Assembly: GCA_007693965.1 (NCBI GenBank)
Contig: RECQ01000048.1
Coordinates: 1 to 64,000 of the forward strand
Direction of reading: 5' to 3'
Source: Phycisphaeraceae bacterium
GTDB taxonomy: Bacteria; Planctomycetota; Phycisphaerae; Phycisphaerales; UBA1924
DNA: 64,000 nucleotides
This document shows positions 1 to 64,000 of the stretch, piece by piece. Numbering within the stretch: position 1 is the stretch's first letter; each line of letters begins with the position of its first letter. Position numbers and translations under genes: made by a program. The notes beneath the pieces are model-generated. The model was not told where the DNA came from. It searched no databases and saw only the letters and a program-made list of their open reading frames with translations.

Positions 1-56
1 GTGAGCGGGTGAGCGGGTGAGCGGGTGAGCGGGTGAGCGGGTGAGCGGGTGAGCGA
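1..56. repeat. Octanucleotide tandem repeat
   Basis: Seven consecutive copies of the 8-base unit GTGAGCGG fill the window edge; the seventh differs only in its last base (A). The array may continue to the left of the window. It is directly repeated without spacers, so it is a simple-sequence repeat. It lies about 260 bp beyond the 3' end of the aminotransferase gene. Confidence 0.95.
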
Positions 57-75
57 TTTCATTCGTACATGACAC

Positions 76-290
76 AGCGAGCCGGGGCGTCCCGCCCCGA
101 ATCAAGCTATTTCTAATCGCTCGGCGCCAATCTGTATCCGTATTCGCGCCCGGCGCCCTCGTTGAGACGCCGAGGCTGAGTCTTCGAAGCCTCGGGTCGG
201 AAGATCGGCGTCGACAGGCTCCGGGTGCGCTTGTCGGATTCAGAGGGCGTGCAGAACGCAGGAACTCGAGGCGGGACGCCCCGGCTCGCT
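76..290. repeat. Inverted-repeat-bounded intergenic element
   Basis: A perfect 21-bp inverted repeat occupies 76-96 and 270-290 (arm begins AGCGAGCCGGGGCGTCCC), enclosing 173 bp with no convincing gene. Inside is a smaller dyad, CCGAGGCT at 170-177 and AGCCTCGG at 188-195. Length and architecture resemble a small non-autonomous repeat element or a structured intergenic repeat. I see no target-site duplication and no transposase. A 68-codon minus-strand ORF here (113-319) has no recognisable features and I do not call it. Confidence 0.5.
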
Positions 291-319
291 TTTGTTCTGT
301 CGAGTATGCGTGGGTGCAC

Positions 320-1546
320 TTATCCGTGGGGCTTTTTGAGCTTCTCCATGCGTTGCAGGGCTTCTCGAATGGTTTCATCGCGCTTGCAGAAGGCGAGGCG
401 GACAAGTTTTTTTCCGTTGTCGCGGTTGTCGTAGAAGACGCTGGGCGGGATCGCCGCGACGCCGGCTTCGGTGATGAGGCGCATGCAGAAATCGACATCG
501 CTCTTCTCGCCGAAGGCGCTGTGGTCGGCGAGGATGAAGTACGAGCCGTGTGGCATGTAGACGATGAAGCCGAGCTCGGCGAGGCCGGTCGCGAGCATGC
601 TGCGTCTGCGCTTGTAATCGTTGACGAGGGAGCGGACGTAGTCCTCGCCCCGGTTCAACGCCATGGCGGCTGCGTGCTGAAGGGGCGTTGCGGTCGCGAA
701 CGTCAGATATTGGTGGGCAGCGCGCACCGAGGCGGAGAGGGCCGCCGGAGCAATCGCCCACCCGATCTTCCAGCCGGTGAAACTGAAAGTCTTGCCGAGG
801 CTGGAGAGCGTGACGGTGCGTTCGGCCATGCCGGGCAGCGTGGCGAGGCGGATGTGGGGCAGGCGGTCGGGCTCGTAGATGAGGCGCTCGTACACCTCGT
901 CGGTGATGGCGACGGCGTTGTGCTCGATGCACAGCTCGGCGATCAGCTCGAGCTCTTCGCGGGTGAAGACCTTGCCGGTGGGGTTGTGGGGCGTGTTGAC
1001 GATGATCGCCGCGGTTCTGCTGGAAAAGGCGGCGCGGAGCTGATCGGGATCGAAGGTAAATGGCTCGCTCACGATGTCGCCGGCTGCAGCGCCGGTGGGC
1101 GGGCGCAGCGTGACGAAGCGCGGCTCGGCGCCGGCGATGGAGATGCAGGCGCGGTAGGAGTCGTAGTAGGGCTCGAAGAGGATGACTTCTTCACCGGGGT
1201 TCACAAGACCGAGCAGCGTCGCGATGACCGCCTCGGTGCAACCACTGGTGACGGTGACCTCGGTGTCGGGGTCGATGCCTTCGCCTGTTTCGCGCCGCCA
1301 GAAGTCGGCGATGGCCCGGTTGAGCTCGGGGACGCCGACGCTGCGGGCGTACTGGTTGTGGCCGGACCGCATGGCGTCGTGGGCGGCCTCGATCATGAAG
1401 TCGGGGCCATCGAAGTCGGGGAAGCCCTGGGAGAGATTGACGGCGCGGTGCTTGGCCGCGAGCTGGGTCATCTCGGTGAAGATGGTTGTGCCGAAGGGCG
1501 CCAGCCGATCGGCGACGGGCCGGGGGTGTGGATCTCTTCCGCTCAC
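320..1546 (-). CDS. Class I/II PLP-dependent aminotransferase (methionine/kynurenine type)
   Basis: This 408-residue cytoplasmic fold-type I aminotransferase should transfer an amino group from an amino acid to a 2-oxo acid using pyridoxal phosphate. Visible motifs are an N-terminal LSQGFPDF, NTPHNPTGK (about 184-192), the cofactor-binding Asp in TDEVYE (about 216) and the Schiff-base Lys in SSLGKTFSFTG (about 252). The LSQGFPDF opening and the SFTGWKIGW context match the YbdL/kynurenine aminotransferase branch, so methionine, kynurenine or glutamine are candidate substrates. The start is GTG; GGAGG 6-7 bases upstream supports it. It is divergent from the M20 deacylase, with about 55 bp between starts. 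Confidence 0.88.
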   Translation of the reverse strand: MSGRDPHPRPVADRLAPFGTTIFTEMTQLAAKHRAVNLSQGFPDFDGPDFMIEAAHDAMRSGHNQYARSVGVPELNRAIADFWRRETGEGIDPDTEVTVTSGCTEAVIATLLGLVNPGEEVILFEPYYDSYRACISIAGAEPRFVTLRPPTGAAAGDIVSEPFTFDPDQLRAAFSSRTAAIIVNTPHNPTGKVFTREELELIAELCIEHNAVAITDEVYERLIYEPDRLPHIRLATLPGMAERTVTLSSLGKTFSFTGWKIGWAIAPAALSASVRAAHQYLTFATATPLQHAAAMALNRGEDYVRSLVNDYKRRRSMLATGLAELGFIVYMPHGSYFILADHSAFGEKSDVDFCMRLITEAGVAAIPPSVFYDNRDNGKKLVRLAFCKRDETIREALQRMEKLKKPHG

Positions 1547-1600
1547 AGGCGCCTCCGTTCATCGCGCTCGGGGACAATCATCGTTAGGATAACCGGCCAC

Positions 1601-2764
1601 GTGGCGAGCACACTGAGCGATGTCGATCTTCTGGCGCGGCTGGTCGCGTTCCCCTCGGTGAGCGAGCGGAGCACGCGCGACATCGCGGACTTCGTGTGCG
1701 ACTACATGGAGCGTCCGGGCGTCCGCATCGAGCGGTTTCCCAGCGAGGACGGGGAACGCACCAACGTGCTTGCGATGCTGGGCCCGGAGGGCGCGAGCGC
1801 GGGCGAGGGGCTGATCCTGTGCGGGCATCTCGACGTCGTCCCCGCCACGGAGCCGCAGTGGAGCAGTGATCCCTTCACGCTGGCGCGGCGCGACGGCGAC
1901 CTCATCGCCCGCGGCGCCTGCGACATGAAAGGCTTTAATGCGCTTGCAATGAACATCGCGGCGCGGCTCGATCCCGATTCGCTCACCAGCCCGCTGGCGG
2001 TGCTGCTGACGTATGACGAGGAGATCGGCTCGCTCGGCGCTGAGCGGTTCACGAAGCTGTGGCCGAAGGATCGCCCCCTGCCGCGGAGCGCCCTGGTGGG
2101 CGAGCCGACGTCGCTGCGTGTGGTGCGCATGCACAAGGGGCATTTCAAGATGCGGATCACGATTCACGGGCGCAGCAGCCACAGCGGCTATCCGCACCTG
2201 GGTCGGAGCGCCATCGAGCCGGCGGGCGCTGTGATCCGGGCTCTGGCCGGGCTGCGGGAGGAGATGGAGCGGGAGCGCCCGGAGCACTGCGATTTTTTCC
2301 CGCAGACGCCCTTCGTGACGCTGAACATCGGCACGATCAACGGCGGCGCCGCGTTCAATATCATTCCAGATCGGTGCGTGATGCACCTGGGCCTGCGCCC
2401 CCTGCCGGGAATGAGCGCGGCGGCGATCGCGGATCGGGTGCGCGAGCGCGCGATCGAGGCGGCGGGCGAATCGGAGTGCGAGGTCGAGTTCTTCAACGAC
2501 AACCCGGCGATGCTGCTGGCGGAGGATGCGCCGACGCACCGAACCATGTGCGAGCTCGCAGGCCAGCGCGAGTCGCACGCGGTGAACTACGCCAGCGACG
2601 GCGGGCATTTGTCGCGCATGGGTCTGGAGTGCGTGCTCTTCGGGCCGGGCTCGATCGAGGATGCGCACAAACCGAACGAACGGCTGGCGGAGCGCGAGTT
2701 CGAGGCGGCCCGGCCGCTGCTGGAGCGGATCGTGGGCCGATACTGCCTCCGGGCGAACGCGTGA
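1601..2764 (+). CDS. argE: M20 family deacylase (acetylornithine deacetylase-like)
   Basis: This 387-residue zinc amidohydrolase of the ArgE/DapE/M20 family hydrolyses an N-acyl amino acid. Metal and catalytic motifs are in the expected places: GHLDVVPA (75-82), RGACDMKG (about 104-111) and the Glu pair in TYDEEIG (140-141). The length equals that of ArgE. I chose GTG at 1601 because AGGATA lies just upstream and because the frame upstream of it is only antisense to the aminotransferase. HutF follows 40 bp downstream on the same strand, so the natural substrate could be N-acetylornithine or another N-acyl product such as N-formylglutamate. The family is secure, the substrate is not. Confidence 0.8.
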   Translation: MASTLSDVDLLARLVAFPSVSERSTRDIADFVCDYMERPGVRIERFPSEDGERTNVLAMLGPEGASAGEGLILCGHLDVVPATEPQWSSDPFTLARRDGDLIARGACDMKGFNALAMNIAARLDPDSLTSPLAVLLTYDEEIGSLGAERFTKLWPKDRPLPRSALVGEPTSLRVVRMHKGHFKMRITIHGRSSHSGYPHLGRSAIEPAGAVIRALAGLREEMERERPEHCDFFPQTPFVTLNIGTINGGAAFNIIPDRCVMHLGLRPLPGMSAAAIADRVRERAIEAAGESECEVEFFNDNPAMLLAEDAPTHRTMCELAGQRESHAVNYASDGGHLSRMGLECVLFGPGSIEDAHKPNERLAEREFEAARPLLERIVGRYCLRANA

Positions 2765-2804
2765 GGACGACGTCTTGCGATTGAGCGGGAGAAGCTGAGC
2801 AGTT

Positions 2805-4109
2805 ATGGCCGAGACACGCATCATCGAGGCGGACCTGACGTGGACGGGCGATGGATTCGCGCGCGGCGTGCAGGTCGCGGTCGGCGATGACGGACGCATC
2901 GAGCAAGTCGGCGCCCTGGGCGTCCCCCCCACCGAGCGGCTGGAAAAGCGGGCGCTGCTGCCCGGCATGGTGAGCGCGCACAGCCATGCGTTCCAGATCG
3001 GGCTGCGAGGCATGGGCGAGCGCTTCCCCGGCGGCGCGGGGTCATTCTGGACGTGGCGCGATGCGATGTACGGCCTCGTCGAGCTGATGGACGCAAAGCG
3101 GCTCCGGCGCCTGTGCCTGCGGGCGTTCCGCGAGATGCTGTCGCAGGGAATCACCACGACGGGCGAGTTTCATTACCTGCGGCATGATGTGTCGCGGGCG
3201 GGGTTCGCCTTTGATGAAGTGATCCTGGACGCCGCGGCGGAGGCGGGCGTTCGGCTGTGCCTCCTGTGCTCGCACTACTCGCAGGGCGGTTTCGGCAAGC
3301 CGCTGCTGGGCGGGCAGGTGCGCTTCGCATCCGGAGATGTCGAGGCGTACTGGAAGCAGCTTGATCATCTGTCAACGCGGATTGATGCGCATACGCAGTC
3401 GCTGGGCGCGAGCGTGCACAGCCTGCGGGCGGCGACGCTGGAAGAGCTGGCGCTGGTCCACACCGAATCGAAGCGGCGCGGCATGGTCTTTCACATCCAC
3501 ATCGAGGAGCAGCGGCGCGAGATTCAGCAGTGCATCGATGCGCACGATGCAGCGCCGATGGCGCTGCTGTGCGAGCGGCTGGAGATTGACGAGCGCTTCA
3601 CGGCGGTGCACTGCACGCACACCGACCCGACGGAGATGGAGCGGTTCATCGAGATGGGCGGGCGTGTGTGCATCTGCCCGCTGACGGAGGCGAACCTGGG
3701 CGACGGCGTGGCGGATGTGCCGGGGATTCTGGGTTCGGAGGGTCGGATCTGCATCGGCACGGACAGCAACGCGCGCATCTGCATGGCCGAGGAGCTGCGC
3801 TGGCTGGAGTATGTCCAGCGGCTGAGCGGCGAGGAGCGGGGCGTGGTGACGGACGACGCCGGGCGGCTGGCGCCGGCGCTGATCCGCGTCGGGGCAACGG
3901 AGGGGGCGGCGGCGCTGGGGGTGGAGTCGGGCGCCATCGAGGCGGGCCTGCACGCCGACTTCTTCACCCTCGATCTGGACCACCCGACGCTGGCGGAATG
4001 CGACGACGAGTCCCTGGCGGAGGCCTGGCTGCTCGGATCCGACGGCGGCGCGGTGGCGGAGACGTGTGTCGGGGGGCGGTGGGTGTGGAGGCGTGGGGAG
4101 AGCCCCTGA
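2805..4109 (+). CDS. hutF: Formimidoylglutamate deiminase
   Basis: A 434-residue amidohydrolase-superfamily enzyme resembling HutF, which converts N-formimidoyl-L-glutamate and water to N-formyl-L-glutamate and ammonia in the second histidine-degradation route. Metal and catalytic residues are visible: SAHSHAFQ (H59, H61), HIHIEEQ (H230, H232), VHCTHTDPTE (H269, H272) and GTDSN (D320). The TTTGEFHYLRHD segment is characteristic of HutF as opposed to guanine deaminase or TrzN. Start ATG follows a GCGGGAGAAG ribosome site. No hutH, hutU, hutI or hutG is present in the window. The gene sits directly behind the M20 deacylase, probably in one transcript. Confidence 0.8.
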   Translation: MAETRIIEADLTWTGDGFARGVQVAVGDDGRIEQVGALGVPPTERLEKRALLPGMVSAHSHAFQIGLRGMGERFPGGAGSFWTWRDAMYGLVELMDAKRLRRLCLRAFREMLSQGITTTGEFHYLRHDVSRAGFAFDEVILDAAAEAGVRLCLLCSHYSQGGFGKPLLGGQVRFASGDVEAYWKQLDHLSTRIDAHTQSLGASVHSLRAATLEELALVHTESKRRGMVFHIHIEEQRREIQQCIDAHDAAPMALLCERLEIDERFTAVHCTHTDPTEMERFIEMGGRVCICPLTEANLGDGVADVPGILGSEGRICIGTDSNARICMAEELRWLEYVQRLSGEERGVVTDDAGRLAPALIRVGATEGAAALGVESGAIEAGLHADFFTLDLDHPTLAECDDESLAEAWLLGSDGGAVAETCVGGRWVWRRGESP

Positions 4110-4151
4110 GGCGCTTGAACGGCTCTTCATGCAATTCTCTTGCAGGTGCGC

Positions 4152-4180
4152 TTGACATCCGGCCCCCCGCCGGGTTCAAT
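4152..4180 (+). promoter_or_regulatory. Candidate sigma70-type promoter for the His-rich protein gene
   Basis: A perfect -35 TTGACA (4152-4157), a 17-bp spacer and a weak -10 TTCAAT (4175-4180) precede the ATG at 4191. Transcription would start inside or just before the GGGAG ribosome site, giving a very short leader, which makes the assignment tentative. Confidence 0.35.
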
Positions 4181-4190
4181 CGTGGGAGTG

Positions 4191-4574
4191 ATGATCCGGA
4201 CATTGCCCCACATCCTTGCAGCGCTGCTGATCTGCCTTCTGGGCAGCGGCGGGTTGCTGTGGCTGCACCACCAGGCGGTGGACATGCAGGCCGCGGCCAT
4301 GGCTGCGGATGGGGTTCATGGCCACCACCACAGCTGCCACCACCATCACCACGCCCCGGCCCCGCCGGCTGGTTCGGACGAAGATGGGCCCGATCCGCAC
4401 CCGGACTGCCCCGAGTGCGTCATGCTCGGCGCCGCAAAGTCGGTGACGCTGTCGGCGCCTGCGGCGATCATTGGCGACGAGCTCCCGGAGGAGAAGCTCG
4501 TCGTTCGCTCGCTGATGGCGCGAGGGATTCAGTTCCGCGAGCTTCCGCCCGCGCGTGGACCGCCCGCGGCCTGA
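4191..4574 (+). CDS. Small His-rich, metal-binding-like membrane protein
   Basis: Product of about 127 residues. An N-terminal hydrophobic helix (about 5-25) is followed by a His cluster (VHGHHHSCHHHHH, about 43-55), an acidic stretch and a CPEC pair (about 75-78), then a charged tail. The layout of a signal anchor, His cluster and late Cys pair resembles small DUF2946-like proteins linked to copper or other metal handling, but I cannot assign a family. ATG 4191 was chosen over an upstream in-frame ATG (4140) because GGGAG precedes it. Likely periplasmic or membrane-anchored metal binding; the role is inferred. Confidence 0.6.
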   Translation: MIRTLPHILAALLICLLGSGGLLWLHHQAVDMQAAAMAADGVHGHHHSCHHHHHAPAPPAGSDEDGPDPHPDCPECVMLGAAKSVTLSAPAAIIGDELPEEKLVVRSLMARGIQFRELPPARGPPAA

Positions 4575-4696
4575 TCGCGTCCCGACTCTTTCCGCCTTCA
4601 TTCGACTGCACAACTGGTCCGAGGCCTCGCCGTGATTCCTTATCATGTCGCGGCTGAGGGATGTTCCGTTCCTGCGACGGTGAACCGAGGCTGCTG

Positions 4697-5464
4697 ATGC
4701 GGCGCCATGCATTCACACTGATCGAGCTGCTCGTCGTTATCTCCATCATTGCGCTTCTACTGGGAATTCTGTTCCCCGCATTGATGGGCGCGCGGCGGGC
4801 TGGGCTGACGATGTCGTGCCTGAGCAACATCCGGCAGCTTCAGATCGCGAGCCTGATGTACTCGATGGATCACAAGGACAGGCTGATCGAGCCCGGTCTC
4901 TCCCACGGCGGCGCCGCGGACGAGGAGATCGCGTGGATCAACAATCTCTCGTCGTACTACGGCGAGAGCACTGTGGTGGTCCGCTCGCCGGTTGACAGGA
5001 GCCCGCACTGGCCGCTCGAAGCGGGCGGGGACGGCGTTCCGATCCAGGGGACGACGAACCGTTTCCGCCGGACCAGCTACGGCATCAACAACTACGTGAC
5101 CAGTTTTCTGCCTGTCGAGGTCCAGCCCGGCGACACGCCGGACATGATCGCCTCGAAGTTTTTCAACAGGCTCTACAAGATCGATCGCCCGACCGAAACG
5201 ATCCAGTTCCTCCTCATGACCGAGGAGGGCGAGTTCGCCGGCGCCGATCATGTGCATGTCGAATCATGGTGGTCGAGACATATTCCCGACGCGTCGCCCG
5301 CGCTTGCGTCGCGGAATATGGCCATCGGGGCGCACGGAGGAGAGAAGGACCAGTGGTCCGCGATCTCCAGCTACGGTTTCCTGGACGGACATGCGAAGAC
5401 CATGCGGTTCGAGGATGTCTACCGGAATCCGGAGCAGAACCTGTTCGACCCGCGCCTGCCGTGA
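4697..5464 (+). CDS. Prepilin-like protein (type II secretion/pilin N-terminus)
   Basis: A 255-residue protein beginning with a prepilin signal, [20 protein letters not shown] (about 3-22), followed by the amphipathic N-terminal helix and a globular domain ending in a SSYGFLDGH segment near the C-terminus. This is the layout of the large planctomycete family of prepilin-type proteins (DUF1559-like or H-x-G-DG type). Residue -1 of the cleavage site is Ala instead of the usual Gly. ATG 4697 is preferred because CGAGG lies about 6 bases upstream and the prepilin leader is then short. The protein would be processed by a prepilin peptidase encoded elsewhere. Confidence 0.8.
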   Translation: MRRHAFTLIELLVVISIIALLLGILFPALMGARRAGLTMSCLSNIRQLQIASLMYSMDHKDRLIEPGLSHGGAADEEIAWINNLSSYYGESTVVVRSPVDRSPHWPLEAGGDGVPIQGTTNRFRRTSYGINNYVTSFLPVEVQPGDTPDMIASKFFNRLYKIDRPTETIQFLLMTEEGEFAGADHVHVESWWSRHIPDASPALASRNMAIGAHGGEKDQWSAISSYGFLDGHAKTMRFEDVYRNPEQNLFDPRLP

Positions 5465-5547
5465 CCGATCGCGGCGAGCGTGCTGACTTCGTCTCATTAC
5501 TTTCTGAATCGCTCAATCTCACTTACTTTCCAATAGGAGGGAGTGCT

Positions 5548-6261
5548 ATGCGCACGTCCATCATCATCGTCGCCGGCGCCGCAATCGCGTCGGCCGCGCC
5601 GTCCGCCCTTGCCCAGTTCAACAGCCACTTCGGCCTCAACCATGTCGACGGCGCGATCGTCACCGAGGACTGGGTCAGCGGCCCGGGGTATCTCGGTCCG
5701 GATCGTGTGTTCGCCGGCCAGCTCGACGCCTCCGGTTTCGCCGCCGACCCCGGCACCAACAGCGTCGGCGGCACATTCCCGACGCCTGGTGAGATCGGCT
5801 TCAACTTCCTGCATGAGCTTCGGGTGTGGGACGGCTCGACCTTCACCCCCACCGCGGGCGAGACGCTCACCATGAGCTTCGCCGGCGGCATTCTCTCGGC
5901 CACCACGGACGCCGGATTTGTCGCGGGCTGGGCCACCGCCGTGCGTGACGAGAGTTCGCATCCCACCAACAGCAGCCAGTGGGGTCGGCATCACATCCAT
6001 CCCAACTACACCCTCAACCCGGCGCCCGGCCAGATGACCGCCGCGGACGGTGTGTATCTGATCGAGTTGGAATGGTTCTACAGCGGCGCCGAGTCCATCG
6101 CGACGTCCGACGCGACCTGGCTGCTAATGAGCTTCAACGCGGACGGCGAAGTCTCCGCCGCGGCTGACTATGTGCGCAACGTGATCGTCCCCTCGCCCGG
6201 CGCCGCGGTCGTTCTGGCCGGCGCGTTCGGCCTGATGGGCGCCCGTCGTCGTCGCGCCTGA
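5548..6261 (+). CDS. Secreted protein with PEP-CTERM-like sorting tail
   Basis: A 237-residue exported protein with a signal peptide (about 1-22, ending SALAQ) and a single globular domain rich in Trp and His (HELRVWDG, HHIHPNYTL). It ends in VPSPGAAVVLAGAFGLMGARRRR, i.e. a Pro motif, a hydrophobic helix and an Arg cluster. This is the PEP-CTERM layout with PSPG in place of PEP, expected to be recognised by an exosortase-type system. A strong TAGGAGGG ribosome site fixes ATG 5548. The domain is homologous to that of the next gene (LHELRVWDG against LDALRFWDE; HIHPNYTL against HVHPDHVM), which carries a different C-terminus. Ligand or function unknown. Confidence 0.75.
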   Translation: MRTSIIIVAGAAIASAAPSALAQFNSHFGLNHVDGAIVTEDWVSGPGYLGPDRVFAGQLDASGFAADPGTNSVGGTFPTPGEIGFNFLHELRVWDGSTFTPTAGETLTMSFAGGILSATTDAGFVAGWATAVRDESSHPTNSSQWGRHHIHPNYTLNPAPGQMTAADGVYLIELEWFYSGAESIATSDATWLLMSFNADGEVSAAADYVRNVIVPSPGAAVVLAGAFGLMGARRRRA

Positions 6262-6390
6262 TTGTTTTTTCGCAGCGATCCACGCTCCGCGTCGCGAGAG
6301 CGGCGCGGAGCGCTTTCAGAAGCTCGACCCGAAACCGCCCGCCGGGCTCTGCGCCCGGCGAAGCATCGAATACACGCAAGGAGGATCACC

Positions 6391-7206
6391 ATGAGACTAT
6401 TCTTCACGCTCGGCGCCGCGATCGGCGCTCTGTGCCTCATCACCGGCGACTCCCGCGCGGGGGAGGGCCTGCATGACGGCGATGTCATTCTCCAGGTCGT
6501 TGAGGGCGAAATCGTCACACACCGGATCACATCGGGTGGAACCCTGACGCCTTCGCGGCTCTTTGACGCTCCGATGACGTCATTCTTTGGTTTCGCGTTC
6601 ACGCCCGATCCGGGTCTGGACTCCCCCACCGGCACGTTTCCCGCCTTTTCGACGGTGCAGTTGAACCTCCTCGATGCGCTGCGCTTCTGGGATGAAGGGA
6701 GTTTCGAGACGGTGGCGCCGGATCCGATGGAGATTTCATTCGGATCTTTCGACGTTGAGTCGCCCGATGAGCCGCACACCCATACACCAGGGCCGACCTT
6801 CGCCGTGAATGAGTTCGGCAAGATCCATGTCCACCCTGACCACGTCATGACCGGCGACGCTGCGCCCGGTCTCTACCTGCTCGCCTTCGAGGTGACCAGT
6901 TCTTCGGGAGGTATCGAGAAGTCCGAGCCCTTCTACTACATGTACATCTGGCAGCACACCGACCTCATGGAGCAGGCCCAGGCGCGTGAGTGGGTGATCA
7001 GCAACCTGATCGACAGCGCGCCCCCCTGCCCGTGGGATCTCACGGGCTCCGGCGCCGTCGGCGCTGCCGATCTTGGCTCGCTGCTCGGCTGCTGGGGCGC
7101 GTATTCCCCCGGCGACGCCTGCGAAGCGGCGGACTTTACGAATTCCGGCGCCATCGGCGCCGCCGACCTCGGCGCCATGCTGGGCAACTGGGGTGTGTGC
7201 CCTTGA
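6391..7206 (+). CDS. Secreted protein with two dockerin-like C-terminal repeats
   Basis: A 271-residue exported protein with a signal peptide (about 1-22). The middle domain is paralogous to the preceding gene product (LLDALRFWDEGSF, KIHVHPDHVM, GLYLLAFEV). The end carries two dockerin/EF-hand-like repeats, CPWDLTGSGAVGAADLGSLL followed by ADFTNSGAIGAADLGAMLG, finishing WGVCP. The same paired repeat ends two other secreted proteins in this window (11490-12824 and 13019-15190). AAGGAGG sits 6 bases before ATG 6391. The gene is followed by a clear terminator. Role unknown, probably cell surface or extracellular. Confidence 0.75.
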   Translation: MRLFFTLGAAIGALCLITGDSRAGEGLHDGDVILQVVEGEIVTHRITSGGTLTPSRLFDAPMTSFFGFAFTPDPGLDSPTGTFPAFSTVQLNLLDALRFWDEGSFETVAPDPMEISFGSFDVESPDEPHTHTPGPTFAVNEFGKIHVHPDHVMTGDAAPGLYLLAFEVTSSSGGIEKSEPFYYMYIWQHTDLMEQAQAREWVISNLIDSAPPCPWDLTGSGAVGAADLGSLLGCWGAYSPGDACEAADFTNSGAIGAADLGAMLGNWGVCP

Positions 7207-7265
7207 AAAGGATCTGATCTCTCTTCACAGCCCTCGCCCGTCGCCATCGCGGCGACGTTTCAGAG

Positions 7266-7301
7266 CCCCGCATCGACCTCCGGGGTCGGTGCGGGGTTTT
7301 T
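7266..7301 (+). terminator. Rho-independent terminator
   Basis: The stem CCCCGCA/TGCGGGG, with an inner GACC/GGTC extension, is followed directly by TTTTT. It lies about 60 bp after the stop of the dockerin-like protein gene and closes the 4.7-7.2 kb plus-strand group. Confidence 0.85.
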
Positions 7302-7363
7302 CGTGGGATTCAGCGTCGGGCGGCGGTATGCTCGGAACTTCGGCGCAACGGATGCGCCCGGCA

Positions 7364-7384
7364 CATGGCGCATGGCGCATGGCG
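7364..7384. repeat. Heptanucleotide tandem repeat (CATGGCG x3)
   Basis: Three perfect copies of CATGGCG end 13 bp before ATG 7398, immediately upstream of the GAAGGA ribosome site. Changes in copy number would add in-frame or out-of-frame ATG codons upstream of the gene. Confidence 0.85.
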
Positions 7385-7397
7385 AAGGATCGCCTTC

Positions 7398-8252
7398 ATG
7401 GAGACACGCGAACATCACGCGCTCAAGCGACTGGCCATCGCGTTTCTGCTCCGGCAGGGATGCAGGGCGGCGGCGGTGGAGGTGCGCTGTCCGAAATCGA
7501 AGTATCGCGTGGACGCCGCTGGGTATCTGGATGCGCCGCCGCTGACGACCAGGCAGGAAGATCGCTCCGCGGGCACGCTCTTCCAGGATGTGCGCCGGCC
7601 GCGCAGGCTGCGGCCTGAGCCGCAGACCGTCATCATCGAGTGCAAGCAGGCGCGCTCGGACTTCCTGCGCGACAGCGCGGCGACGGAGCGGCTGCTGCGC
7701 ATCCGCGACCGGTTGAACGAGCGGCTGGCATTTCTGGAGAGGAACGTGATCCGTCAGCGCGAGCCGCATCTGCGCCGTTCGGGCTCGGCGCTGTTTCCGG
7801 AGCTGGAGGCGTGGGATTTTGCAGGCACAAGTCTGCGGGCGTATCACTCGACGCTGGAGCGGCTGCAGCGCATCGAGGAGCGTCTGCATGGAGAGACGAA
7901 GTTCTGCACCGCGGCGCGGCATCGGCTGGCGGACCGGATGTACCTGCTCACGCCCAAGGGGCTGCTCAAGCCGCGGGAGACGCCTCCGGGATGGGGCCTG
8001 ATCGAGTGCCCGCGACGGCTCCTGAGTTCAACGCCGGTGCGTGTGGGCGATCTGCCGGGCGATGCGGTGCGGCTGGTGGTCGAACCGGCGGTGCGGCCGT
8101 GCGCGCCAGAGCAGCGGGTGCGGCTGCTGCGCAACATCGCCGTGGCGGCGACGGCCGCGGCGATGCGCGCGCAGGCGTCCGTCCAGGCTCAACAGGCGCC
8201 GGCGCCCGCCCGTATACTCAAGGTCCATGACGCACGCACGAATTCGATGTGA
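7398..8252 (+). CDS. PD-(D/E)XK nuclease-like protein
   Basis: A 284-residue soluble protein. The core looks like a PD-(D/E)XK fold: an N-terminal helix (HHALKRLAIAFLLRQG), YRVDAAGY with the first Asp (about 37), and VIIECKQARSDF with the E-x-K pair (about 75-77). A later strand ADRMYLLTPKGLL and GWGLIEC (about 180-205) matches the C-terminal half of MmcB-like DNA-repair nucleases. An insertion of about 80 residues lies between the catalytic core and that strand. ATG 7398 follows GAAGGA; upstream in-frame ATGs lie in the CATGGCG repeat. The ABC exporter starts 21 bp later. Fold fairly likely, biological role unknown. Confidence 0.55.
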   Translation: METREHHALKRLAIAFLLRQGCRAAAVEVRCPKSKYRVDAAGYLDAPPLTTRQEDRSAGTLFQDVRRPRRLRPEPQTVIIECKQARSDFLRDSAATERLLRIRDRLNERLAFLERNVIRQREPHLRRSGSALFPELEAWDFAGTSLRAYHSTLERLQRIEERLHGETKFCTAARHRLADRMYLLTPKGLLKPRETPPGWGLIECPRRLLSSTPVRVGDLPGDAVRLVVEPAVRPCAPEQRVRLLRNIAVAATAAAMRAQASVQAQQAPAPARILKVHDARTNSM

Positions 8253-8273
8253 CCCGACCACGGACGCCCGGCC

Positions 8274-8972
8274 ATGACGCAGGCAGCCGCGCTGCAAATC
8301 CAGGATCTGAAGTTCCGTTATCCCGGCGCCGCCACGGGGTCGCCGTGGGTGATCGACATCCCCGCGCTGGAGCTGGCGCCCGCCGAGCAGATGCTGCTCA
8401 CCGGCGGCTCCGGCCGGGGCAAGAGCACGCTGCTGCAGCTCATCGCCGGGCTGATGGATCCGGACTCAGGGGTGGTGACGGTTTCGGGCCAGGACATCCA
8501 CGCTTTGCGCGGCGCCCGGCGCGATCTCTTTCGAGGACGGGCCATCGGCATGATTTTCCAGACCTTCAACCTGCTGCACGGCTTCAGCGCCATGGAGAAC
8601 GTGATGGCGCCGATGATGTTCTCGCAGATCCCGCGGCGCGAGCACCGGGAGCGGGCGAGGGCGCTGCTGGAGCGGCTGGGCATTGACCGGCCGCAGGCGA
8701 GGCCGGAGACGATGAGTGTCGGGCAGCAGCAGCGCATCGCGGTGGCGCGGGCGGTGGCGTGCGGGCCTGCGCTGGTGCTGGCGGATGAACCGACGGCCAG
8801 CCTCGACCCTGAGAACGCGTCCATCGCGATGGAGCTGATCCAGGGCGCCTGCACGGAAGTCGGCGCCGCGCTGCTGTGCGTGAGCCACGACCCGGCGATG
8901 CCAACGCGATTCGAACGCCGCGCATCGTTCGACGAGATCGCCGCCAACGCACACCCCGCCTCAACGATCTGA
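8274..8972 (+). CDS. ABC transporter ATP-binding protein (LolD/MacB type)
   Basis: A 232-residue ATPase with Walker A GGSGRGKST (about 43-51), Q-loop FQTFN, a signature variant MSVGQQQR, and Walker B with D-loop LVLADEPTASLD. The family drives FtsX-like permeases that extract lipoproteins or export peptides or envelope components without moving substrate through the membrane in the usual way. The permease gene follows after about 100 bp and a DUF3299-like gene after that, suggesting one transporter operon. ATG 8274 follows directly behind the nuclease-like gene; a GGACGCCC leader gives only weak ribosome-site support. Confidence 0.85.
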   Translation: MTQAAALQIQDLKFRYPGAATGSPWVIDIPALELAPAEQMLLTGGSGRGKSTLLQLIAGLMDPDSGVVTVSGQDIHALRGARRDLFRGRAIGMIFQTFNLLHGFSAMENVMAPMMFSQIPRREHRERARALLERLGIDRPQARPETMSVGQQQRIAVARAVACGPALVLADEPTASLDPENASIAMELIQGACTEVGAALLCVSHDPAMPTRFERRASFDEIAANAHPASTI

Positions 8973-9040
8973 CCAAAAAGACACCGACAATACGTACATC
9001 CACCGCCCGACTCTCAGCACTCAGAAATCAGAACTCACTA

Positions 9041-9068
9041 CTCGGCACTCGGCACTCGGAACTCGGAA
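9041..9068. repeat. Heptanucleotide tandem repeat (CTCGGCA/CTCGGAA x4)
   Basis: Two copies of CTCGGCA and two of CTCGGAA lie in a row, ending 7 bases before the permease ATG. They occupy the place where a ribosome-binding site is expected. Less regular relatives of the unit extend upstream to about 9011. Confidence 0.85.
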
Positions 9069-9075
9069 CTCCCCC

Positions 9076-10350
9076 ATGGCGATGAGCGACTTCACCATCA
9101 TCTCCCGCAGCCTCAGCTCGAGGCTCTTCTCGACGGTGACGACGGCGCTGACGGTCGCCGTGGCGGTGGGCCTGATGCTCACGCTTCTGTCGCTGCGTGA
9201 GGCGGGGCGCGACGCCTTCAGCCGCGGCGGCGGGAACATGGAGATCCTGATCAGCCGCGACGCCAGCCCGATGGCTTCGGTGCTGAATGCGGTGTTCTAC
9301 GCCGGCGCCCCGCCGCGGGCGATCGAGTGGCGCAAGTTCGAGGAGATCCGCGACGGTTTCCCGTTCGAGTTCGCGATTCCCGTCCAGCAGGGCGACAGCT
9401 ATCGCGGCTTCCCGGTGATGGCGACGAAGCCGGAGTTCTTCCGCGAGTATCGTCCGGGTCTGCGCGACGAGTGGACGGTCGAGCGGGGGCGGATTTTCGA
9501 GTCGCCCTTCGAGGTGGTGCTGGGATCGCGCGTGGCGGAGGCGACGGGCCTGAATCCGGGCGACCGGATCTTCCTGACGCACGGCGCTGCGGACTCGCCC
9601 GATGCGCACGTTCACTACGACTTTGATTACAGGGTTGTGGGCGTGCTGGGGCGAACGGGCACGAGCCACGACCGGGCGCTCTTCACGGACCTGGTGAGCT
9701 CCTGGATCATCCACGCCCACGATGTGCGCCAGAACGCGGATCCGAGCGTCACCACGACGACCGAAGCGGACCTGACCGACGCCGACCGCCAGATCACCGG
9801 GATCTATGCGCGCACCGCGGGCCGTCCCGGCGCCGAGGTGTCGGCGGCGTGGCAGATGGTCTTCAACCGACTGCGCGCCGACCCGACGCTCACCGTGGCG
9901 GCGCCGGGGCGCGAGATGGAGCGGCTGCTCTCGATCGTGGGCGAGATCGACAGCATCTTCATCGCGATGGCGATCGTGGTGCTGGTTTCCAGCGGCATCG
10001 CGATCATGCTGGCACTGTACAACTCGATGGAGCAGCGCCGGCGCCAGATCGCGGTGCTGCGCGTGCTCGGGTGCAGCCGGCCAAGGATATTCGGACTGAT
10101 CGTCACCGAGTCGGCGATTCTCGGGCTGCTGGGCGTCGCGGGCGGGCTGGTGATCTACTTCATCGGCGCCGGGCTCGTCGCGGGGGCGATGCGGCAGCGG
10201 CTCGGTCTGGTGATCAACCCGGTCCTGGATCCGCAGTGGACGCTGGCGGTTGTGGCGGGCACGGTGCTGCTTGCCTCGCTGGCCGGGGTTGTGCCAGCTC
10301 TGATGGCGTATCGCACCCCAGTTGCGAAAAACCTCCGTCCGCTGGGCTAG
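9076..10350 (+). CDS. FtsX-family ABC transporter permease
   Basis: A 424-residue inner-membrane protein with the MacB/LolC layout: an N-terminal helix (about 18-40), a large extracytoplasmic MacB-PCD domain (about 45-285), then three C-terminal helices (IFIAMAIVVLVSSGIAIMLA, ILGLLGVAGGLVIYF and a final TLAVVAGTVLLASLAGVVPAL) of the FtsX domain. The RRRQIAVLRVLGCSRPRIFG loop is the typical cytoplasmic coupling segment. It pairs with the upstream ATPase. ATG 9082 (second codon position MSDF) is an alternative start; no good ribosome site is visible because a heptamer repeat occupies that position. Confidence 0.85.
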   Translation: MAMSDFTIISRSLSSRLFSTVTTALTVAVAVGLMLTLLSLREAGRDAFSRGGGNMEILISRDASPMASVLNAVFYAGAPPRAIEWRKFEEIRDGFPFEFAIPVQQGDSYRGFPVMATKPEFFREYRPGLRDEWTVERGRIFESPFEVVLGSRVAEATGLNPGDRIFLTHGAADSPDAHVHYDFDYRVVGVLGRTGTSHDRALFTDLVSSWIIHAHDVRQNADPSVTTTTEADLTDADRQITGIYARTAGRPGAEVSAAWQMVFNRLRADPTLTVAAPGREMERLLSIVGEIDSIFIAMAIVVLVSSGIAIMLALYNSMEQRRRQIAVLRVLGCSRPRIFGLIVTESAILGLLGVAGGLVIYFIGAGLVAGAMRQRLGLVINPVLDPQWTLAVVAGTVLLASLAGVVPALMAYRTPVAKNLRPLG

Positions 10351-10390
10351 AATCGGACGATCGAACCTTCACCAGAGGAGAGAGGCCACC

Positions 10391-11446
10391 ATGCGGATTT
10401 TCTGGGCAGCCATCGGAATTCTCCTGATCGCGACCGCGGCGTTGATCGTGATCGGCGCGGATGGGAGCAGCGAGCGAGGCGCCGAGCCGAGCGGGATGCG
10501 GGAGACCGGGCCATCCACCCCGGACGCTGCGCATTCCTCCGTCGCATCATCGGGCGCCAGGACCGAGTCCCGATCCGCCCAGACTGCTGACCCGGCGGAT
10601 GAGCAGGTCACCACCGAGGTCCGCGCGTTCAACCTGCCCATCGACCAGGTGCGCAAGCACTTCCAGGCGCAGGAGGAGCGGGACCGGCGCGATGCCGCAA
10701 TGCAGGCGGAGATTGTGGAGCGGCCTGACGAACCGACCCCCGAGCCCGAGATCGCTCCCGAGCCGACACCCCTCCCACAGTCCGAATCCGCCGTGGCCAA
10801 GGGCCGCGATCAGGAGGATGTCGAACCGACGGAGTCCACAGCGACGGCGCCCGAGACGATGGACCAAGACGTGGTGGATTCGATCGTCGCTTCGATCATG
10901 GATGAACCCGAGACAGAGAAGACCGAACCGGCGCCCGAGCCGCAGCCGCCGCTGGTGATGCGTGATGAGCGCGCCGATGCGCCCTTGAACGAGACGCGGG
11001 ACGACGACGGGCGCCTGCTCGACGGACGATTCGTGATCTCCGGGGCGGGAACCCCGGACGATCCGTATGTCGTGAACTGGAGCCTGCTCTCATCCGCATC
11101 CGAGACGTTCGATCCGCGGATGGGGAAGACCGAACTGCCCGAGCGCATCAAGATGCTGAACGGCGCGCATGTGCGCATCACCGGGTTCGTCGCCTTCCCC
11201 TTCATGGTGCAGGAGTCGAGCGAACTGCTGATGATGCAGAACCAGTGGGACGGCTGCTGCCTGGGCGTTCCCCCCACCGCCTACGACGCCATCGAGGTGA
11301 CGCTGAAGGATCCGGCCAACCGGCTGCAGCGGATGATGGACTACGGCGCCGTCGAGGGCGTCCTGAAGGTCGATCCATATGTCCGCGGCAACTGGCTCAT
11401 CAGCCTGTACATGATGGAGAAGGCGAAGCTGGCGCCGGAGATGTGA
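10391..11446 (+). CDS. Membrane-anchored DUF3299-like protein
   Basis: A 351-residue protein with an N-terminal signal anchor (about 2-22), a long Pro/Glu-rich, low-complexity linker (about 25-205) and a C-terminal globular domain (about 215-350). That domain contains LNGAHVRITGFVAFPF, LLMMQNQWDGCCLGVPP and VEGVLKVDPY, a pattern resembling DUF3299, where a conserved CC..PP loop may bind metal. DUF3299 proteins are often found beside FtsX-type exporters, as here. The start is set by AGAGGAGAGAGG upstream. Probably periplasmic partner of the transporter; this is inference from context. Confidence 0.6.
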   Translation: MRIFWAAIGILLIATAALIVIGADGSSERGAEPSGMRETGPSTPDAAHSSVASSGARTESRSAQTADPADEQVTTEVRAFNLPIDQVRKHFQAQEERDRRDAAMQAEIVERPDEPTPEPEIAPEPTPLPQSESAVAKGRDQEDVEPTESTATAPETMDQDVVDSIVASIMDEPETEKTEPAPEPQPPLVMRDERADAPLNETRDDDGRLLDGRFVISGAGTPDDPYVVNWSLLSSASETFDPRMGKTELPERIKMLNGAHVRITGFVAFPFMVQESSELLMMQNQWDGCCLGVPPTAYDAIEVTLKDPANRLQRMMDYGAVEGVLKVDPYVRGNWLISLYMMEKAKLAPEM

Positions 11447-11489
11447 GCCAAGCGGGTACGCCTCCGGCGGCCAGCCCCCCGTACCGAAC

Positions 11490-12824
11490 TCACTCCTCGC
11501 AGGGGCCCCAGCTTCCGAGCAACGCCGCGAGCTCCGCAGAGCCGTAGGGCGATCCCCACTGGCCGAGCAGGGCGCCGAGATCCGCCGAGCCGACGGAGCC
11601 ATCGCCGGTGAGATCCCACGGGCACTCCACAGGGTCCGGGGCGAGGGGCAGGATGAAGTCGGCGACGACGGGGCGGTGGTCGGAGGCGAGACCGCCGAGG
11701 AGCTGGGGAAAGCCATTGAATGATGCGAGCTCCGGCGGCAGCGAGGCGCCGGGAATGTTGTTTGTCCGGAAGATGAAGTGCCTGCGAAGCTCAGCGATGC
11801 TGTCCTGCCAGGCGATGTAATCGAGCTTGGTGTTGCTGCCGAATGTGGCGCGGCTGTTGCCGAAGAAATCGCGGGCGTCGTCAAACATGCTGTCGGTGCG
11901 GTCGCGATCGGTGCCGTCCATGCCGCCGGGGAATTCGGCCTCGGTCATCCACGCGGCGGGGCCACGTCGGCCGTTGGTCGCCTCGTCTTCATTCCAGTCG
12001 CCGCCCCAGATGATGGGTGTATTCTCATCGAGGATGGTGGTGGCGGGCGGACTGATGTTCACCTTGCCGTTGGGATCGGGCATGCCCGTCCCGGCGCCGT
12101 TGTAGAAGTAGTCAATGAAGTAGGTGGTGTTCTGGGCGGCGGTGAGGCGCTGGGCCATCGAGCTTGCGTCGCCGAAGGCCTTGAGATGGGCGTTGGCGAC
12201 GACAAGATCGCCGGCGTAGATGTCGTCGGGGAGGTCGATCTCGGCGAACTGAAAGCCGCGGATGCCGCCTGTGCCGCCGGGGGCGTAGGCGTCGGTCTGA
12301 ACAGAGAAGTTGCTGTAGAGGGCGCGACCGTCACCATTGAGATCAGCAAAGGGATAGCGGCTGACGATGGTGTTTCGGTTGAAGCCGTCGGACACAGTGC
12401 TGGCGAAAACATAGGGCATATCGAAGTCGGGAGCATACTTCTGCACAAAGGCGGTGACCTCCTGGCCGGGGAAGAAGACATCGGGTCCGCCGGAGATGAG
12501 AAGTTGGACCGTGGCCTCGACCGCTGAAGCAGAGTCACTGAAGGCGCCGGTGCCATTGCCGACGTTGTCTCCCGTTTCCTGAAGTATGAGGATGTCGGGC
12601 TTGATCACAGCAATGATTCGCGCAAGGGCCGTCCAGTTGTTCTGCCCCTCCTGCTTGGCGTTCGTGCTGCAGATGCCGGCGAAGACATTCCAGGTCATGA
12701 TTCGCAGGTCGGTGGGCTCTTCCTTGCCCCACTGGCCATTGGCGGGATCCCACTGGGCCGGCGCCGCATGGCTGCACATGAACAGGCAGGTCGCCAGGAA
12801 TACGATTGCGCGGAACTGCTTCAT
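11490..12824 (-). CDS. Secreted endonuclease/exonuclease/phosphatase with dockerin-like tail
   Basis: A 444-residue exported protein with signal peptide about 1-23 (ending APAQ). The body is an EEP-fold (DNase I-like) hydrolase: DLRIMTWNVF, the metal-binding Glu in DILILQET, GGDWNEDE and the terminal SDHRPVVADF with its catalytic Asp-His. Substrate could be nucleic acid or phosphoester. The C-terminus has one full dockerin-like repeat (CPWDLTGDGSVGSADLGALL) and a second that has lost its calcium-loop half, keeping only GSAELAALLGSWGPC. ATG 12824 was chosen because GAGGAGAAAG precedes it. Convergent with the DUF3299-like gene. Confidence 0.75.
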   Translation of the reverse strand: MKQFRAIVFLATCLFMCSHAAPAQWDPANGQWGKEEPTDLRIMTWNVFAGICSTNAKQEGQNNWTALARIIAVIKPDILILQETGDNVGNGTGAFSDSASAVEATVQLLISGGPDVFFPGQEVTAFVQKYAPDFDMPYVFASTVSDGFNRNTIVSRYPFADLNGDGRALYSNFSVQTDAYAPGGTGGIRGFQFAEIDLPDDIYAGDLVVANAHLKAFGDASSMAQRLTAAQNTTYFIDYFYNGAGTGMPDPNGKVNISPPATTILDENTPIIWGGDWNEDEATNGRRGPAAWMTEAEFPGGMDGTDRDRTDSMFDDARDFFGNSRATFGSNTKLDYIAWQDSIAELRRHFIFRTNNIPGASLPPELASFNGFPQLLGGLASDHRPVVADFILPLAPDPVECPWDLTGDGSVGSADLGALLGQWGSPYGSAELAALLGSWGPCEE

Positions 12825-12922
12825 TCTTCTTTCTCCTCGCTGACGCTGGGCGTCGCGGCCTTCCAACAAAGGCAGATTTCGGGATGATTGTCCCGGATTG
12901 TGTCGTCGGCTCTTACTGCAAA

Positions 12923-12952
12923 GGCGCCTCCGGCAGTCATGCCGAAGGCGCC
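12923..12952 (-). terminator. Probable terminator hairpin of the large secreted protein gene
   Basis: On the minus strand GGCGCCTTCGGC pairs with GCCGGAGGCGCC around a 6-base loop (one mismatch), followed by only TTT. It lies 67 bp after the stop of the gene ending at 13019. A strong stem with a weak T-run. Confidence 0.55.
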
Positions 12953-13018
12953 GAATTCTTTCACCCGCACAGGATGCGTCAACACGCGGTTCCCGAGGCG
13001 GGCGCCATAATCAGGAAC

Positions 13019-15190
13019 TCACTGAGGGCAGGGGCCCCAGTTGCCGAGCAGCGTGCCGAGGTCGGCCGCGCCGACAGAGTTGGACCCGGTGAAATCTGCG
13101 GCGACACAGGGGCCGGTCGGGTTCGAACCCCAGCAGCCGAGCAGCGTGCCGAGGTCGGCCGCGCCGACAGAGCCGGAGCCGGTCAGGTCCCACGGGCAGG
13201 GAGGAGCGCCCGCTTCGACGGCCGGGCCGACGAAGAGCAGGACGTTGTACGACTCATCGATGCTGGAGGGGTTGCCGCCGCTGGCGGTCGGGTTCTCAAA
13301 CAGACCGTCGCCATTGACATCGTAGGTGATGGATGCGGAGACGATCAGGCCGCCGAGGTTGCGGGGGTCCACAGGATCGAGATCCGAGTTGTCCATGTTG
13401 CTCCACGCGGACTGGATGCCGTTGTTGGCCCAGAAGGTGGAGGGAGACGGATTGTTGTTCGCAGCCGCAAGAGAGATAAACTGGATCTGGTACTCGAGTT
13501 CCGAGTCCTGGCCCTGGAAGACATCGCGGTTGGTGAAGACGAGCTCAAGTGTGTAGCCGAAGTTGTCGGGATCGTAGACGGCGCGAAGGAGGCCTGAGGT
13601 GTAGATGTCGTCGCCATCCTCGGGGCGGGTGAAGCCGGGAGTGAAGGGCAGCTCGTCATCGTTGTCGCCGACGTAGATCTGCACGCCTGCGACGAAGTAG
13701 ATGTTGCCGGCCGCGTCGATGAAGGGGCCGGAGGTCGAGGGGCCGCCGGGCGAGAAGCCGCCGGTGATCTGGAAGAGCGTGGTGAGCTCGCCGATCTGGA
13801 CGCCGTCGCCGTCGAAGATGGGCTTGCCGTTGGGCCAGGCGCCCTGGATGTTCTCAATCCACGCCGCCATCGACCACTCCGGGGCGGCCTGGGGATCGTT
13901 GGGATCGAAGCGGGCGACGGAGATGCCTGTGAAGGGCTCGCCGGGATTGTCGTTGGGATAGTGAACCGCTGCGACAAGACCGCGACCCTGCTGGTCGGAG
14001 CCGATGGCGACCTGCTTGCCGCCACGGAAGGCGGTGGCGCCGCGGTACTGATTGAAGATGTTGCCGTTGGTGGCGCTGGGCGTGAAGGTGTAGGTGTCGA
14101 GGGGATCAGTGATCGACGTCGGGTGAACGAAACCGCGAGTTCCGACAACGGAGCCGTTGGAGCCCACGCCCCAGATGGAGAGGCGGTTGGTGTCGCTGCC
14201 GGTCTTCTGGAGCATGCCGGCGGTTCCGATGCTGCCGGCGAAGAACGTCTCCTGGCTGAAGGTGATGCCGCCGCGATGGTCGGGCCCGGTCAGGTGAGCG
14301 CTGGTGGAGGTCATCACACCGGCCGAGGACTCGTAGACGAGGAGATTGGAGAAGTTGGGGCCAATGGCGATGGGTCGACCGGCGATGTCCTCGGGGACGA
14401 TCGAAGGGATGCTGTGGGTGATGCCGCTGCCATTGATCAGGAATGCGCCCGTGTCGGAGGCGCCGGAGGCGCTGATGGAGTTGAGCGACATGAAGTTCCG
14501 GTCGAGCAGGCCGACGCGGAAGATGTTGTTTCCGGTGACGGGGTTGGAGCCTGTCACGCCGAAATTGTCGGCCCGGAAGGTGAAGTTGCCCATGGCGTCG
14601 ATGTCGCCGAGGCCGAACTGCGAGTCATCGCCCGCGAACTCGCTGGGCTTGTTGTGGGCGCCGATGATGCGGGAGACATAGAGGGTGGAGGCGTCGCTCG
14701 GATCGTAATTGACCAGAGCGCCGATGATGTTGTTGGCCGCCGGGTCGCCGAACTCGGAGATGGCGACTGCGAACTGATTGCTGAGGCCGCCGGGGGAGAC
14801 CAGCATTCCGGGGTTGTTGGCGGGGTCAGAGCCGAAGGTGTTGACGCCGAAGCCGGGGCCGGTCCACATGGAATACTGAGCGACAGGGTAGGAGACGCCT
14901 TCGAGCAGTGTGGCGCTCATGGCCTGCGAGCTGACCAGGCTGGAGAAGAAGCCGTCGGTGAGCTTGCTGGTCTTAACGATGGGGGCGATGACGAAGCTGT
15001 TGCCGGCTCGCGACTGAAACTCGGTGGTGCGAACGACGTAGTTCACGTTCTGGCTGTCAGCGTCCCAGGGCTTCAGGGCGTCGCCGGGGAGACCGGTATT
15101 GAAGCGGGAGACACTGTCCTGGGCAATCGCCGGAGCGGCGAGGCCCGCCGCAACCAGTGCGGCTGCGGTGATGATGCTGCGATTTCTCAT
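13019..15190 (-). CDS. Large secreted protein with two dockerin-like repeats
   Basis: A 723-residue exported protein with signal peptide about 1-22 (ending AIAQD). The body (about 25-655) is rich in G, N, S and aromatic residues with many short beta-strand-like segments and phrases such as FIDAAGNIYFVAG, as in repetitive beta or propeller folds. I do not recognise a catalytic motif. The end carries two complete dockerin-like repeats (CPWDLTGSGSVGAADLGTLL and ADFTGSNSVGAADLGTLLGN). ATG 15190 is set by GAGGAGTAGA. Probably surface or extracellular matrix; function unknown. Confidence 0.75.
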   Translation of the reverse strand: MRNRSIITAAALVAAGLAAPAIAQDSVSRFNTGLPGDALKPWDADSQNVNYVVRTTEFQSRAGNSFVIAPIVKTSKLTDGFFSSLVSSQAMSATLLEGVSYPVAQYSMWTGPGFGVNTFGSDPANNPGMLVSPGGLSNQFAVAISEFGDPAANNIIGALVNYDPSDASTLYVSRIIGAHNKPSEFAGDDSQFGLGDIDAMGNFTFRADNFGVTGSNPVTGNNIFRVGLLDRNFMSLNSISASGASDTGAFLINGSGITHSIPSIVPEDIAGRPIAIGPNFSNLLVYESSAGVMTSTSAHLTGPDHRGGITFSQETFFAGSIGTAGMLQKTGSDTNRLSIWGVGSNGSVVGTRGFVHPTSITDPLDTYTFTPSATNGNIFNQYRGATAFRGGKQVAIGSDQQGRGLVAAVHYPNDNPGEPFTGISVARFDPNDPQAAPEWSMAAWIENIQGAWPNGKPIFDGDGVQIGELTTLFQITGGFSPGGPSTSGPFIDAAGNIYFVAGVQIYVGDNDDELPFTPGFTRPEDGDDIYTSGLLRAVYDPDNFGYTLELVFTNRDVFQGQDSELEYQIQFISLAAANNNPSPSTFWANNGIQSAWSNMDNSDLDPVDPRNLGGLIVSASITYDVNGDGLFENPTASGGNPSSIDESYNVLLFVGPAVEAGAPPCPWDLTGSGSVGAADLGTLLGCWGSNPTGPCVAADFTGSNSVGAADLGTLLGNWGPCPQ

Positions 15191-15293
15191 TCTACTCCTC
15201 CAGGGGCTTGAAAGGGGTGATCGATTCGTTCCATCAACTGCCCACATGTAAACGGCGGTGAACTCGATCTCTCAGTCTCATCGTCGCTGTGGG

Positions 15294-15321
15294 GGAATAT
15301 ATTTTTACTTCGTGATGTCAA
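15294..15321 (-). promoter_or_regulatory. Candidate promoter of the large secreted protein gene
   Basis: On the minus strand a perfect TTGACA (15316-15321) is followed by an AT-rich stretch with possible -10 hexamers TATTCC (16-bp spacer) or TATATT (14-bp spacer), inside AAAAATATATTCC. It lies about 110 bp upstream of ATG 15190. This is the most AT-rich segment in this intergenic region. Confidence 0.45.
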
Positions 15322-15419
15322 GGCGTAGGCAAAGCAACCGCTAGTTTCCTGTCAATCCTGCACGCGACGTCGCGGTTGCTGCATTGGGGGCAAGAAGTGC
15401 TTTGCAGCGTTGGACGAAA

Positions 15420-16592
15420 TCACGGCATGACGACAAATGTGCCGGCGCCGAATTGAGAATTGGGACCACCATCGGAAATCTGAGGGTAATCGGCATACTG
15501 GCTTCTGATCTCACTCCAGATTCGAGCCTGGGCCACGCCGCCGCCGGATGGAATCCAGAATTCAGGCCGACGGACTTCATTGGAGTCCATCAATTCGACG
15601 TGGCCATCGAAGAAGAGCACATTGCCGCGGTGGACGCTCTGTTTATTTCCGTGGCGGAAGCTGATGCCCGTCATGTTTCGACCGGCCGTATTGTTGCCGA
15701 GCGGCCAGGCGCGTGTGAAGTCTGTATTCCAGGCGCCGGTGTCGGAGAAAGCGCCGCCGAAGGCGCCGGTCACCCTGACATCGTGATCGATCTGCGGCAG
15801 AGTGGAAATCTGGAACCGGGCGCCTTCAGCCATGAAGATTTTCCGCGACAGCGATGTGCCGACTCGATCAATCCGAGGAAGATATCCCGGCAGGTGAATG
15901 TCATTCCTGATCGCGGCGTTGGGATACAAGGTTCCAGTGCCTCCCCAGAAATTCTCAGTGGCCCAACTCGGCGTGGCGGCGCGATTCTGCCAGAGATAAT
16001 TCGTCGCCGTGGTGTAACTCATGGCGAGCTGAGGCCTGAACTGCAGATCGCCCCGGCTGAAACCCACTGGACGGACCGCTCCGTCGTAGGGGAGAGAAAC
16101 TTCATTGTTGGAGGGGCAGGCAAAGACCCCATAAGCCCCGCTCATGGAGCGACTTGTTCCACCGATATCTCCTGCCCCACTGAGTATTGCGAGACGCTGA
16201 TCGCGGCGCTGTGGCAGCGAATCGCCGCTACCCAGGTAGCCTGCAGCAAGCGGTCCGGCCCAGTCGAATGGCTGCAGAGCGTCGGGGCGGAAGTCGATCA
16301 TGTTTTCGCCGACTGAGCCCATATCGCCGAAGCTCGTATTGAGCAGTGAACGCCCGCTGGTGGCGGGGGAGCCCACCAGATCTCCGCGGTTGGAGCCGAT
16401 GTAGCTCTCTGAGGCGATGCCGATCTGTCGCAGATTGGCGCCGCAAACCGCCTGCCGGGCGGCGTCACGCGCGGTGCCGAGCACCGGCACGAGGATGCCG
16501 ATGAGGAGCGCGATGATCGAGATGACTATGAGCAACTCGATGAGTGTGAAGCCATTTCGGCGGTGGTGCGCTTCAGTTCGATCCGCTGACAT
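15420..16592 (-). CDS. Prepilin-like protein (type II secretion/pilin N-terminus)
   Basis: A 390-residue protein whose leader [20 protein letters not shown] (about 11-30) is a canonical prepilin signal with Gly at -1, followed by the long N-terminal helix and a globular domain. [17 protein letters not shown] near the C-terminus is the FFDGH-type ending seen in the planctomycete prepilin-like (DUF1559-type) family. AAGGAGTG lies before ATG 16592. Probably a secreted, fibre- or surface-associated protein needing prepilin peptidase. It lies 50 bp downstream of the small membrane protein gene and is likely co-transcribed with it. Confidence 0.82.
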
Positions 16593-16642
16593 CGATCACT
16601 CCTTGATCAGGAATTGGTTGCGTTTCCGCCTTGGCCGTCGCG

Positions 16643-17119
16643 TCAGCGACGCCAATCGGTAGGGATGACGCCCTCATACTCTTTCGGGCGAGGATTGTGG
16701 CCGACGACTCGGGCGCCACACTTGGAACAATTCGTCTGCTCAGGTTTCCCGATATATTCGTTCAGGATGACCGGCGTGCCGCCCTCGGGGCCACACTGGT
16801 TCTGGAAGCAGTATTCGACGGGGTGATACCCATCGGGCATGGTGGCGTTGGGCCCGGTCTGGAGCCAGCGAAGCTGACCGGTGTCTACGTGCATGATGCG
16901 AACTCGGGGCCAGTTATTGCTGGGGCCGGCGACGCCGCCGATGAGCTGGGTGAGTCCGAAGCCGACGGCGGCGATGCAGACGATGATGACGACAACGCGG
17001 GCCGCGGGAGATTTCAGGATCTTGCCGAGCCCGGCGCCCGATGAGCGCTTGGAAGGGCCCGGTTCGCGGCCCTCGACCTCAAACTCGACCAATGGCTGCA
17101 TCCTGGTCTGGTTGCTCAT
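16643..17119 (-). CDS. Small membrane protein with C-terminal Cys motifs
   Basis: A 158-residue protein with a basic N-terminal tail (1-38), one membrane helix (AARVVVIIVCIAAVGFGLTQ, about 39-58) and an extracytoplasmic domain holding a CFQNQC pair and a TNCSKCGARV knuckle (about 128-140) that could bind zinc. I do not recognise the family. It sits just upstream of a prepilin-like gene, the same strand and spacing expected of an operon, so it may assist secretion or assembly of that protein. A purine-rich CAGAGCAG precedes the ATG. Confidence 0.6.
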   Translation of the reverse strand: MSNQTRMQPLVEFEVEGREPGPSKRSSGAGLGKILKSPAARVVVIIVCIAAVGFGLTQLIGGVAGPSNNWPRVRIMHVDTGQLRWLQTGPNATMPDGYHPVEYCFQNQCGPEGGTPVILNEYIGKPEQTNCSKCGARVVGHNPRPKEYEGVIPTDWRR

Positions 17120-17565
17120 CTGCTCTGAAGCTCTCTTCCGCTGGTGGGCTGAAGCTGGTGATCTGTCTGAAGGATGGGCGTTGCGTCGAACATGTTGACG
17201 CTGGTTGATCCGTCGCCCTGTATGTCGTGATTGTCGATGCGAGGGTGCGAGGCGCGAGGGTCGGACCGAATCAACTGATTGGTCGGCGCCCGGGCTGCTC
17301 GCGGGAGGTGTCGGAGCATGGGACGGGAATAGTTGTAGGCCAGTCTCACAAGCCTCACCGTGAGCGCCCCGTAAGAGTTGCGCTAAGTCGACCGGTGAAT
17401 CGGCGTCGCGTGAATGATCCGAGTCCCATGATGCAATCTTTAGGCCAAAACTTCAAGCCAGTCGGCCCCCCGACGTGTCGTTCCCAGTACACTCCCCGCC
17501 CCTGTTCGAGCCCCCGTCCGACCCCGACGCTGCGGCGTCGGCGCCAGCCAGGAGAACGCGGGCCC
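17120..17565. other. Divergent intergenic region without recognised gene
   Basis: 446 bp separate the minus-strand membrane protein gene from the plus-strand permease. I see no convincing ORF, RNA or strong promoter. A 80-codon minus-strand ORF (17116-17358) ends by overlapping the start of the membrane protein gene but has no recognisable content. Divergent promoters must lie here. Confidence 0.5.
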
Positions 17566-19284
17566 ATGAGGCCAAATGTCCTCGTCCAGTACGCCCTCAT
17601 GGCCGCCCTGCTCGGTCTGTTGGGGATCTTTCTGCTCTACCCGGTCTGGCTGATCGTCCGCGGCGGGTTCGCGGTGGACATCGTCTCCGGTGAGGGGTGG
17701 ACGCTCCGACACGCCCTGCTGGTCTTCCGCGACCCCATTCTGCGGACCGGGCTGATCAATGCGCTGGGGCTCGCGGTCTTCACCACCACGCTCTGCATGC
17801 TCATTGGTGTGCCGCTTGCGTTTTTCAGCGCTCGTTACACCTATCCCCTGAAAGGGGTGTGGAACGCGGCGATTCTGGTTCCGCTGATTTTGCCGCCCTT
17901 TGTCGGCGCCATCGGCTTCAAGGCCATCCTGGGCCGGACCGGCGCGCTCAACACGCTGCTGGGGACAGACTGGGACATTCTGGGAGAGTGGCGATTCTGG
18001 GGGGTCGTGGTGGCGCTGGCGCTGCATCTCTATCCAATCACATACCTCAACGCGACGGCGGCCCTGGCCAATCTCGACCCCGCGCTGGACGAGGCGGCGG
18101 AGACGCTGGGCGTGGGCCCCATCCGCAGGTTTTTCGCCATCACGCTGCCGCTGATCCGCCCCGGGCTCTTCGCGGGCGGGGCGATCGTGTTCATCTGGTC
18201 GTTCACCGAGCTGGGCACGCCGCTGATGTTCGACTACTACGACGTCACCGCGGTGCAGATCTTCAATGGTGTGAAGGAGATGAGCTCCTCGGCCCAGCCG
18301 TATGCGCTGACTGCGGTGATGCTGGGGGCGGCGATCATCGTGTACATCCTGGGCAAGGCGGTCTTCGGGCGGGCGGGGTTCGCCACATCGATGCGGGCCA
18401 GCCGGGCGGGAGAAATCGCCCCCCTCTCGCCGGTCGCGGGCTGGGCGGTGGCGACGGGCTTCGGCCTGGTGATTCTGCTGGCGCTGCTGCCGCACATCGG
18501 TGTGATTCTGATGGCGTTCGCGACGCCGGGGGGCTGGTACAACTCGATCCTGCCTACGGAGTGGACGCTGAACAATTTCGAGCAGGCGCTGGGGCATCCG
18601 CTGGCGTTCGGATCGATCACCAACAGCCTGAAGCTGGCCGGGGCGGCGATGGTGCTGGACATCATCCTCGGCATCGCGATCGGATACCTGGTGGTGCGCA
18701 CGAAGATCCGGGGGCGCTCTTTGCTGGACGGGCTTGCGATGCTTCCGCTGGCGGTGCCCGGGCTGGTGATGGCGTTCGGGTATGTGGCGATGACGCTGCG
18801 CTGGCCCTTCGGCCCCGGCGATCCACTGGAGGGGAAGCTGGACATCGTCGGCGCCGATCCGAACCCGTTCCCGCTGCTCATCATCGCTTATGCGGTGCGC
18901 CGACTTCCGTACGTGGTGCGCGCCACGGTGGCGGGTCTGCAACAGGTCACGGTGGACCTGGAGGAGGCGGCGCAGAATCTTGGCGCGAGCGTGCTGACGA
19001 CGATCCGGCGCATCAGCATTCCGCTCATCACCGCCAACCTGCTGGCGGGCGGACTGCTGGCGTTCAGCTTCGCCATGCTGGAGGTCAGCGACTCGCTCAT
19101 CCTGGCGCAGCAGGAGCAGCACTATCCGATCACCAAGGCGATTCTGAGCTTCACCGAGCGCCTGGGCGACGGCGTGGCCATCGCCTGCGGCATGGGTGTG
19201 TGGGGCATGCTGCTGCTGACTGCGACGCTGGTGGGAGCATCGATCCTGCTGGGCAAGAGCCTGGGGGCGCTGTTCCGGGTGTGA
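17566..19284 (+). CDS. Iron(III)-type ABC transporter permease, two fused permease domains
   Basis: A 572-residue inner-membrane protein with about 12 helices in two BPD_transp_1 halves, the layout of FbpB/AfuB/ThiP permeases. Each half has an EAA loop: DEAAETLGVGPIRRFFAITLPL (first half) and EEAAQNLGASVLTTIRRISIPL (second half), where the ATPase docks. ATG 17566 follows a CAGGAGA site; the open frame upstream has no protein-like character. The solute-binding protein gene is convergent just downstream. No matching ATPase gene is in the window. Substrate inferred as ferric iron or a similar small solute. Confidence 0.82.
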   Translation: MRPNVLVQYALMAALLGLLGIFLLYPVWLIVRGGFAVDIVSGEGWTLRHALLVFRDPILRTGLINALGLAVFTTTLCMLIGVPLAFFSARYTYPLKGVWNAAILVPLILPPFVGAIGFKAILGRTGALNTLLGTDWDILGEWRFWGVVVALALHLYPITYLNATAALANLDPALDEAAETLGVGPIRRFFAITLPLIRPGLFAGGAIVFIWSFTELGTPLMFDYYDVTAVQIFNGVKEMSSSAQPYALTAVMLGAAIIVYILGKAVFGRAGFATSMRASRAGEIAPLSPVAGWAVATGFGLVILLALLPHIGVILMAFATPGGWYNSILPTEWTLNNFEQALGHPLAFGSITNSLKLAGAAMVLDIILGIAIGYLVVRTKIRGRSLLDGLAMLPLAVPGLVMAFGYVAMTLRWPFGPGDPLEGKLDIVGADPNPFPLLIIAYAVRRLPYVVRATVAGLQQVTVDLEEAAQNLGASVLTTIRRISIPLITANLLAGGLLAFSFAMLEVSDSLILAQQEQHYPITKAILSFTERLGDGVAIACGMGVWGMLLLTATLVGASILLGKSLGALFRV

Positions 19285-19316
19285 GATAAATTCTCACTGA
19301 GTAATAAGCGTTTTTT
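19281..19316 (+). terminator. Weak possible terminator after the permease gene
   Basis: GTGAGA and TCTCAC pair around a 5-base loop overlapping the stop codon, with TTTTTT 13 bases further on. The distance to the T-run makes it weak. A second dyad (AGAGCCGGGGACGGCTCT) sits at about 19350 between the convergent genes. Confidence 0.3.
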
Positions 19317-19397
19317 GTTGGGTGAAGGAGTTTGTTCCAAGCGGCGTGGCAGAGCCGGGGACGGCTCTACCACGACACCCCACGGCATGCCGCGCCC

Positions 19398-20933
19398 CTA
19401 CTTCGCGAGGCGCACGATTTCGCGGTAGTTGTTCCTGAAGAAGCGGGTGTACTGAATTCGCAGTTCAGGCTCGCGGTCCGGGTTGCGCCAGTCGGCGCGG
19501 ATGGTGTCAAAGTTCTCCTCGGTGAAGGCGATGCGTGAGCCATCGGGCAGTTCGTGCTCCGGCATGGCGTAGAAGAGATCCTCCATGCGCTGGATGCGGG
19601 CGGCGTCGGCGCCTGAGTCGCGGGTGGCGATCAGGGCGCGCCAGGCGCGGGTGATGTCGTGATTGATGTCGATGGCGAAGGTGGCGAACATGGGTGAAAT
19701 CAGCGGTCGCCAGCCGCGGGGAGGCTGATCGGAAGCGATCTCAAAGGGGTTCACCTTGTCGATGAAGCGATCGAAGAACTCGTTGGGCTCATCACCTGTG
19801 GGATACATGTCGCGCCGGGCAGGCATGCGGCGCAGCTCGAAACGGCGCGGGCCGAGGGCCCCGGGAGGCGCCTCTTCACCGACGGCGGGATACTGCCAGA
19901 TGGCCTGGCCTTCGTGGGTGAGCAGGAAGTCGATGAACTCGAGGGCGAGTTCGGGGTGCGGGCCGCCGCGGAGCATGGAGACGGGGTCGGGATCGACGAG
20001 CACGGCGCCGACGGGATCGATGTACCCGACGCGCGACTCGTCGGGATGCTGCCCCGGTCGAAGCAGGGCCTGCGCCTCATAGCGGCCATAAAAGTCGATC
20101 GAAAGGGCGGCGGCGGCCTCGCCGTGGGCGAGGTCGATGACGACGCGGGTTGCGCTGGCGGAGAAGTATCGCGCATTGGCGGCCATGGCGCGAAGCAGGC
20201 GCCAGCCATCGTCCCAGCCGTGGTTGGTGAGGATCGAGTCGTAGGTGGTGGCGACGGAGCCGGACTGGCGTGGGTCTGCCAGGCCGAGCCAGCCTGCGTA
20301 TCGCGGATCGGCGAGGTCCCTCCAGGATCGCGGCTCCTCGAGGCCGAGCTCCTTGAGGACATCGCGGTTGTAGGCGATGCCGAAACTGGAGAGCACGGTG
20401 GCGACCCAGTGCAGCTCGGGATCCCAGAGCGGTTCGGCGCCGATGCGGTTCTCGCCGAAGATTTCGCGCAAGCGATCTTCAGATATCTCGATGGGAATTG
20501 AGATGGGAATGTCGATGCGGCGTGGGCCGTCGTCGCCGGCGACCGTCACGCTGACGCCGCGTTTGATCTGGTTGTGCTCGTAGCTGCCGCCGCCGAGCAT
20601 GAGGTCGTAGGGCATAACGCCGGGGCGTGCGTGGCCATCGGGTCCGATGCGTCCGTCGATGACGGCGGCGCGGTACTGCGATTCGAGCTGGCGCCGGATC
20701 TCGCTGGTGCCGCCGGGGCGCCGCCAGTCGACGACGACCGGGGCTCGCCCCTGGCGCACGCGCCAGTCTGAGAAGGCTCTGCCGAATTCGTAGCGGATCT
20801 GCTCGTTGTGCGGCGAGATGATGATTATCCGGTCGGCGCCTTCCGGCGCGACGACGGCGTCGGGCCGGAAGAAGAAGGGGACCGCAAGGATGATCAGCAG
20901 GCAAAGTCCGACGATGATGCGCGGCAGCGCCAT
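19398..20933 (-). CDS. ABC transporter extracellular solute-binding protein (iron type)
   Basis: A 511-residue exported protein with an uncleaved-looking N-terminal hydrophobic segment (about 4-22). It has two-lobe binding-protein features: DRIIIISPHNEQIRYEFGRAF, SFGIAYNRDVLKELGLEEP followed by SWRDLADPRYAGWLGLADP, and SIDFYGRYEA, all typical of the Fe3+/SBP_bac_6-like family. ATG 20933 is chosen over the in-frame GTG at 20939 because AAGGGAG then has a 5-base spacing. It is convergent with the fused permease (113 bp between stops), the likely partner. Length is above the usual 340 residues, with an extended C-terminal third. Confidence 0.75.
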   Translation of the reverse strand: MALPRIIVGLCLLIILAVPFFFRPDAVVAPEGADRIIIISPHNEQIRYEFGRAFSDWRVRQGRAPVVVDWRRPGGTSEIRRQLESQYRAAVIDGRIGPDGHARPGVMPYDLMLGGGSYEHNQIKRGVSVTVAGDDGPRRIDIPISIPIEISEDRLREIFGENRIGAEPLWDPELHWVATVLSSFGIAYNRDVLKELGLEEPRSWRDLADPRYAGWLGLADPRQSGSVATTYDSILTNHGWDDGWRLLRAMAANARYFSASATRVVIDLAHGEAAAALSIDFYGRYEAQALLRPGQHPDESRVGYIDPVGAVLVDPDPVSMLRGGPHPELALEFIDFLLTHEGQAIWQYPAVGEEAPPGALGPRRFELRRMPARRDMYPTGDEPNEFFDRFIDKVNPFEIASDQPPRGWRPLISPMFATFAIDINHDITRAWRALIATRDSGADAARIQRMEDLFYAMPEHELPDGSRIAFTEENFDTIRADWRNPDREPELRIQYTRFFRNNYREIVRLAK

Positions 20934-21023
20934 CGACACTCCCTTTCATTGACAAGATCTTGACACAGCGGCGACGACGCCGCGACGTGGGAGTGTACAC
21001 CCGCGCCGGCGACGGGCGAGTCC

Positions 21024-24005
21024 TCAACCGGCGTCGCCGGGGTCGGAGACGGCGCGCCAGGATTCCGCCTTTTCGGGGCGGCTGGAGGCGTCGTAGAGCT
21101 CGGCGAGAAGGGATGCAACGCGGCGGACGCGCCCATGATCCCCGTTGAATGCGCCTGAGAGAATCTGGTGGGCTTCGAGGAGCGTCTGCTCCGACTGCTC
21201 GTAGCGCTCGAGTTTGAGCAGGCATTCGCCGTAGCCTGTGAGTGTGACGCCGAGGCGCCAATGCCCAGCGAGGAGCGAGCGCTGATCTCCTTCGATGACT
21301 TTCACATAAAGAGGTGCGGCCTCTTCGTAACGACCCTGGGAGCGATAGACGCCGGCGAGGTTGCTGAGCGCGGTGAGTGTCTGCGGGTGATCTTCACCCA
21401 AGAGGGCGCGACGAGCTTCGAGCGCGCGGAGCAGCAGTGACTCTGCCTGGTCATACCGTTCGGTGTCGGTATAGAGCACCGCGAGATTGCTCATGGTGTT
21501 GAGCGTGGACGGGTTTTCTTCACCGAGTGTGCGGCGCTGAACTTCAAGCACATCGATGTAGATGCGCTCGGCCTCTTCATACAACTTGCGGGCGTTGTAC
21601 AGAGCGGCAATGTTGTTGAGCGTAAGCAGTGTGTCGGGATGCTCTTCACCCAGTACCTCGCGCTGGATTTCCAGCGCATCGGCGTAGAGCGATTCAGCTT
21701 CGCCGTATCGCTCCTGTTGTCGGAGCAGCAGGGCCAGATTTCCCATGGCGCCGAGCGTGATGGGATGTCTGGGGCCGAGCGTTCGCTTCGCGATATCGAG
21801 CATTGGCACGTAGATCGCCTCCGCCTCCTCGAACCGCCCCCTCGAGTCGTAGAGGCGGGCGAGGTTGTTCATGGAGGAGAGCGTGTTGGGATGTTCATCT
21901 CCGAGCACGCGCTTGCAGAGTTCAAACGTCTGGAGGTGGATATTCTCTGCCTCGTCGTAGCGGCCCATGTCGTCATAGAGCAGGGCGAGGCTGTTCATGG
22001 CGCCGAGTGTGCGCGGGTGCTCCTCGCCGTAGATACGCTGGGTGACTTCGAGCGATCGAACGTAGAGCTCTTCCGCCTCCACGAGCTGGCCGCGGGCGCG
22101 ACTGAGGCCTGCGAGGCTGACGACCGCGCTCAGCGTGCGAGGATGATCCTCGCCGTGGATGCGTCTGCGTGATTCGACCACGCGGCGCTGGAGCGGCTCG
22201 GCTTCGTCAAGTTTGCCCTGGGCTATGTAGAGCTGGGCGAGGGACGCCATGGCGCCGACGGTGTCTTCGTGCGTATCGCCTTTTTCGCGGCGCGTGGTTT
22301 CGTAGGCTTCGAGTTGAAGCGTTTCGGACTCGGCGAGGCGCCCCTGGGCGCGGCGGAGCCCCGCAAGGGCGTTGATGGCCCTGAGCGTGAATTCCGCATC
22401 ATCGCCGAGGACGCGCCTGCGAATCTCAAGCGCACGAGAGAGATGGACGTCCGCCTCGTCGTAGGCGCCCATCTGGCGGTGCAAGGCGCCGAGGTTCACC
22501 ATGCTCGTGAGCGTGTCGGGATGCTGCTCACCCAGTCCCTGGAGTCGAAGGTCTAGCGCTCGCTGCATGTGGGGCATGGCGCGGGGATACTCACCGAGAT
22601 TGCGGTAGGTGACACCAAGCGTGTGGCGCACCGCGGCTTCGACCAGCGGCTGATCGGGGAAGGCGTTCTCGACGCTTTCGGCGGCGCTGTCGAGCACCTC
22701 GCGCACGGTGACTTCGCGCCCCCGGGCCTGGAGCGGGTTCACCGCGGCCAGCAGGTCCTCGTTCAGGAAGTGATTCACGGCCGCGGCGATGGCGGCTTCC
22801 GTCTCGGCGCGCTCCAGGGCGCGCTGGGTCTGGGTCTGGGCGCGGGTCACGGCGACGGCCTGCCACGTCGTGCCCACGACGCCCGCGAGCAGGGCGAGCA
22901 TCACCAGGCCCGCCGCGGCGACGCCGGCGCGGTTGCGGCGGACGAACTTGCCCATGCGGTAGCCCATGCCGGGGGGCCCCGCGGAGACGGGCTGGTTCTT
23001 CAGATGGCGATCAATGTCGGCGGCGAACTCCGCCGCGGAGGGATAGCGCCGCGTGCGATCCTTCTCCATGGCGCGCATGGTGATCCAGTCCAGATCGCCG
23101 CGGAGCTCACGCTGGAGAATGCTGCGACTTTCAGGGCTTGGATATTGCTGATTGTCCTCGGCGCTGAGGCGCGTGCTGGGCTTGGGCGGATCGATCTCGC
23201 GGATGATGCGCTGCATCTCGGCGTAGGTGGCCTTCCGCAGCGTTCTGGATTCGAAGGGGAGCTGGCCGGTGAGCAGCTCGTAGAGGAGGACGCCGAGGGA
23301 GTAGATGTCGCTGCGGGTGTCGATGTCCTGCGCGGTCATCTCGGCCTGCTCGGGAGACATGTATTCCGGCGTGCCGACGAACTGGCCCTGCTCGGTGTGG
23401 ATGGTGCGATCGCTGAGGCGGGCGGAGGTGGCCTTGGCGACGCCGAAGTCGATGACCTTGGGCGCCGCCTTGTCATCGCGCACGGAGACGAGCACGTTGG
23501 AGGGCTTGAGGTCGCGGTGGATGATGCCCTTCTGGTGCGCGTGCTGCACGGCCTCGCAGACCTGCATGAAGAGGCGCAGGCGTGCATCGATGCCGAGGCG
23601 GTGGCGGTCGCAGTGCTCGGTGATGGGCACGCCGGGGACGTGCTCCATGACGAAATACGGGCGTCCCTCGGGTGTGGCCCCGGCTTCGAAGACGCGGGCC
23701 ACACAGGGATGATCCATCATTGCGAGCGCCTGGCGCTCGGCCTCGAAGCGGGCAATGACCTGCCGGGTGTCCATGCCCAGCTTGATGACCTTGAGGGCGA
23801 CGCGCCGGCGAACGGGCTCGGTCTGCTCGGCGAGGTAGACGACGCCGAAGCCGCCCTCGCCGAGGGTGTCGAGGATGCGATAGCGCCCGATGCGCTCGGG
23901 GGGACCGGGGGGCGCGGTGAATGGACGCGGCGGGTCGGCGGGGGTGGGCGAGCCCGCGGCGGTGGCGCGCTCATCTGCGGCTGCCGGGTCGTATTGCGGA
24001 TCCAT
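21024..24005 (-). CDS. Transmembrane Ser/Thr protein kinase with 13 TPRs
   Basis: A 993-residue PknB-type kinase. Cytoplasmic kinase domain about 42-335: Gly loop GEGGFGVVY (49-57), Lys72 in VALKVIK, catalytic HRDLKPSN (163-170), DFG at 186-188 and activation segment [10 protein letters not shown]. One helix (about 360-382) leads to an extracytoplasmic region with about 13 tandem 42-residue TPRs of the kinesin-light-chain kind (pattern NLAxLYxxxGRYxEA...GEEHPxTL) to about residue 970. The N-terminus is Pro/Ala-rich. It is divergent from an FHA-PP2C phosphatase gene, suggesting an antagonistic phosphorylation pair. All catalytic residues are present. Confidence 0.88.
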
Positions 24006-24135
24006 GACGACGGGCTCCTGAAGCGGTGCGGACGTCCCCGCGCTTCGGATCTACATTCTACCACGGAAGCCCGAATCCGGGGAACAGTCCCCCATCGGAT
24101 ACACTGATGGGCGTCGCCGGGGCGGCGTCCGCGCC

Positions 24136-25872
24136 ATGCGCTTGCAGGCCACGCCATGGAGAACCGACGCAGTGACAGAGGTCGCATCGAAGGTCGCTGA
24201 ATTCAAACTGAAGTCGGTCTCGGGGCCAACCCAGGTCGATCTGACCTTGCGCCCGCCCGGCCCCCTGATGGTCGGCAGGCGCTCGACGCATGATCTGGCC
24301 CTGGTCGGCGACGACCACGTCTCACGCGATCACGCCAAGATCGAGCTGCGCAGACTCACGCACTCGGGCAAAACCTCGAGCGAGGCCAGCGACTGGGCCA
24401 TCAACGATATGGGCAGCCGGCACGGCACATGGGTGAATGGCGCGCGGCTCACGCCCGGGCGGCAGTGCCCGCTTCGCGTCAACGACGAGATCGTGATCGC
24501 GCCGTGGACCTTCCGGGTTGTGGGTCCCGGTGGTGGAACGGGCATGGCCAGCTCGATCCGCATCAAGACCATCGAAGATACGGACTCGATGGCGGGTTCA
24601 ATCTCGCGCGTGGCGCCCGGCGCCGAGCGGACGCTGGCGCAGAAGCGTCTCACGCTCCTGCTGGATTGCGCCGGCGCCATCCACGGGGCGCACGATGAGA
24701 ACAGCCTCGCGGAGGCGGTGCTGGACGCGGCTGTCTTGGGGGCGGGTTTCGCCAATGCCGCCCTGCTTCGGGCGCTGGAGGAGGACGGGACGATCGAGGT
24801 GGTGGCGCACAGGGGCGAAATCATGGATGGGGCGCGGGGGGCGCGGCTGAGTCGATCGCTCATCCGCGAGGCGAGCAAGGGGAACGCGGTGCGGCTTCCG
24901 GCGGCGATGCATCACCGGGATGAAGCGCACAGCATCATGCAGCTCGACATCGATGATGCGCTGTGCGCCCCGATCATGATCGGGGCCAGCGTCGCCGGTT
25001 TTCTGTACATGGACAACCGCAACGTGGGCGGCTCGACCCGAGCAGCGGAAGATGCGACCGAATTCGCCGTGGGTCTGGCGCGGCTGGCGGCGATGGCGAT
25101 GGCCAGCCTGAAGCGCATCGACCTGGAGCGCCGGCATGCGCTGCTCGAGGCGGAGCAGGCGGCGGGAGCGGAGGCGCAGCGGTGGATCCTGCCGCCCCGG
25201 ATCGGCTCGTTCACGCCCTTCACCTACATCGGCGAGAGCAAGCCGGGTCGGAATCTGGGGGGCGACTTCTTCGACGTGGCGCCGCTGGGCGAGGGGAAGG
25301 TCGCGGTGGCGCTGGGCGATGTTTCGGGCAAGGGCGTGGCGGCGTCGGTGCTGATGACGGCGACGCAAGGACACCTGCACGCGCTGCTGCGCGAGCAGCA
25401 CGATCCGGCCCGCGCCGTGTCGACGCTGAACCGCTTCGTGCATCCGCGACGGCCTGAAGGGCGGTTCGTCACGCTGTGGCTGGGCGTCTTTGACGCCGAG
25501 AACGAGACGCTCAGCTATGTCGATGCGGGACACGGCTACGCCTTCCTGATGCGCTCGAACGGCGAAGTGGAGCGGCTCGACGCCGAGGGCGGCACGCCCA
25601 TCGGGCTGGCGCCGGATGTGGAATACACCGGAGCGGTGACGCCGTTCCGTGCCGGGGATCGGGCGCTCGTGGTGAGTGACGGGTTGATCGAGCAGCCGAT
25701 GCGGACGACGGGGCAGCGGCGCGGGGCGGCGTTCGGCGCCGAGGGCGTGCTGGCCTGTTTCAGTTCGGCCGAGCAGCCTGACATCGTCGGTGCGCTCTTC
25801 GACGCGATCCGCCGGTACGCGCAGTCGGAGCGACTGGAAGACGACGCGACCGCCGTGCAGGTTCAGTGGTGA
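24136..25872 (+). CDS. FHA-GAF-PP2C (SpoIIE-type) protein phosphatase
   Basis: A 578-residue cytoplasmic protein. FHA domain about 20-130 (VGRRSTHD, SRDHAKIE, INDMGSRHGTWVNG) binds phosphothreonine. A GAF-like sensor domain about 165-320 is followed by a PP2C/SpoIIE phosphatase domain about 345-578, with metal-binding LGGDFFDV, ALGDVSGKGVAAS and VSDGLIEQ. The order matches planctomycete and delta-proteobacterial RsbU-like regulators. ATG 24136 is used; GTG at 24172 is also possible, and neither has a strong ribosome site. The Ser/Thr kinase-TPR gene lies head-to-head 130 bp away, a natural source of phosphopeptides for the FHA domain. Confidence 0.85.
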   Translation: MRLQATPWRTDAVTEVASKVAEFKLKSVSGPTQVDLTLRPPGPLMVGRRSTHDLALVGDDHVSRDHAKIELRRLTHSGKTSSEASDWAINDMGSRHGTWVNGARLTPGRQCPLRVNDEIVIAPWTFRVVGPGGGTGMASSIRIKTIEDTDSMAGSISRVAPGAERTLAQKRLTLLLDCAGAIHGAHDENSLAEAVLDAAVLGAGFANAALLRALEEDGTIEVVAHRGEIMDGARGARLSRSLIREASKGNAVRLPAAMHHRDEAHSIMQLDIDDALCAPIMIGASVAGFLYMDNRNVGGSTRAAEDATEFAVGLARLAAMAMASLKRIDLERRHALLEAEQAAGAEAQRWILPPRIGSFTPFTYIGESKPGRNLGGDFFDVAPLGEGKVAVALGDVSGKGVAASVLMTATQGHLHALLREQHDPARAVSTLNRFVHPRRPEGRFVTLWLGVFDAENETLSYVDAGHGYAFLMRSNGEVERLDAEGGTPIGLAPDVEYTGAVTPFRAGDRALVVSDGLIEQPMRTTGQRRGAAFGAEGVLACFSSAEQPDIVGALFDAIRRYAQSERLEDDATAVQVQW

Positions 25873-25913
25873 ATCGGAGCGGACCGTAGCCCGCGCCTGG
25901 CCAATGCGAGAAG

Positions 25914-26000
25914 CGGTGGGGGCGGGATTCGAACCCGCGAGACCCTGACGGGCCTACCGGTTTTCAAGACCGGCGCCTTCAGCCGCTCGGCCACCCCACC
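25914..26000 (-). tRNA. tRNA-Ser (anticodon TGA)
   Basis: An 87-nt class II tRNA read on the minus strand. Acceptor stem GGTGGGG/CCCCACC, discriminator G (typical of serine), D arm GCCGAGCGGC, anticodon loop CTTGAAA giving anticodon TGA, an extended variable arm and T loop GTTCGAATC. CCA is not encoded. A second tRNA-Ser lies 111 bp upstream on the same strand. Confidence 0.95.
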
Positions 26001-26013
26001 GGGGGAGAGAGAA

Positions 26014-26102
26014 GGGCAATGGGGAAGAGGCAATGGGCAATGGGGCCGGAGATGTGCGATCACTCTCTTCGCCCCATTGCCTGTTGCCCATTGCCCATTG
26101 CC
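26014..26102. repeat. Inverted array of short repeats between the tRNA-Ser genes
   Basis: The left arm (26014-26046) is built from GGGCAAT units and the right arm (26071-26102) from their complement CCCATTG. The innermost 11 bp pair perfectly around a 24-base loop and the outer parts pair with slippage. It could form a hairpin in the transcript between the two tRNAs, or be a simple-sequence array that has inverted. Confidence 0.8.
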
Positions 26103-26111
26103 AGACACAAG

Positions 26112-26198
26112 CGGAGAGGGGGGGATTCGAACCCCCGATACCCCGAAGGGTATACCGGTTTTCGAGACCGGCGCGATCAGCCGCTCCGCCACCTCTCC
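26112..26198 (-). tRNA. tRNA-Ser (anticodon CGA)
   Basis: An 87-nt class II tRNA on the minus strand. Acceptor GGAGAGG/CCTCTCC, discriminator G, D arm GCGGAGCGGC, anticodon loop CTCGAAA giving CGA, long variable arm and T loop GTTCGAATC. The anticodon stem CCGGT/ACCGG is identical to that of the neighbouring tRNA-Ser(TGA), so the pair may have arisen by duplication. CCA not encoded. Confidence 0.95.
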
Positions 26199-26325
26199 GA
26201 CGGGAGGGGAATGATCCGGGCCAGAGCCCGCGGCGTCAACCGGCATGCTGACACGACATTAAATACGCCGACCCCGCTTCATGGCGGGGCCGGCGCGGTT
26301 GCCTCAGTTGAAAGACGAAGGCGTA

Positions 26326-26682
26326 TCAGATGGCGCAGGCCCCGGAGCAGCAGCAGTCGCAGTCTGCATCACATGCGACGCCGCAGTCCGCGCAGCAATC
26401 TTCGCCGCAGCAACCGTCGGCGCAGCAGCCAGAGGCGCAGCAGCCCTTGTCATTGCACGCATCGCCACAGCAGTCGACGCTGCAGCAGTCAGCGGCGCAG
26501 CAGTCACCCTGCATGGAGGCCGGCTCCGCTGCGTGCTCGGCGTGCTCGACAGAGCAACAGGCGGCGGTGGTGGTCGCCGCCACGGCGGACGCCTCGCCGG
26601 CGTCGGCGAATGCGGTGGTCAGGAACACGAGGGCGGCGGCCAGCGCCACGATTCCGCCCACACCAAAAAGTACACGAATCAT
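26326..26682 (-). CDS. Membrane-anchored or secreted Cys-rich protein (24 Cys)
   Basis: A 118-residue protein. Residues 1-25 form a signal peptide or anchor (ending TTAFADAG). The remainder is dominated by CC doublets spaced by three residues (CCAADCCSVDCC, GCCASGCCADGCC, CDCCCSGAC), 24 cysteines in all with Asp, Gly and Ala between them and a HAEHAAE segment. The composition resembles a metallothionein, but exported. ATG 26682 is set by CACGGAGAT; the in-frame upstream extension is not supported. Another Cys-rich exported protein gene lies just upstream. Metal binding or disulfide-stabilised scaffold are both possible; no family recognised. Confidence 0.65.
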   Translation of the reverse strand: MIRVLFGVGGIVALAAALVFLTTAFADAGEASAVAATTTAACCSVEHAEHAAEPASMQGDCCAADCCSVDCCGDACNDKGCCASGCCADGCCGEDCCADCGVACDADCDCCCSGACAI

Positions 26683-26827
26683 GATGAATCTCCGTGAGAA
26701 ACAGATCAGTTGAAATGAATGCATTCCGTCGGCGCAGCCGCTCAAATTGCGAAATGCGTCCGCGCCGTATTGATTGATGTGATGGGGTCAGCATTCGGCG
26801 CCGCATGAGGGCGCCGGGCGCCCGTGG

Positions 26828-27268
26828 CTAGTTCAGCCAGATGCAGAGCATGGCGCGCCGTGTTGAATGGGCCGGCGAAACAGCCGGTCGCTCAACCCAT
26901 CGCTGATGCGCAGCCACATCGATGCGGCTTGCATAGGCGGAAGCGTTTGAGATCGCCGCGGGCGCGGCCGGGCGATCGCTCCCGATGAGGATGAGATCAT
27001 CAATCGGGATGTAGGGCCCGAAGGGGAGCTTTTCGCCGCAGGTGCAGAAGGGGCAGGTCGGGCGCTGCTCGGTCGGAACGGGGCAGCACGAATCTTCAAC
27101 GGCACACGTCTTCACAGCGGCGCAGCAGCCACTGTCGGCGTGCGCGGCGGCGGGGTGCGCCGGGATCGCGGAGGCCAGACATGGCCCGCCCCAGATCAGC
27201 AGCCCCGGCTGGAGCAGAAGAACCAGGAAGATGGAGCGCCAGAGCGTCACAGTGAAAATATCCGACAA
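26828..27268 (-). CDS. Exported Cys-rich protein
   Basis: A protein of up to 146 residues with an N-terminal hydrophobic signal (about 9-33), then CC and C motifs (SGCCAAVKTCAVEDSCCPVP, about 47-66) and a knuckle CPFCTCGE (about 72-79), followed by PYIPIDDLILI and a charged tail. Nine cysteines follow the signal region. The start is uncertain: TTG 27268 or GTG 27250. It precedes the 24-Cys protein gene in the same direction, 145 bp apart, so the two may act together in metal handling. Family not recognised. Confidence 0.5.
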   Translation of the reverse strand: MSDIFTVTLWRSIFLVLLLQPGLLIWGGPCLASAIPAHPAAAHADSGCCAAVKTCAVEDSCCPVPTEQRPTCPFCTCGEKLPFGPYIPIDDLILIGSDRPAAPAAISNASAYASRIDVAAHQRWVERPAVSPAHSTRRAMLCIWLN

Positions 27269-27319
27269 GGTGATCCGGAAGTCAAGGGGAAAACTGCCGG
27301 CGGCGGACGTCCTGTGGCC

Positions 27320-28879
27320 TCAGGCACTCCTGGCGATGGTTTTCCCGGCCACGGTCGACGCCGAGGCGCTGAATTCGATCCGGTTGCGACCCTGCCGTTT
27401 GGCCTCGTACAGGAGCATGTCGGCGAGGTCGATCAGGGCCAGCGCCGTCGTGTCCGGCGTGATCACCGGCAGCCAGATCCCTCCGACGCTGGCGGTCACC
27501 GTCAGTGTCGCATCCTTGTGCCTGATGGGAGACGCCTGGACTCCGGCGCGGATCTCCTCCGCCTTGGCGCGGGCCGCGCGTGGCCCGATCTCGGGCAGGA
27601 TGACGGCGAACTCCTCGCCTCCGAATCGGGCGGCGAGCCCGTCGCCATTTGTGAGTCGTTCGAGCAGGTGTCCGAGCGCTCGCAAGGCGAGGTCGCCGGC
27701 GAGGTGGCCATGCAGATCGTTGAGCTGTTTGAAATGATCGAGGTCGATCATCAACAGGGCGAGCGGGCTGTTCAGCCCCATGGAGCGGACGATCTCGGCT
27801 TCGAGACTCTCATCGAAAGCGGCGCGGTTGGCGAGGCCGGTGAGTCGATCGGTGCTGGCGGAGACCTGGAGTTCGCTGTTCTCGCGCTGGAGTCGCTCGG
27901 CCTGCTCGCGGTAGGCGGATTCGCTCTTTGTCGCCGCCATGCGCTCGACCTCCGCCTGCATTGTGAGGCGGGCGAGCTGCGAGGCGGCCTTGGACTGGAT
28001 GTCGGCGTAGTCGATCGTCTGGCCGATCTGGAGAGAGAGCAGCTCCGCCATTTCGACGACCTGCTCATTCAGGTTCTCCAAGATGCGTTCAAGCGCTTCA
28101 CCTTTGACGCCCGTGCGGGCGACGCAGAGCGCCTTGACCGAGTTCAGCTCGCTTTCGGGCAATTCGTTGCAGAAGACGCTGGCGATCGCGGCGCCGCTGC
28201 TCACACTGCACACGATGTCGAGGGCGGCTCCTTCGAGCTCTTCGAGCCCTTCGCCAAGGTGGGCGCCGACTGCGGCGGCGATCTCTTCGGGGAGCTCCCA
28301 AAAGGTGAGCAGTTCGCGCCCAATGGCGGCGTGGGTGACGCCAAGCACCTGCAACTCCACATCGTGGATCGGAAGCGCCTGCTTTTTCATGGCCTGGAGC
28401 ACCGGCTCGTAGAGCTCGGACGCGCTCCAGATTGAGGCGAGCCTTCCGATGCCCGCCAGCAGGCCGGCGACGAAGACCTCTTCGGTCATCGAGGATCCCT
28501 TCGACCTTGCGAGCATGCGGCTGACCACGGCGGTGGTGAGCGACTTGCGCCAGAAATCGCTGAAGCTGAAGCCGCTCTTGTCGCCCTGCTTCTGGAGGTC
28601 GACCAGTGAGAAGCTGAGGACCATCACGCGCACCGCCCGCCAGCCGAGCAGACCCATCGCCTGGCGGAGCGAGGTGACCTTGCGGGGCATGCCGAAATAG
28701 GCGGAGTTGACCACGCGCAGGAGCTTGGCCGTCAGGGCGGGGTCGCTCTCGATGATGCGCAGCAGCTCGTCAATCGAGCCGTTCTCATCCCTGGTGAGAC
28801 GGATCACCTCCACGGCGACCGTCGGAAGGGATGGCAACTCGTCGGCGTTTCTGATCCGATCGAGGATCGGTGCGGACAT
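27320..28879 (-). CDS. HDOD-GGDEF signalling protein (diguanylate cyclase)
   Basis: A 519-residue cytoplasmic protein. HDOD domain about 8-215 (LPSLPTVAVEVIRL, IESDPALTAKLLRVVNSAYFG), a linker with coiled-coil character (about 290-345), and a C-terminal GGDEF domain about 350-505 with STDRLTGLANRAAFDE and the active-site RFGGEEFAVI. GGEEF is catalytically competent, so cyclic di-GMP synthesis is expected. No RxxD inhibitory site is visible at the usual place. ATG 28879 is preceded by AAGGAG. The window also contains an HD-GYP protein (49126-50787) that could degrade the same messenger. Confidence 0.88.
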   Translation of the reverse strand: MSAPILDRIRNADELPSLPTVAVEVIRLTRDENGSIDELLRIIESDPALTAKLLRVVNSAYFGMPRKVTSLRQAMGLLGWRAVRVMVLSFSLVDLQKQGDKSGFSFSDFWRKSLTTAVVSRMLARSKGSSMTEEVFVAGLLAGIGRLASIWSASELYEPVLQAMKKQALPIHDVELQVLGVTHAAIGRELLTFWELPEEIAAAVGAHLGEGLEELEGAALDIVCSVSSGAAIASVFCNELPESELNSVKALCVARTGVKGEALERILENLNEQVVEMAELLSLQIGQTIDYADIQSKAASQLARLTMQAEVERMAATKSESAYREQAERLQRENSELQVSASTDRLTGLANRAAFDESLEAEIVRSMGLNSPLALLMIDLDHFKQLNDLHGHLAGDLALRALGHLLERLTNGDGLAARFGGEEFAVILPEIGPRAARAKAEEIRAGVQASPIRHKDATLTVTASVGGIWLPVITPDTTALALIDLADMLLYEAKRQGRNRIEFSASASTVAGKTIARSA

Positions 28880-29123
28880 GGGGATCAATCTCCTTCTCAG
28901 CCGCATCCGGGCGACAGGCGGGCGTCCGGATGCGTCTCTCACTCATGTTCCCCACATCATGGTGAGACTTCTTCACAATCGGATGCCGCCCCACCCCACT
29001 TAACAGGGGATCTCACCCTTCACTGCGACATGAAACATGCCCAGACCGGATGACCGGCGCCGAACGCCGGTCTCAGGATTTCTGGCAGGTTCCACCTCGG
29101 GGCGACCGATAGAAGTCCCCAGC

Positions 29124-30743
29124 ATGGGCGAGAACCGCATTGCGTCTGAGAAAGTGCTCTCTCCGGAGCGACTTGCCTCCCTTCGGGAGCAGGCCCGGGC
29201 CGAGGGGCGGGTGGTGGTGCAGTGCCACGGCTGCTTCGACATCGTGCATCCGGGGCATATCCGGCATCTCCGCCACGCCGCGGGGCTGGGGGACATCCTG
29301 CTGGTGACCATCACCGGCGATGCGGCGATGGTGAAGGGATCCGGGCGCCCGCTGATCCCGCAGGAGTTGCGGGCCGAGAATCTGGCCGCCCTGGACTGCG
29401 TGGACTGGGTGGCGATCGACCCTCGGGCCACAGCTGCAGAGCTGCTCGATGAAGTTCGCCCGGATGTGTACGTGAAGGGGCGGGAGTATGAGACGAACAA
29501 CGATCCGCGTTTCCAGGCGGAGCGCGAGGCGGTGGAGCGGCATGGCGGGCGTGTGGTCTTCAGCTCTGGGGACATCGTCTTCAGTTCGACAGCGCTGATC
29601 GCGGCGTTGCAGGAGAGCGCCAACCCCTACCACGCCCGCGTGATGCAGCTCGTGCAGCAGCACGATCTGCGGCAGGACCGGCTTGAAGGCTTGATCGACT
29701 CCATCCGCGGTCTGCGCGTGTGTGTGGTGGGTCAGGTGATCTGCGATACGTACATCATGTGCGACCGGCCGGATGTGGCGGGCGAGGGGCCGATCATGTC
29801 GCTGCGGCCGGTCGAATGGCGCAGCTTCGACGGCGGCGCGGCGATACTCGCGCGGCACCTGGCGGCGCTGGGCGCGCATCCGGTGCTGGTGACGGGTCTG
29901 CCGCGCTCACCTGAGGCGGAGGCGCTGCGCCAGCGGCTGCTGGCCGAGGGCGTTGAGACGCGGTTCATCGAGGTCGGCCGGCCGCTGCCGGAGAAACAGC
30001 GTTTCCTGGTCGGCTCGCAGAAGGTGATGAAGCTGGATCTGCTCGATCCGGCGACGCTGGACGCAGGGATGCAGCGTCGCTTGCTGCGACTGGCGGAGGA
30101 AGCCGCGGCCGACTGTCAGGCCGCCATCGTGGTGGATTTCGGGCAGGGGCTGCTCACGCCGGCGACGACGCGGGCGCTGTGCTCGGCGCTACGGCCGCAC
30201 GTGGACATCCTGACGGGCGATGTGAGCGGCCGTCGCTCGAACCTGCTGCACATGCGCGGCATGGACCTGCTCAGCCCCAGCGAGGCCGAACTGCGCGACG
30301 CCATGAACGACTACGACGATGGTTTGAACGCCGTTGTCTGGAAAATGCTCGAGCAGACCGAGTCGCGCGGCGCGCTGATCACGCTGGGCGAGGATGGGTT
30401 GATCGCATTCGACCGGGTGGTGGACAATACCTCGGCGCCGGATGCGTGGCGGGCTCGCATCGTGGGCGAGCACATCCCCTCCTTCACCAGCCACGCGATT
30501 GATCCTCTGGGCTGCGGCGACGCCATGCTCTCGATCACGACGGCGGCGCTGGCGCGGGGCGCGACGTACACCGAGGCGGCGACGCTCGGTAGCCTCGCCG
30601 CAGCAGCGCACGCACAGCGGCTGGGCAATCCCGCCATCAGCCCGCACGATCTGCGGCAGGGATTGAGAAGACTGACCGGCGCCCGCCTGGCGTGGAGCAG
30701 CGAGCCGGTGACCCGTCCGACGCCCGTGAGCATGGTCTCCTGA
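29124..30743 (+). CDS. Bifunctional nucleotidyltransferase/PfkB heptose kinase, reversed HldE
   Basis: A 539-residue protein. The N-terminal domain (about 1-165) is a cytidylyltransferase-like fold with GCFDIVHPGHIRHL (HxGH at 42-45), as in HldE/RfaE domain II, which makes ADP-heptose. The C-terminal domain (about 185-520) is a PfkB/ribokinase fold with FDGGAAILARHL and the anion-hole motif LGCGDAML (GAGD variant). E. coli HldE has kinase first and transferase second, so the order here is reversed. A glycosyltransferase follows 10 bp later. Role in ADP-heptose or similar activated sugar synthesis is inferred. ATG 29124 has no strong ribosome site; ATG 29037 is an alternative. Confidence 0.8.
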   Translation: MGENRIASEKVLSPERLASLREQARAEGRVVVQCHGCFDIVHPGHIRHLRHAAGLGDILLVTITGDAAMVKGSGRPLIPQELRAENLAALDCVDWVAIDPRATAAELLDEVRPDVYVKGREYETNNDPRFQAEREAVERHGGRVVFSSGDIVFSSTALIAALQESANPYHARVMQLVQQHDLRQDRLEGLIDSIRGLRVCVVGQVICDTYIMCDRPDVAGEGPIMSLRPVEWRSFDGGAAILARHLAALGAHPVLVTGLPRSPEAEALRQRLLAEGVETRFIEVGRPLPEKQRFLVGSQKVMKLDLLDPATLDAGMQRRLLRLAEEAAADCQAAIVVDFGQGLLTPATTRALCSALRPHVDILTGDVSGRRSNLLHMRGMDLLSPSEAELRDAMNDYDDGLNAVVWKMLEQTESRGALITLGEDGLIAFDRVVDNTSAPDAWRARIVGEHIPSFTSHAIDPLGCGDAMLSITTAALARGATYTEAATLGSLAAAAHAQRLGNPAISPHDLRQGLRRLTGARLAWSSEPVTRPTPVSMVS

Positions 30744-30753
30744 GGAGGCCGCC

Positions 30754-31869
30754 GTGATCAGCTACATCCTTCCCACACGCAATCGCCCGGAGTGCCTGGA
30801 GGCGACGCTGCGCGGACTGGGCGCCCTCGATCCGGGAGCGCATGACGCAGTCGGCGGCGCCGAGGTAATCGTGGTGGACAACGCATCGACGGCGCCCCCC
30901 CGCTGCCCTTCCTCGCTGGACAATGGGATCGAGATGCGCATCATCCGGCGCAGCCGGAACGAAGGGGCGGCGGCTCGGAATGTCGGCGCCGAGGCGGCGC
31001 GGGGCGAATGGATCGTGATGCTCGATGACGATTCGCACCCGCTGGATGCGGGACATGTCCGTGCGATCGTCGAGGCGCCGGAGGACGTGGCGGCCATCGG
31101 CGCTGAGATCACGCTGGCGGACGGCCGACGCGAGGCGGGCGGGCTTCCGGAGGTCTTCATCGGCTGCGGCGTGGCGATCCGGCGCGAGGCATATCTTGCG
31201 TGCGCCGGGTATGACCCTGGTTTTCATTTCTATGTCGAGGAATATGACCTGGCGGCGAAGCTGATCCTGCGCGGCTGGCGGATCGCGCATGACCGGCGCT
31301 TTCGCGTGATTCACGAGAAGACGGCGTCCGGGCGCGATATGAACATGATCCTGCGCCGGCTGGTGCGAAACAACGGGTGGGTGATGCAGAGGTACGCCCC
31401 GGGCTCGGAGCGAAGGCGCTTGTTGCGCGAGACATTGACGCGATATCGAAGCATCGCTGCGAAGGAGCGGGCCAGGCGCGGGTATTCGATCGGCGCGATT
31501 GAGCTGGCGATGAGCCTGCGACGACAGGCACGAACTCCGATGAGCCGGTCGCAGTTCGACCGCTTCACCGGGCTGGAGGCGGCGCGGCGGGGATTGGCGG
31601 AGAGCGCTGCGCTGGCGGCGGCTTCGACTGCAGCGATTGTCGATCCGGGCAAGAACGAATGGGCGGTGCGCGCAGCGCTGCACGAGTTAAACGTGCGAAT
31701 TGTGGGCGATGAACGCGAGGCGGATGCCCTGGTGATCGGCACGCTGTCTCCGGGACCGATGATGGATGCATGGGAGCGGCGACTCACGCTCGGGCAGCCG
31801 GTGGTGCGGCCGTGGTCGTTGAACGAGCCGTCGCCGTCGCCAGAGCCGGCGCTGCAGTCGGCGCGCTAG
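30754..31869 (+). CDS. Family 2 glycosyltransferase
   Basis: A 371-residue GT-A glycosyltransferase. N-terminal YILPTRNRP and VIVVDNAS bind the nucleotide sugar, MLDDDSHP holds the DxD metal motif (about 90-95), and FHFYVEEYDLAAKLILRGW is the acceptor-side ED motif. A C-terminal segment of about 150 residues is less conserved. GTG 30754 is the start, with GAGGAGG 5 bases upstream. It directly follows the heptose kinase/nucleotidyltransferase gene, so it probably transfers a related sugar to an envelope glycan. The last 4 bases overlap the convergent YbaB gene. Confidence 0.82.
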   Translation: MISYILPTRNRPECLEATLRGLGALDPGAHDAVGGAEVIVVDNASTAPPRCPSSLDNGIEMRIIRRSRNEGAAARNVGAEAARGEWIVMLDDDSHPLDAGHVRAIVEAPEDVAAIGAEITLADGRREAGGLPEVFIGCGVAIRREAYLACAGYDPGFHFYVEEYDLAAKLILRGWRIAHDRRFRVIHEKTASGRDMNMILRRLVRNNGWVMQRYAPGSERRRLLRETLTRYRSIAAKERARRGYSIGAIELAMSLRRQARTPMSRSQFDRFTGLEAARRGLAESAALAAASTAAIVDPGKNEWAVRAALHELNVRIVGDEREADALVIGTLSPGPMMDAWERRLTLGQPVVRPWSLNEPSPSPEPALQSAR

Positions 31870-32252
31870 GCGCCGAGCAGGCCCTCCATCCCTGACAGGC
31901 CGGGCATGTCGGGCAATCCCAGTTCGCGGGCGGCGCCGGCGAACTCCTCCCGCATCACCGCCTGGGCTTTTTCAAGGGCTTCGTTGGTCGCCTCGGCCAT
32001 GAGCGATTCGGCGAGCGCACGGCTTTCATCATCGGACGCCATGCCGGCGCAGAGCGCGGGGCTGAACTCGACGGAGATCACCTTGGCGCGACCGGTGACG
32101 GTGACGACGACAGCCCCGCCGCCGGCTTCACCGACAACGCGGGAGCGATCGAGATTCTCCTTCACGCGCTCCACGGTTTCGCGCAGGCGCTCCTTGTCGC
32201 GGAGAAGGCCGGCGATGGCGCCCATGGATTTCATCTGGTCGAACACACTCAA
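31866..32252 (-). CDS. YbaB/EbfC family nucleoid-associated protein
   Basis: A 128-residue protein with the YbaB pattern: N-terminal FDQMKSMGAIAGLL, central VVVTVTGRAKVISVEFSPAL and the C-terminal helix ATNEALEKAQAVMREEFAGAARELGLP. It dimerises and binds DNA. The position directly behind dnaX is the standard dnaX-ybaB arrangement, and it overlaps the end of the tau-extension ORF by 4 bases. recR, often next in this order, is absent here because a convergent glycosyltransferase gene ends inside the same 4 bases. Confidence 0.88.
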   Translation of the reverse strand: MSVFDQMKSMGAIAGLLRDKERLRETVERVKENLDRSRVVGEAGGGAVVVTVTGRAKVISVEFSPALCAGMASDDESRALAESLMAEATNEALEKAQAVMREEFAGAARELGLPDMPGLSGMEGLLGA

Positions 32253-32788
32253 CCTCCCTGCTGGGGCTCGGGTTCCTGTTCGGGCTCGGCGGGGCCGGCC
32301 TGCCTGATTTCCTCGACGCCGATCACCTGGGCGTCGAAGAGCTCCATGGCCTGGCGGACCAGTGGATTTTCGTACACAGAGTTGTCGACGGTTGCGGGCG
32401 CCCGCCGCGGCGGGGCGACGTCGTCGCTGACGATCTCAATGCGCACCGGGCGACCGATGCACTCGCGCATGAGTTTGCCGATCTGCTCGGACTTGCTCTT
32501 CGCGTATGAGACGGCGTCCGGCGAAGCGGCGGCGATGACGGCACGTCCGCCCTCGCAGGATCGCAAGCTGAGCGAACTGAGCAGGGCGCGGGTGGCGGCG
32601 CCGGGGGCGCGCTCGCAGACGCTGGCCCAGACCTGCGCCGGATCACCGGGGGGCGGGGCCGCGGATGGAGATGCTGGGGCGGGGGCTTGAGGCAGCCGCG
32701 GTTCAATCTTCGGCTCTGGCGACGGGGCGGGCGGCGGCGGCTCCTGCCGGCGGGGCGCTTCCGCCCCGGGGTCGCCCGTCGCCGTCAC
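32249..32788 (-). CDS. dnaX: DnaX tau-type C-terminal extension (-1 frame)
   Basis: A 179-residue open frame overlapping the dnaX stop by GTGA. A Pro-rich linker (about 10-55) leads to a domain with AQVWASVCERAP, ALLSSLSLRSCEGG and AVSYAKSKSEQIGKLMRECIG, resembling the tau-specific C-terminal domain of DnaX that binds DNA polymerase alpha and DnaB. It lies in the -1 frame of dnaX directly after an A7 run, so it is most likely joined by slippage to make a product of about 562 residues (…RKK-SVTATG…). Independent initiation at the GTG is possible but would give a protein without the ATPase. Confidence 0.8.
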   Translation of the reverse strand: MTATGDPGAEAPRRQEPPPPAPSPEPKIEPRLPQAPAPASPSAAPPPGDPAQVWASVCERAPGAATRALLSSLSLRSCEGGRAVIAAASPDAVSYAKSKSEQIGKLMRECIGRPVRIEIVSDDVAPPRRAPATVDNSVYENPLVRQAMELFDAQVIGVEEIRQAGPAEPEQEPEPQQGG

Positions 32789-33936
32789 GCTTTTTTTCGG
32801 GGGCTGCCCCTGGATGCGGAGGCGGGCGCGGGCGCTCCGGCGCCGGAGGCGAGCAGGGCTGCGACATCGGCGAGCTTCTCAGCCATCGCCAGGCGCGCGA
32901 TGAGGGCGTCGAGCACGGCCCGCGGCATGGAGGAGTATTTGCTCGAACGGTGGGCATTCTCGCACAGCGCGATCATGTGGACGAGGCCGGCGGCGTCGAA
33001 GCGGCGGCTCTGTTCGAAGGCGCGTTTGCGGGCGTCGCCGGCGATGTCGACGAGCATCGTCTCCGGGCCACAGGCGGCGAGGACCATGAGGTCGCGCAGG
33101 GCGCCGGTGAGGGATTCGATGAACAGGTCGATGGCGACGCCGCGGGCGAGAAGCTGATCAGTGAGCTCGAGGGCGGTCTTCGCGTCACCGTCGGCGAGGG
33201 CGTCGATGAGGCTCGAGATGACCTGGCGATCGGGCAGGCCAAGGAGATTTTCGAGCAGTTCGACGGTGAGCTTCTTCTCGCCCGCCGCCATGAGGCGGTC
33301 GAGGAGTGAGAGGGCGTCGCGCATCGATCCGGCGCCCATGCGGGCGACGAGGTGGATGAGGTCGGGCTCGGCCTTCATCCCCTCTTCCTTGATGACGTTC
33401 GTCAGGTGCTCGGCGATGAGCGATGCGGGGATGTTGCGGAAGTCATAGCGCTGGCAGCGCGACTGGATGGTCGCGGGGACTTTCTGCGATTCGGTGGTGC
33501 AGAGGATGAACTTCACATGCTCGGGGGGCTCCTCCATCGTCTTGAGCAGCGCATTGAAGGCGGGAGTCGAGAGCATGTGCACTTCATCGATGATGTAGAT
33601 TTTGTATTTGCCGCGGAGGGGGCGGTAGATGCTGTTGGCGATGAGGTCGCGGGCCTCTTCGACTTTGTTGTGGGAGGCGGCGTCGATCTCGATGACGTCG
33701 GTGTCCTGGCCGGTCATGATGGCCTTGTCGACTTCGGGCGAGCCGCCGTTGAGGGCCTTGGCGAAGATGCGGGCGGTCGATGTCTTGCCCACGCCGCGGG
33801 CGCCGATGAAGAGGTAGGCATGGGCCACACGTCCCTGTTCGATGGCGCCCATGAGGGTGCGCGCGATGGCCTCCTGCCCGACGAGCTCGTCGAAGCTGGT
33901 GGAGCGGTAGCGGCGTGCGAGGACGGTGTAGGACAT
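32785..33936 (-). CDS. dnaX: DNA polymerase III subunit gamma (zero-frame DnaX)
   Basis: A 383-residue clamp-loader ATPase. Start ARRYRSTSFDELVGQE, Walker A GARGVGKTS (about 46-54), Walker B IIDEVHML, sensor QSRCQRYDF and the domain II/III region to about 355; it ends PRKKA at the slippage site. The segment after AKALN that normally carries four zinc-binding Cys is shortened here and lacks all of them (GGSPEVDKAIMTGQDTDV). ATG 33936 (MSYTVLARRYR) matches family starts; the frame upstream to 33963 is not coding. The SRP RNA gene lies just upstream on the same strand. Confidence 0.92.
   Translation of the reverse strand: MSYTVLARRYRSTSFDELVGQEAIARTLMGAIEQGRVAHAYLFIGARGVGKTSTARIFAKALNGGSPEVDKAIMTGQDTDVIEIDAASHNKVEEARDLIANSIYRPLRGKYKIYIIDEVHMLSTPAFNALLKTMEEPPEHVKFILCTTESQKVPATIQSRCQRYDFRNIPASLIAEHLTNVIKEEGMKAEPDLIHLVARMGAGSMRDALSLLDRLMAAGEKKLTVELLENLLGLPDRQVISSLIDALADGDAKTALELTDQLLARGVAIDLFIESLTGALRDLMVLAACGPETMLVDIAGDARKRAFEQSRRFDAAGLVHMIALCENAHRSSKYSSMPRAVLDALIARLAMAEKLADVAALLASGAGAPAPASASRGSPRKKA
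32791..32797 (-). promoter_or_regulatory. Programmed -1 frameshift/slippage site in dnaX
   Basis: On the minus strand codons CGA-AAA-AAA-GCG-TGA give A_AAA_AAA, a perfect X_XXY_YYZ slippery heptamer, just before the zero-frame stop. A Shine-Dalgarno-like AGGGG lies 9 bases upstream. A 7-bp CGGGGCG/CGCCCCG hairpin with a GAAG loop (32751-32768) begins 22 bases downstream. Slipping -1 fuses the ATPase to the tau extension. The A7 run would also allow transcriptional slippage as in Thermus. Confidence 0.8.
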
Positions 33937-33964
33937 GGCGACGCGGGAACTCCGGGGGGCCACG

Positions 33965-34092
33965 ACGTCGCCCGGTTGACGGCCAGGACACCGGCGGCGC
34001 CGGATGACGGCCGCTTATGGCTGCTGCGGTCAAGCTCTGACCAGGTTCACGGGCCACCCGCGCACCGGGCCCGGCCGTCAACCGGACGACGT
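33965..34092 (-). ncRNA. ffs: Signal recognition particle RNA (4.5S type)
   Basis: Minus-strand RNA of about 128 nt. The conserved domain IV GAACCTGGTCAG … GCAGCAGCCATAAG is present, the Ffh-binding internal loop. The two ends form a long terminal helix: ACGTCGTCCGGTTGACGGCC pairs with GGCCGTCAACCGGGCGACGT with one mismatch. The apical loop is GCTTGACCGC in place of the common GGAA tetraloop. Location next to dnaX is common for this gene. Ends are estimated from the helix. Confidence 0.88.
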
Positions 34093-34140
34093 CTGGGACG
34101 GGCATGGTAGCCGCCCTCTCAGGCGCCGTACACTCTTCAC

Positions 34141-35442
34141 ATGGCCGACATCCCCCATCGCCTCACCGATCCAGACGACCGCCCGGCGCTGAGCGCCATC
34201 TGGGTGGTCCGGGTATGCCTGTTCGTGCTGATCACATCGCTGGCGCTGCTGGTGAGTTTCGGGCTTGCCCGTGAGCCCGACCTGACGGGTGTGCCCACCC
34301 CCTTCTGGGTCACCGATTGGTGGTTCGCCCTCCTTGTCGGACTGGTGCTCACGGCGGGCATCATCGCCATCGACATCTTCACACCCAAGAAGAAGCTGTC
34401 GACCATCTCCGGCATCTGCCTGGGGCTGCTGGGCGGGCTGGTGGCGGCTCTTGGCGTCAGCTTCCTGATCGACCTGGTCATCGAAACCTACCCCGAGCAG
34501 CTCCAGGGCCAACCGGTGGACCAGATCGTCGGCGCCTTCCGCGTGCTGTTCGGCGTGGTGCTGTGCTATCTCGGCGTCGCGATCGTGCTTCAGACGCAGG
34601 ACGATTTCCGGCTGGTCATCCCCTACGTGGAGTTCGCCAAGGAGATGCGGGGCACGCGTCCGCTCATCATGGATTCGTCCGCGCTGATCGACGGTCGCAT
34701 GCTGCAGGTGGCGGAGACGGGTCTGATCCAGGCGCCGCTGATCGTGCCGCGCTTCGTGATCGCGGAGCTGCAGGCACTGGGGGACTCCAGCGATCGAACC
34801 AAGAGAGCCCGGGGTCGGCGCGGCCTGGAGATGGTGACCAAGCTGCAGCGATCGCCGCGGCTGGATGTCTCGGTCGATGAGGCCGCGGTTCCGGGCATGA
34901 ATGTCGATCAGATGCTGGTCGAACTGGCTCGGCGACTGCCGGGGGCCATCGTGACGAACGATGTGGGACTGAATAGCGTCGCCTCAATTCATGGGGTCGT
35001 GGTGATCAACATGAACGATGTCGCCAACGCGCTCAAGCCCAATGTGATCCCGGGCGAGCCGCTGTCGCTGCGGCTGCTGAAGCCGGGCGAGCATCAGGGG
35101 CAGGCCGTGGGGTATCTCGAGGACGGCACGATGGTGGTGGCGGAGAATGGCGCAGAACACATCGGTGAGCAGGTGACGCTGGTCGTCACCAGTTCGTTGC
35201 AGACGAGCGCCGGACGCCTGATCTTCGGTCGGATCGATGGAATCGGGGATCAGCATGAGGGGCCGGAGGACCGGGCGCCACGCGAGCGCGGGCCGGAGAA
35301 GGCGCCGAGCGACTCCGATGGAGATACACCACCCCCGTCTGCGGGCGCTGGCGATGTCACGACACCCGTTCCTTCTTCCGTCTCCGGCGGTGGGCATTCG
35401 GCGCGGAAACGCGCCGGCGTGCGGAACCCCCGACGCGGCTGA
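34141..35442 (+). CDS. PIN-TRAM domain membrane protein (YacL-like)
   Basis: A 433-residue protein. Four predicted membrane helices in residues about 20-160 are followed by a PIN nuclease domain (about 175-300) with acidic residues in IMDSSALIDGRM and AIVTNDVGLNSVA. A TRAM RNA-binding domain follows (about 305-370, ending RLIFGRIDG). A low-complexity hydrophilic tail runs from about 372. The Bacillus YacL-like family has this order and is thought to act on RNA at the membrane. The gene is divergent from SRP RNA/dnaX with about 50 bp between. No clear ribosome site. Confidence 0.85.
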   Translation: MADIPHRLTDPDDRPALSAIWVVRVCLFVLITSLALLVSFGLAREPDLTGVPTPFWVTDWWFALLVGLVLTAGIIAIDIFTPKKKLSTISGICLGLLGGLVAALGVSFLIDLVIETYPEQLQGQPVDQIVGAFRVLFGVVLCYLGVAIVLQTQDDFRLVIPYVEFAKEMRGTRPLIMDSSALIDGRMLQVAETGLIQAPLIVPRFVIAELQALGDSSDRTKRARGRRGLEMVTKLQRSPRLDVSVDEAAVPGMNVDQMLVELARRLPGAIVTNDVGLNSVASIHGVVVINMNDVANALKPNVIPGEPLSLRLLKPGEHQGQAVGYLEDGTMVVAENGAEHIGEQVTLVVTSSLQTSAGRLIFGRIDGIGDQHEGPEDRAPRERGPEKAPSDSDGDTPPPSAGAGDVTTPVPSSVSGGGHSARKRAGVRNPRRG

Positions 35443-35494
35443 ATCAACACACACTTTCCCGAACTCAATCGCATCCATATCAGGAGGCATGTCC

Positions 35495-37180
35495 ATGACG
35501 AGGCGTCTTTTGCTCGCTCTGGCGCTCACCATCATCACCGGCGCCTGTGGCGGCGTCGCAGCCGCCGACAATCGCGCCGATCTGGTTGTTGTTAACGCGC
35601 GGATCTGGACGGGGGATGAAGCGCAGCCCGAGGCCACCCACCTGGCGGTGCGCGACGGGCGATTCATCGCGGTCGGTGATGCCCGGGCGGTCACGGGCCT
35701 GCAGGCCCATCGCACGATCGATGCGCAGGGGCGGCGTGTGATCCCGGGGCTGATTGACACCCATGTGCATCTCGCCAATGCGGCGGATGCGATGGGGCGA
35801 CTGGAGCTGCGCGGCGCCGCCAGCAGGGACGAGCTGCTGGAACGGGTGCGCCGGCACGCCGAGGGAATGGGGGCGGACGAGTGGGTGCTGGGGCGGGGCT
35901 GGTCGGCGGAGAGCTGGCCGGATCAGCGGCCTCCGAACGCTGATGAGATCGAGGACGCGGCGGGCGGGCGGCGGACCGTGCTCGTGCGCATGGATGGCCA
36001 CAGCCTGCTGGCCAGCCGCTCGGCGCTAGAGGAGGCGGGCATCGACAGCGCCGGCCCGGAGGACATGCCGGGCGGGCGGATCGGCCGACATGAGGATGGC
36101 GACCCCGACGGCGTGCTCTACGGCCGCGCGATGGGGCTTGTAAGCGACCTCGTGCCTCCGGACGACGAGCATTCGATCCGCACGCTGCTGCTGCGGGCCG
36201 TGCGCGAGGCGAACCGCCACGGTGTGACGCAGGTGAGCGCCATCGACACGCGTCAGACGGTGGAGCGATATCTGGCTCCTCTGGATATCGAGGGAAAACT
36301 GACGCTTCGCTGCCGGGTGACGGTCACGAGCGGCGCCACGTCGCTCGATGAGTGGCGACCGCTGCTGGAGTGGGCTGCGCACAATCGGAGGCTGAGCGAG
36401 CACATCGCGGTGATCGGCTTTAAGGGGCAGATGGATGGTTCACTGGGCTCGCGCACCGCCTGGATGACCCAGCCGTATCGAGACAATCCAGGCGATCAAG
36501 AGAACGCGGGCATGCCGCAGGCGATGACGATCAGCGGCGAGATGCGTGAACTGATCTTCGCCGGCGCCGCCCTCGGTCTGCAGCCGGCGATCCACGCCAT
36601 CGGCGATCGGGCCAACAACACGCTGCTCAACTGGTACGGGGAGCTGCCGGAGACGCGCCGGCGCGTGCTGCGGCCGCGGATCGAGCACGCCCAGCACCTG
36701 CTGGCCTCAGATGTGGAGCGGTTCGGGGCCCTGGGCGTAATTCCCAGCATGCAGCCGCTGCACAAGGCGGACGACGGGCGCTACGCTGAGCAGCGGCTGG
36801 GGCGCGAGCGTCTCCGATCGAGTTACGCTTTTCGCTCGCTGCTGGACAGCGGGGCGAGCCTGGCCTTCGGCAGCGACTGGCCGGTGGTGGACATCAACCC
36901 ATTCCGCGGGATCGACGCGGCGGTGAACGCGCGGACACTGGAGGGGCGACGCTTTCTGCCCGAGCAGGCCATCACTGTGGAGGAGGCCCTGCAGAGCTAC
37001 ACATCGCTGGCGGCGCGGTGCCTCCACAGTGAGGATTCGACGGGCGTCATCCGCGTCGGCTTCGGGGCCGATTTCGTGGTGCTGGATCGTGACATTCTGA
37101 CCATCGACCGGAGCGACATCATCAACACGCGGCCGATGATGACGGTTGTCGCCGGGACGATCGCGCATGAGGCGGAGTGA
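35495..37180 (+). CDS. Exported amidohydrolase family protein (YtcJ-like)
   Basis: A 561-residue metal-dependent hydrolase. Motifs: LIDTHVHL (metal HxH, about 86-93), VIGFKGQMDGSLGSRTAWM (metal-binding Lys region), PAIHAIGDRANN, RIEHAQHL and FGSDWPVVDINPF, as in YtcJ/LAF amidohydrolases. An N-terminal signal (about 4-22) includes GAC that could be a weak lipobox (ITGAC). ATG 35495 is preferred to ATG 35489 because the AGGAGG at 35482-35487 is 7 bases away in the first case and 1 in the second. Substrate unknown. A minus-strand terminator follows. Confidence 0.82.
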   Translation: MTRRLLLALALTIITGACGGVAAADNRADLVVVNARIWTGDEAQPEATHLAVRDGRFIAVGDARAVTGLQAHRTIDAQGRRVIPGLIDTHVHLANAADAMGRLELRGAASRDELLERVRRHAEGMGADEWVLGRGWSAESWPDQRPPNADEIEDAAGGRRTVLVRMDGHSLLASRSALEEAGIDSAGPEDMPGGRIGRHEDGDPDGVLYGRAMGLVSDLVPPDDEHSIRTLLLRAVREANRHGVTQVSAIDTRQTVERYLAPLDIEGKLTLRCRVTVTSGATSLDEWRPLLEWAAHNRRLSEHIAVIGFKGQMDGSLGSRTAWMTQPYRDNPGDQENAGMPQAMTISGEMRELIFAGAALGLQPAIHAIGDRANNTLLNWYGELPETRRRVLRPRIEHAQHLLASDVERFGALGVIPSMQPLHKADDGRYAEQRLGRERLRSSYAFRSLLDSGASLAFGSDWPVVDINPFRGIDAAVNARTLEGRRFLPEQAITVEEALQSYTSLAARCLHSEDSTGVIRVGFGADFVVLDRDILTIDRSDIINTRPMMTVVAGTIAHEAE

Positions 37181-37205
37181 CGGTCGCCGTGGTTGGTTTC
37201 CAATG

Positions 37206-37238
37206 AAAAAACGCCCCCGCTCGTGAGAGCGAGGGCGT
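37206..37238 (-). terminator. Rho-independent terminator of PEP-CTERM paralog 1
   Basis: On the minus strand ACGCCCTCGCTC pairs with GAGCGGGGGCGT around a TCAC loop, followed by TTTTTT. It lies about 30 bp beyond the stop of the gene ending at 37270 and also separates it from the convergent amidohydrolase gene. Confidence 0.9.
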
Positions 37239-37269
37239 CAAGAACTTCAGCCAAGTGAGGGCTGGATAT

Positions 37270-38139
37270 TCAGACCAGTCTGCGACGGCGGAGCGCCGAG
37301 GCGCCGCTGAGGCACACCAAGCCCATGATTCCGAGGCCGAACGCATTCGGAAGCGGAATGATGCCAATGGTGAAATCATCGAACGCGAAGGTGTCGCCGG
37401 TGATCGGCTCAACATCGCTGCCGAAGGTGATTGACGTGAAGGGATTCTCGTTCGCGACAATGCCCCAGAACATGACGGAGCCGGTGGCCTCACCATCAGA
37501 GCTCAGCGGGGGAATCTTGAACTCCTTCACCTCGCCGTTGGCGAGCGTGATGGAGAGCGTGGCGCCGAAGTCGCCCACGTCGATGCCGAAGAATCCGAAG
37601 GAGTCGATCGGCGTGTTGAAGTTGATCTGAAGGATCTGCGTGCCGCTGGAGAGGTACTGCTCGCCGGAAGAGGGGTAGCGGCCCTCAGGATCTTGAGGGG
37701 GATCGGTCATGAAGCCGCCGAACCGACGGACCACGCCTCCGAAGGGGAATTCCGGATCGGCGCTGCCGATCTGAGCCTGAACGCCGGCGCCGAATTGAAC
37801 CAATGGATCGACGGCCGGGTGAGCGAGATTGTCCCCGGGAGACTGATCCCAAGGCAGGTAATCGAAGCCTTCTTCCTGCTCGAAGCTGGTCGTGCTCGGG
37901 ATCAGGTTGTTGGCGGTGAGCGCAGCGAAGAAGTCGTTCCGCGCCGCGGTGGAGTTCATGCGCATCTTCAGAGGCAGAGGCTTCGCGTCGGTGCCGCTGA
38001 TGTCAACGCCATAGAAGACATTCATCCCGAAAGAATCGGGGGTAGTTCCGTCACGGGGAGTGACACTGGCGGCATGAGCCGCAGTGAGGGAAACGGACGC
38101 CAAGGCGGCCGTTACAGCGATACGAATCGTGTTGCACAT
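37270..38139 (-). CDS. PEP-CTERM-like secreted protein, tandem paralog 1
   Basis: A 289-residue exported protein with a signal peptide (to about 24, ending AHAAS), then SVTPRDGTTPDSFGMNVFYG, a paralog signature, and a C-terminal beta-rich domain (SFGFFGIDVGDFGATLSITL, EFKIPP, SVMFWGIVANENPFTSITFG). It ends in IIPLPNAFGLGIMGLVCLSG … RRRR, a PEP-CTERM-type sorting tail with PLP in place of PEP. Only the ATG at 38139 has a spaced GAGAGAG site. It is the last of four tandem copies (with 38698, 40401 and 41896) and has its own promoter and terminator. Function unknown. Confidence 0.75.
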   Translation of the reverse strand: MCNTIRIAVTAALASVSLTAAHAASVTPRDGTTPDSFGMNVFYGVDISGTDAKPLPLKMRMNSTAARNDFFAALTANNLIPSTTSFEQEEGFDYLPWDQSPGDNLAHPAVDPLVQFGAGVQAQIGSADPEFPFGGVVRRFGGFMTDPPQDPEGRYPSSGEQYLSSGTQILQINFNTPIDSFGFFGIDVGDFGATLSITLANGEVKEFKIPPLSSDGEATGSVMFWGIVANENPFTSITFGSDVEPITGDTFAFDDFTIGIIPLPNAFGLGIMGLVCLSGASALRRRRLV

Positions 38140-38310
38140 AATCATCTCTCTCAAAACACCCCTGCCAAGCCTGACTTCGCGCGGTCTCTCAACAGCGCTC
38201 GCAACTTCCACCTCACGGCGTTCGAATGAACGCTCAAGAGATCATGCGGGTGTGCTCAGGCTGATGACGCCACACCGCACTCAGTCCACTCACGGATTAC
38301 ACACACGAAG

Positions 38311-38338
38311 ACTGTACCGCCTTTATTGGACACCGCAA
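38311..38338 (-). promoter_or_regulatory. Sigma70-type promoter of paralog 1
   Basis: Minus strand: -35 TTGCGG (38333-38338), 16-bp spacer, -10 TACAGT (38311-38316). The spacing and surrounding sequence (GTCCAATAAAGG, TTATGGG just upstream) match the promoters of the other three paralogs. It predicts an untranslated leader of about 165 nt before ATG 38139. The rest of the 38140-38697 gap holds this leader, the upstream dyad and an eroded duplication flank. Confidence 0.75.
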
Positions 38339-38569
38339 GGGTCTGCAGCCCATAATTCATTGTCCTACAAGGACTCACGACACTCCCGCATGAACGGAGA
38401 AGTGACTTTGGCGTCGCGCGCATGACGCGCAGCCCTCCCCAGACTTCCCATCTTAAATCTGACTCGCATGATGACTGCCCGGATGTCGCAGGTGTGACCC
38501 ATTTATTGGACGTCAAGATGGAGAATCTGGTGAAGCTCGCTTTCGCGGCTCAATGCGCCCTGCAGAAAT

Positions 38570-38624
38570 TATTCTCATTCGTCACCCCCTTGGCAGAGGA
38601 ATGTCCGGCAATGGTCGGCACACG
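38570..38624 (-). other. Eroded duplication-flank remnant
   Basis: The stretch CTCATTCGTCAC…GAATGTCCGGCAATGGTCGGC closely parallels 40277-40328 downstream of paralog 3, where the same sequence follows a recognisable adenylate kinase fragment. Here the adk part itself is no longer readable. It marks the same ancestral junction. Confidence 0.5.
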
Positions 38625-38657
38625 AAAAACGCCCCAGTTCCGAGGAACCGGGGCGTT
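38625..38657 (-). terminator. Rho-independent terminator of paralog 2
   Basis: On the minus strand AACGCCCCGGTTCC pairs with GGAACTGGGGCGTT (one mismatch) around a short loop, followed by TTTTT. It is about 40 bp after the stop at 38698. The hairpin is nearly identical to that of paralog 3. Confidence 0.9.
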
Positions 38658-38697
38658 GTCGTTGTTCAATGTTGCATGATTCTGATTGTGATCAGGA

Positions 38698-39582
38698 TCA
38701 GCTGATGCGGCGGCGACGGAAGGCAGAAGCGCCGGTCAGGCAGACCAGGCCCATCGTGCCCAGGCCGAAGGCGTTGGGCAACGGAATGATTCCGATCGTG
38801 AACTGATCAAACGCGAACGAGTCGCCGACCACGGGAAGCACATCGCTGGAGAAGCGGACGTTGGTGAACATCTGGTCGGCGATGATCCCCCAGAACATGA
38901 CGGAGCCGGTGGCCTCGCCATCATCGCTCAGCGGCGGGATCTTGAACTCCTTCTCCTCGCCGTTGGCCAGCGTGATCGTGAGGGTGGCGCCGAAGTCACC
39001 GACATCGATCCCGAAGAAGCCGAAGGTGCGGACCGGCTGGTTGAAGTCGATCTGCAGAATCGTGGTGCCGGTGGAGAGGTATTGCTCGCCGCTGGTGGGA
39101 TAACGACCCTCCGGGTTTGCCGGGGGCGGCGGATCGGTGGTGTCGCTCTCGAAGCGCCGCACGATGCCGCCGAACGGGAAAGCGGCGGGAGCTGCGCTTG
39201 AGAACTGGGCGGTGACGCCCTCACGGAAGTAGACTTTGGGATCGACGGCCGGGTGACCGAGGTTGTCCGAACCAGACTCACCCCAGGGCAGGTTGGCGTA
39301 GCCGCCGTCGGGATGCCTGTCGTCGACCTGAGAGAAATCGACTGTGTCGGGAATCAGGCCCACCCCGGCGTGAGCCGCCTTGAAGGCCGCAAAGGCGTTG
39401 TCAGAGTTCGGCCATTCGGGAAGCGGAAACTGGTCGGTGTTATGGATATCGACATCGTAAAAGACATTCATTCCGAAGCCCGGCGGCGTGGTCCCATCCC
39501 TCGGCGTGATGCTGGCCCCGTGCACGGAGGCAGCGGAAGACGCGATCAACGCGAGCGACGCAGTGTGAAGCAGTGTTTTCAT
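38698..39582 (-). CDS. PEP-CTERM-like secreted protein, tandem paralog 2
   Basis: A 294-residue exported protein with a signal peptide (about 1-23, ending VHGAS). It shares SITPRDGTTPPGFGMNVFYDVDI, YANLPWGESGSDNLGHPAVDP, EGRYPTSGEQYLSTGT and TFGFFGIDVGDFGATLTITLAN with the other three paralogs. It ends IIPLPNAFGLGTMGLVCLTG…FRRRR, the PLP-type sorting tail. GGGAGAAAAA precedes ATG 39582. Divergence from the others is greatest in the first third, where an insertion (VDDRHPDGG) lies. Has its own promoter and terminator. Confidence 0.75.
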   Translation of the reverse strand: MKTLLHTASLALIASSAASVHGASITPRDGTTPPGFGMNVFYDVDIHNTDQFPLPEWPNSDNAFAAFKAAHAGVGLIPDTVDFSQVDDRHPDGGYANLPWGESGSDNLGHPAVDPKVYFREGVTAQFSSAAPAAFPFGGIVRRFESDTTDPPPPANPEGRYPTSGEQYLSTGTTILQIDFNQPVRTFGFFGIDVGDFGATLTITLANGEEKEFKIPPLSDDGEATGSVMFWGIIADQMFTNVRFSSDVLPVVGDSFAFDQFTIGIIPLPNAFGLGTMGLVCLTGASAFRRRRIS

Positions 39583-39752
39583 GGCATTTTTCTCCCGTTA
39601 CCCCTTAGGCTGAAGCTCTCTTGAACCACCCCGAGAGCTTCCGAATTACACCCACTTGCTGAACGTTCCGATGCACCACCGACCCGCTCATGAGCTCGCG
39701 ACTGTCAAGACTCCTGACGCCTCGGCCCATCATCTTTCCCGTCCACATTACG

Positions 39753-39780
39753 AGTTTACCCGGATTACCGGACGAAACAA
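39753..39780 (-). promoter_or_regulatory. Sigma70-type promoter of paralog 2
   Basis: Minus strand: -35 TTGTTT (39775-39780), 16-bp spacer containing GTCCGGTAATCC, -10 TAAACT (39753-39758). A GGGG/CCCC dyad (39781-39794) abuts the -35. Predicted leader about 164 nt. Confidence 0.8.
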
Positions 39781-39794
39781 GGGGTTACAGCCCC

Positions 39795-40049
39795 ATAATT
39801 CCTGCCTCCAGGTGGACCTGAGGCTGACTTCGCACACTTGCACCCGCATCAGCGCCACAGGCTGCGTCAGGAGCAATTCAACACATGGCGCGACTGCGAC
39901 TGGTCATGCCTGGATCCAGTACGTGTTATCGGACTTCAAAATGGGCAGAATCGGCTCCTTCGGTGATTCTTAGGCGGCGCCACAGCGGCGAAGTCGGGCA
40001 AAAATAATTGAATCGCCTCGACAGGACTCTGGATGTGGCGATCAGGGGG
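39795..40049. other. Intergenic region without recognised gene
   Basis: This stretch between the paralog 2 promoter and the adk fragment holds no ORF or RNA that I recognise. It is presumably decayed duplication sequence. Confidence 0.4.
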
Positions 40050-40287
40050 GCCGAACCGCTCCGCCTGAATGGGGGTGATATGCCCCAGGATCCGAGCCCG
40101 CACCTCCACAGGGGCGCCGATAGCGTCCACGACGGCAATGAGGTCCTTGGGGGAGTGGTCGAGGATTGGCTGGGTTACTTACTTGTAGATCTCCAGCCGG
40201 CGCCGCACCACCTCTTCGCGAGCGTCATCGACTCGGCCTGCTTCAGAGCCCGGTCGCGGAGCCGATCAACCATCTCACATTCGTCAC
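40050..40287 (-). pseudogene. Decayed 3' fragment of adenylate kinase gene
   Basis: About 240 bp align with the last third of the intact adk (43234-43905). On the minus strand they read VDRLRDRALKQAESM, EEVVRRRLEIYK, then an in-frame TAA where adk has GAA, then TQPILDHSPKDLIAVVDAIGAPVEVRARILGHITPIQ. The 5' two thirds are missing. Frame is mostly kept, so the copy is fairly recent, but the stop and truncation make it non-functional. Confidence 0.85.
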
Positions 40288-40330
40288 CATCTTGACAGAC
40301 GAATGTCCGGCGATGGGTCGGCGCACGAAC

Positions 40331-40360
40331 AACGCCCCAGTTCCGAGGAACCGGGGCGTT
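40331..40360 (-). terminator. Rho-independent terminator of paralog 3
   Basis: The same 30-base hairpin as at 38628-38657 (AACGCCCCGGTTCC/GGAACTGGGGCGTT), about 40 bp after the stop at 40401. The T-run is interrupted (TTGTTCG). Confidence 0.8.
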
Positions 40361-40400
40361 GTCGTAGTTCAGCGTTGCATGATTCTGACTGGAATCAGGA

Positions 40401-41303
40401 TCAGCTGATGCGGCGGCGACGGAAGGCAGATGCGCCGGTCAGGCAGACCAGGCCCATCGTGCCCAGGCCGAACGCGTTGGGCAGCGGAATGATGCCAATG
40501 GTAAAATCATCGAACGCGAAGGTGTCGCCGGTGACTGGATCCACATCGCTGCCGAAGGTGATCGACGAGAAGGGGTTCTCGTTGGCGACGATGCCCCAGA
40601 ACATGACCGAGCCGGTGGCCTCGCCAGCTTGGCTCTCCGGAGGAATTTTGAACTCCTTCTTGACCACTTCTCCGTTCTCGTCGGGGTTGGCGAGCGTGAT
40701 CGTGAGCGTGGCGCCGAAGTCACCCACATCGATGCCGAAGAAACCGAAGGAAGTGATCGGCGTGTCCCCGAAGTCGATCCTGAGTATCCTCGTGCCGCTG
40801 GAGAGGTACTGATCGCCGGAGGCGGGGTAGCGGCCCTGAGGATTGCCGGGAGGATCGGTTTCAATGCCGCCGAAGCGTCGGACAACGCCTCCGAAGGGGA
40901 ACTCACCAGAGGCGCTGCCGATCTGTGCGGTGACGCCGGCGCCGAACTGAATCATCGGATCGACGGCCGGGTGTTTGAGATTGTCCCCGGGGGACTGATC
41001 CCAAGGCAGGTAATCGAAGCCCTCTTCCAGCTCGAAGCTGGTGGTGCTTGGGATCAGATTATTGGTGGCGAGGTGAGCCATGAAATTGTTGCTTGCCATA
41101 TTCGAGTTGACTCGCATCTTCTTCGGCAATGGCATGGAGTTGGTGCCACTGATATCAACGCCATAGAAGACGTTCATCTCACCAAAAGTTCCGTCAGGAC
41201 CAGGTTCCGATCCAGTGCGCGGTGTCACGCTGGCGCCATGCGCCATTGCGATCGGGATGGTCGCCGCGGCGGCCACCACCACTTGTCGTATCAGCCGTGT
41301 CAT
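40401..41303 (-). CDS. PEP-CTERM-like secreted protein, tandem paralog 3
   Basis: A 300-residue exported protein with signal peptide about 1-25 (ending AHGAS). Signature segments are SVTPRTGSEPGPDG, EMNVFYGVDISGTNSMPLPKKMR, EGFDYLPWDQSPGDNLKHPAVDP and SFGFFGIDVGDFGATLTITL; it has a small insertion (DENGEVVK) before EFKIPP. It ends IIPLPNAFGLGTMGLVCLTG…FRRRR. ATG 41303 follows GGAGAAAG. It is most similar to paralogs 1 and 4. Own promoter and terminator. Confidence 0.75.
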   Translation of the reverse strand: MTRLIRQVVVAAAATIPIAMAHGASVTPRTGSEPGPDGTFGEMNVFYGVDISGTNSMPLPKKMRVNSNMASNNFMAHLATNNLIPSTTSFELEEGFDYLPWDQSPGDNLKHPAVDPMIQFGAGVTAQIGSASGEFPFGGVVRRFGGIETDPPGNPQGRYPASGDQYLSSGTRILRIDFGDTPITSFGFFGIDVGDFGATLTITLANPDENGEVVKKEFKIPPESQAGEATGSVMFWGIVANENPFSSITFGSDVDPVTGDTFAFDDFTIGIIPLPNAFGLGTMGLVCLTGASAFRRRRIS

Positions 41304-41455
41304 GTTGACTTTCTCCAACACCCTCAGTTTCGGCCTGACATCGCAGCTCCCAGCGGCTGCTCAGTTACTCCCTGCCGTTCGCGCGTCCTTGGTACGAGCA
41401 GCGTGAGACTGGCTGTGTGCTCAGGCCGATAACAACACGCCATCCCACTCAACGC

Positions 41456-41483
41456 ACTCTACAGGATTTACCGGACCAAACAA
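41456..41483 (-). promoter_or_regulatory. Sigma70-type promoter of paralog 3
   Basis: Minus strand: -35 TTGTTT (41478-41483), 16-bp spacer with GTCCGGTAAATCC, -10 TAGAGT (41456-41461). A GGGG/CCCC dyad (41484-41496) abuts the -35. Predicted leader about 146 nt, much of it shared with paralog 4 (CAGGCCGATAAC on the plus strand). Confidence 0.8.
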
Positions 41484-41727
41484 GGGGGTAAGCCCCATAA
41501 TGAGGCATGTCAGGGCGTCTCATGGCTGTCTGAAGGGCATATTTTCGGAACAGAGGAACACCTGAGGAGCCCACAGGCCTTCGAGTCCAAATGCAACACT
41601 TGGCTCACCATTTCAGTCCCTGTTCGGGGTAGGTCCTGGATTATGGGACGTTGCCGAAGTGACGTTCTCGGACCTCTCACCGGAGCCGGGCGCGGCCCGG
41701 GGCAGCGAAAAAACTTTGCATCTGTTT

Positions 41728-41769
41728 CAAAACATGAGCCGCCTCGATCAGGATTGATCGAGGCGGCTC
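41728..41769 (-). terminator. Hairpin terminator downstream of paralog 4 and the adk scar
   Basis: A perfect 15-bp stem GAGCCGCCTCGATCA/TGATCGAGGCGGCTC (41736-41769) is followed on the minus strand by CATGTTTT. It is homologous to the imperfect hairpin just after the real adk (43200-43236), so it came along with the duplicated adk end. Confidence 0.75.
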
Positions 41770-41860
41770 AGGCGTTTACGAACCGGGGGGCGCCGCGGGC
41801 GTCCACCACGGCGATGAGGCTCTTCGGGTCGTGGTCGAGGACAGGCTTGTGGGTCTCTCC
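41768..41860 (-). pseudogene. Short decayed 3' end of adenylate kinase gene
   Basis: On the minus strand this reads ETHKPVLDHDPKSLIAVVDARGAPRFVNA-stop, matching ETQPVLDHYSKDLIAAVDALGAP…RFESA-stop at the end of the intact adk. About 48 bp are deleted between two GGCGCC repeats. It lies between the stop of paralog 4 and the hairpin at 41736-41769. Confidence 0.8.
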
Positions 41861-41895
41861 ACCATCGACAGTGAGTGATCCTGATGGCGATCAGG

Positions 41896-42768
41896 TCAGC
41901 TGATGCGGCGGCGACGGAAGGCGGAGGCGCCGGTCAGGCAGACCAGGCCCATCGTGCCCAGGCCGAATGCGTTGGGCAGAGGAATGATGTGGCCGATCGT
42001 GAAGTCGTCGAAGGCGAAGGTGTCGCCGGTGATCGGGGCCATGTCGCTGCCGAAGGTGATCGACGAGAAAGGGCTCTCATTGGCGACAATACCCCAGAAC
42101 ATGACGGATCCGGTGGCTTCGCCGTCCTCGCTCACGGGAGGAATCTTGAATAGCTTGACATCGCCGTTGGCGAGGGTGATCGTCAGCGTGGCGCCGAAGT
42201 CACCGACGTCAATCCCGTAGAATCCGAAAGAATCGATCGGTGTATTGAACTCGATCCGGAGACGTTCGGTGCCGCTGGAGAGATACTGTTCGCCTGAGGA
42301 GGGGTAGCGTCCCTCAGGGTCGTGGGGGGGATCGGTGCCCATGCCGTTGTAGCGCCGGACCACGCCTCCGAGCGGGAACTCGGGATCCGAGCTGGTGACC
42401 TGGGCCTGAATGCCGTTCTGGAACTGCACCAGCGGGTCAACCGCAGGATGTGCGAGGTTGTCGCCCGCGGTCTGGTCCCAGGGCAGGTGGGCGAAGCCCT
42501 CGGACTCCTCGAAGCCCACCGTGTCGGCGAACATGTTATTCGCGAGCAGGGCTGCCTTGAAGCCGTTGTACGCTCCGGTCGAGTTCACACGCATCTTCTG
42601 CGGCAGCGGCATGGAGTTGCTGCCGCTGATGTCGACGCCGAAGAAGACGTTCGATCCAGCTTCGCCCGGAATCGTTCCTTCACGCGGTGTCACGCTGGCG
42701 CCATGCGCCATCGCGATCGGGACAGTCGCCGCAGCGACAGCCGCCATTTGCTTGATAAATTTTGTCAT
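41896..42768 (-). CDS. PEP-CTERM-like secreted protein, tandem paralog 4
   Basis: A 290-residue exported protein with signal peptide about 1-24 (ending AHGAS). It has SVTPREGTIPGEAGSNVFFGVDISGSNSMPLPQKMR, EGFAHLPWDQTAGDNLAHPAVDP, EGRYPSSGEQYLSSGT and SFGFYGIDVGDFGATLTITLANGDVK. It ends HIIPLPNAFGLGTMGLVCLTG…FRRRR. ATG 42768 follows GGAGAGAG; an in-frame upstream extension to 42915 starts at the predicted transcription start and is rejected. It is the copy adjacent to the intact adk and may be the founder of the array. Confidence 0.75.
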   Translation of the reverse strand: MTKFIKQMAAVAAATVPIAMAHGASVTPREGTIPGEAGSNVFFGVDISGSNSMPLPQKMRVNSTGAYNGFKAALLANNMFADTVGFEESEGFAHLPWDQTAGDNLAHPAVDPLVQFQNGIQAQVTSSDPEFPLGGVVRRYNGMGTDPPHDPEGRYPSSGEQYLSSGTERLRIEFNTPIDSFGFYGIDVGDFGATLTITLANGDVKLFKIPPVSEDGEATGSVMFWGIVANESPFSSITFGSDMAPITGDTFAFDDFTIGHIIPLPNAFGLGTMGLVCLTGASAFRRRRIS

Positions 42769-42922
42769 GATTGACTCTCTCCAACACCCTCGGAATCGGC
42801 CTGACATCGCAGCTCCCTGTGGCTGCTGATTTACTCCGCGGCTGTTCGCGCGTTCTCGCGGCAAGCAGCGTGAGATTGGCTGTGTGCTCAGGCCGATAAC
42901 ATCACGCCATCTCACTCGTCAA

Positions 42923-42950
42923 ATTCTACCAGACTTACCGGACTGAACAA
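42923..42950 (-). promoter_or_regulatory. Sigma70-type promoter of paralog 4
   Basis: Minus strand: -35 TTGTTC (42945-42950), 16-bp spacer with GTCCGGTAAGTC, -10 TAGAAT (42923-42928). Predicted leader about 148 nt. The dyad upstream of the -35 is weaker here than in paralogs 2 and 3. Confidence 0.8.
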
Positions 42951-42999
42951 TGGGGGCGCGTTCCAAAATGATGGGAGACACACCGCACCCAGGCTGCTT

Positions 43000-43233
43000 G
43001 AATGACTTACTTGGAACCGGAAGATCACCTGAGATGAGACCTGGCCTGCGGCATCATGCGCAATACTTGGCACACCAGTTCAGTCACTGTTCGAGATACA
43101 ACCCGAAGTATGAGCAGTTCCCGAAGTGACATGCGCGGGCCACTCGCCGGAGTCTGATGCGGCTCGGAGCAGAGCAGAATCTTTGCGTGTGTTTCAGTCT
43201 CTGAGACCGTGACGATCAGGATTGATCGAGGAC
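43000..43233. other. adk 3' flank, template of the duplicated flank
   Basis: No gene. This segment is clearly homologous to 41560-41770 (for example CCGAAGTGAC, TTTGCGTGTGTTTCAG against TTTGCATCTGTTTCA, GATCAGGATTGATCGAGG). It therefore belongs to the unit that was duplicated. It includes an imperfect hairpin after adk (43200-43236). Confidence 0.6.
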
Positions 43234-43905
43234 TCAGGCGCTTTCGAACCGAGGCGCCTGAATTGGCGCCAGGTGCTCGAGAATACGCGCCAGCACTTCG
43301 ACCGGGGCGCCGAGGGCGTCCACCGCAGCGATGAGGTCCTTCGAGTAGTGGTCGAGGACGGGCTGGGTCTCTTCCTTATAGATCTCGAGCCGGCGCCGCA
43401 CGACCTCCTCGCGGGCGTCGTCGGAGCGGCCCTGCTTGAGGGCCCGGTCGCGGAGTCGGGAGATCATCTCCGATTCGTCGCTGCAGGTGAGGTGGATGAC
43501 CTTGAGTGTGTCGACCTCGGGGTCGAGCAGCGCCGCCTGGTTGACATTGCGTGGGATGCCGTCCAGAAGCACGATGTCGCGGCCTCGTCGGTAGCGATCG
43601 GCTTTCTCTTCCCGTTGCATGTGGCTCCGCCAGATGCGGATGGTGACGTCGTCCGGGACCAGCTCGCCGCGGCTGGAGTATTCATTGAAGATGGCGCCGA
43701 GCTCGGAGTTGTTGTCGAGCGCCCGGAAGACATCGCCTGTGGAGACGTGAAAGAAGCCCGGCACGGTCCCGAGGATCTTGCCCTGGGTGCCTTTGCCGGA
43801 GCCTGGCGCTCCAAAGAGGAGGATGGCTTCATGTCGCTGTTCTGCCAACTGGAATCCCTCGGACGAAGCGACCACGTGACAGGGCGCGCGGACAACTCTT
43901 TCCAT
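43234..43905 (-). CDS. adk: Adenylate kinase family nucleoside monophosphate kinase
   Basis: A 223-residue cytoplasmic kinase catalysing ATP + AMP to 2 ADP. P-loop LLFGAPGSGKGTQG (about 29-42), HVSTGDVFR, NMP-domain Arg region, LLDGIPRNVNQA (DGFPR variant), a short lid without zinc Cys, and RLRDRALKQGRSDD near the end. It lies at the head of the PEP-CTERM array; its 3' end is the source of the fragments at 40050-40287 and 41768-41860. The start at 43905 has no good ribosome site and may lie slightly downstream. Confidence 0.85.
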   Translation of the reverse strand: MERVVRAPCHVVASSEGFQLAEQRHEAILLFGAPGSGKGTQGKILGTVPGFFHVSTGDVFRALDNNSELGAIFNEYSSRGELVPDDVTIRIWRSHMQREEKADRYRRGRDIVLLDGIPRNVNQAALLDPEVDTLKVIHLTCSDESEMISRLRDRALKQGRSDDAREEVVRRRLEIYKEETQPVLDHYSKDLIAAVDALGAPVEVLARILEHLAPIQAPRFESA

Positions 43906-44047
43906 GAATGTGACGCAAGACTAACGCCATGCTCGCAGGGGGCAACTCCGGGCGCCGCGCCGGTGAACCCCTATCGACTGCGGCGGGTGGGGGCTTGACG
44001 CCGGGGGGCCCGGGTGGAGAAGGTCCGCGGGTGTATATTCATGGCCA

Positions 44048-45796
44048 ATGCAGGGACTCACCCATCGCTGGATCGAGCCGGCGCGGGAGAACGGGGGGAC
44101 CGGGGGACGCGATCGACTCTCCGACGACCCGCTGATCGACCGCATCCTGAGGGCCAGGGGCGTGGCGGACGCCGAGGCCGCCCGCCGCTTTTGTGAGCCG
44201 CGGCTGATCCATCTGCACGACCCGTCCGGCATTCCGGATCTGGATCGGGCCGCGGAGCGGATTCTGAAGGCCCTGCGCGCCTCGGAGCCGGTTGTGATCT
44301 ACGGCGACTACGACGTCGACGGCGTGACCGCATCGGCGATCCTGCTGCACATGTGCGCCGCCATCGCGCCGGGGGCGCCGGTGAGCATCTACATCCCCCA
44401 TCGCCTGGAGGAGGGATACGGCCTCAGCTCCGAGGCTCTCGAACAGCTCGCATCTCAGGGGGCTTCCGTGGTGGTGAGTGTGGACTGCGGCGTCGGCGCC
44501 GTCGAGCCGGCGCGGCGGGCGCGGGAGCTCGGCCTCGATCTGATCATCACCGATCATCACACCCCCCCCACTTCGCTCGACGATCTTCCCGATGCGCACT
44601 CCGTGGTGCACCCGCGACGGCCGGACTCGACGTATCCCTTTGGTGAACTGTGCGGCGCCGGCGTCGCTTTCAAGCTGGCGTGGCGCCTCGCCACGCTGGC
44701 GACTGGCTCGGAGCGCGTCTCGCCGGAGATGCGCGAGCTGCTCCTCGATCTGCTGGCGCTGTCGGCGCTGGGGGCGGTGGCGGATGTGGTTCCTCTGGTG
44801 GATGAGAACCGGGTGATGACGCGCTTCGGACTGGCGCGGCTGAAATCGACGCGCTTCATCGGCCTCAACGCGTTGATCGAGGCGGCGGGGCTTGCGGGGG
44901 ATGATATCAACGCCGAACACGTCGGATTCGTGCTGGCGCCGCGGTTGAACGCGTGCGGCAGGATGGGGCATGCGCGTGAGGCGGCGGAGCTGCTGACCGA
45001 TGTCACCCCCGAGCGTGCCGACGTCATCGCGCGTCAACTCACGGTGCAGAACGACAAGCGACGGGCGGTCGAGCGGACGATTTTCGAGCAGGCATGCATC
45101 ATGGCCGAAGATGCGGGCATGACGATGGACGATCGGCGCGCCATCGTGCTGGCCCACGAGGAGTGGCACCCGGGCGTGGTCGGGATTGTCTGCTCGCGGC
45201 TGGTGCAGCGGTTCGGCCGGCCCGCGATCCTGATGCAGCGGGCCGAGGGAATCTGCCAGGGATCGTGCCGGAGCGTGGACGGGGTGAGCGTGTGTGAGGG
45301 TCTTGGTGTCTGCACAGACCTGCTGGAGAGCCATGGCGGGCACGACATGGCCGCGGGGCTGCGGATGCGGGCGGAGCGGCTGGATGCGTTCGTCGAGCGA
45401 TTCACGACGTTCGTCAACGAGCGACTGTTGGTGGCGGATCTGAAGCCCTCGCTGCGCATCGACTGCGATGCGACGCTGCACGAGCTGACGCCGGAGACGA
45501 TCCGGCGGATCGAGGGGCTGGGTCCGTATGGTCGGGGGAACCCGACGCCGCGAATCCGCGTGCGTGGCCTTCGCGTGACGCATCCGCCTGAGCCGTTGGG
45601 CGCCGGCGGGCGGCACATGAGCATGCACGTCGCCGGCGGCGGACGCACGGTGCGGGTGCTGGGCTGGAGCTGGGGAGAGCGGCGCAGCGCAATTCCGGCG
45701 GGCGCCTCGGTGGACGTGGTCGTCAAGCCCAAGCTGAACTCGTGGCGCGGACGGGTGAGCGTTGAGCCGGAGCTGTGCGATCTCTCGCTGGTGTGA
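44048..45796 (+). CDS. recJ: Single-stranded-DNA-specific exonuclease RecJ
   Basis: A 582-residue DHH-family 5'-3' exonuclease for recombination and mismatch repair. Motifs: GDYDVDGVTAS (86-96), VSVDCGVG, LIITDHHTPP with DHH at 169-171, LAPRLNACGRMGHA, and the DHHA1 segment SHGGHDMAAGLRM, then an OB-fold end (about 470-582). The length is typical of RecJ. ATG 44048 is chosen because the RecJ N-terminus aligns there; the ribosome site is weak. Divergent from adk, convergent with the PilC/GspF gene (9 bp between stops). Confidence 0.92.
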   Translation: MQGLTHRWIEPARENGGTGGRDRLSDDPLIDRILRARGVADAEAARRFCEPRLIHLHDPSGIPDLDRAAERILKALRASEPVVIYGDYDVDGVTASAILLHMCAAIAPGAPVSIYIPHRLEEGYGLSSEALEQLASQGASVVVSVDCGVGAVEPARRARELGLDLIITDHHTPPTSLDDLPDAHSVVHPRRPDSTYPFGELCGAGVAFKLAWRLATLATGSERVSPEMRELLLDLLALSALGAVADVVPLVDENRVMTRFGLARLKSTRFIGLNALIEAAGLAGDDINAEHVGFVLAPRLNACGRMGHAREAAELLTDVTPERADVIARQLTVQNDKRRAVERTIFEQACIMAEDAGMTMDDRRAIVLAHEEWHPGVVGIVCSRLVQRFGRPAILMQRAEGICQGSCRSVDGVSVCEGLGVCTDLLESHGGHDMAAGLRMRAERLDAFVERFTTFVNERLLVADLKPSLRIDCDATLHELTPETIRRIEGLGPYGRGNPTPRIRVRGLRVTHPPEPLGAGGRHMSMHVAGGGRTVRVLGWSWGERRSAIPAGASVDVVVKPKLNSWRGRVSVEPELCDLSLV

Positions 45797-45805
45797 GCGG
45801 CTCCC

Positions 45806-47026
45806 TCAGCCCCCCATGACCGTGCCCATGGTGAAGATCGGGAGTAGCAGCGCGATGGCGATGCCGCCGATCAACACACCCATGAAGGTGATGACGAGCG
45901 GCTCGATCATCTGGGTGCCGTTGCGGATTGCCTCGTCGAGTTCGTGCTCGGTGACCTGGGCGACACGTTCGAGAACCTCAGGGAGGCGCCCCGTGCGTTC
46001 GCCCGCCGCGATCATCTGACCGACGGAGGCGGGGACGAGTGTGCTTTCGAGTAGGACCTCAGCGATGTTGCGACCCTGGGTCATGGCCTCGTCCATTTCG
46101 TCCCAGAGTTTGGCCCAGTGGGCGTTGGTGGTGACGCCCCGCACGATGCCGACCGCTTCGGGCAGCGTGACGCCGGCGGCGAGAAGTGTGCCGAGCGTGC
46201 GCGTGGCGCGGCTGAGATAGAAGTTGGTGAAGATGGGTCCGATGATAGGCGATCGGATCTTGAGCCAATCGATCCAGGAACGGCCACGCGGCGTGCGTCG
46301 GAAGAGGTATCCACCGACGCCGAGCGAGATGGCCGCGGCGACGAGGGCGATCCAGTTTCCCGTGAGGAAATCACTGATGGACATAATGATGCGCGTGGGC
46401 GTGGGCAGCGTCGCCGATCGCGACTCGTAGATGCGCGCGAAGCGCGGCAGCACCCAGCCCACAAGAAAGCCCGTGACCGCGATGGCCATGGACATCATCA
46501 TCATGGGGTACGTGAGGGCGCCCTTGATCTGCTTGACGGTTCTGCGCTCGGCGCCGAGGTAGTCCGAGACGCGTCCGAGCATCTTGCCGAGTGATCCGGT
46601 GGCTTCGGAAGCGCGGATGAGGCTGAGCATGAGCGTGGGGAAGACGCGGGGAAACTCGGAGAGGGATGCGGAGAAGGAGACGCCGCTGTGGACGCGATCC
46701 GCCACGATCTCGACGATGCGGCGCACGCCGCCGCCCTTCGTCTGGCTGAGGAAGGCGTTGAGCGCCTCGGAGAGCGGCACGCCGGTGTCGAGCATGACCG
46801 AGAGCTGGGAGCTGAATGCGATGACGTCTTCGCGCTTCACGCTCTTGGAGAGTTGGCGCGTGCGGACCTTCTCAGTGTCGACGAGCGTCGAGCTGATGTC
46901 GAGATCGGTGACGGTCAGCCCTTCCGCTCGCAATTTGCGAAAGGCGTCCGATTCGCTCAGAGCTTCGACGACGCCATTCTGGCTTCGGCCCTTGCTGTCA
47001 CGCGCCTTGTAGCTGTATTTGGTCAT
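45806..47026 (-). CDS. Type IV pilus/type II secretion platform protein (PilC/GspF)
   Basis: A 406-residue inner-membrane platform protein that couples the assembly ATPase to pilus or pseudopilus growth. Two GspF repeats (about 70-190 and 270-395) each end in membrane helices (MMMMSMAIAVTGFLVGWVLP, FLTGNWIALVAAAISLGVGGYLF and a final LVITFMGVLIGGIAIALLLP). The N-terminus YSYKARDSKGRSQNGVVEA is typical of PilC. It is the last gene of the 15.5-kb minus-strand unit, 40 bp after the ATPase gene. Confidence 0.9.
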   Translation of the reverse strand: MTKYSYKARDSKGRSQNGVVEALSESDAFRKLRAEGLTVTDLDISSTLVDTEKVRTRQLSKSVKREDVIAFSSQLSVMLDTGVPLSEALNAFLSQTKGGGVRRIVEIVADRVHSGVSFSASLSEFPRVFPTLMLSLIRASEATGSLGKMLGRVSDYLGAERRTVKQIKGALTYPMMMMSMAIAVTGFLVGWVLPRFARIYESRSATLPTPTRIIMSISDFLTGNWIALVAAAISLGVGGYLFRRTPRGRSWIDWLKIRSPIIGPIFTNFYLSRATRTLGTLLAAGVTLPEAVGIVRGVTTNAHWAKLWDEMDEAMTQGRNIAEVLLESTLVPASVGQMIAAGERTGRLPEVLERVAQVTEHELDEAIRNGTQMIEPLVITFMGVLIGGIAIALLLPIFTMGTVMGG

Positions 47027-47066
47027 GGCTGAATTCGAGACGTACGCCCCGCCCCCCGCTCACTGA

Positions 47067-48794
47067 TCACATGGTGCAGACCCGCATCACCTCTTCGACC
47101 GTGGTGAGCCCCATTTTCGCCTTGATGAATCCGTCGTCGCGGAGCGTTCTGTAGCCGGTCTTGGCGGCGATCTCGCGCAGTTCGTGCAGGTTGAGGCCGC
47201 GGCCGACGCCCTCGAGCATCTGATCGTTGGGAAGCAGAAGCTCGAAGATGCCGAGGCGTCCTGCGTACCCCTTTCCCAGGCAGCGCGAGCAGCCGGCGCC
47301 GCGGAAGAGCTCCTTGCACTCGCCCGCCGCAGCTTCAATCGTCTCGACGGTGCGATCGTCGGGCTGGTAAAACTCCTTGCAGTGCGGGCAGATCTTGCGG
47401 ACGAGCCGTTGGGCGAGAATGCCCCGCAACACTGCGGCGACGAGGTATGGCTCGATGCCCATGTTCACCAGCCGCGTGACCGCAGAGACGGAGTCGTTGG
47501 TGTGCAGCGTGCTGAAGACGACGTGGCCGGTGAGGGCGGCCTGTGTGGCGATGGTCGCGGTCTCGGCGTCACGGATCTCGCCCACCATGAGGATGTCAGG
47601 ATCCTGACGCAGCAGGGAGCGCAGCGCCGAACTGAAGGTGAAGCCGGTCTTGTCATTGACCTGGAACTGATTAATGCCGGGGATGTTGACCTCGACCGGG
47701 TTCTCGACCGTCGAGATGTTGAGCTCATCCGTGGCGAGCTGGCTGAGGACGCTGTAGAGCGTGGTCGACTTGCCGGATCCGGTGGGGCCAGTGACGAGGA
47801 CCACGCCATTGGATGATGTGACGACGCGCTTCCATTCCTCGAGGATGTCGGGTCCGAAGCCGATCTTCTCCATGGGAACGATGGCGGAGCGGTTGTCAAT
47901 GATGCGGATGACGACCTTCTCGCCGAACTTGCCGGGGAGGGTCGAGATGCGCAGGTCGATGGGCCGGCCATCGATCATGACATGGATGTCGCCGTCCTGG
48001 GGCAGGCGGCGCTCGGAGATATCCATGTGGGCCATGATCTTGATGCGCGACACGATGGCGGGGTGCATCTGGTGCGGCGGGTTGAGCTTCTGCACCAGCC
48101 GCCCGTCCACGCGGTAGCGGGCCCGGCAGGAATGGTCCTCGGGCTCGATGTGAATGTCGGACGCCCGATCCTGCACTGCCTGATAGATCAGGAAGTTCAC
48201 GAGCTTGACGACGGGCGACTGGCCGGCCATCTGCTCGAGATTCCCGAGATCGGTCATCTCCTGCTCAACGATGCTGAAGTCGCTGACTTCGACGTCTTCG
48301 TAGATCTCATCGATCACGAAGACGTTGGCGCTTGGCAGGTAGGCCTGGAGTGTGGTGCGGATGTCGCCCGGTATGGCCGCGACGACCTGCACCGTGCAGC
48401 CGCTGAGGCGCTCGATCTCCTCGACGAGGAAGAGATTGGCTGGTTCGGAGACGGCGACTGTGAGTGAGTTGTCGATCTTGAAGAGCGGGAGCACGCAATG
48501 GCTCTCGATGAAGTCGCGAGGAAGGACCTCGGTGATGCGGGGGTCGGCCATACGCGCATTGAGTCGCGCGAAGGGAACGCCGTAGCACTCCGCGAGGGAC
48601 TCCATGACCTGCTCCTGGGAGGCGAAGTTGAGCTCGATGAGCACTTCGCCGAGGAGCTTGTGATGGCCGCGGCGCTTCTGCTCTTCGAGGGCTTCCTTGA
48701 GCTGGGCCATCGAGATGACGCCACGCTCGACGAGCGTGTCGCCGAGCTGAATGCGGGCCGTCTTGTGCTGTGAGCCATGCTGCTGGGGGCTCAT
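47067..48794 (-). CDS. Type IV pilus/type II secretion assembly ATPase (PilB/GspE)
   Basis: A 575-residue hexameric ATPase. N-terminal MshEN/GspE-N domain about 15-150 (LGDTLVERGVISMAQLKEAL), N2 domain, then catalytic domain: Walker A GPTGSGKST (336-344), Asp box STVENPVE, Walker B ILMVGEIRD (401-409), His box TGHVVFSTLHTND (422-434) and a tetracysteine zinc motif CPHC (469-472) with CSRC (502-505). The MshEN type of N-terminus often binds cyclic di-GMP, fitting the HD-GYP gene in the same unit. Its start overlaps the STAS gene stop by 4 bases (ATGA). Confidence 0.92.
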   Translation of the reverse strand: MSPQQHGSQHKTARIQLGDTLVERGVISMAQLKEALEEQKRRGHHKLLGEVLIELNFASQEQVMESLAECYGVPFARLNARMADPRITEVLPRDFIESHCVLPLFKIDNSLTVAVSEPANLFLVEEIERLSGCTVQVVAAIPGDIRTTLQAYLPSANVFVIDEIYEDVEVSDFSIVEQEMTDLGNLEQMAGQSPVVKLVNFLIYQAVQDRASDIHIEPEDHSCRARYRVDGRLVQKLNPPHQMHPAIVSRIKIMAHMDISERRLPQDGDIHVMIDGRPIDLRISTLPGKFGEKVVIRIIDNRSAIVPMEKIGFGPDILEEWKRVVTSSNGVVLVTGPTGSGKSTTLYSVLSQLATDELNISTVENPVEVNIPGINQFQVNDKTGFTFSSALRSLLRQDPDILMVGEIRDAETATIATQAALTGHVVFSTLHTNDSVSAVTRLVNMGIEPYLVAAVLRGILAQRLVRKICPHCKEFYQPDDRTVETIEAAAGECKELFRGAGCSRCLGKGYAGRLGIFELLLPNDQMLEGVGRGLNLHELREIAAKTGYRTLRDDGFIKAKMGLTTVEEVMRVCTM

Positions 48795-49126
48795 CGGACG
48801 CTCCTCACCGCCGATTCGATGGTCGGGTGGGCCTCGAACGACTTTTCCAGTCTCGTCAGGCGCAGGATTTTTTCGACGTTGTCGTCAGGGTTGATCAGCC
48901 GGAGCTGGCCTCCCTTGTCTCCAAGCTGCTCGCGCAGCCTCAGCCAGCTTTCGAGCCCCGCGGAGTCGACGAACTCGAGGTGTTCACAGTTGAGGAGCAC
49001 GTGGCGGGCGCCGTCGTCCAGACGATCGGATACGACGCGTCGGAAGTTGTCGACATCATCGTCGGTGTAATCACCGGAGAGGGTCAGCACGCAGATGTGC
49101 TCATATTCCTGATAGCTCAGTTTCAT
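48791..49126 (-). CDS. STAS domain anti-sigma factor antagonist-like protein
   Basis: A 111-residue single STAS domain of the SpoIIAA type. NCEHLEFVDSAGLESW holds the conserved phosphorylatable Ser in D-S-A-G (about 55-58). These proteins bind a serine kinase/anti-sigma partner unless phosphorylated. Here the gene sits between an HD-GYP gene (1-base overlap of start and stop) and the assembly ATPase gene (ATGA overlap). So it is likely to act as a switch for the pilus/secretion machine. No partner kinase RsbW is in the window; the histidine kinase and FHA-PP2C are the only candidates seen. Confidence 0.88.
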   Translation of the reverse strand: MKLSYQEYEHICVLTLSGDYTDDDVDNFRRVVSDRLDDGARHVLLNCEHLEFVDSAGLESWLRLREQLGDKGGQLRLINPDDNVEKILRLTRLEKSFEAHPTIESAVRSVR

Positions 49127-50787
49127 CAGGCGGCCCTCCCATGCGACGAGGCCTGACGCTCACGATCGACGTGGCGCGCCACCAGCGCGTCGTAGGCTGA
49201 GAAGTCGAGCTTGACGAACCGCGGCGCCAGCTCCGGATCAAACTGAGTGCCGGCGCAACGCTCGATCTCGGCCAGCACCTGCGCACGCGGCATGGCCGAT
49301 CGGTAGGTTCGCGTCGAGCTCATGGCGTCGAAGGAGTCGGCGAGGCCGATGATGCGGGCGTAGAGCGGCGTATTTTTCGCGGCGAGCCTGTGCGGGTAGC
49401 CCTGGCCATCCCATCGCTCGTGGTGATGCAGGACGGCGGGGAGGACGTCCGCGAGCTGGGGGATGTCCTTGAGAATGCGATGCCCGATCTCGGGATGAGC
49501 CTTGATGAGCACGAACTCCTCGTCGGTCAGCCTTCCGGGCTTGCAGAGGACCGTCTCAGGCACGCCGATCTTGCCGACATCGTGCACAAGGCCCGCGATG
49601 CGGATGCGCTCGACTTCCGTCTCATCGAAGCCCATGTCGCGGGCGAGCATCATGGCCAGGTGGGCGACGCGCTCTGAATGGCCGCAGGTGTAACGATCCT
49701 TGGCGTCGATCGAGGCCGAGAGGGCTTCGAGGGTGCCGAGGAACATGGACTGCTGGTCATCGTAGAGGGCGGCGTTCTGGAGAAGAATGTTCAGATACTG
49801 GCCGGCGCCGTCGAGGAGCTTGATGTCAACGCTGCTGATTTCATCGTCGACGCCCTGCTTTTCGCCGGCGATGAGGGCGCCGATCAGGCGGCCATCGCGC
49901 ATCATCGGGTGCACGAGCACTGTGGAGGCGCTGTCGCCCGCCTTCGATGCATTATGCAGCTTGTCGAGATTGACGACCATGGCCTGGGGGCCATCGATGC
50001 GCGCCATGAGCTCATCAACGGTGTCCAGGAATTCGTTCTCCGGACAGCATTTTTCACCGACGATCACCGTCTGCCCCGCGACGTGGCGGGCGTCGCGATC
50101 CTCGTCGGCGAAGCGAGCGGCGATCCATTTGAATGAGAGCGTGGCGTGCAGTTCCTCGCACAGGAGGTGGACGAACTTTGCGGGCTGGGCCAGCTCGTTC
50201 ATCGACTGGCCCAGCTTGTAGAGCAGGTTCAGCTCTTCGTATGCTTCGGTGAGCTGGCGGCTGAAGCCGGAGAGCGTCTCCTCATTGACGGCCAGTTCGA
50301 GGCGGTCGCCGAGCGTCCACGTCAGCATGCGCGCGGTCCTGAGCGCGGCTTCGGCGTCGTAGACTGCGATGTGGCGCAGTGCCTCGCGGGCGGCGTCGAG
50401 GTCGAGGGACGCTCCCTGACAGACGGAGACGAAATGCTCCTCGTCGAGGGCGGCCGCCGACAATGCAAACGCCACGATGTAGCCGACGCGTCGGCGGCGC
50501 CGGGTTTCGATCACGGGAATGGCCCAACAGCCCGGAATGATCGCCTCGGGCTCGGGGTGATCGGAGTCGATCCAGTTCGAAGCGAGTTTCCTCAGTCGCG
50601 CTGTGATGAATCCGCTCTGGATCCAGTCGCGCGCAATGGCGCCGCCGGCGATTCCGCTCTGCTCTGCCTCGCGAATGATGCGTCCTTCGACGTCGCATCT
50701 GAGCGTGGGCAGACCAAGAGCGCAGCATCGCTCACGCAGCACGGTGCGTGCGCAGGTGAGGCCATCCTGGACGGTCCTGACGCTCAT
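49126..50787 (-). CDS. GAF/HD-GYP domain response protein (cyclic di-GMP phosphodiesterase-like)
   Basis: A 553-residue cytoplasmic protein. An N-terminal domain (about 1-170) of unknown type precedes a GAF-like domain (about 185-345), then an HD-GYP domain (about 355-525): HSERVAHLAM, HDVGKIGVPE, HPEIGHRIL, HHHERWDGQGYP (the GYP motif) and LADSFDAMSSTRTYR. The HD and GYP residues needed for cyclic di-GMP hydrolysis are present. Start overlaps the response-regulator stop (ATGA). In the pilus unit it could set messenger level near the PilB/GspE ATPase. Confidence 0.88.
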   Translation of the reverse strand: MSVRTVQDGLTCARTVLRERCCALGLPTLRCDVEGRIIREAEQSGIAGGAIARDWIQSGFITARLRKLASNWIDSDHPEPEAIIPGCWAIPVIETRRRRRVGYIVAFALSAAALDEEHFVSVCQGASLDLDAAREALRHIAVYDAEAALRTARMLTWTLGDRLELAVNEETLSGFSRQLTEAYEELNLLYKLGQSMNELAQPAKFVHLLCEELHATLSFKWIAARFADEDRDARHVAGQTVIVGEKCCPENEFLDTVDELMARIDGPQAMVVNLDKLHNASKAGDSASTVLVHPMMRDGRLIGALIAGEKQGVDDEISSVDIKLLDGAGQYLNILLQNAALYDDQQSMFLGTLEALSASIDAKDRYTCGHSERVAHLAMMLARDMGFDETEVERIRIAGLVHDVGKIGVPETVLCKPGRLTDEEFVLIKAHPEIGHRILKDIPQLADVLPAVLHHHERWDGQGYPHRLAAKNTPLYARIIGLADSFDAMSSTRTYRSAMPRAQVLAEIERCAGTQFDPELAPRFVKLDFSAYDALVARHVDRERQASSHGRAA

Positions 50788-51188
50788 GCCGCTTCCCGCG
50801 CCTTTCCATCGCCCGCTGACTCCCCAAGGATTTCGGCGATCATGTCCAACAGCTCACGAGGGCTGAAGGGCTTGCTGAGCACGTGGCGGATGCTGGTGCG
50901 TTGCAGATCGTCAGCGCCGAGGGCGTACCCCCGGGCTGTGAGAAGCAGGGCCGGAATCGAGGCTGTGGCCTTGTTTCGCTTGAGGCGCGCGCACATTTCG
51001 ACGCCCGTCATGTAGGGCATCTGCAGATCTGTGATGATCAGGTCCGGCAGGCTCTGGCAGGCCAGCTCGTACCCCTCTTCGCCGTCACCCGCCGTGAGCA
51101 CCTCGTACCCGGCGTTGCCGAGCTTGAGCGAGACAACGTGCAGGATGTGGGATTCATCATCGACGACAAGGACTGTTTTGCTCATCAT
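50784..51188 (-). CDS. Single-domain response regulator (CheY-like)
   Basis: A 134-residue receiver. VVDDESHIL carries the acidic pair (D10, D11), PDLIITDLQMPYMTG the phospho-acceptor Asp (about 56), LLLTARG the switch Thr and the LSKPFSPRELL Lys near the end (106-116). No output domain, so it acts through protein contact. It is 17 bp downstream of the sensor kinase gene, its likely partner, and overlaps the HD-GYP start. Confidence 0.92.
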   Translation of the reverse strand: MMSKTVLVVDDESHILHVVSLKLGNAGYEVLTAGDGEEGYELACQSLPDLIITDLQMPYMTGVEMCARLKRNKATASIPALLLTARGYALGADDLQRTSIRHVLSKPFSPRELLDMIAEILGESAGDGKAREAA

Positions 51189-51205
51189 GGAGCCTCTCCC
51201 CTCTC

Positions 51206-52660
51206 TTACGCGCCATCCGCGTCATACGGGATGTTGAATCGGAACTTGCTGCCCATCCCCAGCTCACTGGTGACGCTGATGTGGCCGTTGTGAACCGTCT
51301 CGACGATGTGCTTCACCAGCGACAGGCCGAGTCCGGTGCCCTTGGCGACGCGCTTGTAGTTCTCAATGCGGTAGAACTTGTCGAACACCTTGTCGAGCGA
51401 ATCGGGAGGGATGCCGAGACCCGTGTCGGCGACGGTGACCATGACGGAGCCGGTCGCGTCGTCGTTCTCGACGGCGACGGTGACCCGTCCCCCTTCCGGC
51501 GTGTATTTCACGGCGTTGCTCAGGAGGTTCAGCAGCACCTGGTGCACCATGTCCGCATCCGCCATCGCCGTGCAGGCGAGGGGGCTTGACTTCAGGTGAA
51601 CGCTGATCTCCTTCAGGTTCGCCTGCGGCTGGATGACCTCGATGGCCTTCTTCGAGGCCGAGATGAAGTCCACCTCCGTCCGCTCGATCTTCACGATGCC
51701 CGCCTCGATCCGGCTGATGTTCAGCATGTTGTCGATGAGGCGGTTGAGGCGATCCGCCTCGCTCTTGATGATCTGGTAGAACTCCTGGCGGCTCTCCTCG
51801 TCCGCGGCCTCACCGTCGAGCAATAGCTCGATGTAGGCGTTGATCGAACTGAGCGGTGTGCGAAGCTCGTGGGAGACCTTGGAGACGAAATCGGTCTTCA
51901 TCTGGCTGATCTCGCGTTCCCGGGTCACATCGCGCAGGATCGTGACCACGCCGCCGACGCCGCGGCGGGAGTCGGGCAGGCACGTGAGCGTGACGTCGTA
52001 GCACATGCCCTGGCTCTCAGGATCATCAGAGGGGATCGACGAGGGGATGGCGTGATCGGCGTGCTTGCGATGTCCCGGTGTGGCCAGGTCTCGCTCGTCC
52101 TGGATGAGCCGGCGCAGTGCGTCATCGACGATGATGTCGTCGATCGACTTGTGCATGGCTTCGGCGGGTCGAAAGCCGAGCAACTCGCCGGCCCGGTCGT
52201 TGGCCATCTTGAGTTCGTTGAAGGCGTCGGTGACGAGGACCGCATCGTGAAGGCTGTGCAGGATGGCCTCGATGTGCTGGCGCTCGGCCTCGCTCACCTG
52301 GTGGCGGATTTCAACCTCGCGCAGGTTGGACTCGGCCTCCTCGGCTCGCGCGGAAAGTGAATCCATTGCCTGCTGGATCGCGGTTCGCAGATCTTGCAGT
52401 TCGGAGCCGGTCTCGATGAGCTCGGTGCGCCTGCTCTCGGCCATCGTCGTCAGTTCATTGATGAGAAGATCCGTCTGGTGGTCGTGGCGATAACCAATTG
52501 GAAATACCACAGCCGCAACCACGGCCATCGTCAGGGCCGCGACGCCAATGATGAGCGTCGCGCCGCTCAGGCCGAGCGCCGGAACCAGGGCCGCCGCGCC
52601 GGCGCTGCATACGCCTGCGGCGACAGCCGCCATCAGACTGAACTTCCGACCGATTTTCAC
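51206..52660 (-). CDS. Membrane sensor histidine kinase with PAS domain
   Basis: A 484-residue kinase. Two N-terminal helices (about 8-30 and 34-56), a coiled-coil (about 70-130), a PAS domain (about 130-245, SLHDAVLVTDAFNELKMAN), HisKA with phospho-His in VSHELRTPLSSI and a HATPase_c domain with NLLSNAVKY (N box), DTGLGIP (G1) and GTGLGLSL (G2). Complete for autophosphorylation. The absence of a large periplasmic loop suggests sensing in the cytoplasm or membrane. Followed directly by a CheY-like regulator. Confidence 0.92.
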   Translation of the reverse strand: MKIGRKFSLMAAVAAGVCSAGAAALVPALGLSGATLIIGVAALTMAVVAAVVFPIGYRHDHQTDLLINELTTMAESRRTELIETGSELQDLRTAIQQAMDSLSARAEEAESNLREVEIRHQVSEAERQHIEAILHSLHDAVLVTDAFNELKMANDRAGELLGFRPAEAMHKSIDDIIVDDALRRLIQDERDLATPGHRKHADHAIPSSIPSDDPESQGMCYDVTLTCLPDSRRGVGGVVTILRDVTREREISQMKTDFVSKVSHELRTPLSSINAYIELLLDGEAADEESRQEFYQIIKSEADRLNRLIDNMLNISRIEAGIVKIERTEVDFISASKKAIEVIQPQANLKEISVHLKSSPLACTAMADADMVHQVLLNLLSNAVKYTPEGGRVTVAVENDDATGSVMVTVADTGLGIPPDSLDKVFDKFYRIENYKRVAKGTGLGLSLVKHIVETVHNGHISVTSELGMGSKFRFNIPYDADGA

Positions 52661-52704
52661 CGACCGACTCCCTCTCTTCCAAAGATAGTGTCCGGGTCCG
52701 TCAC

Positions 52705-53934
52705 TCAGTCGTCCTGCTGAACCGCCGCCAGCATGCGCCGCGCCTGATCGTGCGTCGGGTCGATCGCGAGCGCGTCAATGAAGCTTGACGCAGCCTCGTT
52801 CCGACGTCCGAGTTCATCGAGCACGACGCCTCGGAGCATGGCCGGGCGCGGGTCGGCGCCCGCGAGGCTTACGGCCTTGTTCAAGCTGGCGAGCGCGCTG
52901 TTGAGATCGCCGGCGCGCCGGCTCCACATGGCCATCATGAGCGGGCCTTCATGTCGATTCGGCGCGATGGCCGTCAGCCGGGCTGCGACCAGACGAACCC
53001 GGTTCATGTCCCCGATATGCATGGCGACTTCACCCAGATCGATCCATGCTTCGATGTCGGAGGCGCCGGCGCTGTCGCTCGTCAGGGCGAGCAGAATCGA
53101 GCGGGCTTCGACCGGGCGGTCGAGATGAATCAGGCAGCGGGCCTGGGCGTGCTTGAGGTCGCGCCGATCCTTGAAATCCTTGTGTTTCATGAGCCTGCGC
53201 AGGCTGTACTCGGCCTCGGTGAATCGCCCGGAAGCGATCTGGGCGAGCGCCAGGTCTTCGTGCAGGGCCAGTTCGTCCGGCGCGAGCAGGCGAGCCTCGC
53301 CGAAGAGCGTGACGGCCCTTTCGTAGTCGCCCCTCATCATCGCGATGTGGCCCATCGTCTGGCGGACGCCTGCGTTGTGCTGATGATTCGAACGCCTGCT
53401 CTCCAGAAGCTCCATCGCCTTGTCAAGCTGACCGAGTTCGATGTGCATCTCCGCGGCGGCGATGATGAACTGGGCGTTGGATGGATCAAGATTGGCGGCG
53501 GCGAGATAGCGCTCCATGGCCTGGTCATGTTCACTGAATCGCTCGTGAGCGATGCCGAGGTAGTAATGCGCCTCGACGAAGCCAGGATCGAGCTCCAGCG
53601 CTTCGCGATAGGAAACCACGGCGGCTTCAAGCTGCCCCAGCTCCATCATGATCCGGCCGCGGAGCGTGTGGCTCTTGGGGACAGCTCTGTTGAGATCGAG
53701 CGATTCATCGACGTTATTGAGCGCCTTGGAGAGATCGCCCGCGAGAAACTGCTGACGAGCCATGTCCCAGGATGTGGCGGCCTTGATCGTCGCCATGCGT
53801 TCGTTGGCGCGTTCGATGTGCTCAGTGGTGTACCGCCCGTGTCCGCTCGCGCAGCCGGCAAGGCCGGTTGCGAGGCCCGCGGCGAGCGTCATGGTCGCCG
53901 CGGCGAGGATGCGCTTGTTGATCGTCCGTCTCAT
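52705..53934 (-). CDS. TPR lipoprotein, candidate pilotin
   Basis: A 409-residue lipoprotein. Signal peptide with the lipobox LAGC (about 25-28), so it should be attached to a membrane facing outward or periplasm. TPRs follow (for example AVVSYREALELDPGFVEAHYYLGIAHER, AMERYLAAANLDPSNAQFI and ASSFIDALAIDPTHDQARRML). It lies 42 bp after the secretin gene in the pilus unit. PilF/PilW and related pilotins are TPR lipoproteins that target or assemble the secretin, so that role is inferred from structure and position. Confidence 0.8.
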   Translation of the reverse strand: MRRTINKRILAAATMTLAAGLATGLAGCASGHGRYTTEHIERANERMATIKAATSWDMARQQFLAGDLSKALNNVDESLDLNRAVPKSHTLRGRIMMELGQLEAAVVSYREALELDPGFVEAHYYLGIAHERFSEHDQAMERYLAAANLDPSNAQFIIAAAEMHIELGQLDKAMELLESRRSNHQHNAGVRQTMGHIAMMRGDYERAVTLFGEARLLAPDELALHEDLALAQIASGRFTEAEYSLRRLMKHKDFKDRRDLKHAQARCLIHLDRPVEARSILLALTSDSAGASDIEAWIDLGEVAMHIGDMNRVRLVAARLTAIAPNRHEGPLMMAMWSRRAGDLNSALASLNKAVSLAGADPRPAMLRGVVLDELGRRNEAASSFIDALAIDPTHDQARRMLAAVQQDD

Positions 53935-53976
53935 CCTGTCTGCTCCTTGGCCGAAGTCCTGGAGACCGGCCTCGAT

Positions 53977-56451
53977 TCACTTGTCGAAATCTTCATCCTC
54001 GACGTGGGTCACGGCGGGAACGCCGGGGGACTGGGTCGAGCCGGTGAAGATCGGCTGCAGGTTGCGCCACACGCCGGTGAACGTCAGGTTCATCGGACGC
54101 ATGTCGCCAGTCTTCATCTCGGGCGTCTCGGGCTCCCGCATCACGAGGACGCCGGGATCGCCCATCCAGAAGGGAATCGCCCAGTCGTCGACTTTCGAGG
54201 GCGCCGGCGTCTGATCCGTCAGCGTGGGGAACTCGGCCATGTCGCTGAAGGGATCGTCAACGAAGCCCTTCTGCTCCATGTTCCAGGGCTCATCGCCCTC
54301 GGGCCAGACCGCGATGGGGCTCAAGGGGCCGTCGACACCCTCCGGCTCGGGGCCGAAGAGCTCCTCGCCCGTGAGCGAGGGTGTGATGGTGACGGTCAAC
54401 TGCAGATCGTCGGGATTGGACGAACGGCGCGTGGGCCCCTGCTCGGACTTGATCGCGACCTTGCGGCCGTCGGTCTTCCGGGTCCGTGCAGAGTCGCCGG
54501 CGTCCGTCTTCACGACCTGGTCATCGGTGAATGTGGCCGTCGGAGGCCTGGACCGGCGACCTTCGAGCACGGGTTGCTGCTTGGCGGCCTCGGCGATCAT
54601 CATGCGCTCGTCAATCTCGTCGAGCGGAACGGCGACGAGGTGCTGACCAAGCGGATGCGTCATCAGGCCGACCGGCTCGATGCGGTCATACGAGTCATCG
54701 ATCTCGTCATCAAGGATGCGCTGGAGCAGGCTCCGGTTGGGCCAGATCTCGCGCTTGTTCATCAGTCGTTCGCGGAGCTCGATGGCTTCGGGCTGCGCGG
54801 GATTGAGCGAGAGTGAGCGGCGGACCTTCCAGAACGCCTCGCCGCTGTTGCCCTCGAGCGCCAGGCGCTCGGCTTCGACGTTGAGCATTGCGGTCATGCG
54901 GTCGCGGCTCCAGGGGAGCAGGCCGCTGCGAACGCCGGTGCGGACGCGCTCGGCGTGGGCGAGGGCCCGATCGCCCTGATCGAGAAGCATCTGATCGTTC
55001 ACGATGGTGGGCGTGATCAGGAAGATGATCTCGGAGCGGGCGGTCATGTCATCGTGGCCGCGGAAGGCGGCGCCGATGATCGGAATGTCGCCGATGAAGG
55101 GCACCTGGCGACGGCCGAGGGTGGTCGTCTCCTTGAAGAGGCCGCCCAGCACGATGGTGGAGCCGTCGCGGACAAGCACGTTGGTGGTGAGGCTCTGGGT
55201 GATCTCGTCAGGAATCGAGACATTGGATCCTGAAACCTCGGTGGCCTCGCGGATGACGGCCTCGGAGACCGAGGGGCTCAGCTCCATGCGGATCATGCCG
55301 TCGTTGGAGATGAAGGGACGGAAGGAGAGCTGGGTGCCCGTGTCGAGGAACTCGACGGTCTGCGTCGTCGAGGTCTCGGTGGAGGTTGTGTTGAGGTAAC
55401 CGACCCGCTGACCGACCAGCACGCGAGCGGGCTGGCGGTTGAGCGTCAGGATCTTGGGGCGCGAGAGGATGGTGACGTCGGTCACTTCATCAAGCAGCCG
55501 CATGAAGACGCTGAAGTCGTTGCGGATGATGCCGGCCTTGAAGGTCGAGGGGCCGCTGGTGTTGCCCGGCCGGGAGACGGCGGCCTGCCCACGGTTGTCG
55601 GGCGGGCTGAAACCGCCGTCGGCGCCGGAGCCGCCGGCGATGAGGCCGTTGGCCGCGCCGAGCGGGCCGCCGATGTCCATGAAGTCGGTGAAGTTGACAT
55701 CGCCGATGATGGAGAAGTCGACGCCGAAGGCGTTGGCCTCGTTGAGCTGCGTCTGGAGGATGGTCGCCTCGACCAGCACCTGTGAAGGACGGGTGTCGAG
55801 GCTCGCGATGAGCTTCTCGATCTCCTCGACGTGCTCGGGGTAGTCAAAGATCACGACGGTGGACGAGAGCGCGTACGACTCGTCGCCGATGGGCGACTTG
55901 TCGGTTATGGTGAAGGCGCCTGGATCGCCGTTGGTCTTGATCTGGCCGACTTCGGAGAGAAGCGGCGAGACAAACTCGGCCGCGTCGTTGGAGTTGAGAT
56001 AGTTCAGCCGGATGACCTTATGGACCGGCTTGCGGGTGGCGCGCTCGATTTCGTCGATCTCCTGAAGCGTGTAGACAAAGATGAAGTTGCCGCGCTCGAT
56101 GTAGCCATATCCATTGACGTGCAGGATGGCGTCCAGCGCCTCATAGAAGGTGACGTTGTACAGGTTCGCGCTGACGGTGGCGGAGACGTCCTTGCTGACA
56201 ACGATGTTCCGCTGACTTTGCAACGAGAGCATCTGGAGGACGTTGGCCAGGTCTTCGTCCTGCACGTGCAGATCGACCGTGAGATATTCTGAGACGGTGA
56301 TCTCGGCGTCGGACGCTTTCTTCGTGTCGAAGGGGTTGCGATTCTGACCGAGCGCCTGGCCTGCCCCGGCCGCCGCGATCAGCCAGGCCGCACAGATGGA
56401 ACCAGCGCGCCGAACGATAACACGGCGACCATAGCTGTTTTCGGTGGACAT
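53977..56451 (-). CDS. Secretin (GspD/PilQ family) with long C-terminal extension
   Basis: An 824-residue outer-membrane channel. Signal peptide about 1-35 (AWLIAAAGAGQALGQ), N-domains with VDLHVQDEDLANVLQMLSLQ and a secretin domain about 215-490 (LVEATILQTQLNEANAFGVDF, VLVRDGSTIVLGGLFKE, VPFIGDIPIIGAAF and EIIFLITPTIV). Beyond it is a 330-residue extension (about 495-824), part of it TPR-like (GEAFWKVRRSLSLNPAQPEAI) and then low-complexity acidic. That tail is unusual in secretins. The PilP-like gene lies 54 bp upstream. Confidence 0.9.
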   Translation of the reverse strand: MSTENSYGRRVIVRRAGSICAAWLIAAAGAGQALGQNRNPFDTKKASDAEITVSEYLTVDLHVQDEDLANVLQMLSLQSQRNIVVSKDVSATVSANLYNVTFYEALDAILHVNGYGYIERGNFIFVYTLQEIDEIERATRKPVHKVIRLNYLNSNDAAEFVSPLLSEVGQIKTNGDPGAFTITDKSPIGDESYALSSTVVIFDYPEHVEEIEKLIASLDTRPSQVLVEATILQTQLNEANAFGVDFSIIGDVNFTDFMDIGGPLGAANGLIAGGSGADGGFSPPDNRGQAAVSRPGNTSGPSTFKAGIIRNDFSVFMRLLDEVTDVTILSRPKILTLNRQPARVLVGQRVGYLNTTSTETSTTQTVEFLDTGTQLSFRPFISNDGMIRMELSPSVSEAVIREATEVSGSNVSIPDEITQSLTTNVLVRDGSTIVLGGLFKETTTLGRRQVPFIGDIPIIGAAFRGHDDMTARSEIIFLITPTIVNDQMLLDQGDRALAHAERVRTGVRSGLLPWSRDRMTAMLNVEAERLALEGNSGEAFWKVRRSLSLNPAQPEAIELRERLMNKREIWPNRSLLQRILDDEIDDSYDRIEPVGLMTHPLGQHLVAVPLDEIDERMMIAEAAKQQPVLEGRRSRPPTATFTDDQVVKTDAGDSARTRKTDGRKVAIKSEQGPTRRSSNPDDLQLTVTITPSLTGEELFGPEPEGVDGPLSPIAVWPEGDEPWNMEQKGFVDDPFSDMAEFPTLTDQTPAPSKVDDWAIPFWMGDPGVLVMREPETPEMKTGDMRPMNLTFTGVWRNLQPIFTGSTQSPGVPAVTHVEDEDFDK

Positions 56452-56505
56452 CCTGCTGCTCCTCCACTCGCCGCGTTGCGGCGAAAGACTCCCGGATCAC
56501 TTCAG

Positions 56506-57126
56506 TTACGGCGTCGCAAGCGTCAGCGCGACGCGAATTCCATCTTGTTCCACAACGACTCGGCTCCGATGCACTTCGATCAGCGTGAAGCCCTCGATCT
56601 GCTGACCGATGCGGAGCACCTGGGCGGCGCCACGTCTCGATCCGTGCGTTTCAATCACCGCTGTCGGGCTGGAGCCAAGCATGATGCTTCTCACTCGTAA
56701 ATTCTTCGCCTGCTCACGGATGCGCTGCTCATGCCGCGCCGCGAGCGCGGCCTCATCTTCCTGTTCAATGTCGTCGTTTCTGATGGGGGACTTTGCAGGC
56801 GATGGCTCGGACACTTCCGTCTGGGAGGGCAGGGGAAAATATCGCTCGCTCGGGAGGAAAAGATTTCTCTCCAGCGGGGTGAGCGACGGGAGCTCGATGC
56901 GGTTTGCGCTCGCGAGTTTCCGGTCCATCGCCGATCCTGAGCCGATATCCGTCTGCTGCGCCGCGCCGGCCTGTCTCGGACCCGGCGCCTGATTTTCGGA
57001 CGATTTCGACAGGACCCCAGCGCGCACCCACATCACCAGCGCCACGACAACAAGGCCTCCCAGGATGGACGCCTTCTTCGGATCCGCCGTGACCATCACC
57101 CAGTATTCCATCAGGCGCTTCTTCAC
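56506..57126 (-). CDS. Periplasmic alignment protein (PilP/GspC-like)
   Basis: A 206-residue protein with one N-terminal membrane helix (about 18-38) and a flexible Ser/Pro-rich region. A small C-terminal domain (about 140-204) with VRSIMLGSSPTAVIETHG, VLRIGQQIEGFTLIEVHRSRVVVEQDG is the beta-fold seen in GspC/PilP HR domains. It should connect the inner-membrane PilMNO-like ring to the secretin. Start and the PilO stop overlap (ATGA). Confidence 0.7.
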   Translation of the reverse strand: MKKRLMEYWVMVTADPKKASILGGLVVVALVMWVRAGVLSKSSENQAPGPRQAGAAQQTDIGSGSAMDRKLASANRIELPSLTPLERNLFLPSERYFPLPSQTEVSEPSPAKSPIRNDDIEQEDEAALAARHEQRIREQAKNLRVRSIMLGSSPTAVIETHGSRRGAAQVLRIGQQIEGFTLIEVHRSRVVVEQDGIRVALTLATP

Positions 57127-57713
57127 TGATCCTCCTCCCCTGTCGCGTCGGCCAACGCCTGCGTCATCTCTTCATCCGCCCCAAAGAACAGATCAAGCGT
57201 CATCTCGACGCGCACGCCGCCGAGCTGGGTCTTGTCGTCCCGGCCGCGATCCGTCTCGATCCGCAGTCGCTGCACCCTCACCAGGCGCTGCAGCGACTCG
57301 ATCCATTGAATCGCGTCGTGCACTCTGGTGAAAGGTCCGCGCAGGGTGACGGACATCGGCATGGACCACGCAAGATCGAGCTCCAACTCACGACCGGTGT
57401 TGATCTCGCGGTCGAAGAGCTGCAGTTCATCGAGTCGCTCGCTCAGGTTTCTCATGAAGGATGCGAAATCGCTGTCCTGCGGAATCGGCTTGGTCTGCTG
57501 ACGGGCCATCTTCCTGGCCAGGGCGAGGGACTCCTCGAGTCTGCGGATCGCGGCGGCGCCGTCGTCGGCGTCGGCCACGCGAGCGGCGAGCGTCAGTCGC
57601 TCATCATTCAGCCGAGCCAGGGAGCGATGCTTCGGGCCGATGATCAGACCGAGCGACGCAAGAGTGATCGCGGCCAACGAAACCGAGAGCCAGAGTCTCA
57701 TCTTGGACTTCAT
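57123..57713 (-). CDS. PilO/GspM-like assembly protein
   Basis: A 196-residue protein with one N-terminal membrane helix (about 6-26), a coiled-coil (about 30-90) and a ferredoxin-like end (SMPMSVTLRGPFTRVHDAIQWIESLQRLVRVQRLRI). This is the PilO fold, which pairs with PilN. Overlaps PilN and PilP-like genes by ATGA on either side. Confidence 0.8.
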   Translation of the reverse strand: MKSKMRLWLSVSLAAITLASLGLIIGPKHRSLARLNDERLTLAARVADADDGAAAIRRLEESLALARKMARQQTKPIPQDSDFASFMRNLSERLDELQLFDREINTGRELELDLAWSMPMSVTLRGPFTRVHDAIQWIESLQRLVRVQRLRIETDRGRDDKTQLGGVRVEMTLDLFFGADEEMTQALADATGEEDQ

Positions 57714-58363
57714 CGCAGCTCTCCTTCCGCACTGAGGTCGACGAAGGTGTATCGCTGTGAAGCGTCGATCTCGCAGGAAAGGCCGAATTCGCGAGCTGAA
57801 TTCCCGCGCAATTCGGTCTGTCGCGTGTAATCGACCGCGATTCGCCTGAACAGAGGATGTCCCTCGAGCCCGGCGACGAAGGAGGCGACGTGCATGTCGT
57901 CCGGCGCGTGGCCCTTGATTTCGATGACCATGCGGCGACCAGCCTCGGGCCGTTCATCCGTCTCGGCGCCGCGGGTGCGTCCGGCGACGCGCTCCTGCCT
58001 GGGGGTTACATTCAAGGATGTCAGCGACACCGAATCCGGCGTCGCCTGGCCGAGCGCGGTGACGACATCGCCCATGCGAACCGGCCACGCGAGCAGATCA
58101 TGGCGACGCATCCCTGCTTCGAGTTGTTCGATCTGCTTCTCCAGCGCCGCGGCCAGCTCGCGCTGGCCTGCGTCGAGCTGCACCTGGCTGCGCAGCGCGC
58201 GCACCTCGCCCAGGCGGCTGCGCTCCATGACGGTCAACAGCGATGTGTACACAGCCACCACAGCGATGAGGGCGACGTAGGCGGCGGACCACTTGCGGAC
58301 CTCGCTCCGCTGGCCGAGCTTGCGTCGGCAGTTCTCCGGCATCAGGTCGATGAGCTGGCTCAC
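57710..58363 (-). CDS. PilN/GspL-like assembly protein
   Basis: A 217-residue inner-membrane protein. A short N-terminal cytoplasmic peptide (SQLIDLMPENCRRKL, the PilM-binding INLLP-like motif) precedes a helix (about 25-45), a coiled-coil and a C-terminal beta-alpha domain. GTG 58363 overlaps the PilM stop (GTGA), so I do not accept the longer frame that runs back to 58699, which is a shadow of PilM. Confidence 0.85.
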   Translation of the reverse strand: MSQLIDLMPENCRRKLGQRSEVRKWSAAYVALIAVVAVYTSLLTVMERSRLGEVRALRSQVQLDAGQRELAAALEKQIEQLEAGMRRHDLLAWPVRMGDVVTALGQATPDSVSLTSLNVTPRQERVAGRTRGAETDERPEAGRRMVIEIKGHAPDDMHVASFVAGLEGHPLFRRIAVDYTRQTELRGNSAREFGLSCEIDASQRYTFVDLSAEGELR

Positions 58364-59556
58364 GCGGCTTCCCTCCTCGGCGTGCGCGTCGTCTGCCCGT
58401 CGCGGCGCTGCTGTGTCGCAGGGCCGGCGGCGTCGGGCGCGATGTCGGCGGTCTGTGAGCTGTCGCCGCGCAGGCTCAGGCCCGCCGCGACGGACCATTC
58501 CGCCAGGTCGCCGCGACGATCCATCGCCAGCGATGCGCAGGAAGTGTCGATGCCTTCCAGCGGACGTCCGATTTCCGTGTCGGCGTGCAGCGCTTCCCCG
58601 ATGGCCTCCTTGAGGCCGGGCTCGCGGGCGTGGCCGCCGACGATCAGCGCGCGCTCCGGCGGGCTGCCGCGGAAGGTGACCATGTAGTAGCGGAGGCACA
58701 ACGCAACCTCACCGGCCATCTCCTCGAGGAGCGGACGGACGGCGTCGTAGATCGCGCGATCGGCGCGCGAGTCGTGCTTTCTGGCGCCATCCTGCTCCAC
58801 GTTGAGCATACGCTGGCGACGGAGTTCGGCGATGGTCTCAGGCTTCATATCGAGCTGTTCCGCCGCGGCCTCGGTGAGTCGTGCGCCGCCCATCGGCAGC
58901 GACTTGTAGAAGACCACATCGCAGCCGCGCAGGATCACCACGCCGGTTGTGCGCGCCCCGACGTCCACCACCATCCGCACCACGTTCGAATCGCTGGCGC
59001 GACGGTAAGCCCGGCTGAAGGTGCGTCCGCATGCGAGGAAACCCGGCTCGACCGCCAGCGGACGCAATCCAAGCTCGCACACATCATCGACGAGCCGCTC
59101 GAGCTCCGGCGCTTTGGCGCCGACGACGATCAGCTCATCGCGGAGATCATCGCCCTGGTGGATCTCGCCGGCTCGAACCCAGCCGATCTCGGCGGTCTCT
59201 CCGGCATCGAAGCCGAGCCGTTCCGAGCCTTCGAGCCGGATGGCTCGGTCGGTCTCCTCCCGGGGCATCTGCGGCTGGCGCACGGAGCGGACCCGCAGCA
59301 GCGAGTCGTCAGCCGCCACAAAGCACTGCCTGCCGACAAAACCCGCACCGATGATCTTGCGCTTCAAGCCTTCGAAGAGGCTCTGTCTTCGCTCTTCAAC
59401 ATCCATCTCGTCGGCCTTGACGCCAAGGTCGACCCTGGCCGCTGCCACGACCGTATAGGCGCCTTTCACCTTCCGGAGCTGCAGCAGCCGTGCGCCGCCT
59501 CCTCCGATGTCAACGCCAATGGGCAGATGTCCGGTTTGCAAATATTCTCTTAACAC
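58360..59556 (-). CDS. PilM-like actin-fold assembly protein
   Basis: A 398-residue cytoplasmic ATPase-fold protein. LPIGVDIGGGGARLLQL (phosphate 1), MVVDVGARTTGVVILRG (phosphate 2) and ALIVGGHAREPGLKEAIGEAL (adenosine) are the actin/FtsA-like nucleotide motifs. It recruits PilN at the inner face. First gene of the contiguous PilM-N-O-P run; 75 bp separate it from the pseudopilin gene upstream. Ends in a hydrophilic, low-complexity tail. Confidence 0.88.
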   Translation of the reverse strand: MLREYLQTGHLPIGVDIGGGGARLLQLRKVKGAYTVVAAARVDLGVKADEMDVEERRQSLFEGLKRKIIGAGFVGRQCFVAADDSLLRVRSVRQPQMPREETDRAIRLEGSERLGFDAGETAEIGWVRAGEIHQGDDLRDELIVVGAKAPELERLVDDVCELGLRPLAVEPGFLACGRTFSRAYRRASDSNVVRMVVDVGARTTGVVILRGCDVVFYKSLPMGGARLTEAAAEQLDMKPETIAELRRQRMLNVEQDGARKHDSRADRAIYDAVRPLLEEMAGEVALCLRYYMVTFRGSPPERALIVGGHAREPGLKEAIGEALHADTEIGRPLEGIDTSCASLAMDRRGDLAEWSVAAGLSLRGDSSQTADIAPDAAGPATQQRRDGQTTRTPRREAA

Positions 59557-59631
59557 GCCTCCACGCCCTCATTTCTGTGCGTCCGCCGCCGCAGCGATCC
59601 GAAACGCGTGCCTCCTCCATCAACGAATCCA

Positions 59632-60261
59632 TCACTCGGTGCGCGCCACTGTCACACGCCCGGTGTACGCCTCCACGGTCACGAGGAAGCGGCGGTCTTC
59701 ACCGACGATCTCCACCGTGCCGCTCATGCCCGGGTCATCGCTGTCGATCGCGGCGACGGGTCCACCGAGTTCATCAAAGATCAGTCGCTCGTCGCCGTTG
59801 AATGCAGGATTCGCGATCCGCCCTCCGCCGTATTTCGTGTCGTTGAAATCCCGACTGAATGGTCTGGTCGAGTCGGACGGGTCATCCATCCACATGCTGT
59901 TCAGATCGAGCACCGTGACTCCCGTCGGGACTGCGTAGACGGTGTAGCCGTTTCCCTCGACGATCTCCCATGTTGAGGAAGCGGCGTTCCATTGCGCCAC
60001 CTGGCCGAAGACCATGATGCGGCGCGACTGGTACGCCATCGCATCCGCCTGCATGAAAGTCATGTCCGATACGAGCGTACGAACCGTGGCCTGAATACGA
60101 AGCACGCTCGAAGAGCTCATTGATGGGATGACCAGCGCGCCGGCGATACCCAGCAGCGTCACGATGAGCAGAAGCTCGATGAGCGTGTAAGCGCGCCGGG
60201 CGCCCGAGCGACCGACGTTCCTCCACCGCCACAACAGATTGTCGGCGGATTGATTTGTCAC
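59632..60261 (-). CDS. Pseudopilin (GspH/FimT-like)
   Basis: A 209-residue prepilin-like protein. Prepilin signal RRAYTLIELLLIVTLLGIAGALVIPSM (about 22-48); here the residue before the cleavage site is Ala and the first residue Tyr instead of Gly and Phe, but Glu+5 is kept. A GspH/FimT-like beta-domain follows. The leader is 23 residues. Starts 7 bases after the upstream small protein gene. Probable minor pilin in the initiation complex at the machine's tip. Confidence 0.8.
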   Translation of the reverse strand: MTNQSADNLLWRWRNVGRSGARRAYTLIELLLIVTLLGIAGALVIPSMSSSSVLRIQATVRTLVSDMTFMQADAMAYQSRRIMVFGQVAQWNAASSTWEIVEGNGYTVYAVPTGVTVLDLNSMWMDDPSDSTRPFSRDFNDTKYGGGRIANPAFNGDERLIFDELGGPVAAIDSDDPGMSGTVEIVGEDRRFLVTVEAYTGRVTVARTE

Positions 60262-60267
60262 GTTGGT

Positions 60268-60660
60268 TCAGTCTCCATCGCTCTGCGGCCTGGGCATGCG
60301 CATCACGTTCACATCGAACGGCGGGCGTCCCAGTCGGTCCGAAAGCGTGTCAATCTTGTCGTTGAGCCGCTTCAATTCGGCGATCATCGCCTGGCGCTGA
60401 TCAGCGGGGTTGATGATCCCGCCGGTCTGCCGTGTGGCGCTCCGCGATTGGGCGTCCGCCTGGCTGACGCCGGGCAGGCCCACCGTGGACTGCGCCAGCA
60501 GCGTCGCCAACAGAACTGCGATCGCGGTGAGCGCCCCGTTGCGGTACGCGTTCGATCCGGCGCCGGTCGCGTTCTTCTGTCGCATTGCGCGGACTCCATG
60601 GCTTGTGAACCGGCGTGGTCGGCTTCGATGCGGACCAGCGACGCCGGATTCGGACTTCAT
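60268..60660 (-). CDS. Small membrane protein of the pilus unit
   Basis: A 130-residue protein of unknown family. A basic tail precedes one hydrophobic segment (about 43-65) and a short periplasmic part with a coiled-coil-like helix (MIAELKRLNDKIDTLSDRL). ATG 60660 overlaps the upstream stop (ATGA); ATG 60585, preceded by GGAG, is an alternative that gives a 105-residue protein. Position between two pilus-unit genes suggests an assembly role. Confidence 0.55.
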   Translation of the reverse strand: MKSESGVAGPHRSRPRRFTSHGVRAMRQKNATGAGSNAYRNGALTAIAVLLATLLAQSTVGLPGVSQADAQSRSATRQTGGIINPADQRQAMIAELKRLNDKIDTLSDRLGRPPFDVNVMRMPRPQSDGD

Positions 60661-61316
60661 CAGTGGCGCGTCGACCCCGCCCGATGGACAGCGGGCAGAG
60701 AGACGGTCGCAGCGCCGACATCGGGCTCATCGGGCGTCGGCCCGTCCCAGTGAAGAACGAGCGTGAGCGTCGCCATTCCACCGGCTTCGCGCCCCCGCTC
60801 AATCGCTACCGCTGTTATGTCCGTCGCAATGACACGTCCGCGCACGCCGGGACGCAATCGCCAGTTCTCGGGCATTGACTCGTCGACCAGGGCATCGGCG
60901 CTTAAACTCGGACCAGGAGCGTCTTCATCCTCGAGGTCGCTCGTGTACGCGGTGAGCGTCCTCAGCAGCGGGCTGTGCAGCAGCACAAGGAGTTCATCCT
61001 CGTTCACGACCCCCCGCTCACGATCATCGCTGTGCCAGAGCGTCACAGCTGCGCCGCGTGAGCCGCGTCCTTCCCGGACCGTGATCAGCGCGTCGCATGA
61101 CGCCAGCAGCGCATGCAGGCCGTGCAGGATCTCCAGACGAACCTCACTCAGGCCGTTGTGGGTGATCGCCGCCGGCGCCGTGGCCTGCATCGCCACCAGC
61201 GCCCTGGGAGCGATGATCGCCCCCGCCGTGGTCACGCCCGCGGCGGTGAGGCCCAGCGAGAGCATTTCCGCGCGGGAGAGCGACATCCACCATTTCATCA
61301 GCGCAGTGACACCCAT
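60660..61316 (-). CDS. Membrane protein of the pilus unit, GspJ-like or novel
   Basis: A 218-residue protein. An N-terminal helix (about 18-40) is followed by a domain with HNGLSEVRLEILHGLHALLASCDALITV, AAVTLWHSDDRERGVVNEDELLVLLHS and a beta-rich second half. The WHSDDRERGVVNEDELLVLLHSP segment resembles minor-pilin (GspJ) domains, but no prepilin cleavage motif is present. ATG 61316 was chosen since the longer frame to 61433 overlaps non-coding sequence. First gene of the 15.5-kb minus-strand unit. Confidence 0.55.
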   Translation of the reverse strand: MGVTALMKWWMSLSRAEMLSLGLTAAGVTTAGAIIAPRALVAMQATAPAAITHNGLSEVRLEILHGLHALLASCDALITVREGRGSRGAAVTLWHSDDRERGVVNEDELLVLLHSPLLRTLTAYTSDLEDEDAPGPSLSADALVDESMPENWRLRPGVRGRVIATDITAVAIERGREAGGMATLTLVLHWDGPTPDEPDVGAATVSLPAVHRAGSTRH

Positions 61317-61468
61317 GGTCTGCGATCCACCCCTCTCTTCCGGAATGGATCGACCATCGCCGCGCCGGTCTGAATGTGGATGCGCTGAGCGACCGCCGCG
61401 AGCCGACCCACCGATGCGAAACGCCCTGGTCAATCAGGGATCATGCAAAATCAGCCCGAGGCATTACC

Positions 61469-62407
61469 ATGTGGTCTATGCCACTCATTGTTACAGGTAC
61501 GATCGGAATTGACACCATCCACACCCCCACCGGCTCCGCGGAGGCGGTTTTGGGTGGTTCGGCCACATATTTCGCCGCCGCGGCGTCGTTCTACACACCC
61601 GTGCGCATGGTCGCGGCCGTCGGCGGCGACTTCCATGATGGTTATCGAACCACCCTCTCGCGCTTCCCCGAGGTCTGTATCGAGGGGATCGACGTCCGTC
61701 CCGACAGCAAGACATTCTCCTGGGGCGGCCGCTACATGGAGAACATGAACGTCCGGGAAACGCTCTTCACCGAGCTGGGCGTGCTGGCGGAAGCGCCTCC
61801 CGCGACGCCACAGCGCTATCGTGACTCGAAATACGTCTTCCTCGCCAACACGCACCCCGGCGTGCAGCGGGAGCTGCTGGAAGGGTTCCCCAACCGCGCC
61901 ATCGCCGTGGCGGACACGATGAACCTCTGGATCGAGACCGCCAAGGATGACCTGGTCGCGCTGATGAAGCAGATCGACGGTCTCGTGCTCAATGATGAGG
62001 AGGCGGCCCTGCTCACCGGCAGGCGCAACCCGATCACCGCCGGTAAAGCGATCCTCGATATGGGCCCGAGCTTCGCCGTCATCAAGAAGGGCGAGCATGG
62101 CTGCATCATGGTGCACAGGGAAGGAATCGCAGCGCTCCCGGCATTCCCCACCGATCTTGTGATCGACCCCACCGGCGCCGGAGACAGTTTCGCCGGCGGC
62201 ATGATGGGCCACGTCGCTCGCACCCACGCCGAATCACATTTCGGCGGCGAGGGCGTCACCTTCGACATGCTCCAGCAGGGGCTGGCGCACGGCACGGTGG
62301 TCGCAAGCTTCACGATTGAATCGTTCAGCCTGGATCGGCTCGCCGAGTTGAAGAAGGATGCGATCGACGAGCGCTATCGCCAGTTCAGCGCTGCAGTGCA
62401 GATCTAA
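61469..62407 (+). CDS. PfkB family sugar/nucleoside kinase
   Basis: A 312-residue cytoplasmic kinase of the ribokinase fold. N-terminal LGGSATYFAAAASFYTPVRMVAAVGGDF and C-terminal anion hole VIDPTGAGDSFAGGMMGH (the catalytic Asp in GAGD), with KKGEHGCIMVH in between. Substrate could be ribose, adenosine or another sugar; not assigned. ATG 61469 follows CGAGG; upstream frame is not coding. Convergent with atpC (3 bp between stops). Confidence 0.85.
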   Translation: MWSMPLIVTGTIGIDTIHTPTGSAEAVLGGSATYFAAAASFYTPVRMVAAVGGDFHDGYRTTLSRFPEVCIEGIDVRPDSKTFSWGGRYMENMNVRETLFTELGVLAEAPPATPQRYRDSKYVFLANTHPGVQRELLEGFPNRAIAVADTMNLWIETAKDDLVALMKQIDGLVLNDEEAALLTGRRNPITAGKAILDMGPSFAVIKKGEHGCIMVHREGIAALPAFPTDLVIDPTGAGDSFAGGMMGHVARTHAESHFGGEGVTFDMLQQGLAHGTVVASFTIESFSLDRLAELKKDAIDERYRQFSAAVQI

Positions 62408-62410
62408 CGC

Positions 62411-62836
62411 TCAGATCCCGCCGCCACGAGCCTTGAACTGCTGGGCCAGACGAATCTTCAGACGGGCGCGGTCGCGATCGCGGGTGACGCGGGTCTGATC
62501 GTCGGCGCCCTGCGGCTTGCGGGCCTCGGCCTCCGCCAGTTCGGTGCGGGCCTCTTCCTCATTGATCCGCTCCACCGGAATCGCGCGCTGCGCCAGCAGC
62601 GTCAGCGTGTCGCCCACCATCTGGACGAAGCCGTCCTCGATGAGATAGCTGTGTGCGCCTCCGGCGGCGTAGTCCAGACGCAGTTCGCCCATGCCCAGTT
62701 TGGCCATGAGCGGCGCCCGCCTGTAGAGGATGCCCGCCTGCCCGTCCCAGAGGGGAAGCTGGGCGTAGGTGACATCATCGTCGATGAGTCGGGCCTCGGG
62801 GGTGATGAGCCTGCACCGGAAGGACTTGCCGGCCAT
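62411..62836 (-). CDS. atpC: F-type ATP synthase epsilon subunit
   Basis: A 141-residue protein with the epsilon beta-sandwich (KSFRCRLITPEARLIDDDVTYAQLPLWDGQAGILYRRAPLMAKLG) and C-terminal helical part (NEEEARTELAEAEARKPQ). It regulates rotation and links gamma to the c-ring. GGAGATCATTCCCC precedes the ATG. No atpD or other ATP synthase gene adjoins it on either side within the window; the upstream same-strand gene is a Gfo/Idh dehydrogenase. The 62837-62958 gap is short and empty. Confidence 0.82.
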   Translation of the reverse strand: MAGKSFRCRLITPEARLIDDDVTYAQLPLWDGQAGILYRRAPLMAKLGMGELRLDYAAGGAHSYLIEDGFVQMVGDTLTLLAQRAIPVERINEEEARTELAEAEARKPQGADDQTRVTRDRDRARLKIRLAQQFKARGGGI

Positions 62837-62958
62837 GGGGAATGATCTCCAAAAGGGTCTGCTTCAAACTCGACGCGGGTCGACGCCGGGGGCGGGAGTG
62901 TAGCAGAGCGGTGAGGGATGAGGCGTTGTCGCACAGGCCTCACAGCTCATCGCTCACC

Positions 62959-63990
62959 TCACCAGTCCGCCTTCATGGCCTCCACGATGCGCTCCGCGGT
63001 GCGGACCGCGGCGAAGCCGGCGCGGGCGTCCACCTCGGGCCGCTGCCCGGTGCGGACCGCTTCGAGGAACGCCTCGATCTGCATCTTCAGCGGCTCGGCA
63101 TCGTCGATGGCGAGGTCTTCGACGGTGACCAGTTCGCCGTAGTTCAGATCGCTCAGGTCAGCACCGTCGCGCAGGGCCTCACGGACCTCCTCGAGCTGCA
63201 GCGTGTTCGCCGTCCGCCGGATCACGACGCCCGCCTTCTTGGCATAGTCGATGCTCACGTACGAATCGTCGCCGATGATGCGGATCTTCCGCTCTGTCTT
63301 CAGCGCCAGACGCGATGCGGTGATGTTCGCCACGCAGCGGCCCTGCGGCCGGTCAAAGGTCAGCCGTGCGTTGCAGACGTCGGCGTGCTCGGTGATGACG
63401 GGCACGCCCGAGGCCTGCACATCCACCGGCTCGGCGCCGTCCATCAGCATCAGGACCACATCCAGATCGTGGATCATCATGTCGAACACGACGCTGACAT
63501 CCACACTGCGGAACGTCATCGGGCTGACGCGATGCACCTCGATGAATCGCGGCACGATGCCCCCGGCGGCGGGGTTCTTCACGCGCTCGCGCTGCAGCGC
63601 CCGCACCGCGGGGTTGTATCGCTCTGAATGACCGACCTGAAGCACCGCGCCGGTGCGATCGGCGACGTCCAGCAGGCGCTGGGCCTCGACGCCGTCGCTG
63701 GCCATCGGCTTCTCGATCAGGCACGCGACGCCCGCTTCGAGAAACGGGATCGCGACTTCAAGATGGTGCGATGTCGGCACCGCGACGCTGACCGCGTCCA
63801 CACCCGCCGCGAGCAGCTCGTCGACGCGCTCGTATGCGGCGCAGCCGTGCTGGTCGGCGATGGCCTCGCGCCGATCCTCGCTGTCGTCCACGACGCCGGC
63901 GAGCTCGACGCTCTCGAGCTCCTTGTAGATCCGCGCGTGGTGGCGACCCATCCGCCCGACGCCGATCACGCCGCAGCGCAACGTGCGCAC
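62959..63990 (-). CDS. Gfo/Idh/MocA family NAD(P)-dependent oxidoreductase
   Basis: A 343-residue dehydrogenase. N-terminal Rossmann fold GVIGVGRMGRHHARIYKEL, VSVAVPTSHHLEVA, the EKP motif in CLIEKPMASD and MIHDLDVVLMLM, then a C-terminal alpha/beta domain (about 120-330). Sugar or cyclitol oxidoreduction is typical; the substrate is unknown. The visible start is GTG 63990; the same frame stays open to the window edge, so the true start may lie beyond it. Upstream of atpC on the same strand. Confidence 0.85.
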   Translation of the reverse strand: MRTLRCGVIGVGRMGRHHARIYKELESVELAGVVDDSEDRREAIADQHGCAAYERVDELLAAGVDAVSVAVPTSHHLEVAIPFLEAGVACLIEKPMASDGVEAQRLLDVADRTGAVLQVGHSERYNPAVRALQRERVKNPAAGGIVPRFIEVHRVSPMTFRSVDVSVVFDMMIHDLDVVLMLMDGAEPVDVQASGVPVITEHADVCNARLTFDRPQGRCVANITASRLALKTERKIRIIGDDSYVSIDYAKKAGVVIRRTANTLQLEEVREALRDGADLSDLNYGELVTVEDLAIDDAEPLKMQIEAFLEAVRTGQRPEVDARAGFAAVRTAERIVEAMKADW

Positions 63991-64000
63991 GCCGTCATCG

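Follow-up and report, generated by a model that had tools for sequence, protein, structure and literature searches.

A type IVa-pilus-like gene cluster in Phycisphaeraceae with a putative regulatory module beside the motor gene pilB

The window analysed here is a stretch of 64,000 nt, of which positions 45806-61316 carry 15 genes, all on the minus strand and head to tail, with frames and stops checked. Seven of the 14 junctions overlap by 1-4 nt and the largest gap is 75 nt, which confirms the preliminary description of end-to-end minus-strand genes with many overlaps of this size; the product identities given there were also recovered in domain searches (Pfam, NCBIfam), some of the matches being below cut-off. 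The first gene, up1 (60660..61316), would encode a small membrane protein with one hydrophobic segment by eye, and in part of the order a counterpart stands at the corresponding position. It overlaps by 1 nt with up2 (60268..60660), a small secreted or membrane-anchored protein, and neither has a Pfam match. A pseudopilin with a GspH-like N-terminus follows after 6 nt (59632..60261; Pfam N_methyl, E 0.01, and NCBIfam GspH, E 5e-5, both below cut-off) and is separated by the 75-nt gap from PilM (58360..59556; PF11104 (PilM_2), E 2.8e-18; TIGR01175 below cut-off). PilN (57710..58363; PF05137, E 1.1e-8) starts with GTG at 58363 and overlaps PilM by 4 nt; PilO (57123..57713; PF04350, E 4.3e-9) and a PilP/GspC-like periplasmic protein (56506..57126; T2SSC, E 6e-4, below cut-off) are joined by further 4-nt overlaps. 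The secretin PilQ (53977..56451; PF00263, E 8.4e-42; TIGR02515 PilQ, 219.6 bits, below its cut-off) begins 54 nt on, and a TPR lipoprotein (52705..53934; Pfam TPR families, LAGC lipobox by eye) another 42 nt on.

The signalling genes stand between these and the remaining machine genes. A sensor histidine kinase (51206..52660), found after a gap of 44 nt, has the Pfam order PAS-HisKA-HATPase, N-terminal hydrophobic segments by eye and its His264 kept. It is followed after 17 nt by a single-domain receiver (50784..51188; PF00072 (Response_reg), E 2.7e-22) with Asp54 and Lys106 kept, which overlaps by 4 nt with the gene of an HD-GYP protein (49126..50787; PF13487 (HD_5), E 1.2e-38, HD and a weak GAF match). 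Overlaps of 1 and 4 nt then lead to a single-domain STAS protein (48791..49126; PF01740, E 1.4e-18; Asp54-Ser55 kept) and to the assembly ATPase PilB with its MshEN-type N-terminal domain (47067..48794; PF00437 (T2SSE), E 3e-130; PF05157 (MshEN), E 1.9e-18). The inner-membrane platform PilC/GspF (45806..47026; PF00482 (T2SSF), E 2.7e-55) comes last, after 40 nt. Consensus promoters and terminators in 45500-61700 showed no excess over shuffles (1 vs 2.0 expected; 7 vs 7.8 expected), and Rfam gave zero matches at gathering threshold in 45000-62500.

The locus thus holds a filament-machine set of PilB/GspE ATPase, PilC/GspF platform, secretin and PilM-N-O-P, with PilP matched weakly. Together with the TPR lipoprotein and the pseudopilin, the predicted products are best read as a type IVa-pilus or T2SS-like machine. 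The ATPase scored 587.2 bits against the 675.65 needed in the NCBIfam PilB model and 585.2 against 630.25 in the GspE model, reaching neither equivalog cut-off; it is called PilB-like because of its gene context and its top PDB match, 5zfr. The pilin content of the operon is one weak pseudopilin match, and neither prepilin peptidase nor PilT was seen among the 15 genes. A Peptidase_A24 profile search of the genome returned a single match, which lies on contig 40 and scores at the cut-off, and PilT/PilB-type ATPases are encoded on other contigs of the genome.

Linkage of the signalling genes to the machine was followed across relatives. In the first survey, 60 related genomes were searched and 60 secretin-centred loci were fetched from 56 of them (G031, G048, G054 and G058 left out; G007, G024, G040 and G051 fetched twice). 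PilQ, kinase, receiver, HD-GYP, STAS, PilB and PilC were found at one locus in 21 of the 60 relatives searched, and profile matches to PilM, PilN, PilO and PilP lie upstream in 21/21 of those complete loci; G025, G030 and G050 are consistent with the full layout but interrupted by contig ends. The comparison was extended to 294 genomes of the phylum, places being listed at E≤1e-15 for STAS and E≤1e-195 for PilB. Of the 54 best PilB places (at least 746 bits), 52 are directly preceded by a STAS gene; of the 37 lower-scoring ones, 18 of them in genomes that also have a top-scoring PilB, 2 are. The 746-bit line was chosen by eye before counting, the next score above being 792, and a line at 792 bits gives 51/53 with the same two exceptions, which are the PilBs of G171 and G266. 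Seen from STAS, 54 of 88 places adjoin a listed PilB and 37 of 40 fetched places adjoin a PilB-profile match (exceptions L222, L223 and L247). One-genome coincidence as the source of the layout is ruled out by the same arrangement in relatives and by the 52/54 linkage. The module is patchy or diverged over the phylum, since 240 of the 294 sampled genomes have no PilB at or above 746 bits.

The secretin was considered as the linked partner and dismissed, as many genomes of the same family have a 53-65% identical PilQ at a cassette-less locus, mostly accompanied by the TPR gene, and STAS stays with PilB. The receiver and HD-GYP genes are sometimes on a neighbouring or distant transcript (another nearby transcript in L113, L221 and L256; outside the fetched stretch in L236 and L255); STAS, PilB and PilC are usually together, as a rule with a kinase. 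Among 38 loci fetched by HD-GYP, with incomplete gene detection in some, 20 have the receiver-HD-GYP pair beside another PilM/N/O/P-pilin set. HD-GYP was scored as present on reading of the locus at L042, L087, L090, L091, L133 and L143, where long ORFs had escaped one distance-window labelling. Claims of range leave out two single MAG contigs: L143, which is 3.6 kb long and labelled Kuenenia, and L174, which carries a Deltaproteobacteria label and has no STAS.

A tree was built for each of PilB, PilC, the kinase, the receiver and STAS, from 51-54 loci of our own choosing, and the main splits agree. Groups A, B and C+D were recovered in all five with 0-2 tips misplaced among 51-54. Of the exceptions, L178 is placed within type B in four trees, the receiver tree leaves two B tips outside their group, and the kinase tree does so with two A tips; in three trees, type C taken by itself includes L237 as well. 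The gene-order comparison called for in the preliminary description has therefore been made and the linkage holds: on the 52/54 STAS-PilB count and the largely congruent trees, the signalling genes do go with the machine, as was claimed. The layout had also been called unusual, which is true only against model pil and gsp loci, where signalling genes are not usually placed among the machine genes as here; for this PilB clade, present in 54 of the 294 phylum genomes, it is the rule. Moreover, co-inheritance fits both directions of control. The kinase could sense the assembled machine and set global c-di-GMP, as in surface sensing or a biofilm switch, with the motor upstream. A precedent is the cyclase SadC of P. 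aeruginosa, described in a review (PMC11656802) as interacting with PilO and changing its activity with surface contact. Nevertheless, STAS overlaps the start of PilB and, on operon splits, stays with PilB and not with PilQ-TPR, and we regard this direction as quite improbable. Control directed at PilB is the reading pursued below.

The residues of the signalling proteins are well preserved. In linked loci with a letter at the position, the receiver Asp is kept in 63/63 and the kinase His in 63/63, and from these intact residues and the adjacency of the two genes we infer phosphotransfer from kinase to receiver. The HD-GYP catalytic residues (HD, HHExxDGxGYP, distal) are intact in 61 orthologues and, among linked loci, in 53/53, making the protein a candidate c-di-GMP phosphodiesterase. 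Its predicted structure runs from an N-terminal domain through a long helix and a GAF-like domain to HD-GYP, with 4mcw as best fold match; the first 214 residues have no Pfam match. The phospho-acceptor Ser of STAS (Ser55 here) is kept in 70 of 71 linked loci, lies at the Ser/Ala position that differs between PDB 1th8 and 1tid and corresponds by motif to SypA Ser56. Partner switching confined to the operon was considered and set aside, the 15 genes having no Ser kinase or PP2C phosphatase by Pfam. Elsewhere in the genome, two RsbW-like kinases score over cut-off and there are six SpoIIE-like phosphatases. These, and the single-domain nature of the receiver, would fit an ordinary two-component/STAS regulator of transcription or stress that shares the operon by chance and is merely co-expressed. 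Such an account seems to us very improbable, because the linkage persists over class and phylum distances and through rearrangement and duplication.

The gene before STAS varies by lineage. Among the 54 top-PilB genomes, HD-GYP adjoins STAS in 29 of 30 of the window's class and in 0 of 24 others. In f26, another family of the phylum with 12 genomes among the 54, a full-length GAF-GGDEF protein stands directly upstream of STAS in 10/12, as it does in G074; the f26 matches in G197 and G248 list one internal stop, the G197 copy being an open 513-residue frame in L244. G089 has both enzymes. Neither was found in the slot in 8/8 genomes of family f54 and 2/12 of f26, five of the former and both of the latter also having been read as loci. 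The gene swap is thus observed, and by their motifs a c-di-GMP-destroying enzyme would have been exchanged for a c-di-GMP-making one in one family. It follows that the complete signalling chain claimed in the preliminary description, all four genes of which are present here, was too strict a formulation, the slot holding HD-GYP, GGDEF, both or none. Given the empty slots in f54 and f26, the module can do without a c-di-GMP enzyme at the locus; in 20/20 of the f26 and f54 members of the 54, an HD-GYP match at E≤1e-80 is found elsewhere and could act in trans.

The empty slots also suggest a scheme in which kinase and STAS act on PilB by contact, slot enzymes are accessory and MshEN is a docking site whose nucleotide has been partly lost. 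Kinase, STAS, PilB and PilC are together at such loci (L239, L240, L249, L252 and L253 of f54; L237 and L242 of f26) and at the five named above with receiver and HD-GYP elsewhere, and the constancy of Ser55 points the same way. On the other hand, in two groups distant from each other, most genomes do have a c-di-GMP enzyme in the slot.

The N-terminus of PilB bears on the same question. The window PilB passes the NCBIfam c-di-GMP-domain model NF053729 with 57.2 bits (cut-off 38), as do 8/8 further linked PilBs of layout types A to E tested at full length. Of 19 type-A PilBs, some of them entered with a shortened N-terminus, 16 matched; L055, L083 and L091, which were among the shortened ones, pass when full length. 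Two PilBs of the same genome outside any such cassette pass too, and the match is therefore not specific to the operon. The Pfam MshEN match covers residues 71-154 only, and the counterparts of MshE Arg9, Arg38 and Gln61 are Gln16, Leu47 and Cys70. In place of two 24-residue motifs (R/K/L)LG...Q, motif I starts with Q, the rest being kept, and motif II starts LLG and ends in C. Among 44 type-A PilBs, Gln stands at position 16 in 28 and at position 70 in none; the Gln61 counterpart is also lost in 8/9 type-B and 14/14 type-C/D PilBs. The domain is thus of the MshEN kind, as had been noted, but binding of c-di-GMP is less certain than was implied: it is unproven, the second half-site being without the ligand-contacting Gln, and PilB as a proven c-di-GMP receptor is not upheld. 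The loss of this Gln across types favours the contact scheme; the motif-I Gln39, kept in 27/28 orthologues, and the passed domain model oppose it, and on balance we find that scheme unlikely, the most serious competitor though it is.

Our preferred reading, which we consider somewhat better supported than not, is a type IVa-like machine whose operon includes a regulatory module of its own that acts on PilB. The membrane kinase would sense an envelope or surface signal and phosphorylate the stand-alone receiver, which in turn may control the c-di-GMP enzyme working beside the motor. The HD-GYP here would lower c-di-GMP and the GGDEF of the other family would raise it. The STAS protein, whose gene lies directly before PilB and overlaps its start, may be the adaptor coupling this input to PilB; it probably docks on the MshEN-type domain, its action possibly being gated by phosphorylation of Ser55. 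What the module would decide is whether the motor PilB powers assembly of the filament or secretion. More tentatively, and as a possibility to which we give less than even weight, the module may be an ancient "motor governor" in part of the phylum, in which kinase, receiver and STAS act on PilB with an exchangeable, sign-inverted c-di-GMP enzyme and STAS is a new PilB cofactor. If so, sign inversion would let related pilus motors answer a signal in opposite directions by lineage.

A literature search gave no description of this operon among the matches listed (titles and abstract starts, with subscription journals sparsely covered), and "STAS" has 0 occurrences in the main text of a review from 2024 on PilB and the cofactors it works with (PMC11656802). 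STAS is a candidate PilB cofactor which, were the motor-governor reading true, would have a role like that of FimX-PilZ in gammaproteobacteria. In several families of the phylum, the genes for enzyme, relay and adaptor have stayed next to a single motor gene, with the predicted enzyme sign swapped in the slot, and this touches the question of how c-di-GMP reaches one pilus motor rather than every target in the cell. Two lineages with a common adaptor and motor family and apparently opposite enzymes form a natural experiment, and the operon opens a way to study how planctomycetes live on surfaces.

Several known systems share parts of this arrangement. In Xanthomonas, PdeK-PdeR-FimX is described as a sensor kinase and c-di-GMP phosphodiesterase regulator acting on the PilB machine (PMC11656802). 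In that system one protein is both EAL enzyme and response regulator, and FimX-PilZ are the adaptors, whereas here a separate HD-GYP and receiver stand beside STAS. SpoIIAA, RsbV, SypA and BtrV are single-domain STAS proteins with an Asp-Ser phospho-site, like the window STAS, and BtrV-BtrW is reported to be involved in the control of a type III secretion system (PMC8256260); unlike these partner-switching systems, the window operon is without the Ser kinase or PP2C phosphatase, and the proposed target is PilB. The GSPII-B domain of PilF from Thermus thermophilus is reported to bind c-di-GMP with nanomolar affinity (PMC11731258). Its second half-site starts LLG, likewise in the window PilB, and it keeps both terminal Gln, of which the window PilB has the first only. 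MshE of the MSHA pilus in Vibrio cholerae, whose MshEN domain binds c-di-GMP, and the window PilB are both assembly ATPases that carry a domain of the MshEN type at the N-terminus, and the window PilB passes the c-di-GMP motif model; in contrast to MshE, it has other residues at the three positions given above, and its operon adds kinase, receiver, enzyme and STAS.

Start/stop inspection of the minus strand of the window (bases 1-64000 of contig 14 in a 3.48-Mb draft genome) bore out the array of 15 end-to-end genes claimed in the preliminary description. The operon runs head to tail from 61316 down to 45806. Provided that PilN starts at GTG 58363, 7 of its 14 junctions overlap by 1-4 nt, and the others leave no more than 75 nt between genes. 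A divergent pfkB-like gene lies upstream and a convergent recJ-like gene downstream. Most of the products listed earlier were recovered with Pfam and NCBIfam: PilM, PilN, PilO, secretin, a TPR protein, a PAS histidine kinase, a single receiver, an HD-GYP protein, a STAS protein, a PilB/GspE ATPase with an MshEN-type domain and PilC/GspF. The PilP/GspC and pseudopilin assignments, however, are weak, and the Pfam search gave no family for the first two genes.

The association of STAS with PilB was followed in 294 genomes of the phylum, where the STAS profile (A2) was found at 88 places in 74 genomes (E ≤ 1e-15) and the PilB profile (A3) at 91 places in 72 (E ≤ 1e-195). STAS lies directly upstream on the same strand at 52 of the 54 PilB places of at least 746 bits, with 6-251 nt between profile ends; the two exceptions are in genomes G171 and G266. 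Of the 37 lower-scoring PilB places, which served as internal control, 18 share a genome with a top-scoring one, the copy on contig C59 of the window's own genome among them. STAS was directly upstream at 2 of these 37. PilB was next door at 37 of the 40 fetched STAS loci. A PilB of at least 746 bits is absent from 240 of the 294 genomes, which counts against a phylum-wide reading.

Comparison of gene order across relatives supported the linkage of cassette and machine. Sixty relatives were searched for the secretin, and 56 of them supplied the 60 loci that were annotated. PilQ, kinase, receiver, HD-GYP, STAS, PilB and PilC share one locus in 21 of the 60 relatives, all 21 with PilM, PilN, PilO and PilP upstream at the profile level. 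Three more genomes (G025, G030, G050) are consistent with this layout, interrupted by contig ends; the locus is without kinase and receiver in G049 and without kinase and HD-GYP in G057. The remaining relatives, chiefly of the same family, mostly have a cassette-less locus with a related PilQ, mostly together with TPR. In six loci of that family (L041, L044, L046, L047, L049, L051), PilQ-TPR was seen at a locus of its own, downstream of several pseudopilins and away from PilM-O and PilB. The receiver-HD-GYP pair stands beside a different PilM/N/O/P-pilin set in 20 of the 38 loci fetched by HD-GYP. In the more completely covered loci of this second layout, type B, the pair adjoins kinase-STAS-PilB-PilC-PilM-N-O-P-pilins (L139, L233) or is divergent (L113, L221). 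A second PilB-profile match (137-139 bits) between PilB and PilC in L238, L241, L243, L244 and L254 is possibly a PilT-like gene of the cluster. Locus L174, on a contig labelled Deltaproteobacteria, reads kinase-receiver-HD-GYP-PilB-PilC with no STAS match and a motif-II Gln in PilB; it is either the cassette beyond the phylum or a mislabelled bin.

The gene directly before STAS is exchangeable. Among the 54 genomes with a top PilB, HD-GYP occupies this slot in 29 of the 30 from the window's class (the exception is G057) and in 0 of the 24 others. In family f26, outside the class, the slot in L238, L241 and L251 holds a membrane-GAF protein whose GGEEF motif is intact, identified as GGDEF by Pfam (2.8e-43 in L238, 3.6e-45 in L251). 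Of the 12 f26 genomes, 10 (all but G215 and G233) have a full-length match to the profile of this protein directly upstream of STAS. A full-length match was also found directly upstream of STAS in G074, with a degenerate motif, GGATF, and in G089, where HD-GYP is kept too. Neither enzyme occupies the slot in any of the 8 genomes of another outside family, f54; in the five of these read as loci, the receiver adjoins STAS. HD-GYP proteins occur elsewhere in the genome (profile E ≤ 1e-80) in 8/8 f54 and 12/12 f26 genomes. Both enzymes were seen between receiver and STAS in L178, where the GGDEF is weak, and L246. This state is possibly ancestral, in which case lineages later lost either enzyme.

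Gene trees with 51-54 tips each, built for PilB, STAS, kinase, receiver and PilC, split the layout types nearly alike. Type A holds together in four of them, and 2 of its tips fall outside in that of the kinase; type B takes in one extra tip (L178) in four and loses two tips in that of the receiver. The C+D group is unbroken in all five trees; type C on its own is unbroken in two and includes the type-D tip L237 in three. Branch support at these splits varies between 0.4 and 1.0, which makes STAS and receiver less reliable witnesses than PilB and PilC.

The c-di-GMP-binding type of N-terminal domain described earlier on the ATPase was confirmed at the level of the domain model but not in its motifs. 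With Pfam, the MshEN match is confined to residues 71-154, and the NCBIfam c-di-GMP domain model is passed at residues 16-69 (57.2 bits, cut-off 38), as it is by eight more linked PilBs of types A to E (50.9-64.3 bits). PMC5013675 defines the motif as RLG...Q, twice; PMC11731258 also allows K or L in place of the initial R and reports no binding for GSPII-A, a domain whose second motif is degenerate. In the window PilB, motif I mismatches at its first letter and motif II at its last. By alignment, Arg9, Gln32, Arg38 and Gln61 of V. cholerae MshE correspond to Gln16, Gln39, Leu47 and Cys70, so that only the Gln32 counterpart is kept. None of the 44 type-A PilBs has the motif-II Gln (A 25, S 7, C 5, G 5, T 2 instead); it occurs in 1 of 9 of type B and 0 of 14 of types C/D (E 11, D 3), and is present in L174, L178, L245, L246 and L248. 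We read these residues as a second half-site that is weakened or changed, and PilB as no clear c-di-GMP receptor. Two PilBs on contig C73 of the window's genome also pass the model, while the PilM-N-O-P-linked PilB on C59 and two GspE-like ATPases gave no match at E ≤ 1e-4. At least four further PilB/GspE sets (L257-L260) were seen in this genome: that on C73 includes PilT and pilins, C59 has a PilM-N-O-P-PilB set with PilT-PilC ~18 kb away, and T2SS-like sets lie on C59 and C21.

The signalling residues are well conserved in the linked loci. HD-GYP catalytic residues are kept in 53/53; receiver Asp54 and kinase His264 in 63/63 each with a letter there; receiver Lys106 in 64/64; STAS Asp54 in 71/71 and Ser55 in 70/71. 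Ser55 aligns with a position occupied by Ser in PDB 1th8 and by Ala in 1tid, and by motif is the counterpart of SypA Ser56 (PMC10120452). The predicted HD-GYP protein structure (mean pLDDT 84.3) comprises an N-terminal domain, a long helix (145-198), a GAF-like domain and HD-GYP, an arrangement that should not be over-read at pTM 0.48. Its closest PDB fold (TM 0.43/0.60) is 4mcw, an HD-GYP phosphodiesterase whose metal centre is trinuclear.

The kinase would signal to the receiver, which would control the c-di-GMP enzyme, and STAS would couple to PilB, with an effect on the filament as the output. Since kinase, STAS, PilB and PilC usually stay constant as the rest varies, we favour STAS as adaptor at the motor, with the c-di-GMP enzyme an input that can be exchanged. 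Given six GGDEF matches in the genome, c-di-GMP is probably made in this organism, and two RsbW-like kinases over cut-off with six SpoIIE-like phosphatases make STAS phosphorylation in trans possible. Within the window, a 540-aa GGDEF protein with an HDOD-like N-terminal part by eye (27320-28942, minus strand, ~17 kb from the operon) is a possible c-di-GMP source, and the protein with a SpoIIE-type phosphatase domain (25291-25869, plus strand, E 1.2e-42, ~20 kb away) a candidate STAS phosphatase. Two closely spaced tRNA-Ser genes (TGA, CGA) lie at 25913-26198 on the minus strand.

In annotated genomes the operon genes would presumably bear ordinary names. PilB-type motors under c-di-GMP control and kinase-phosphodiesterase control of PilB are already known (PMC11656802). 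None of the open-access literature matches listed describes this operon, a STAS protein as PilB partner or the enzyme swap.
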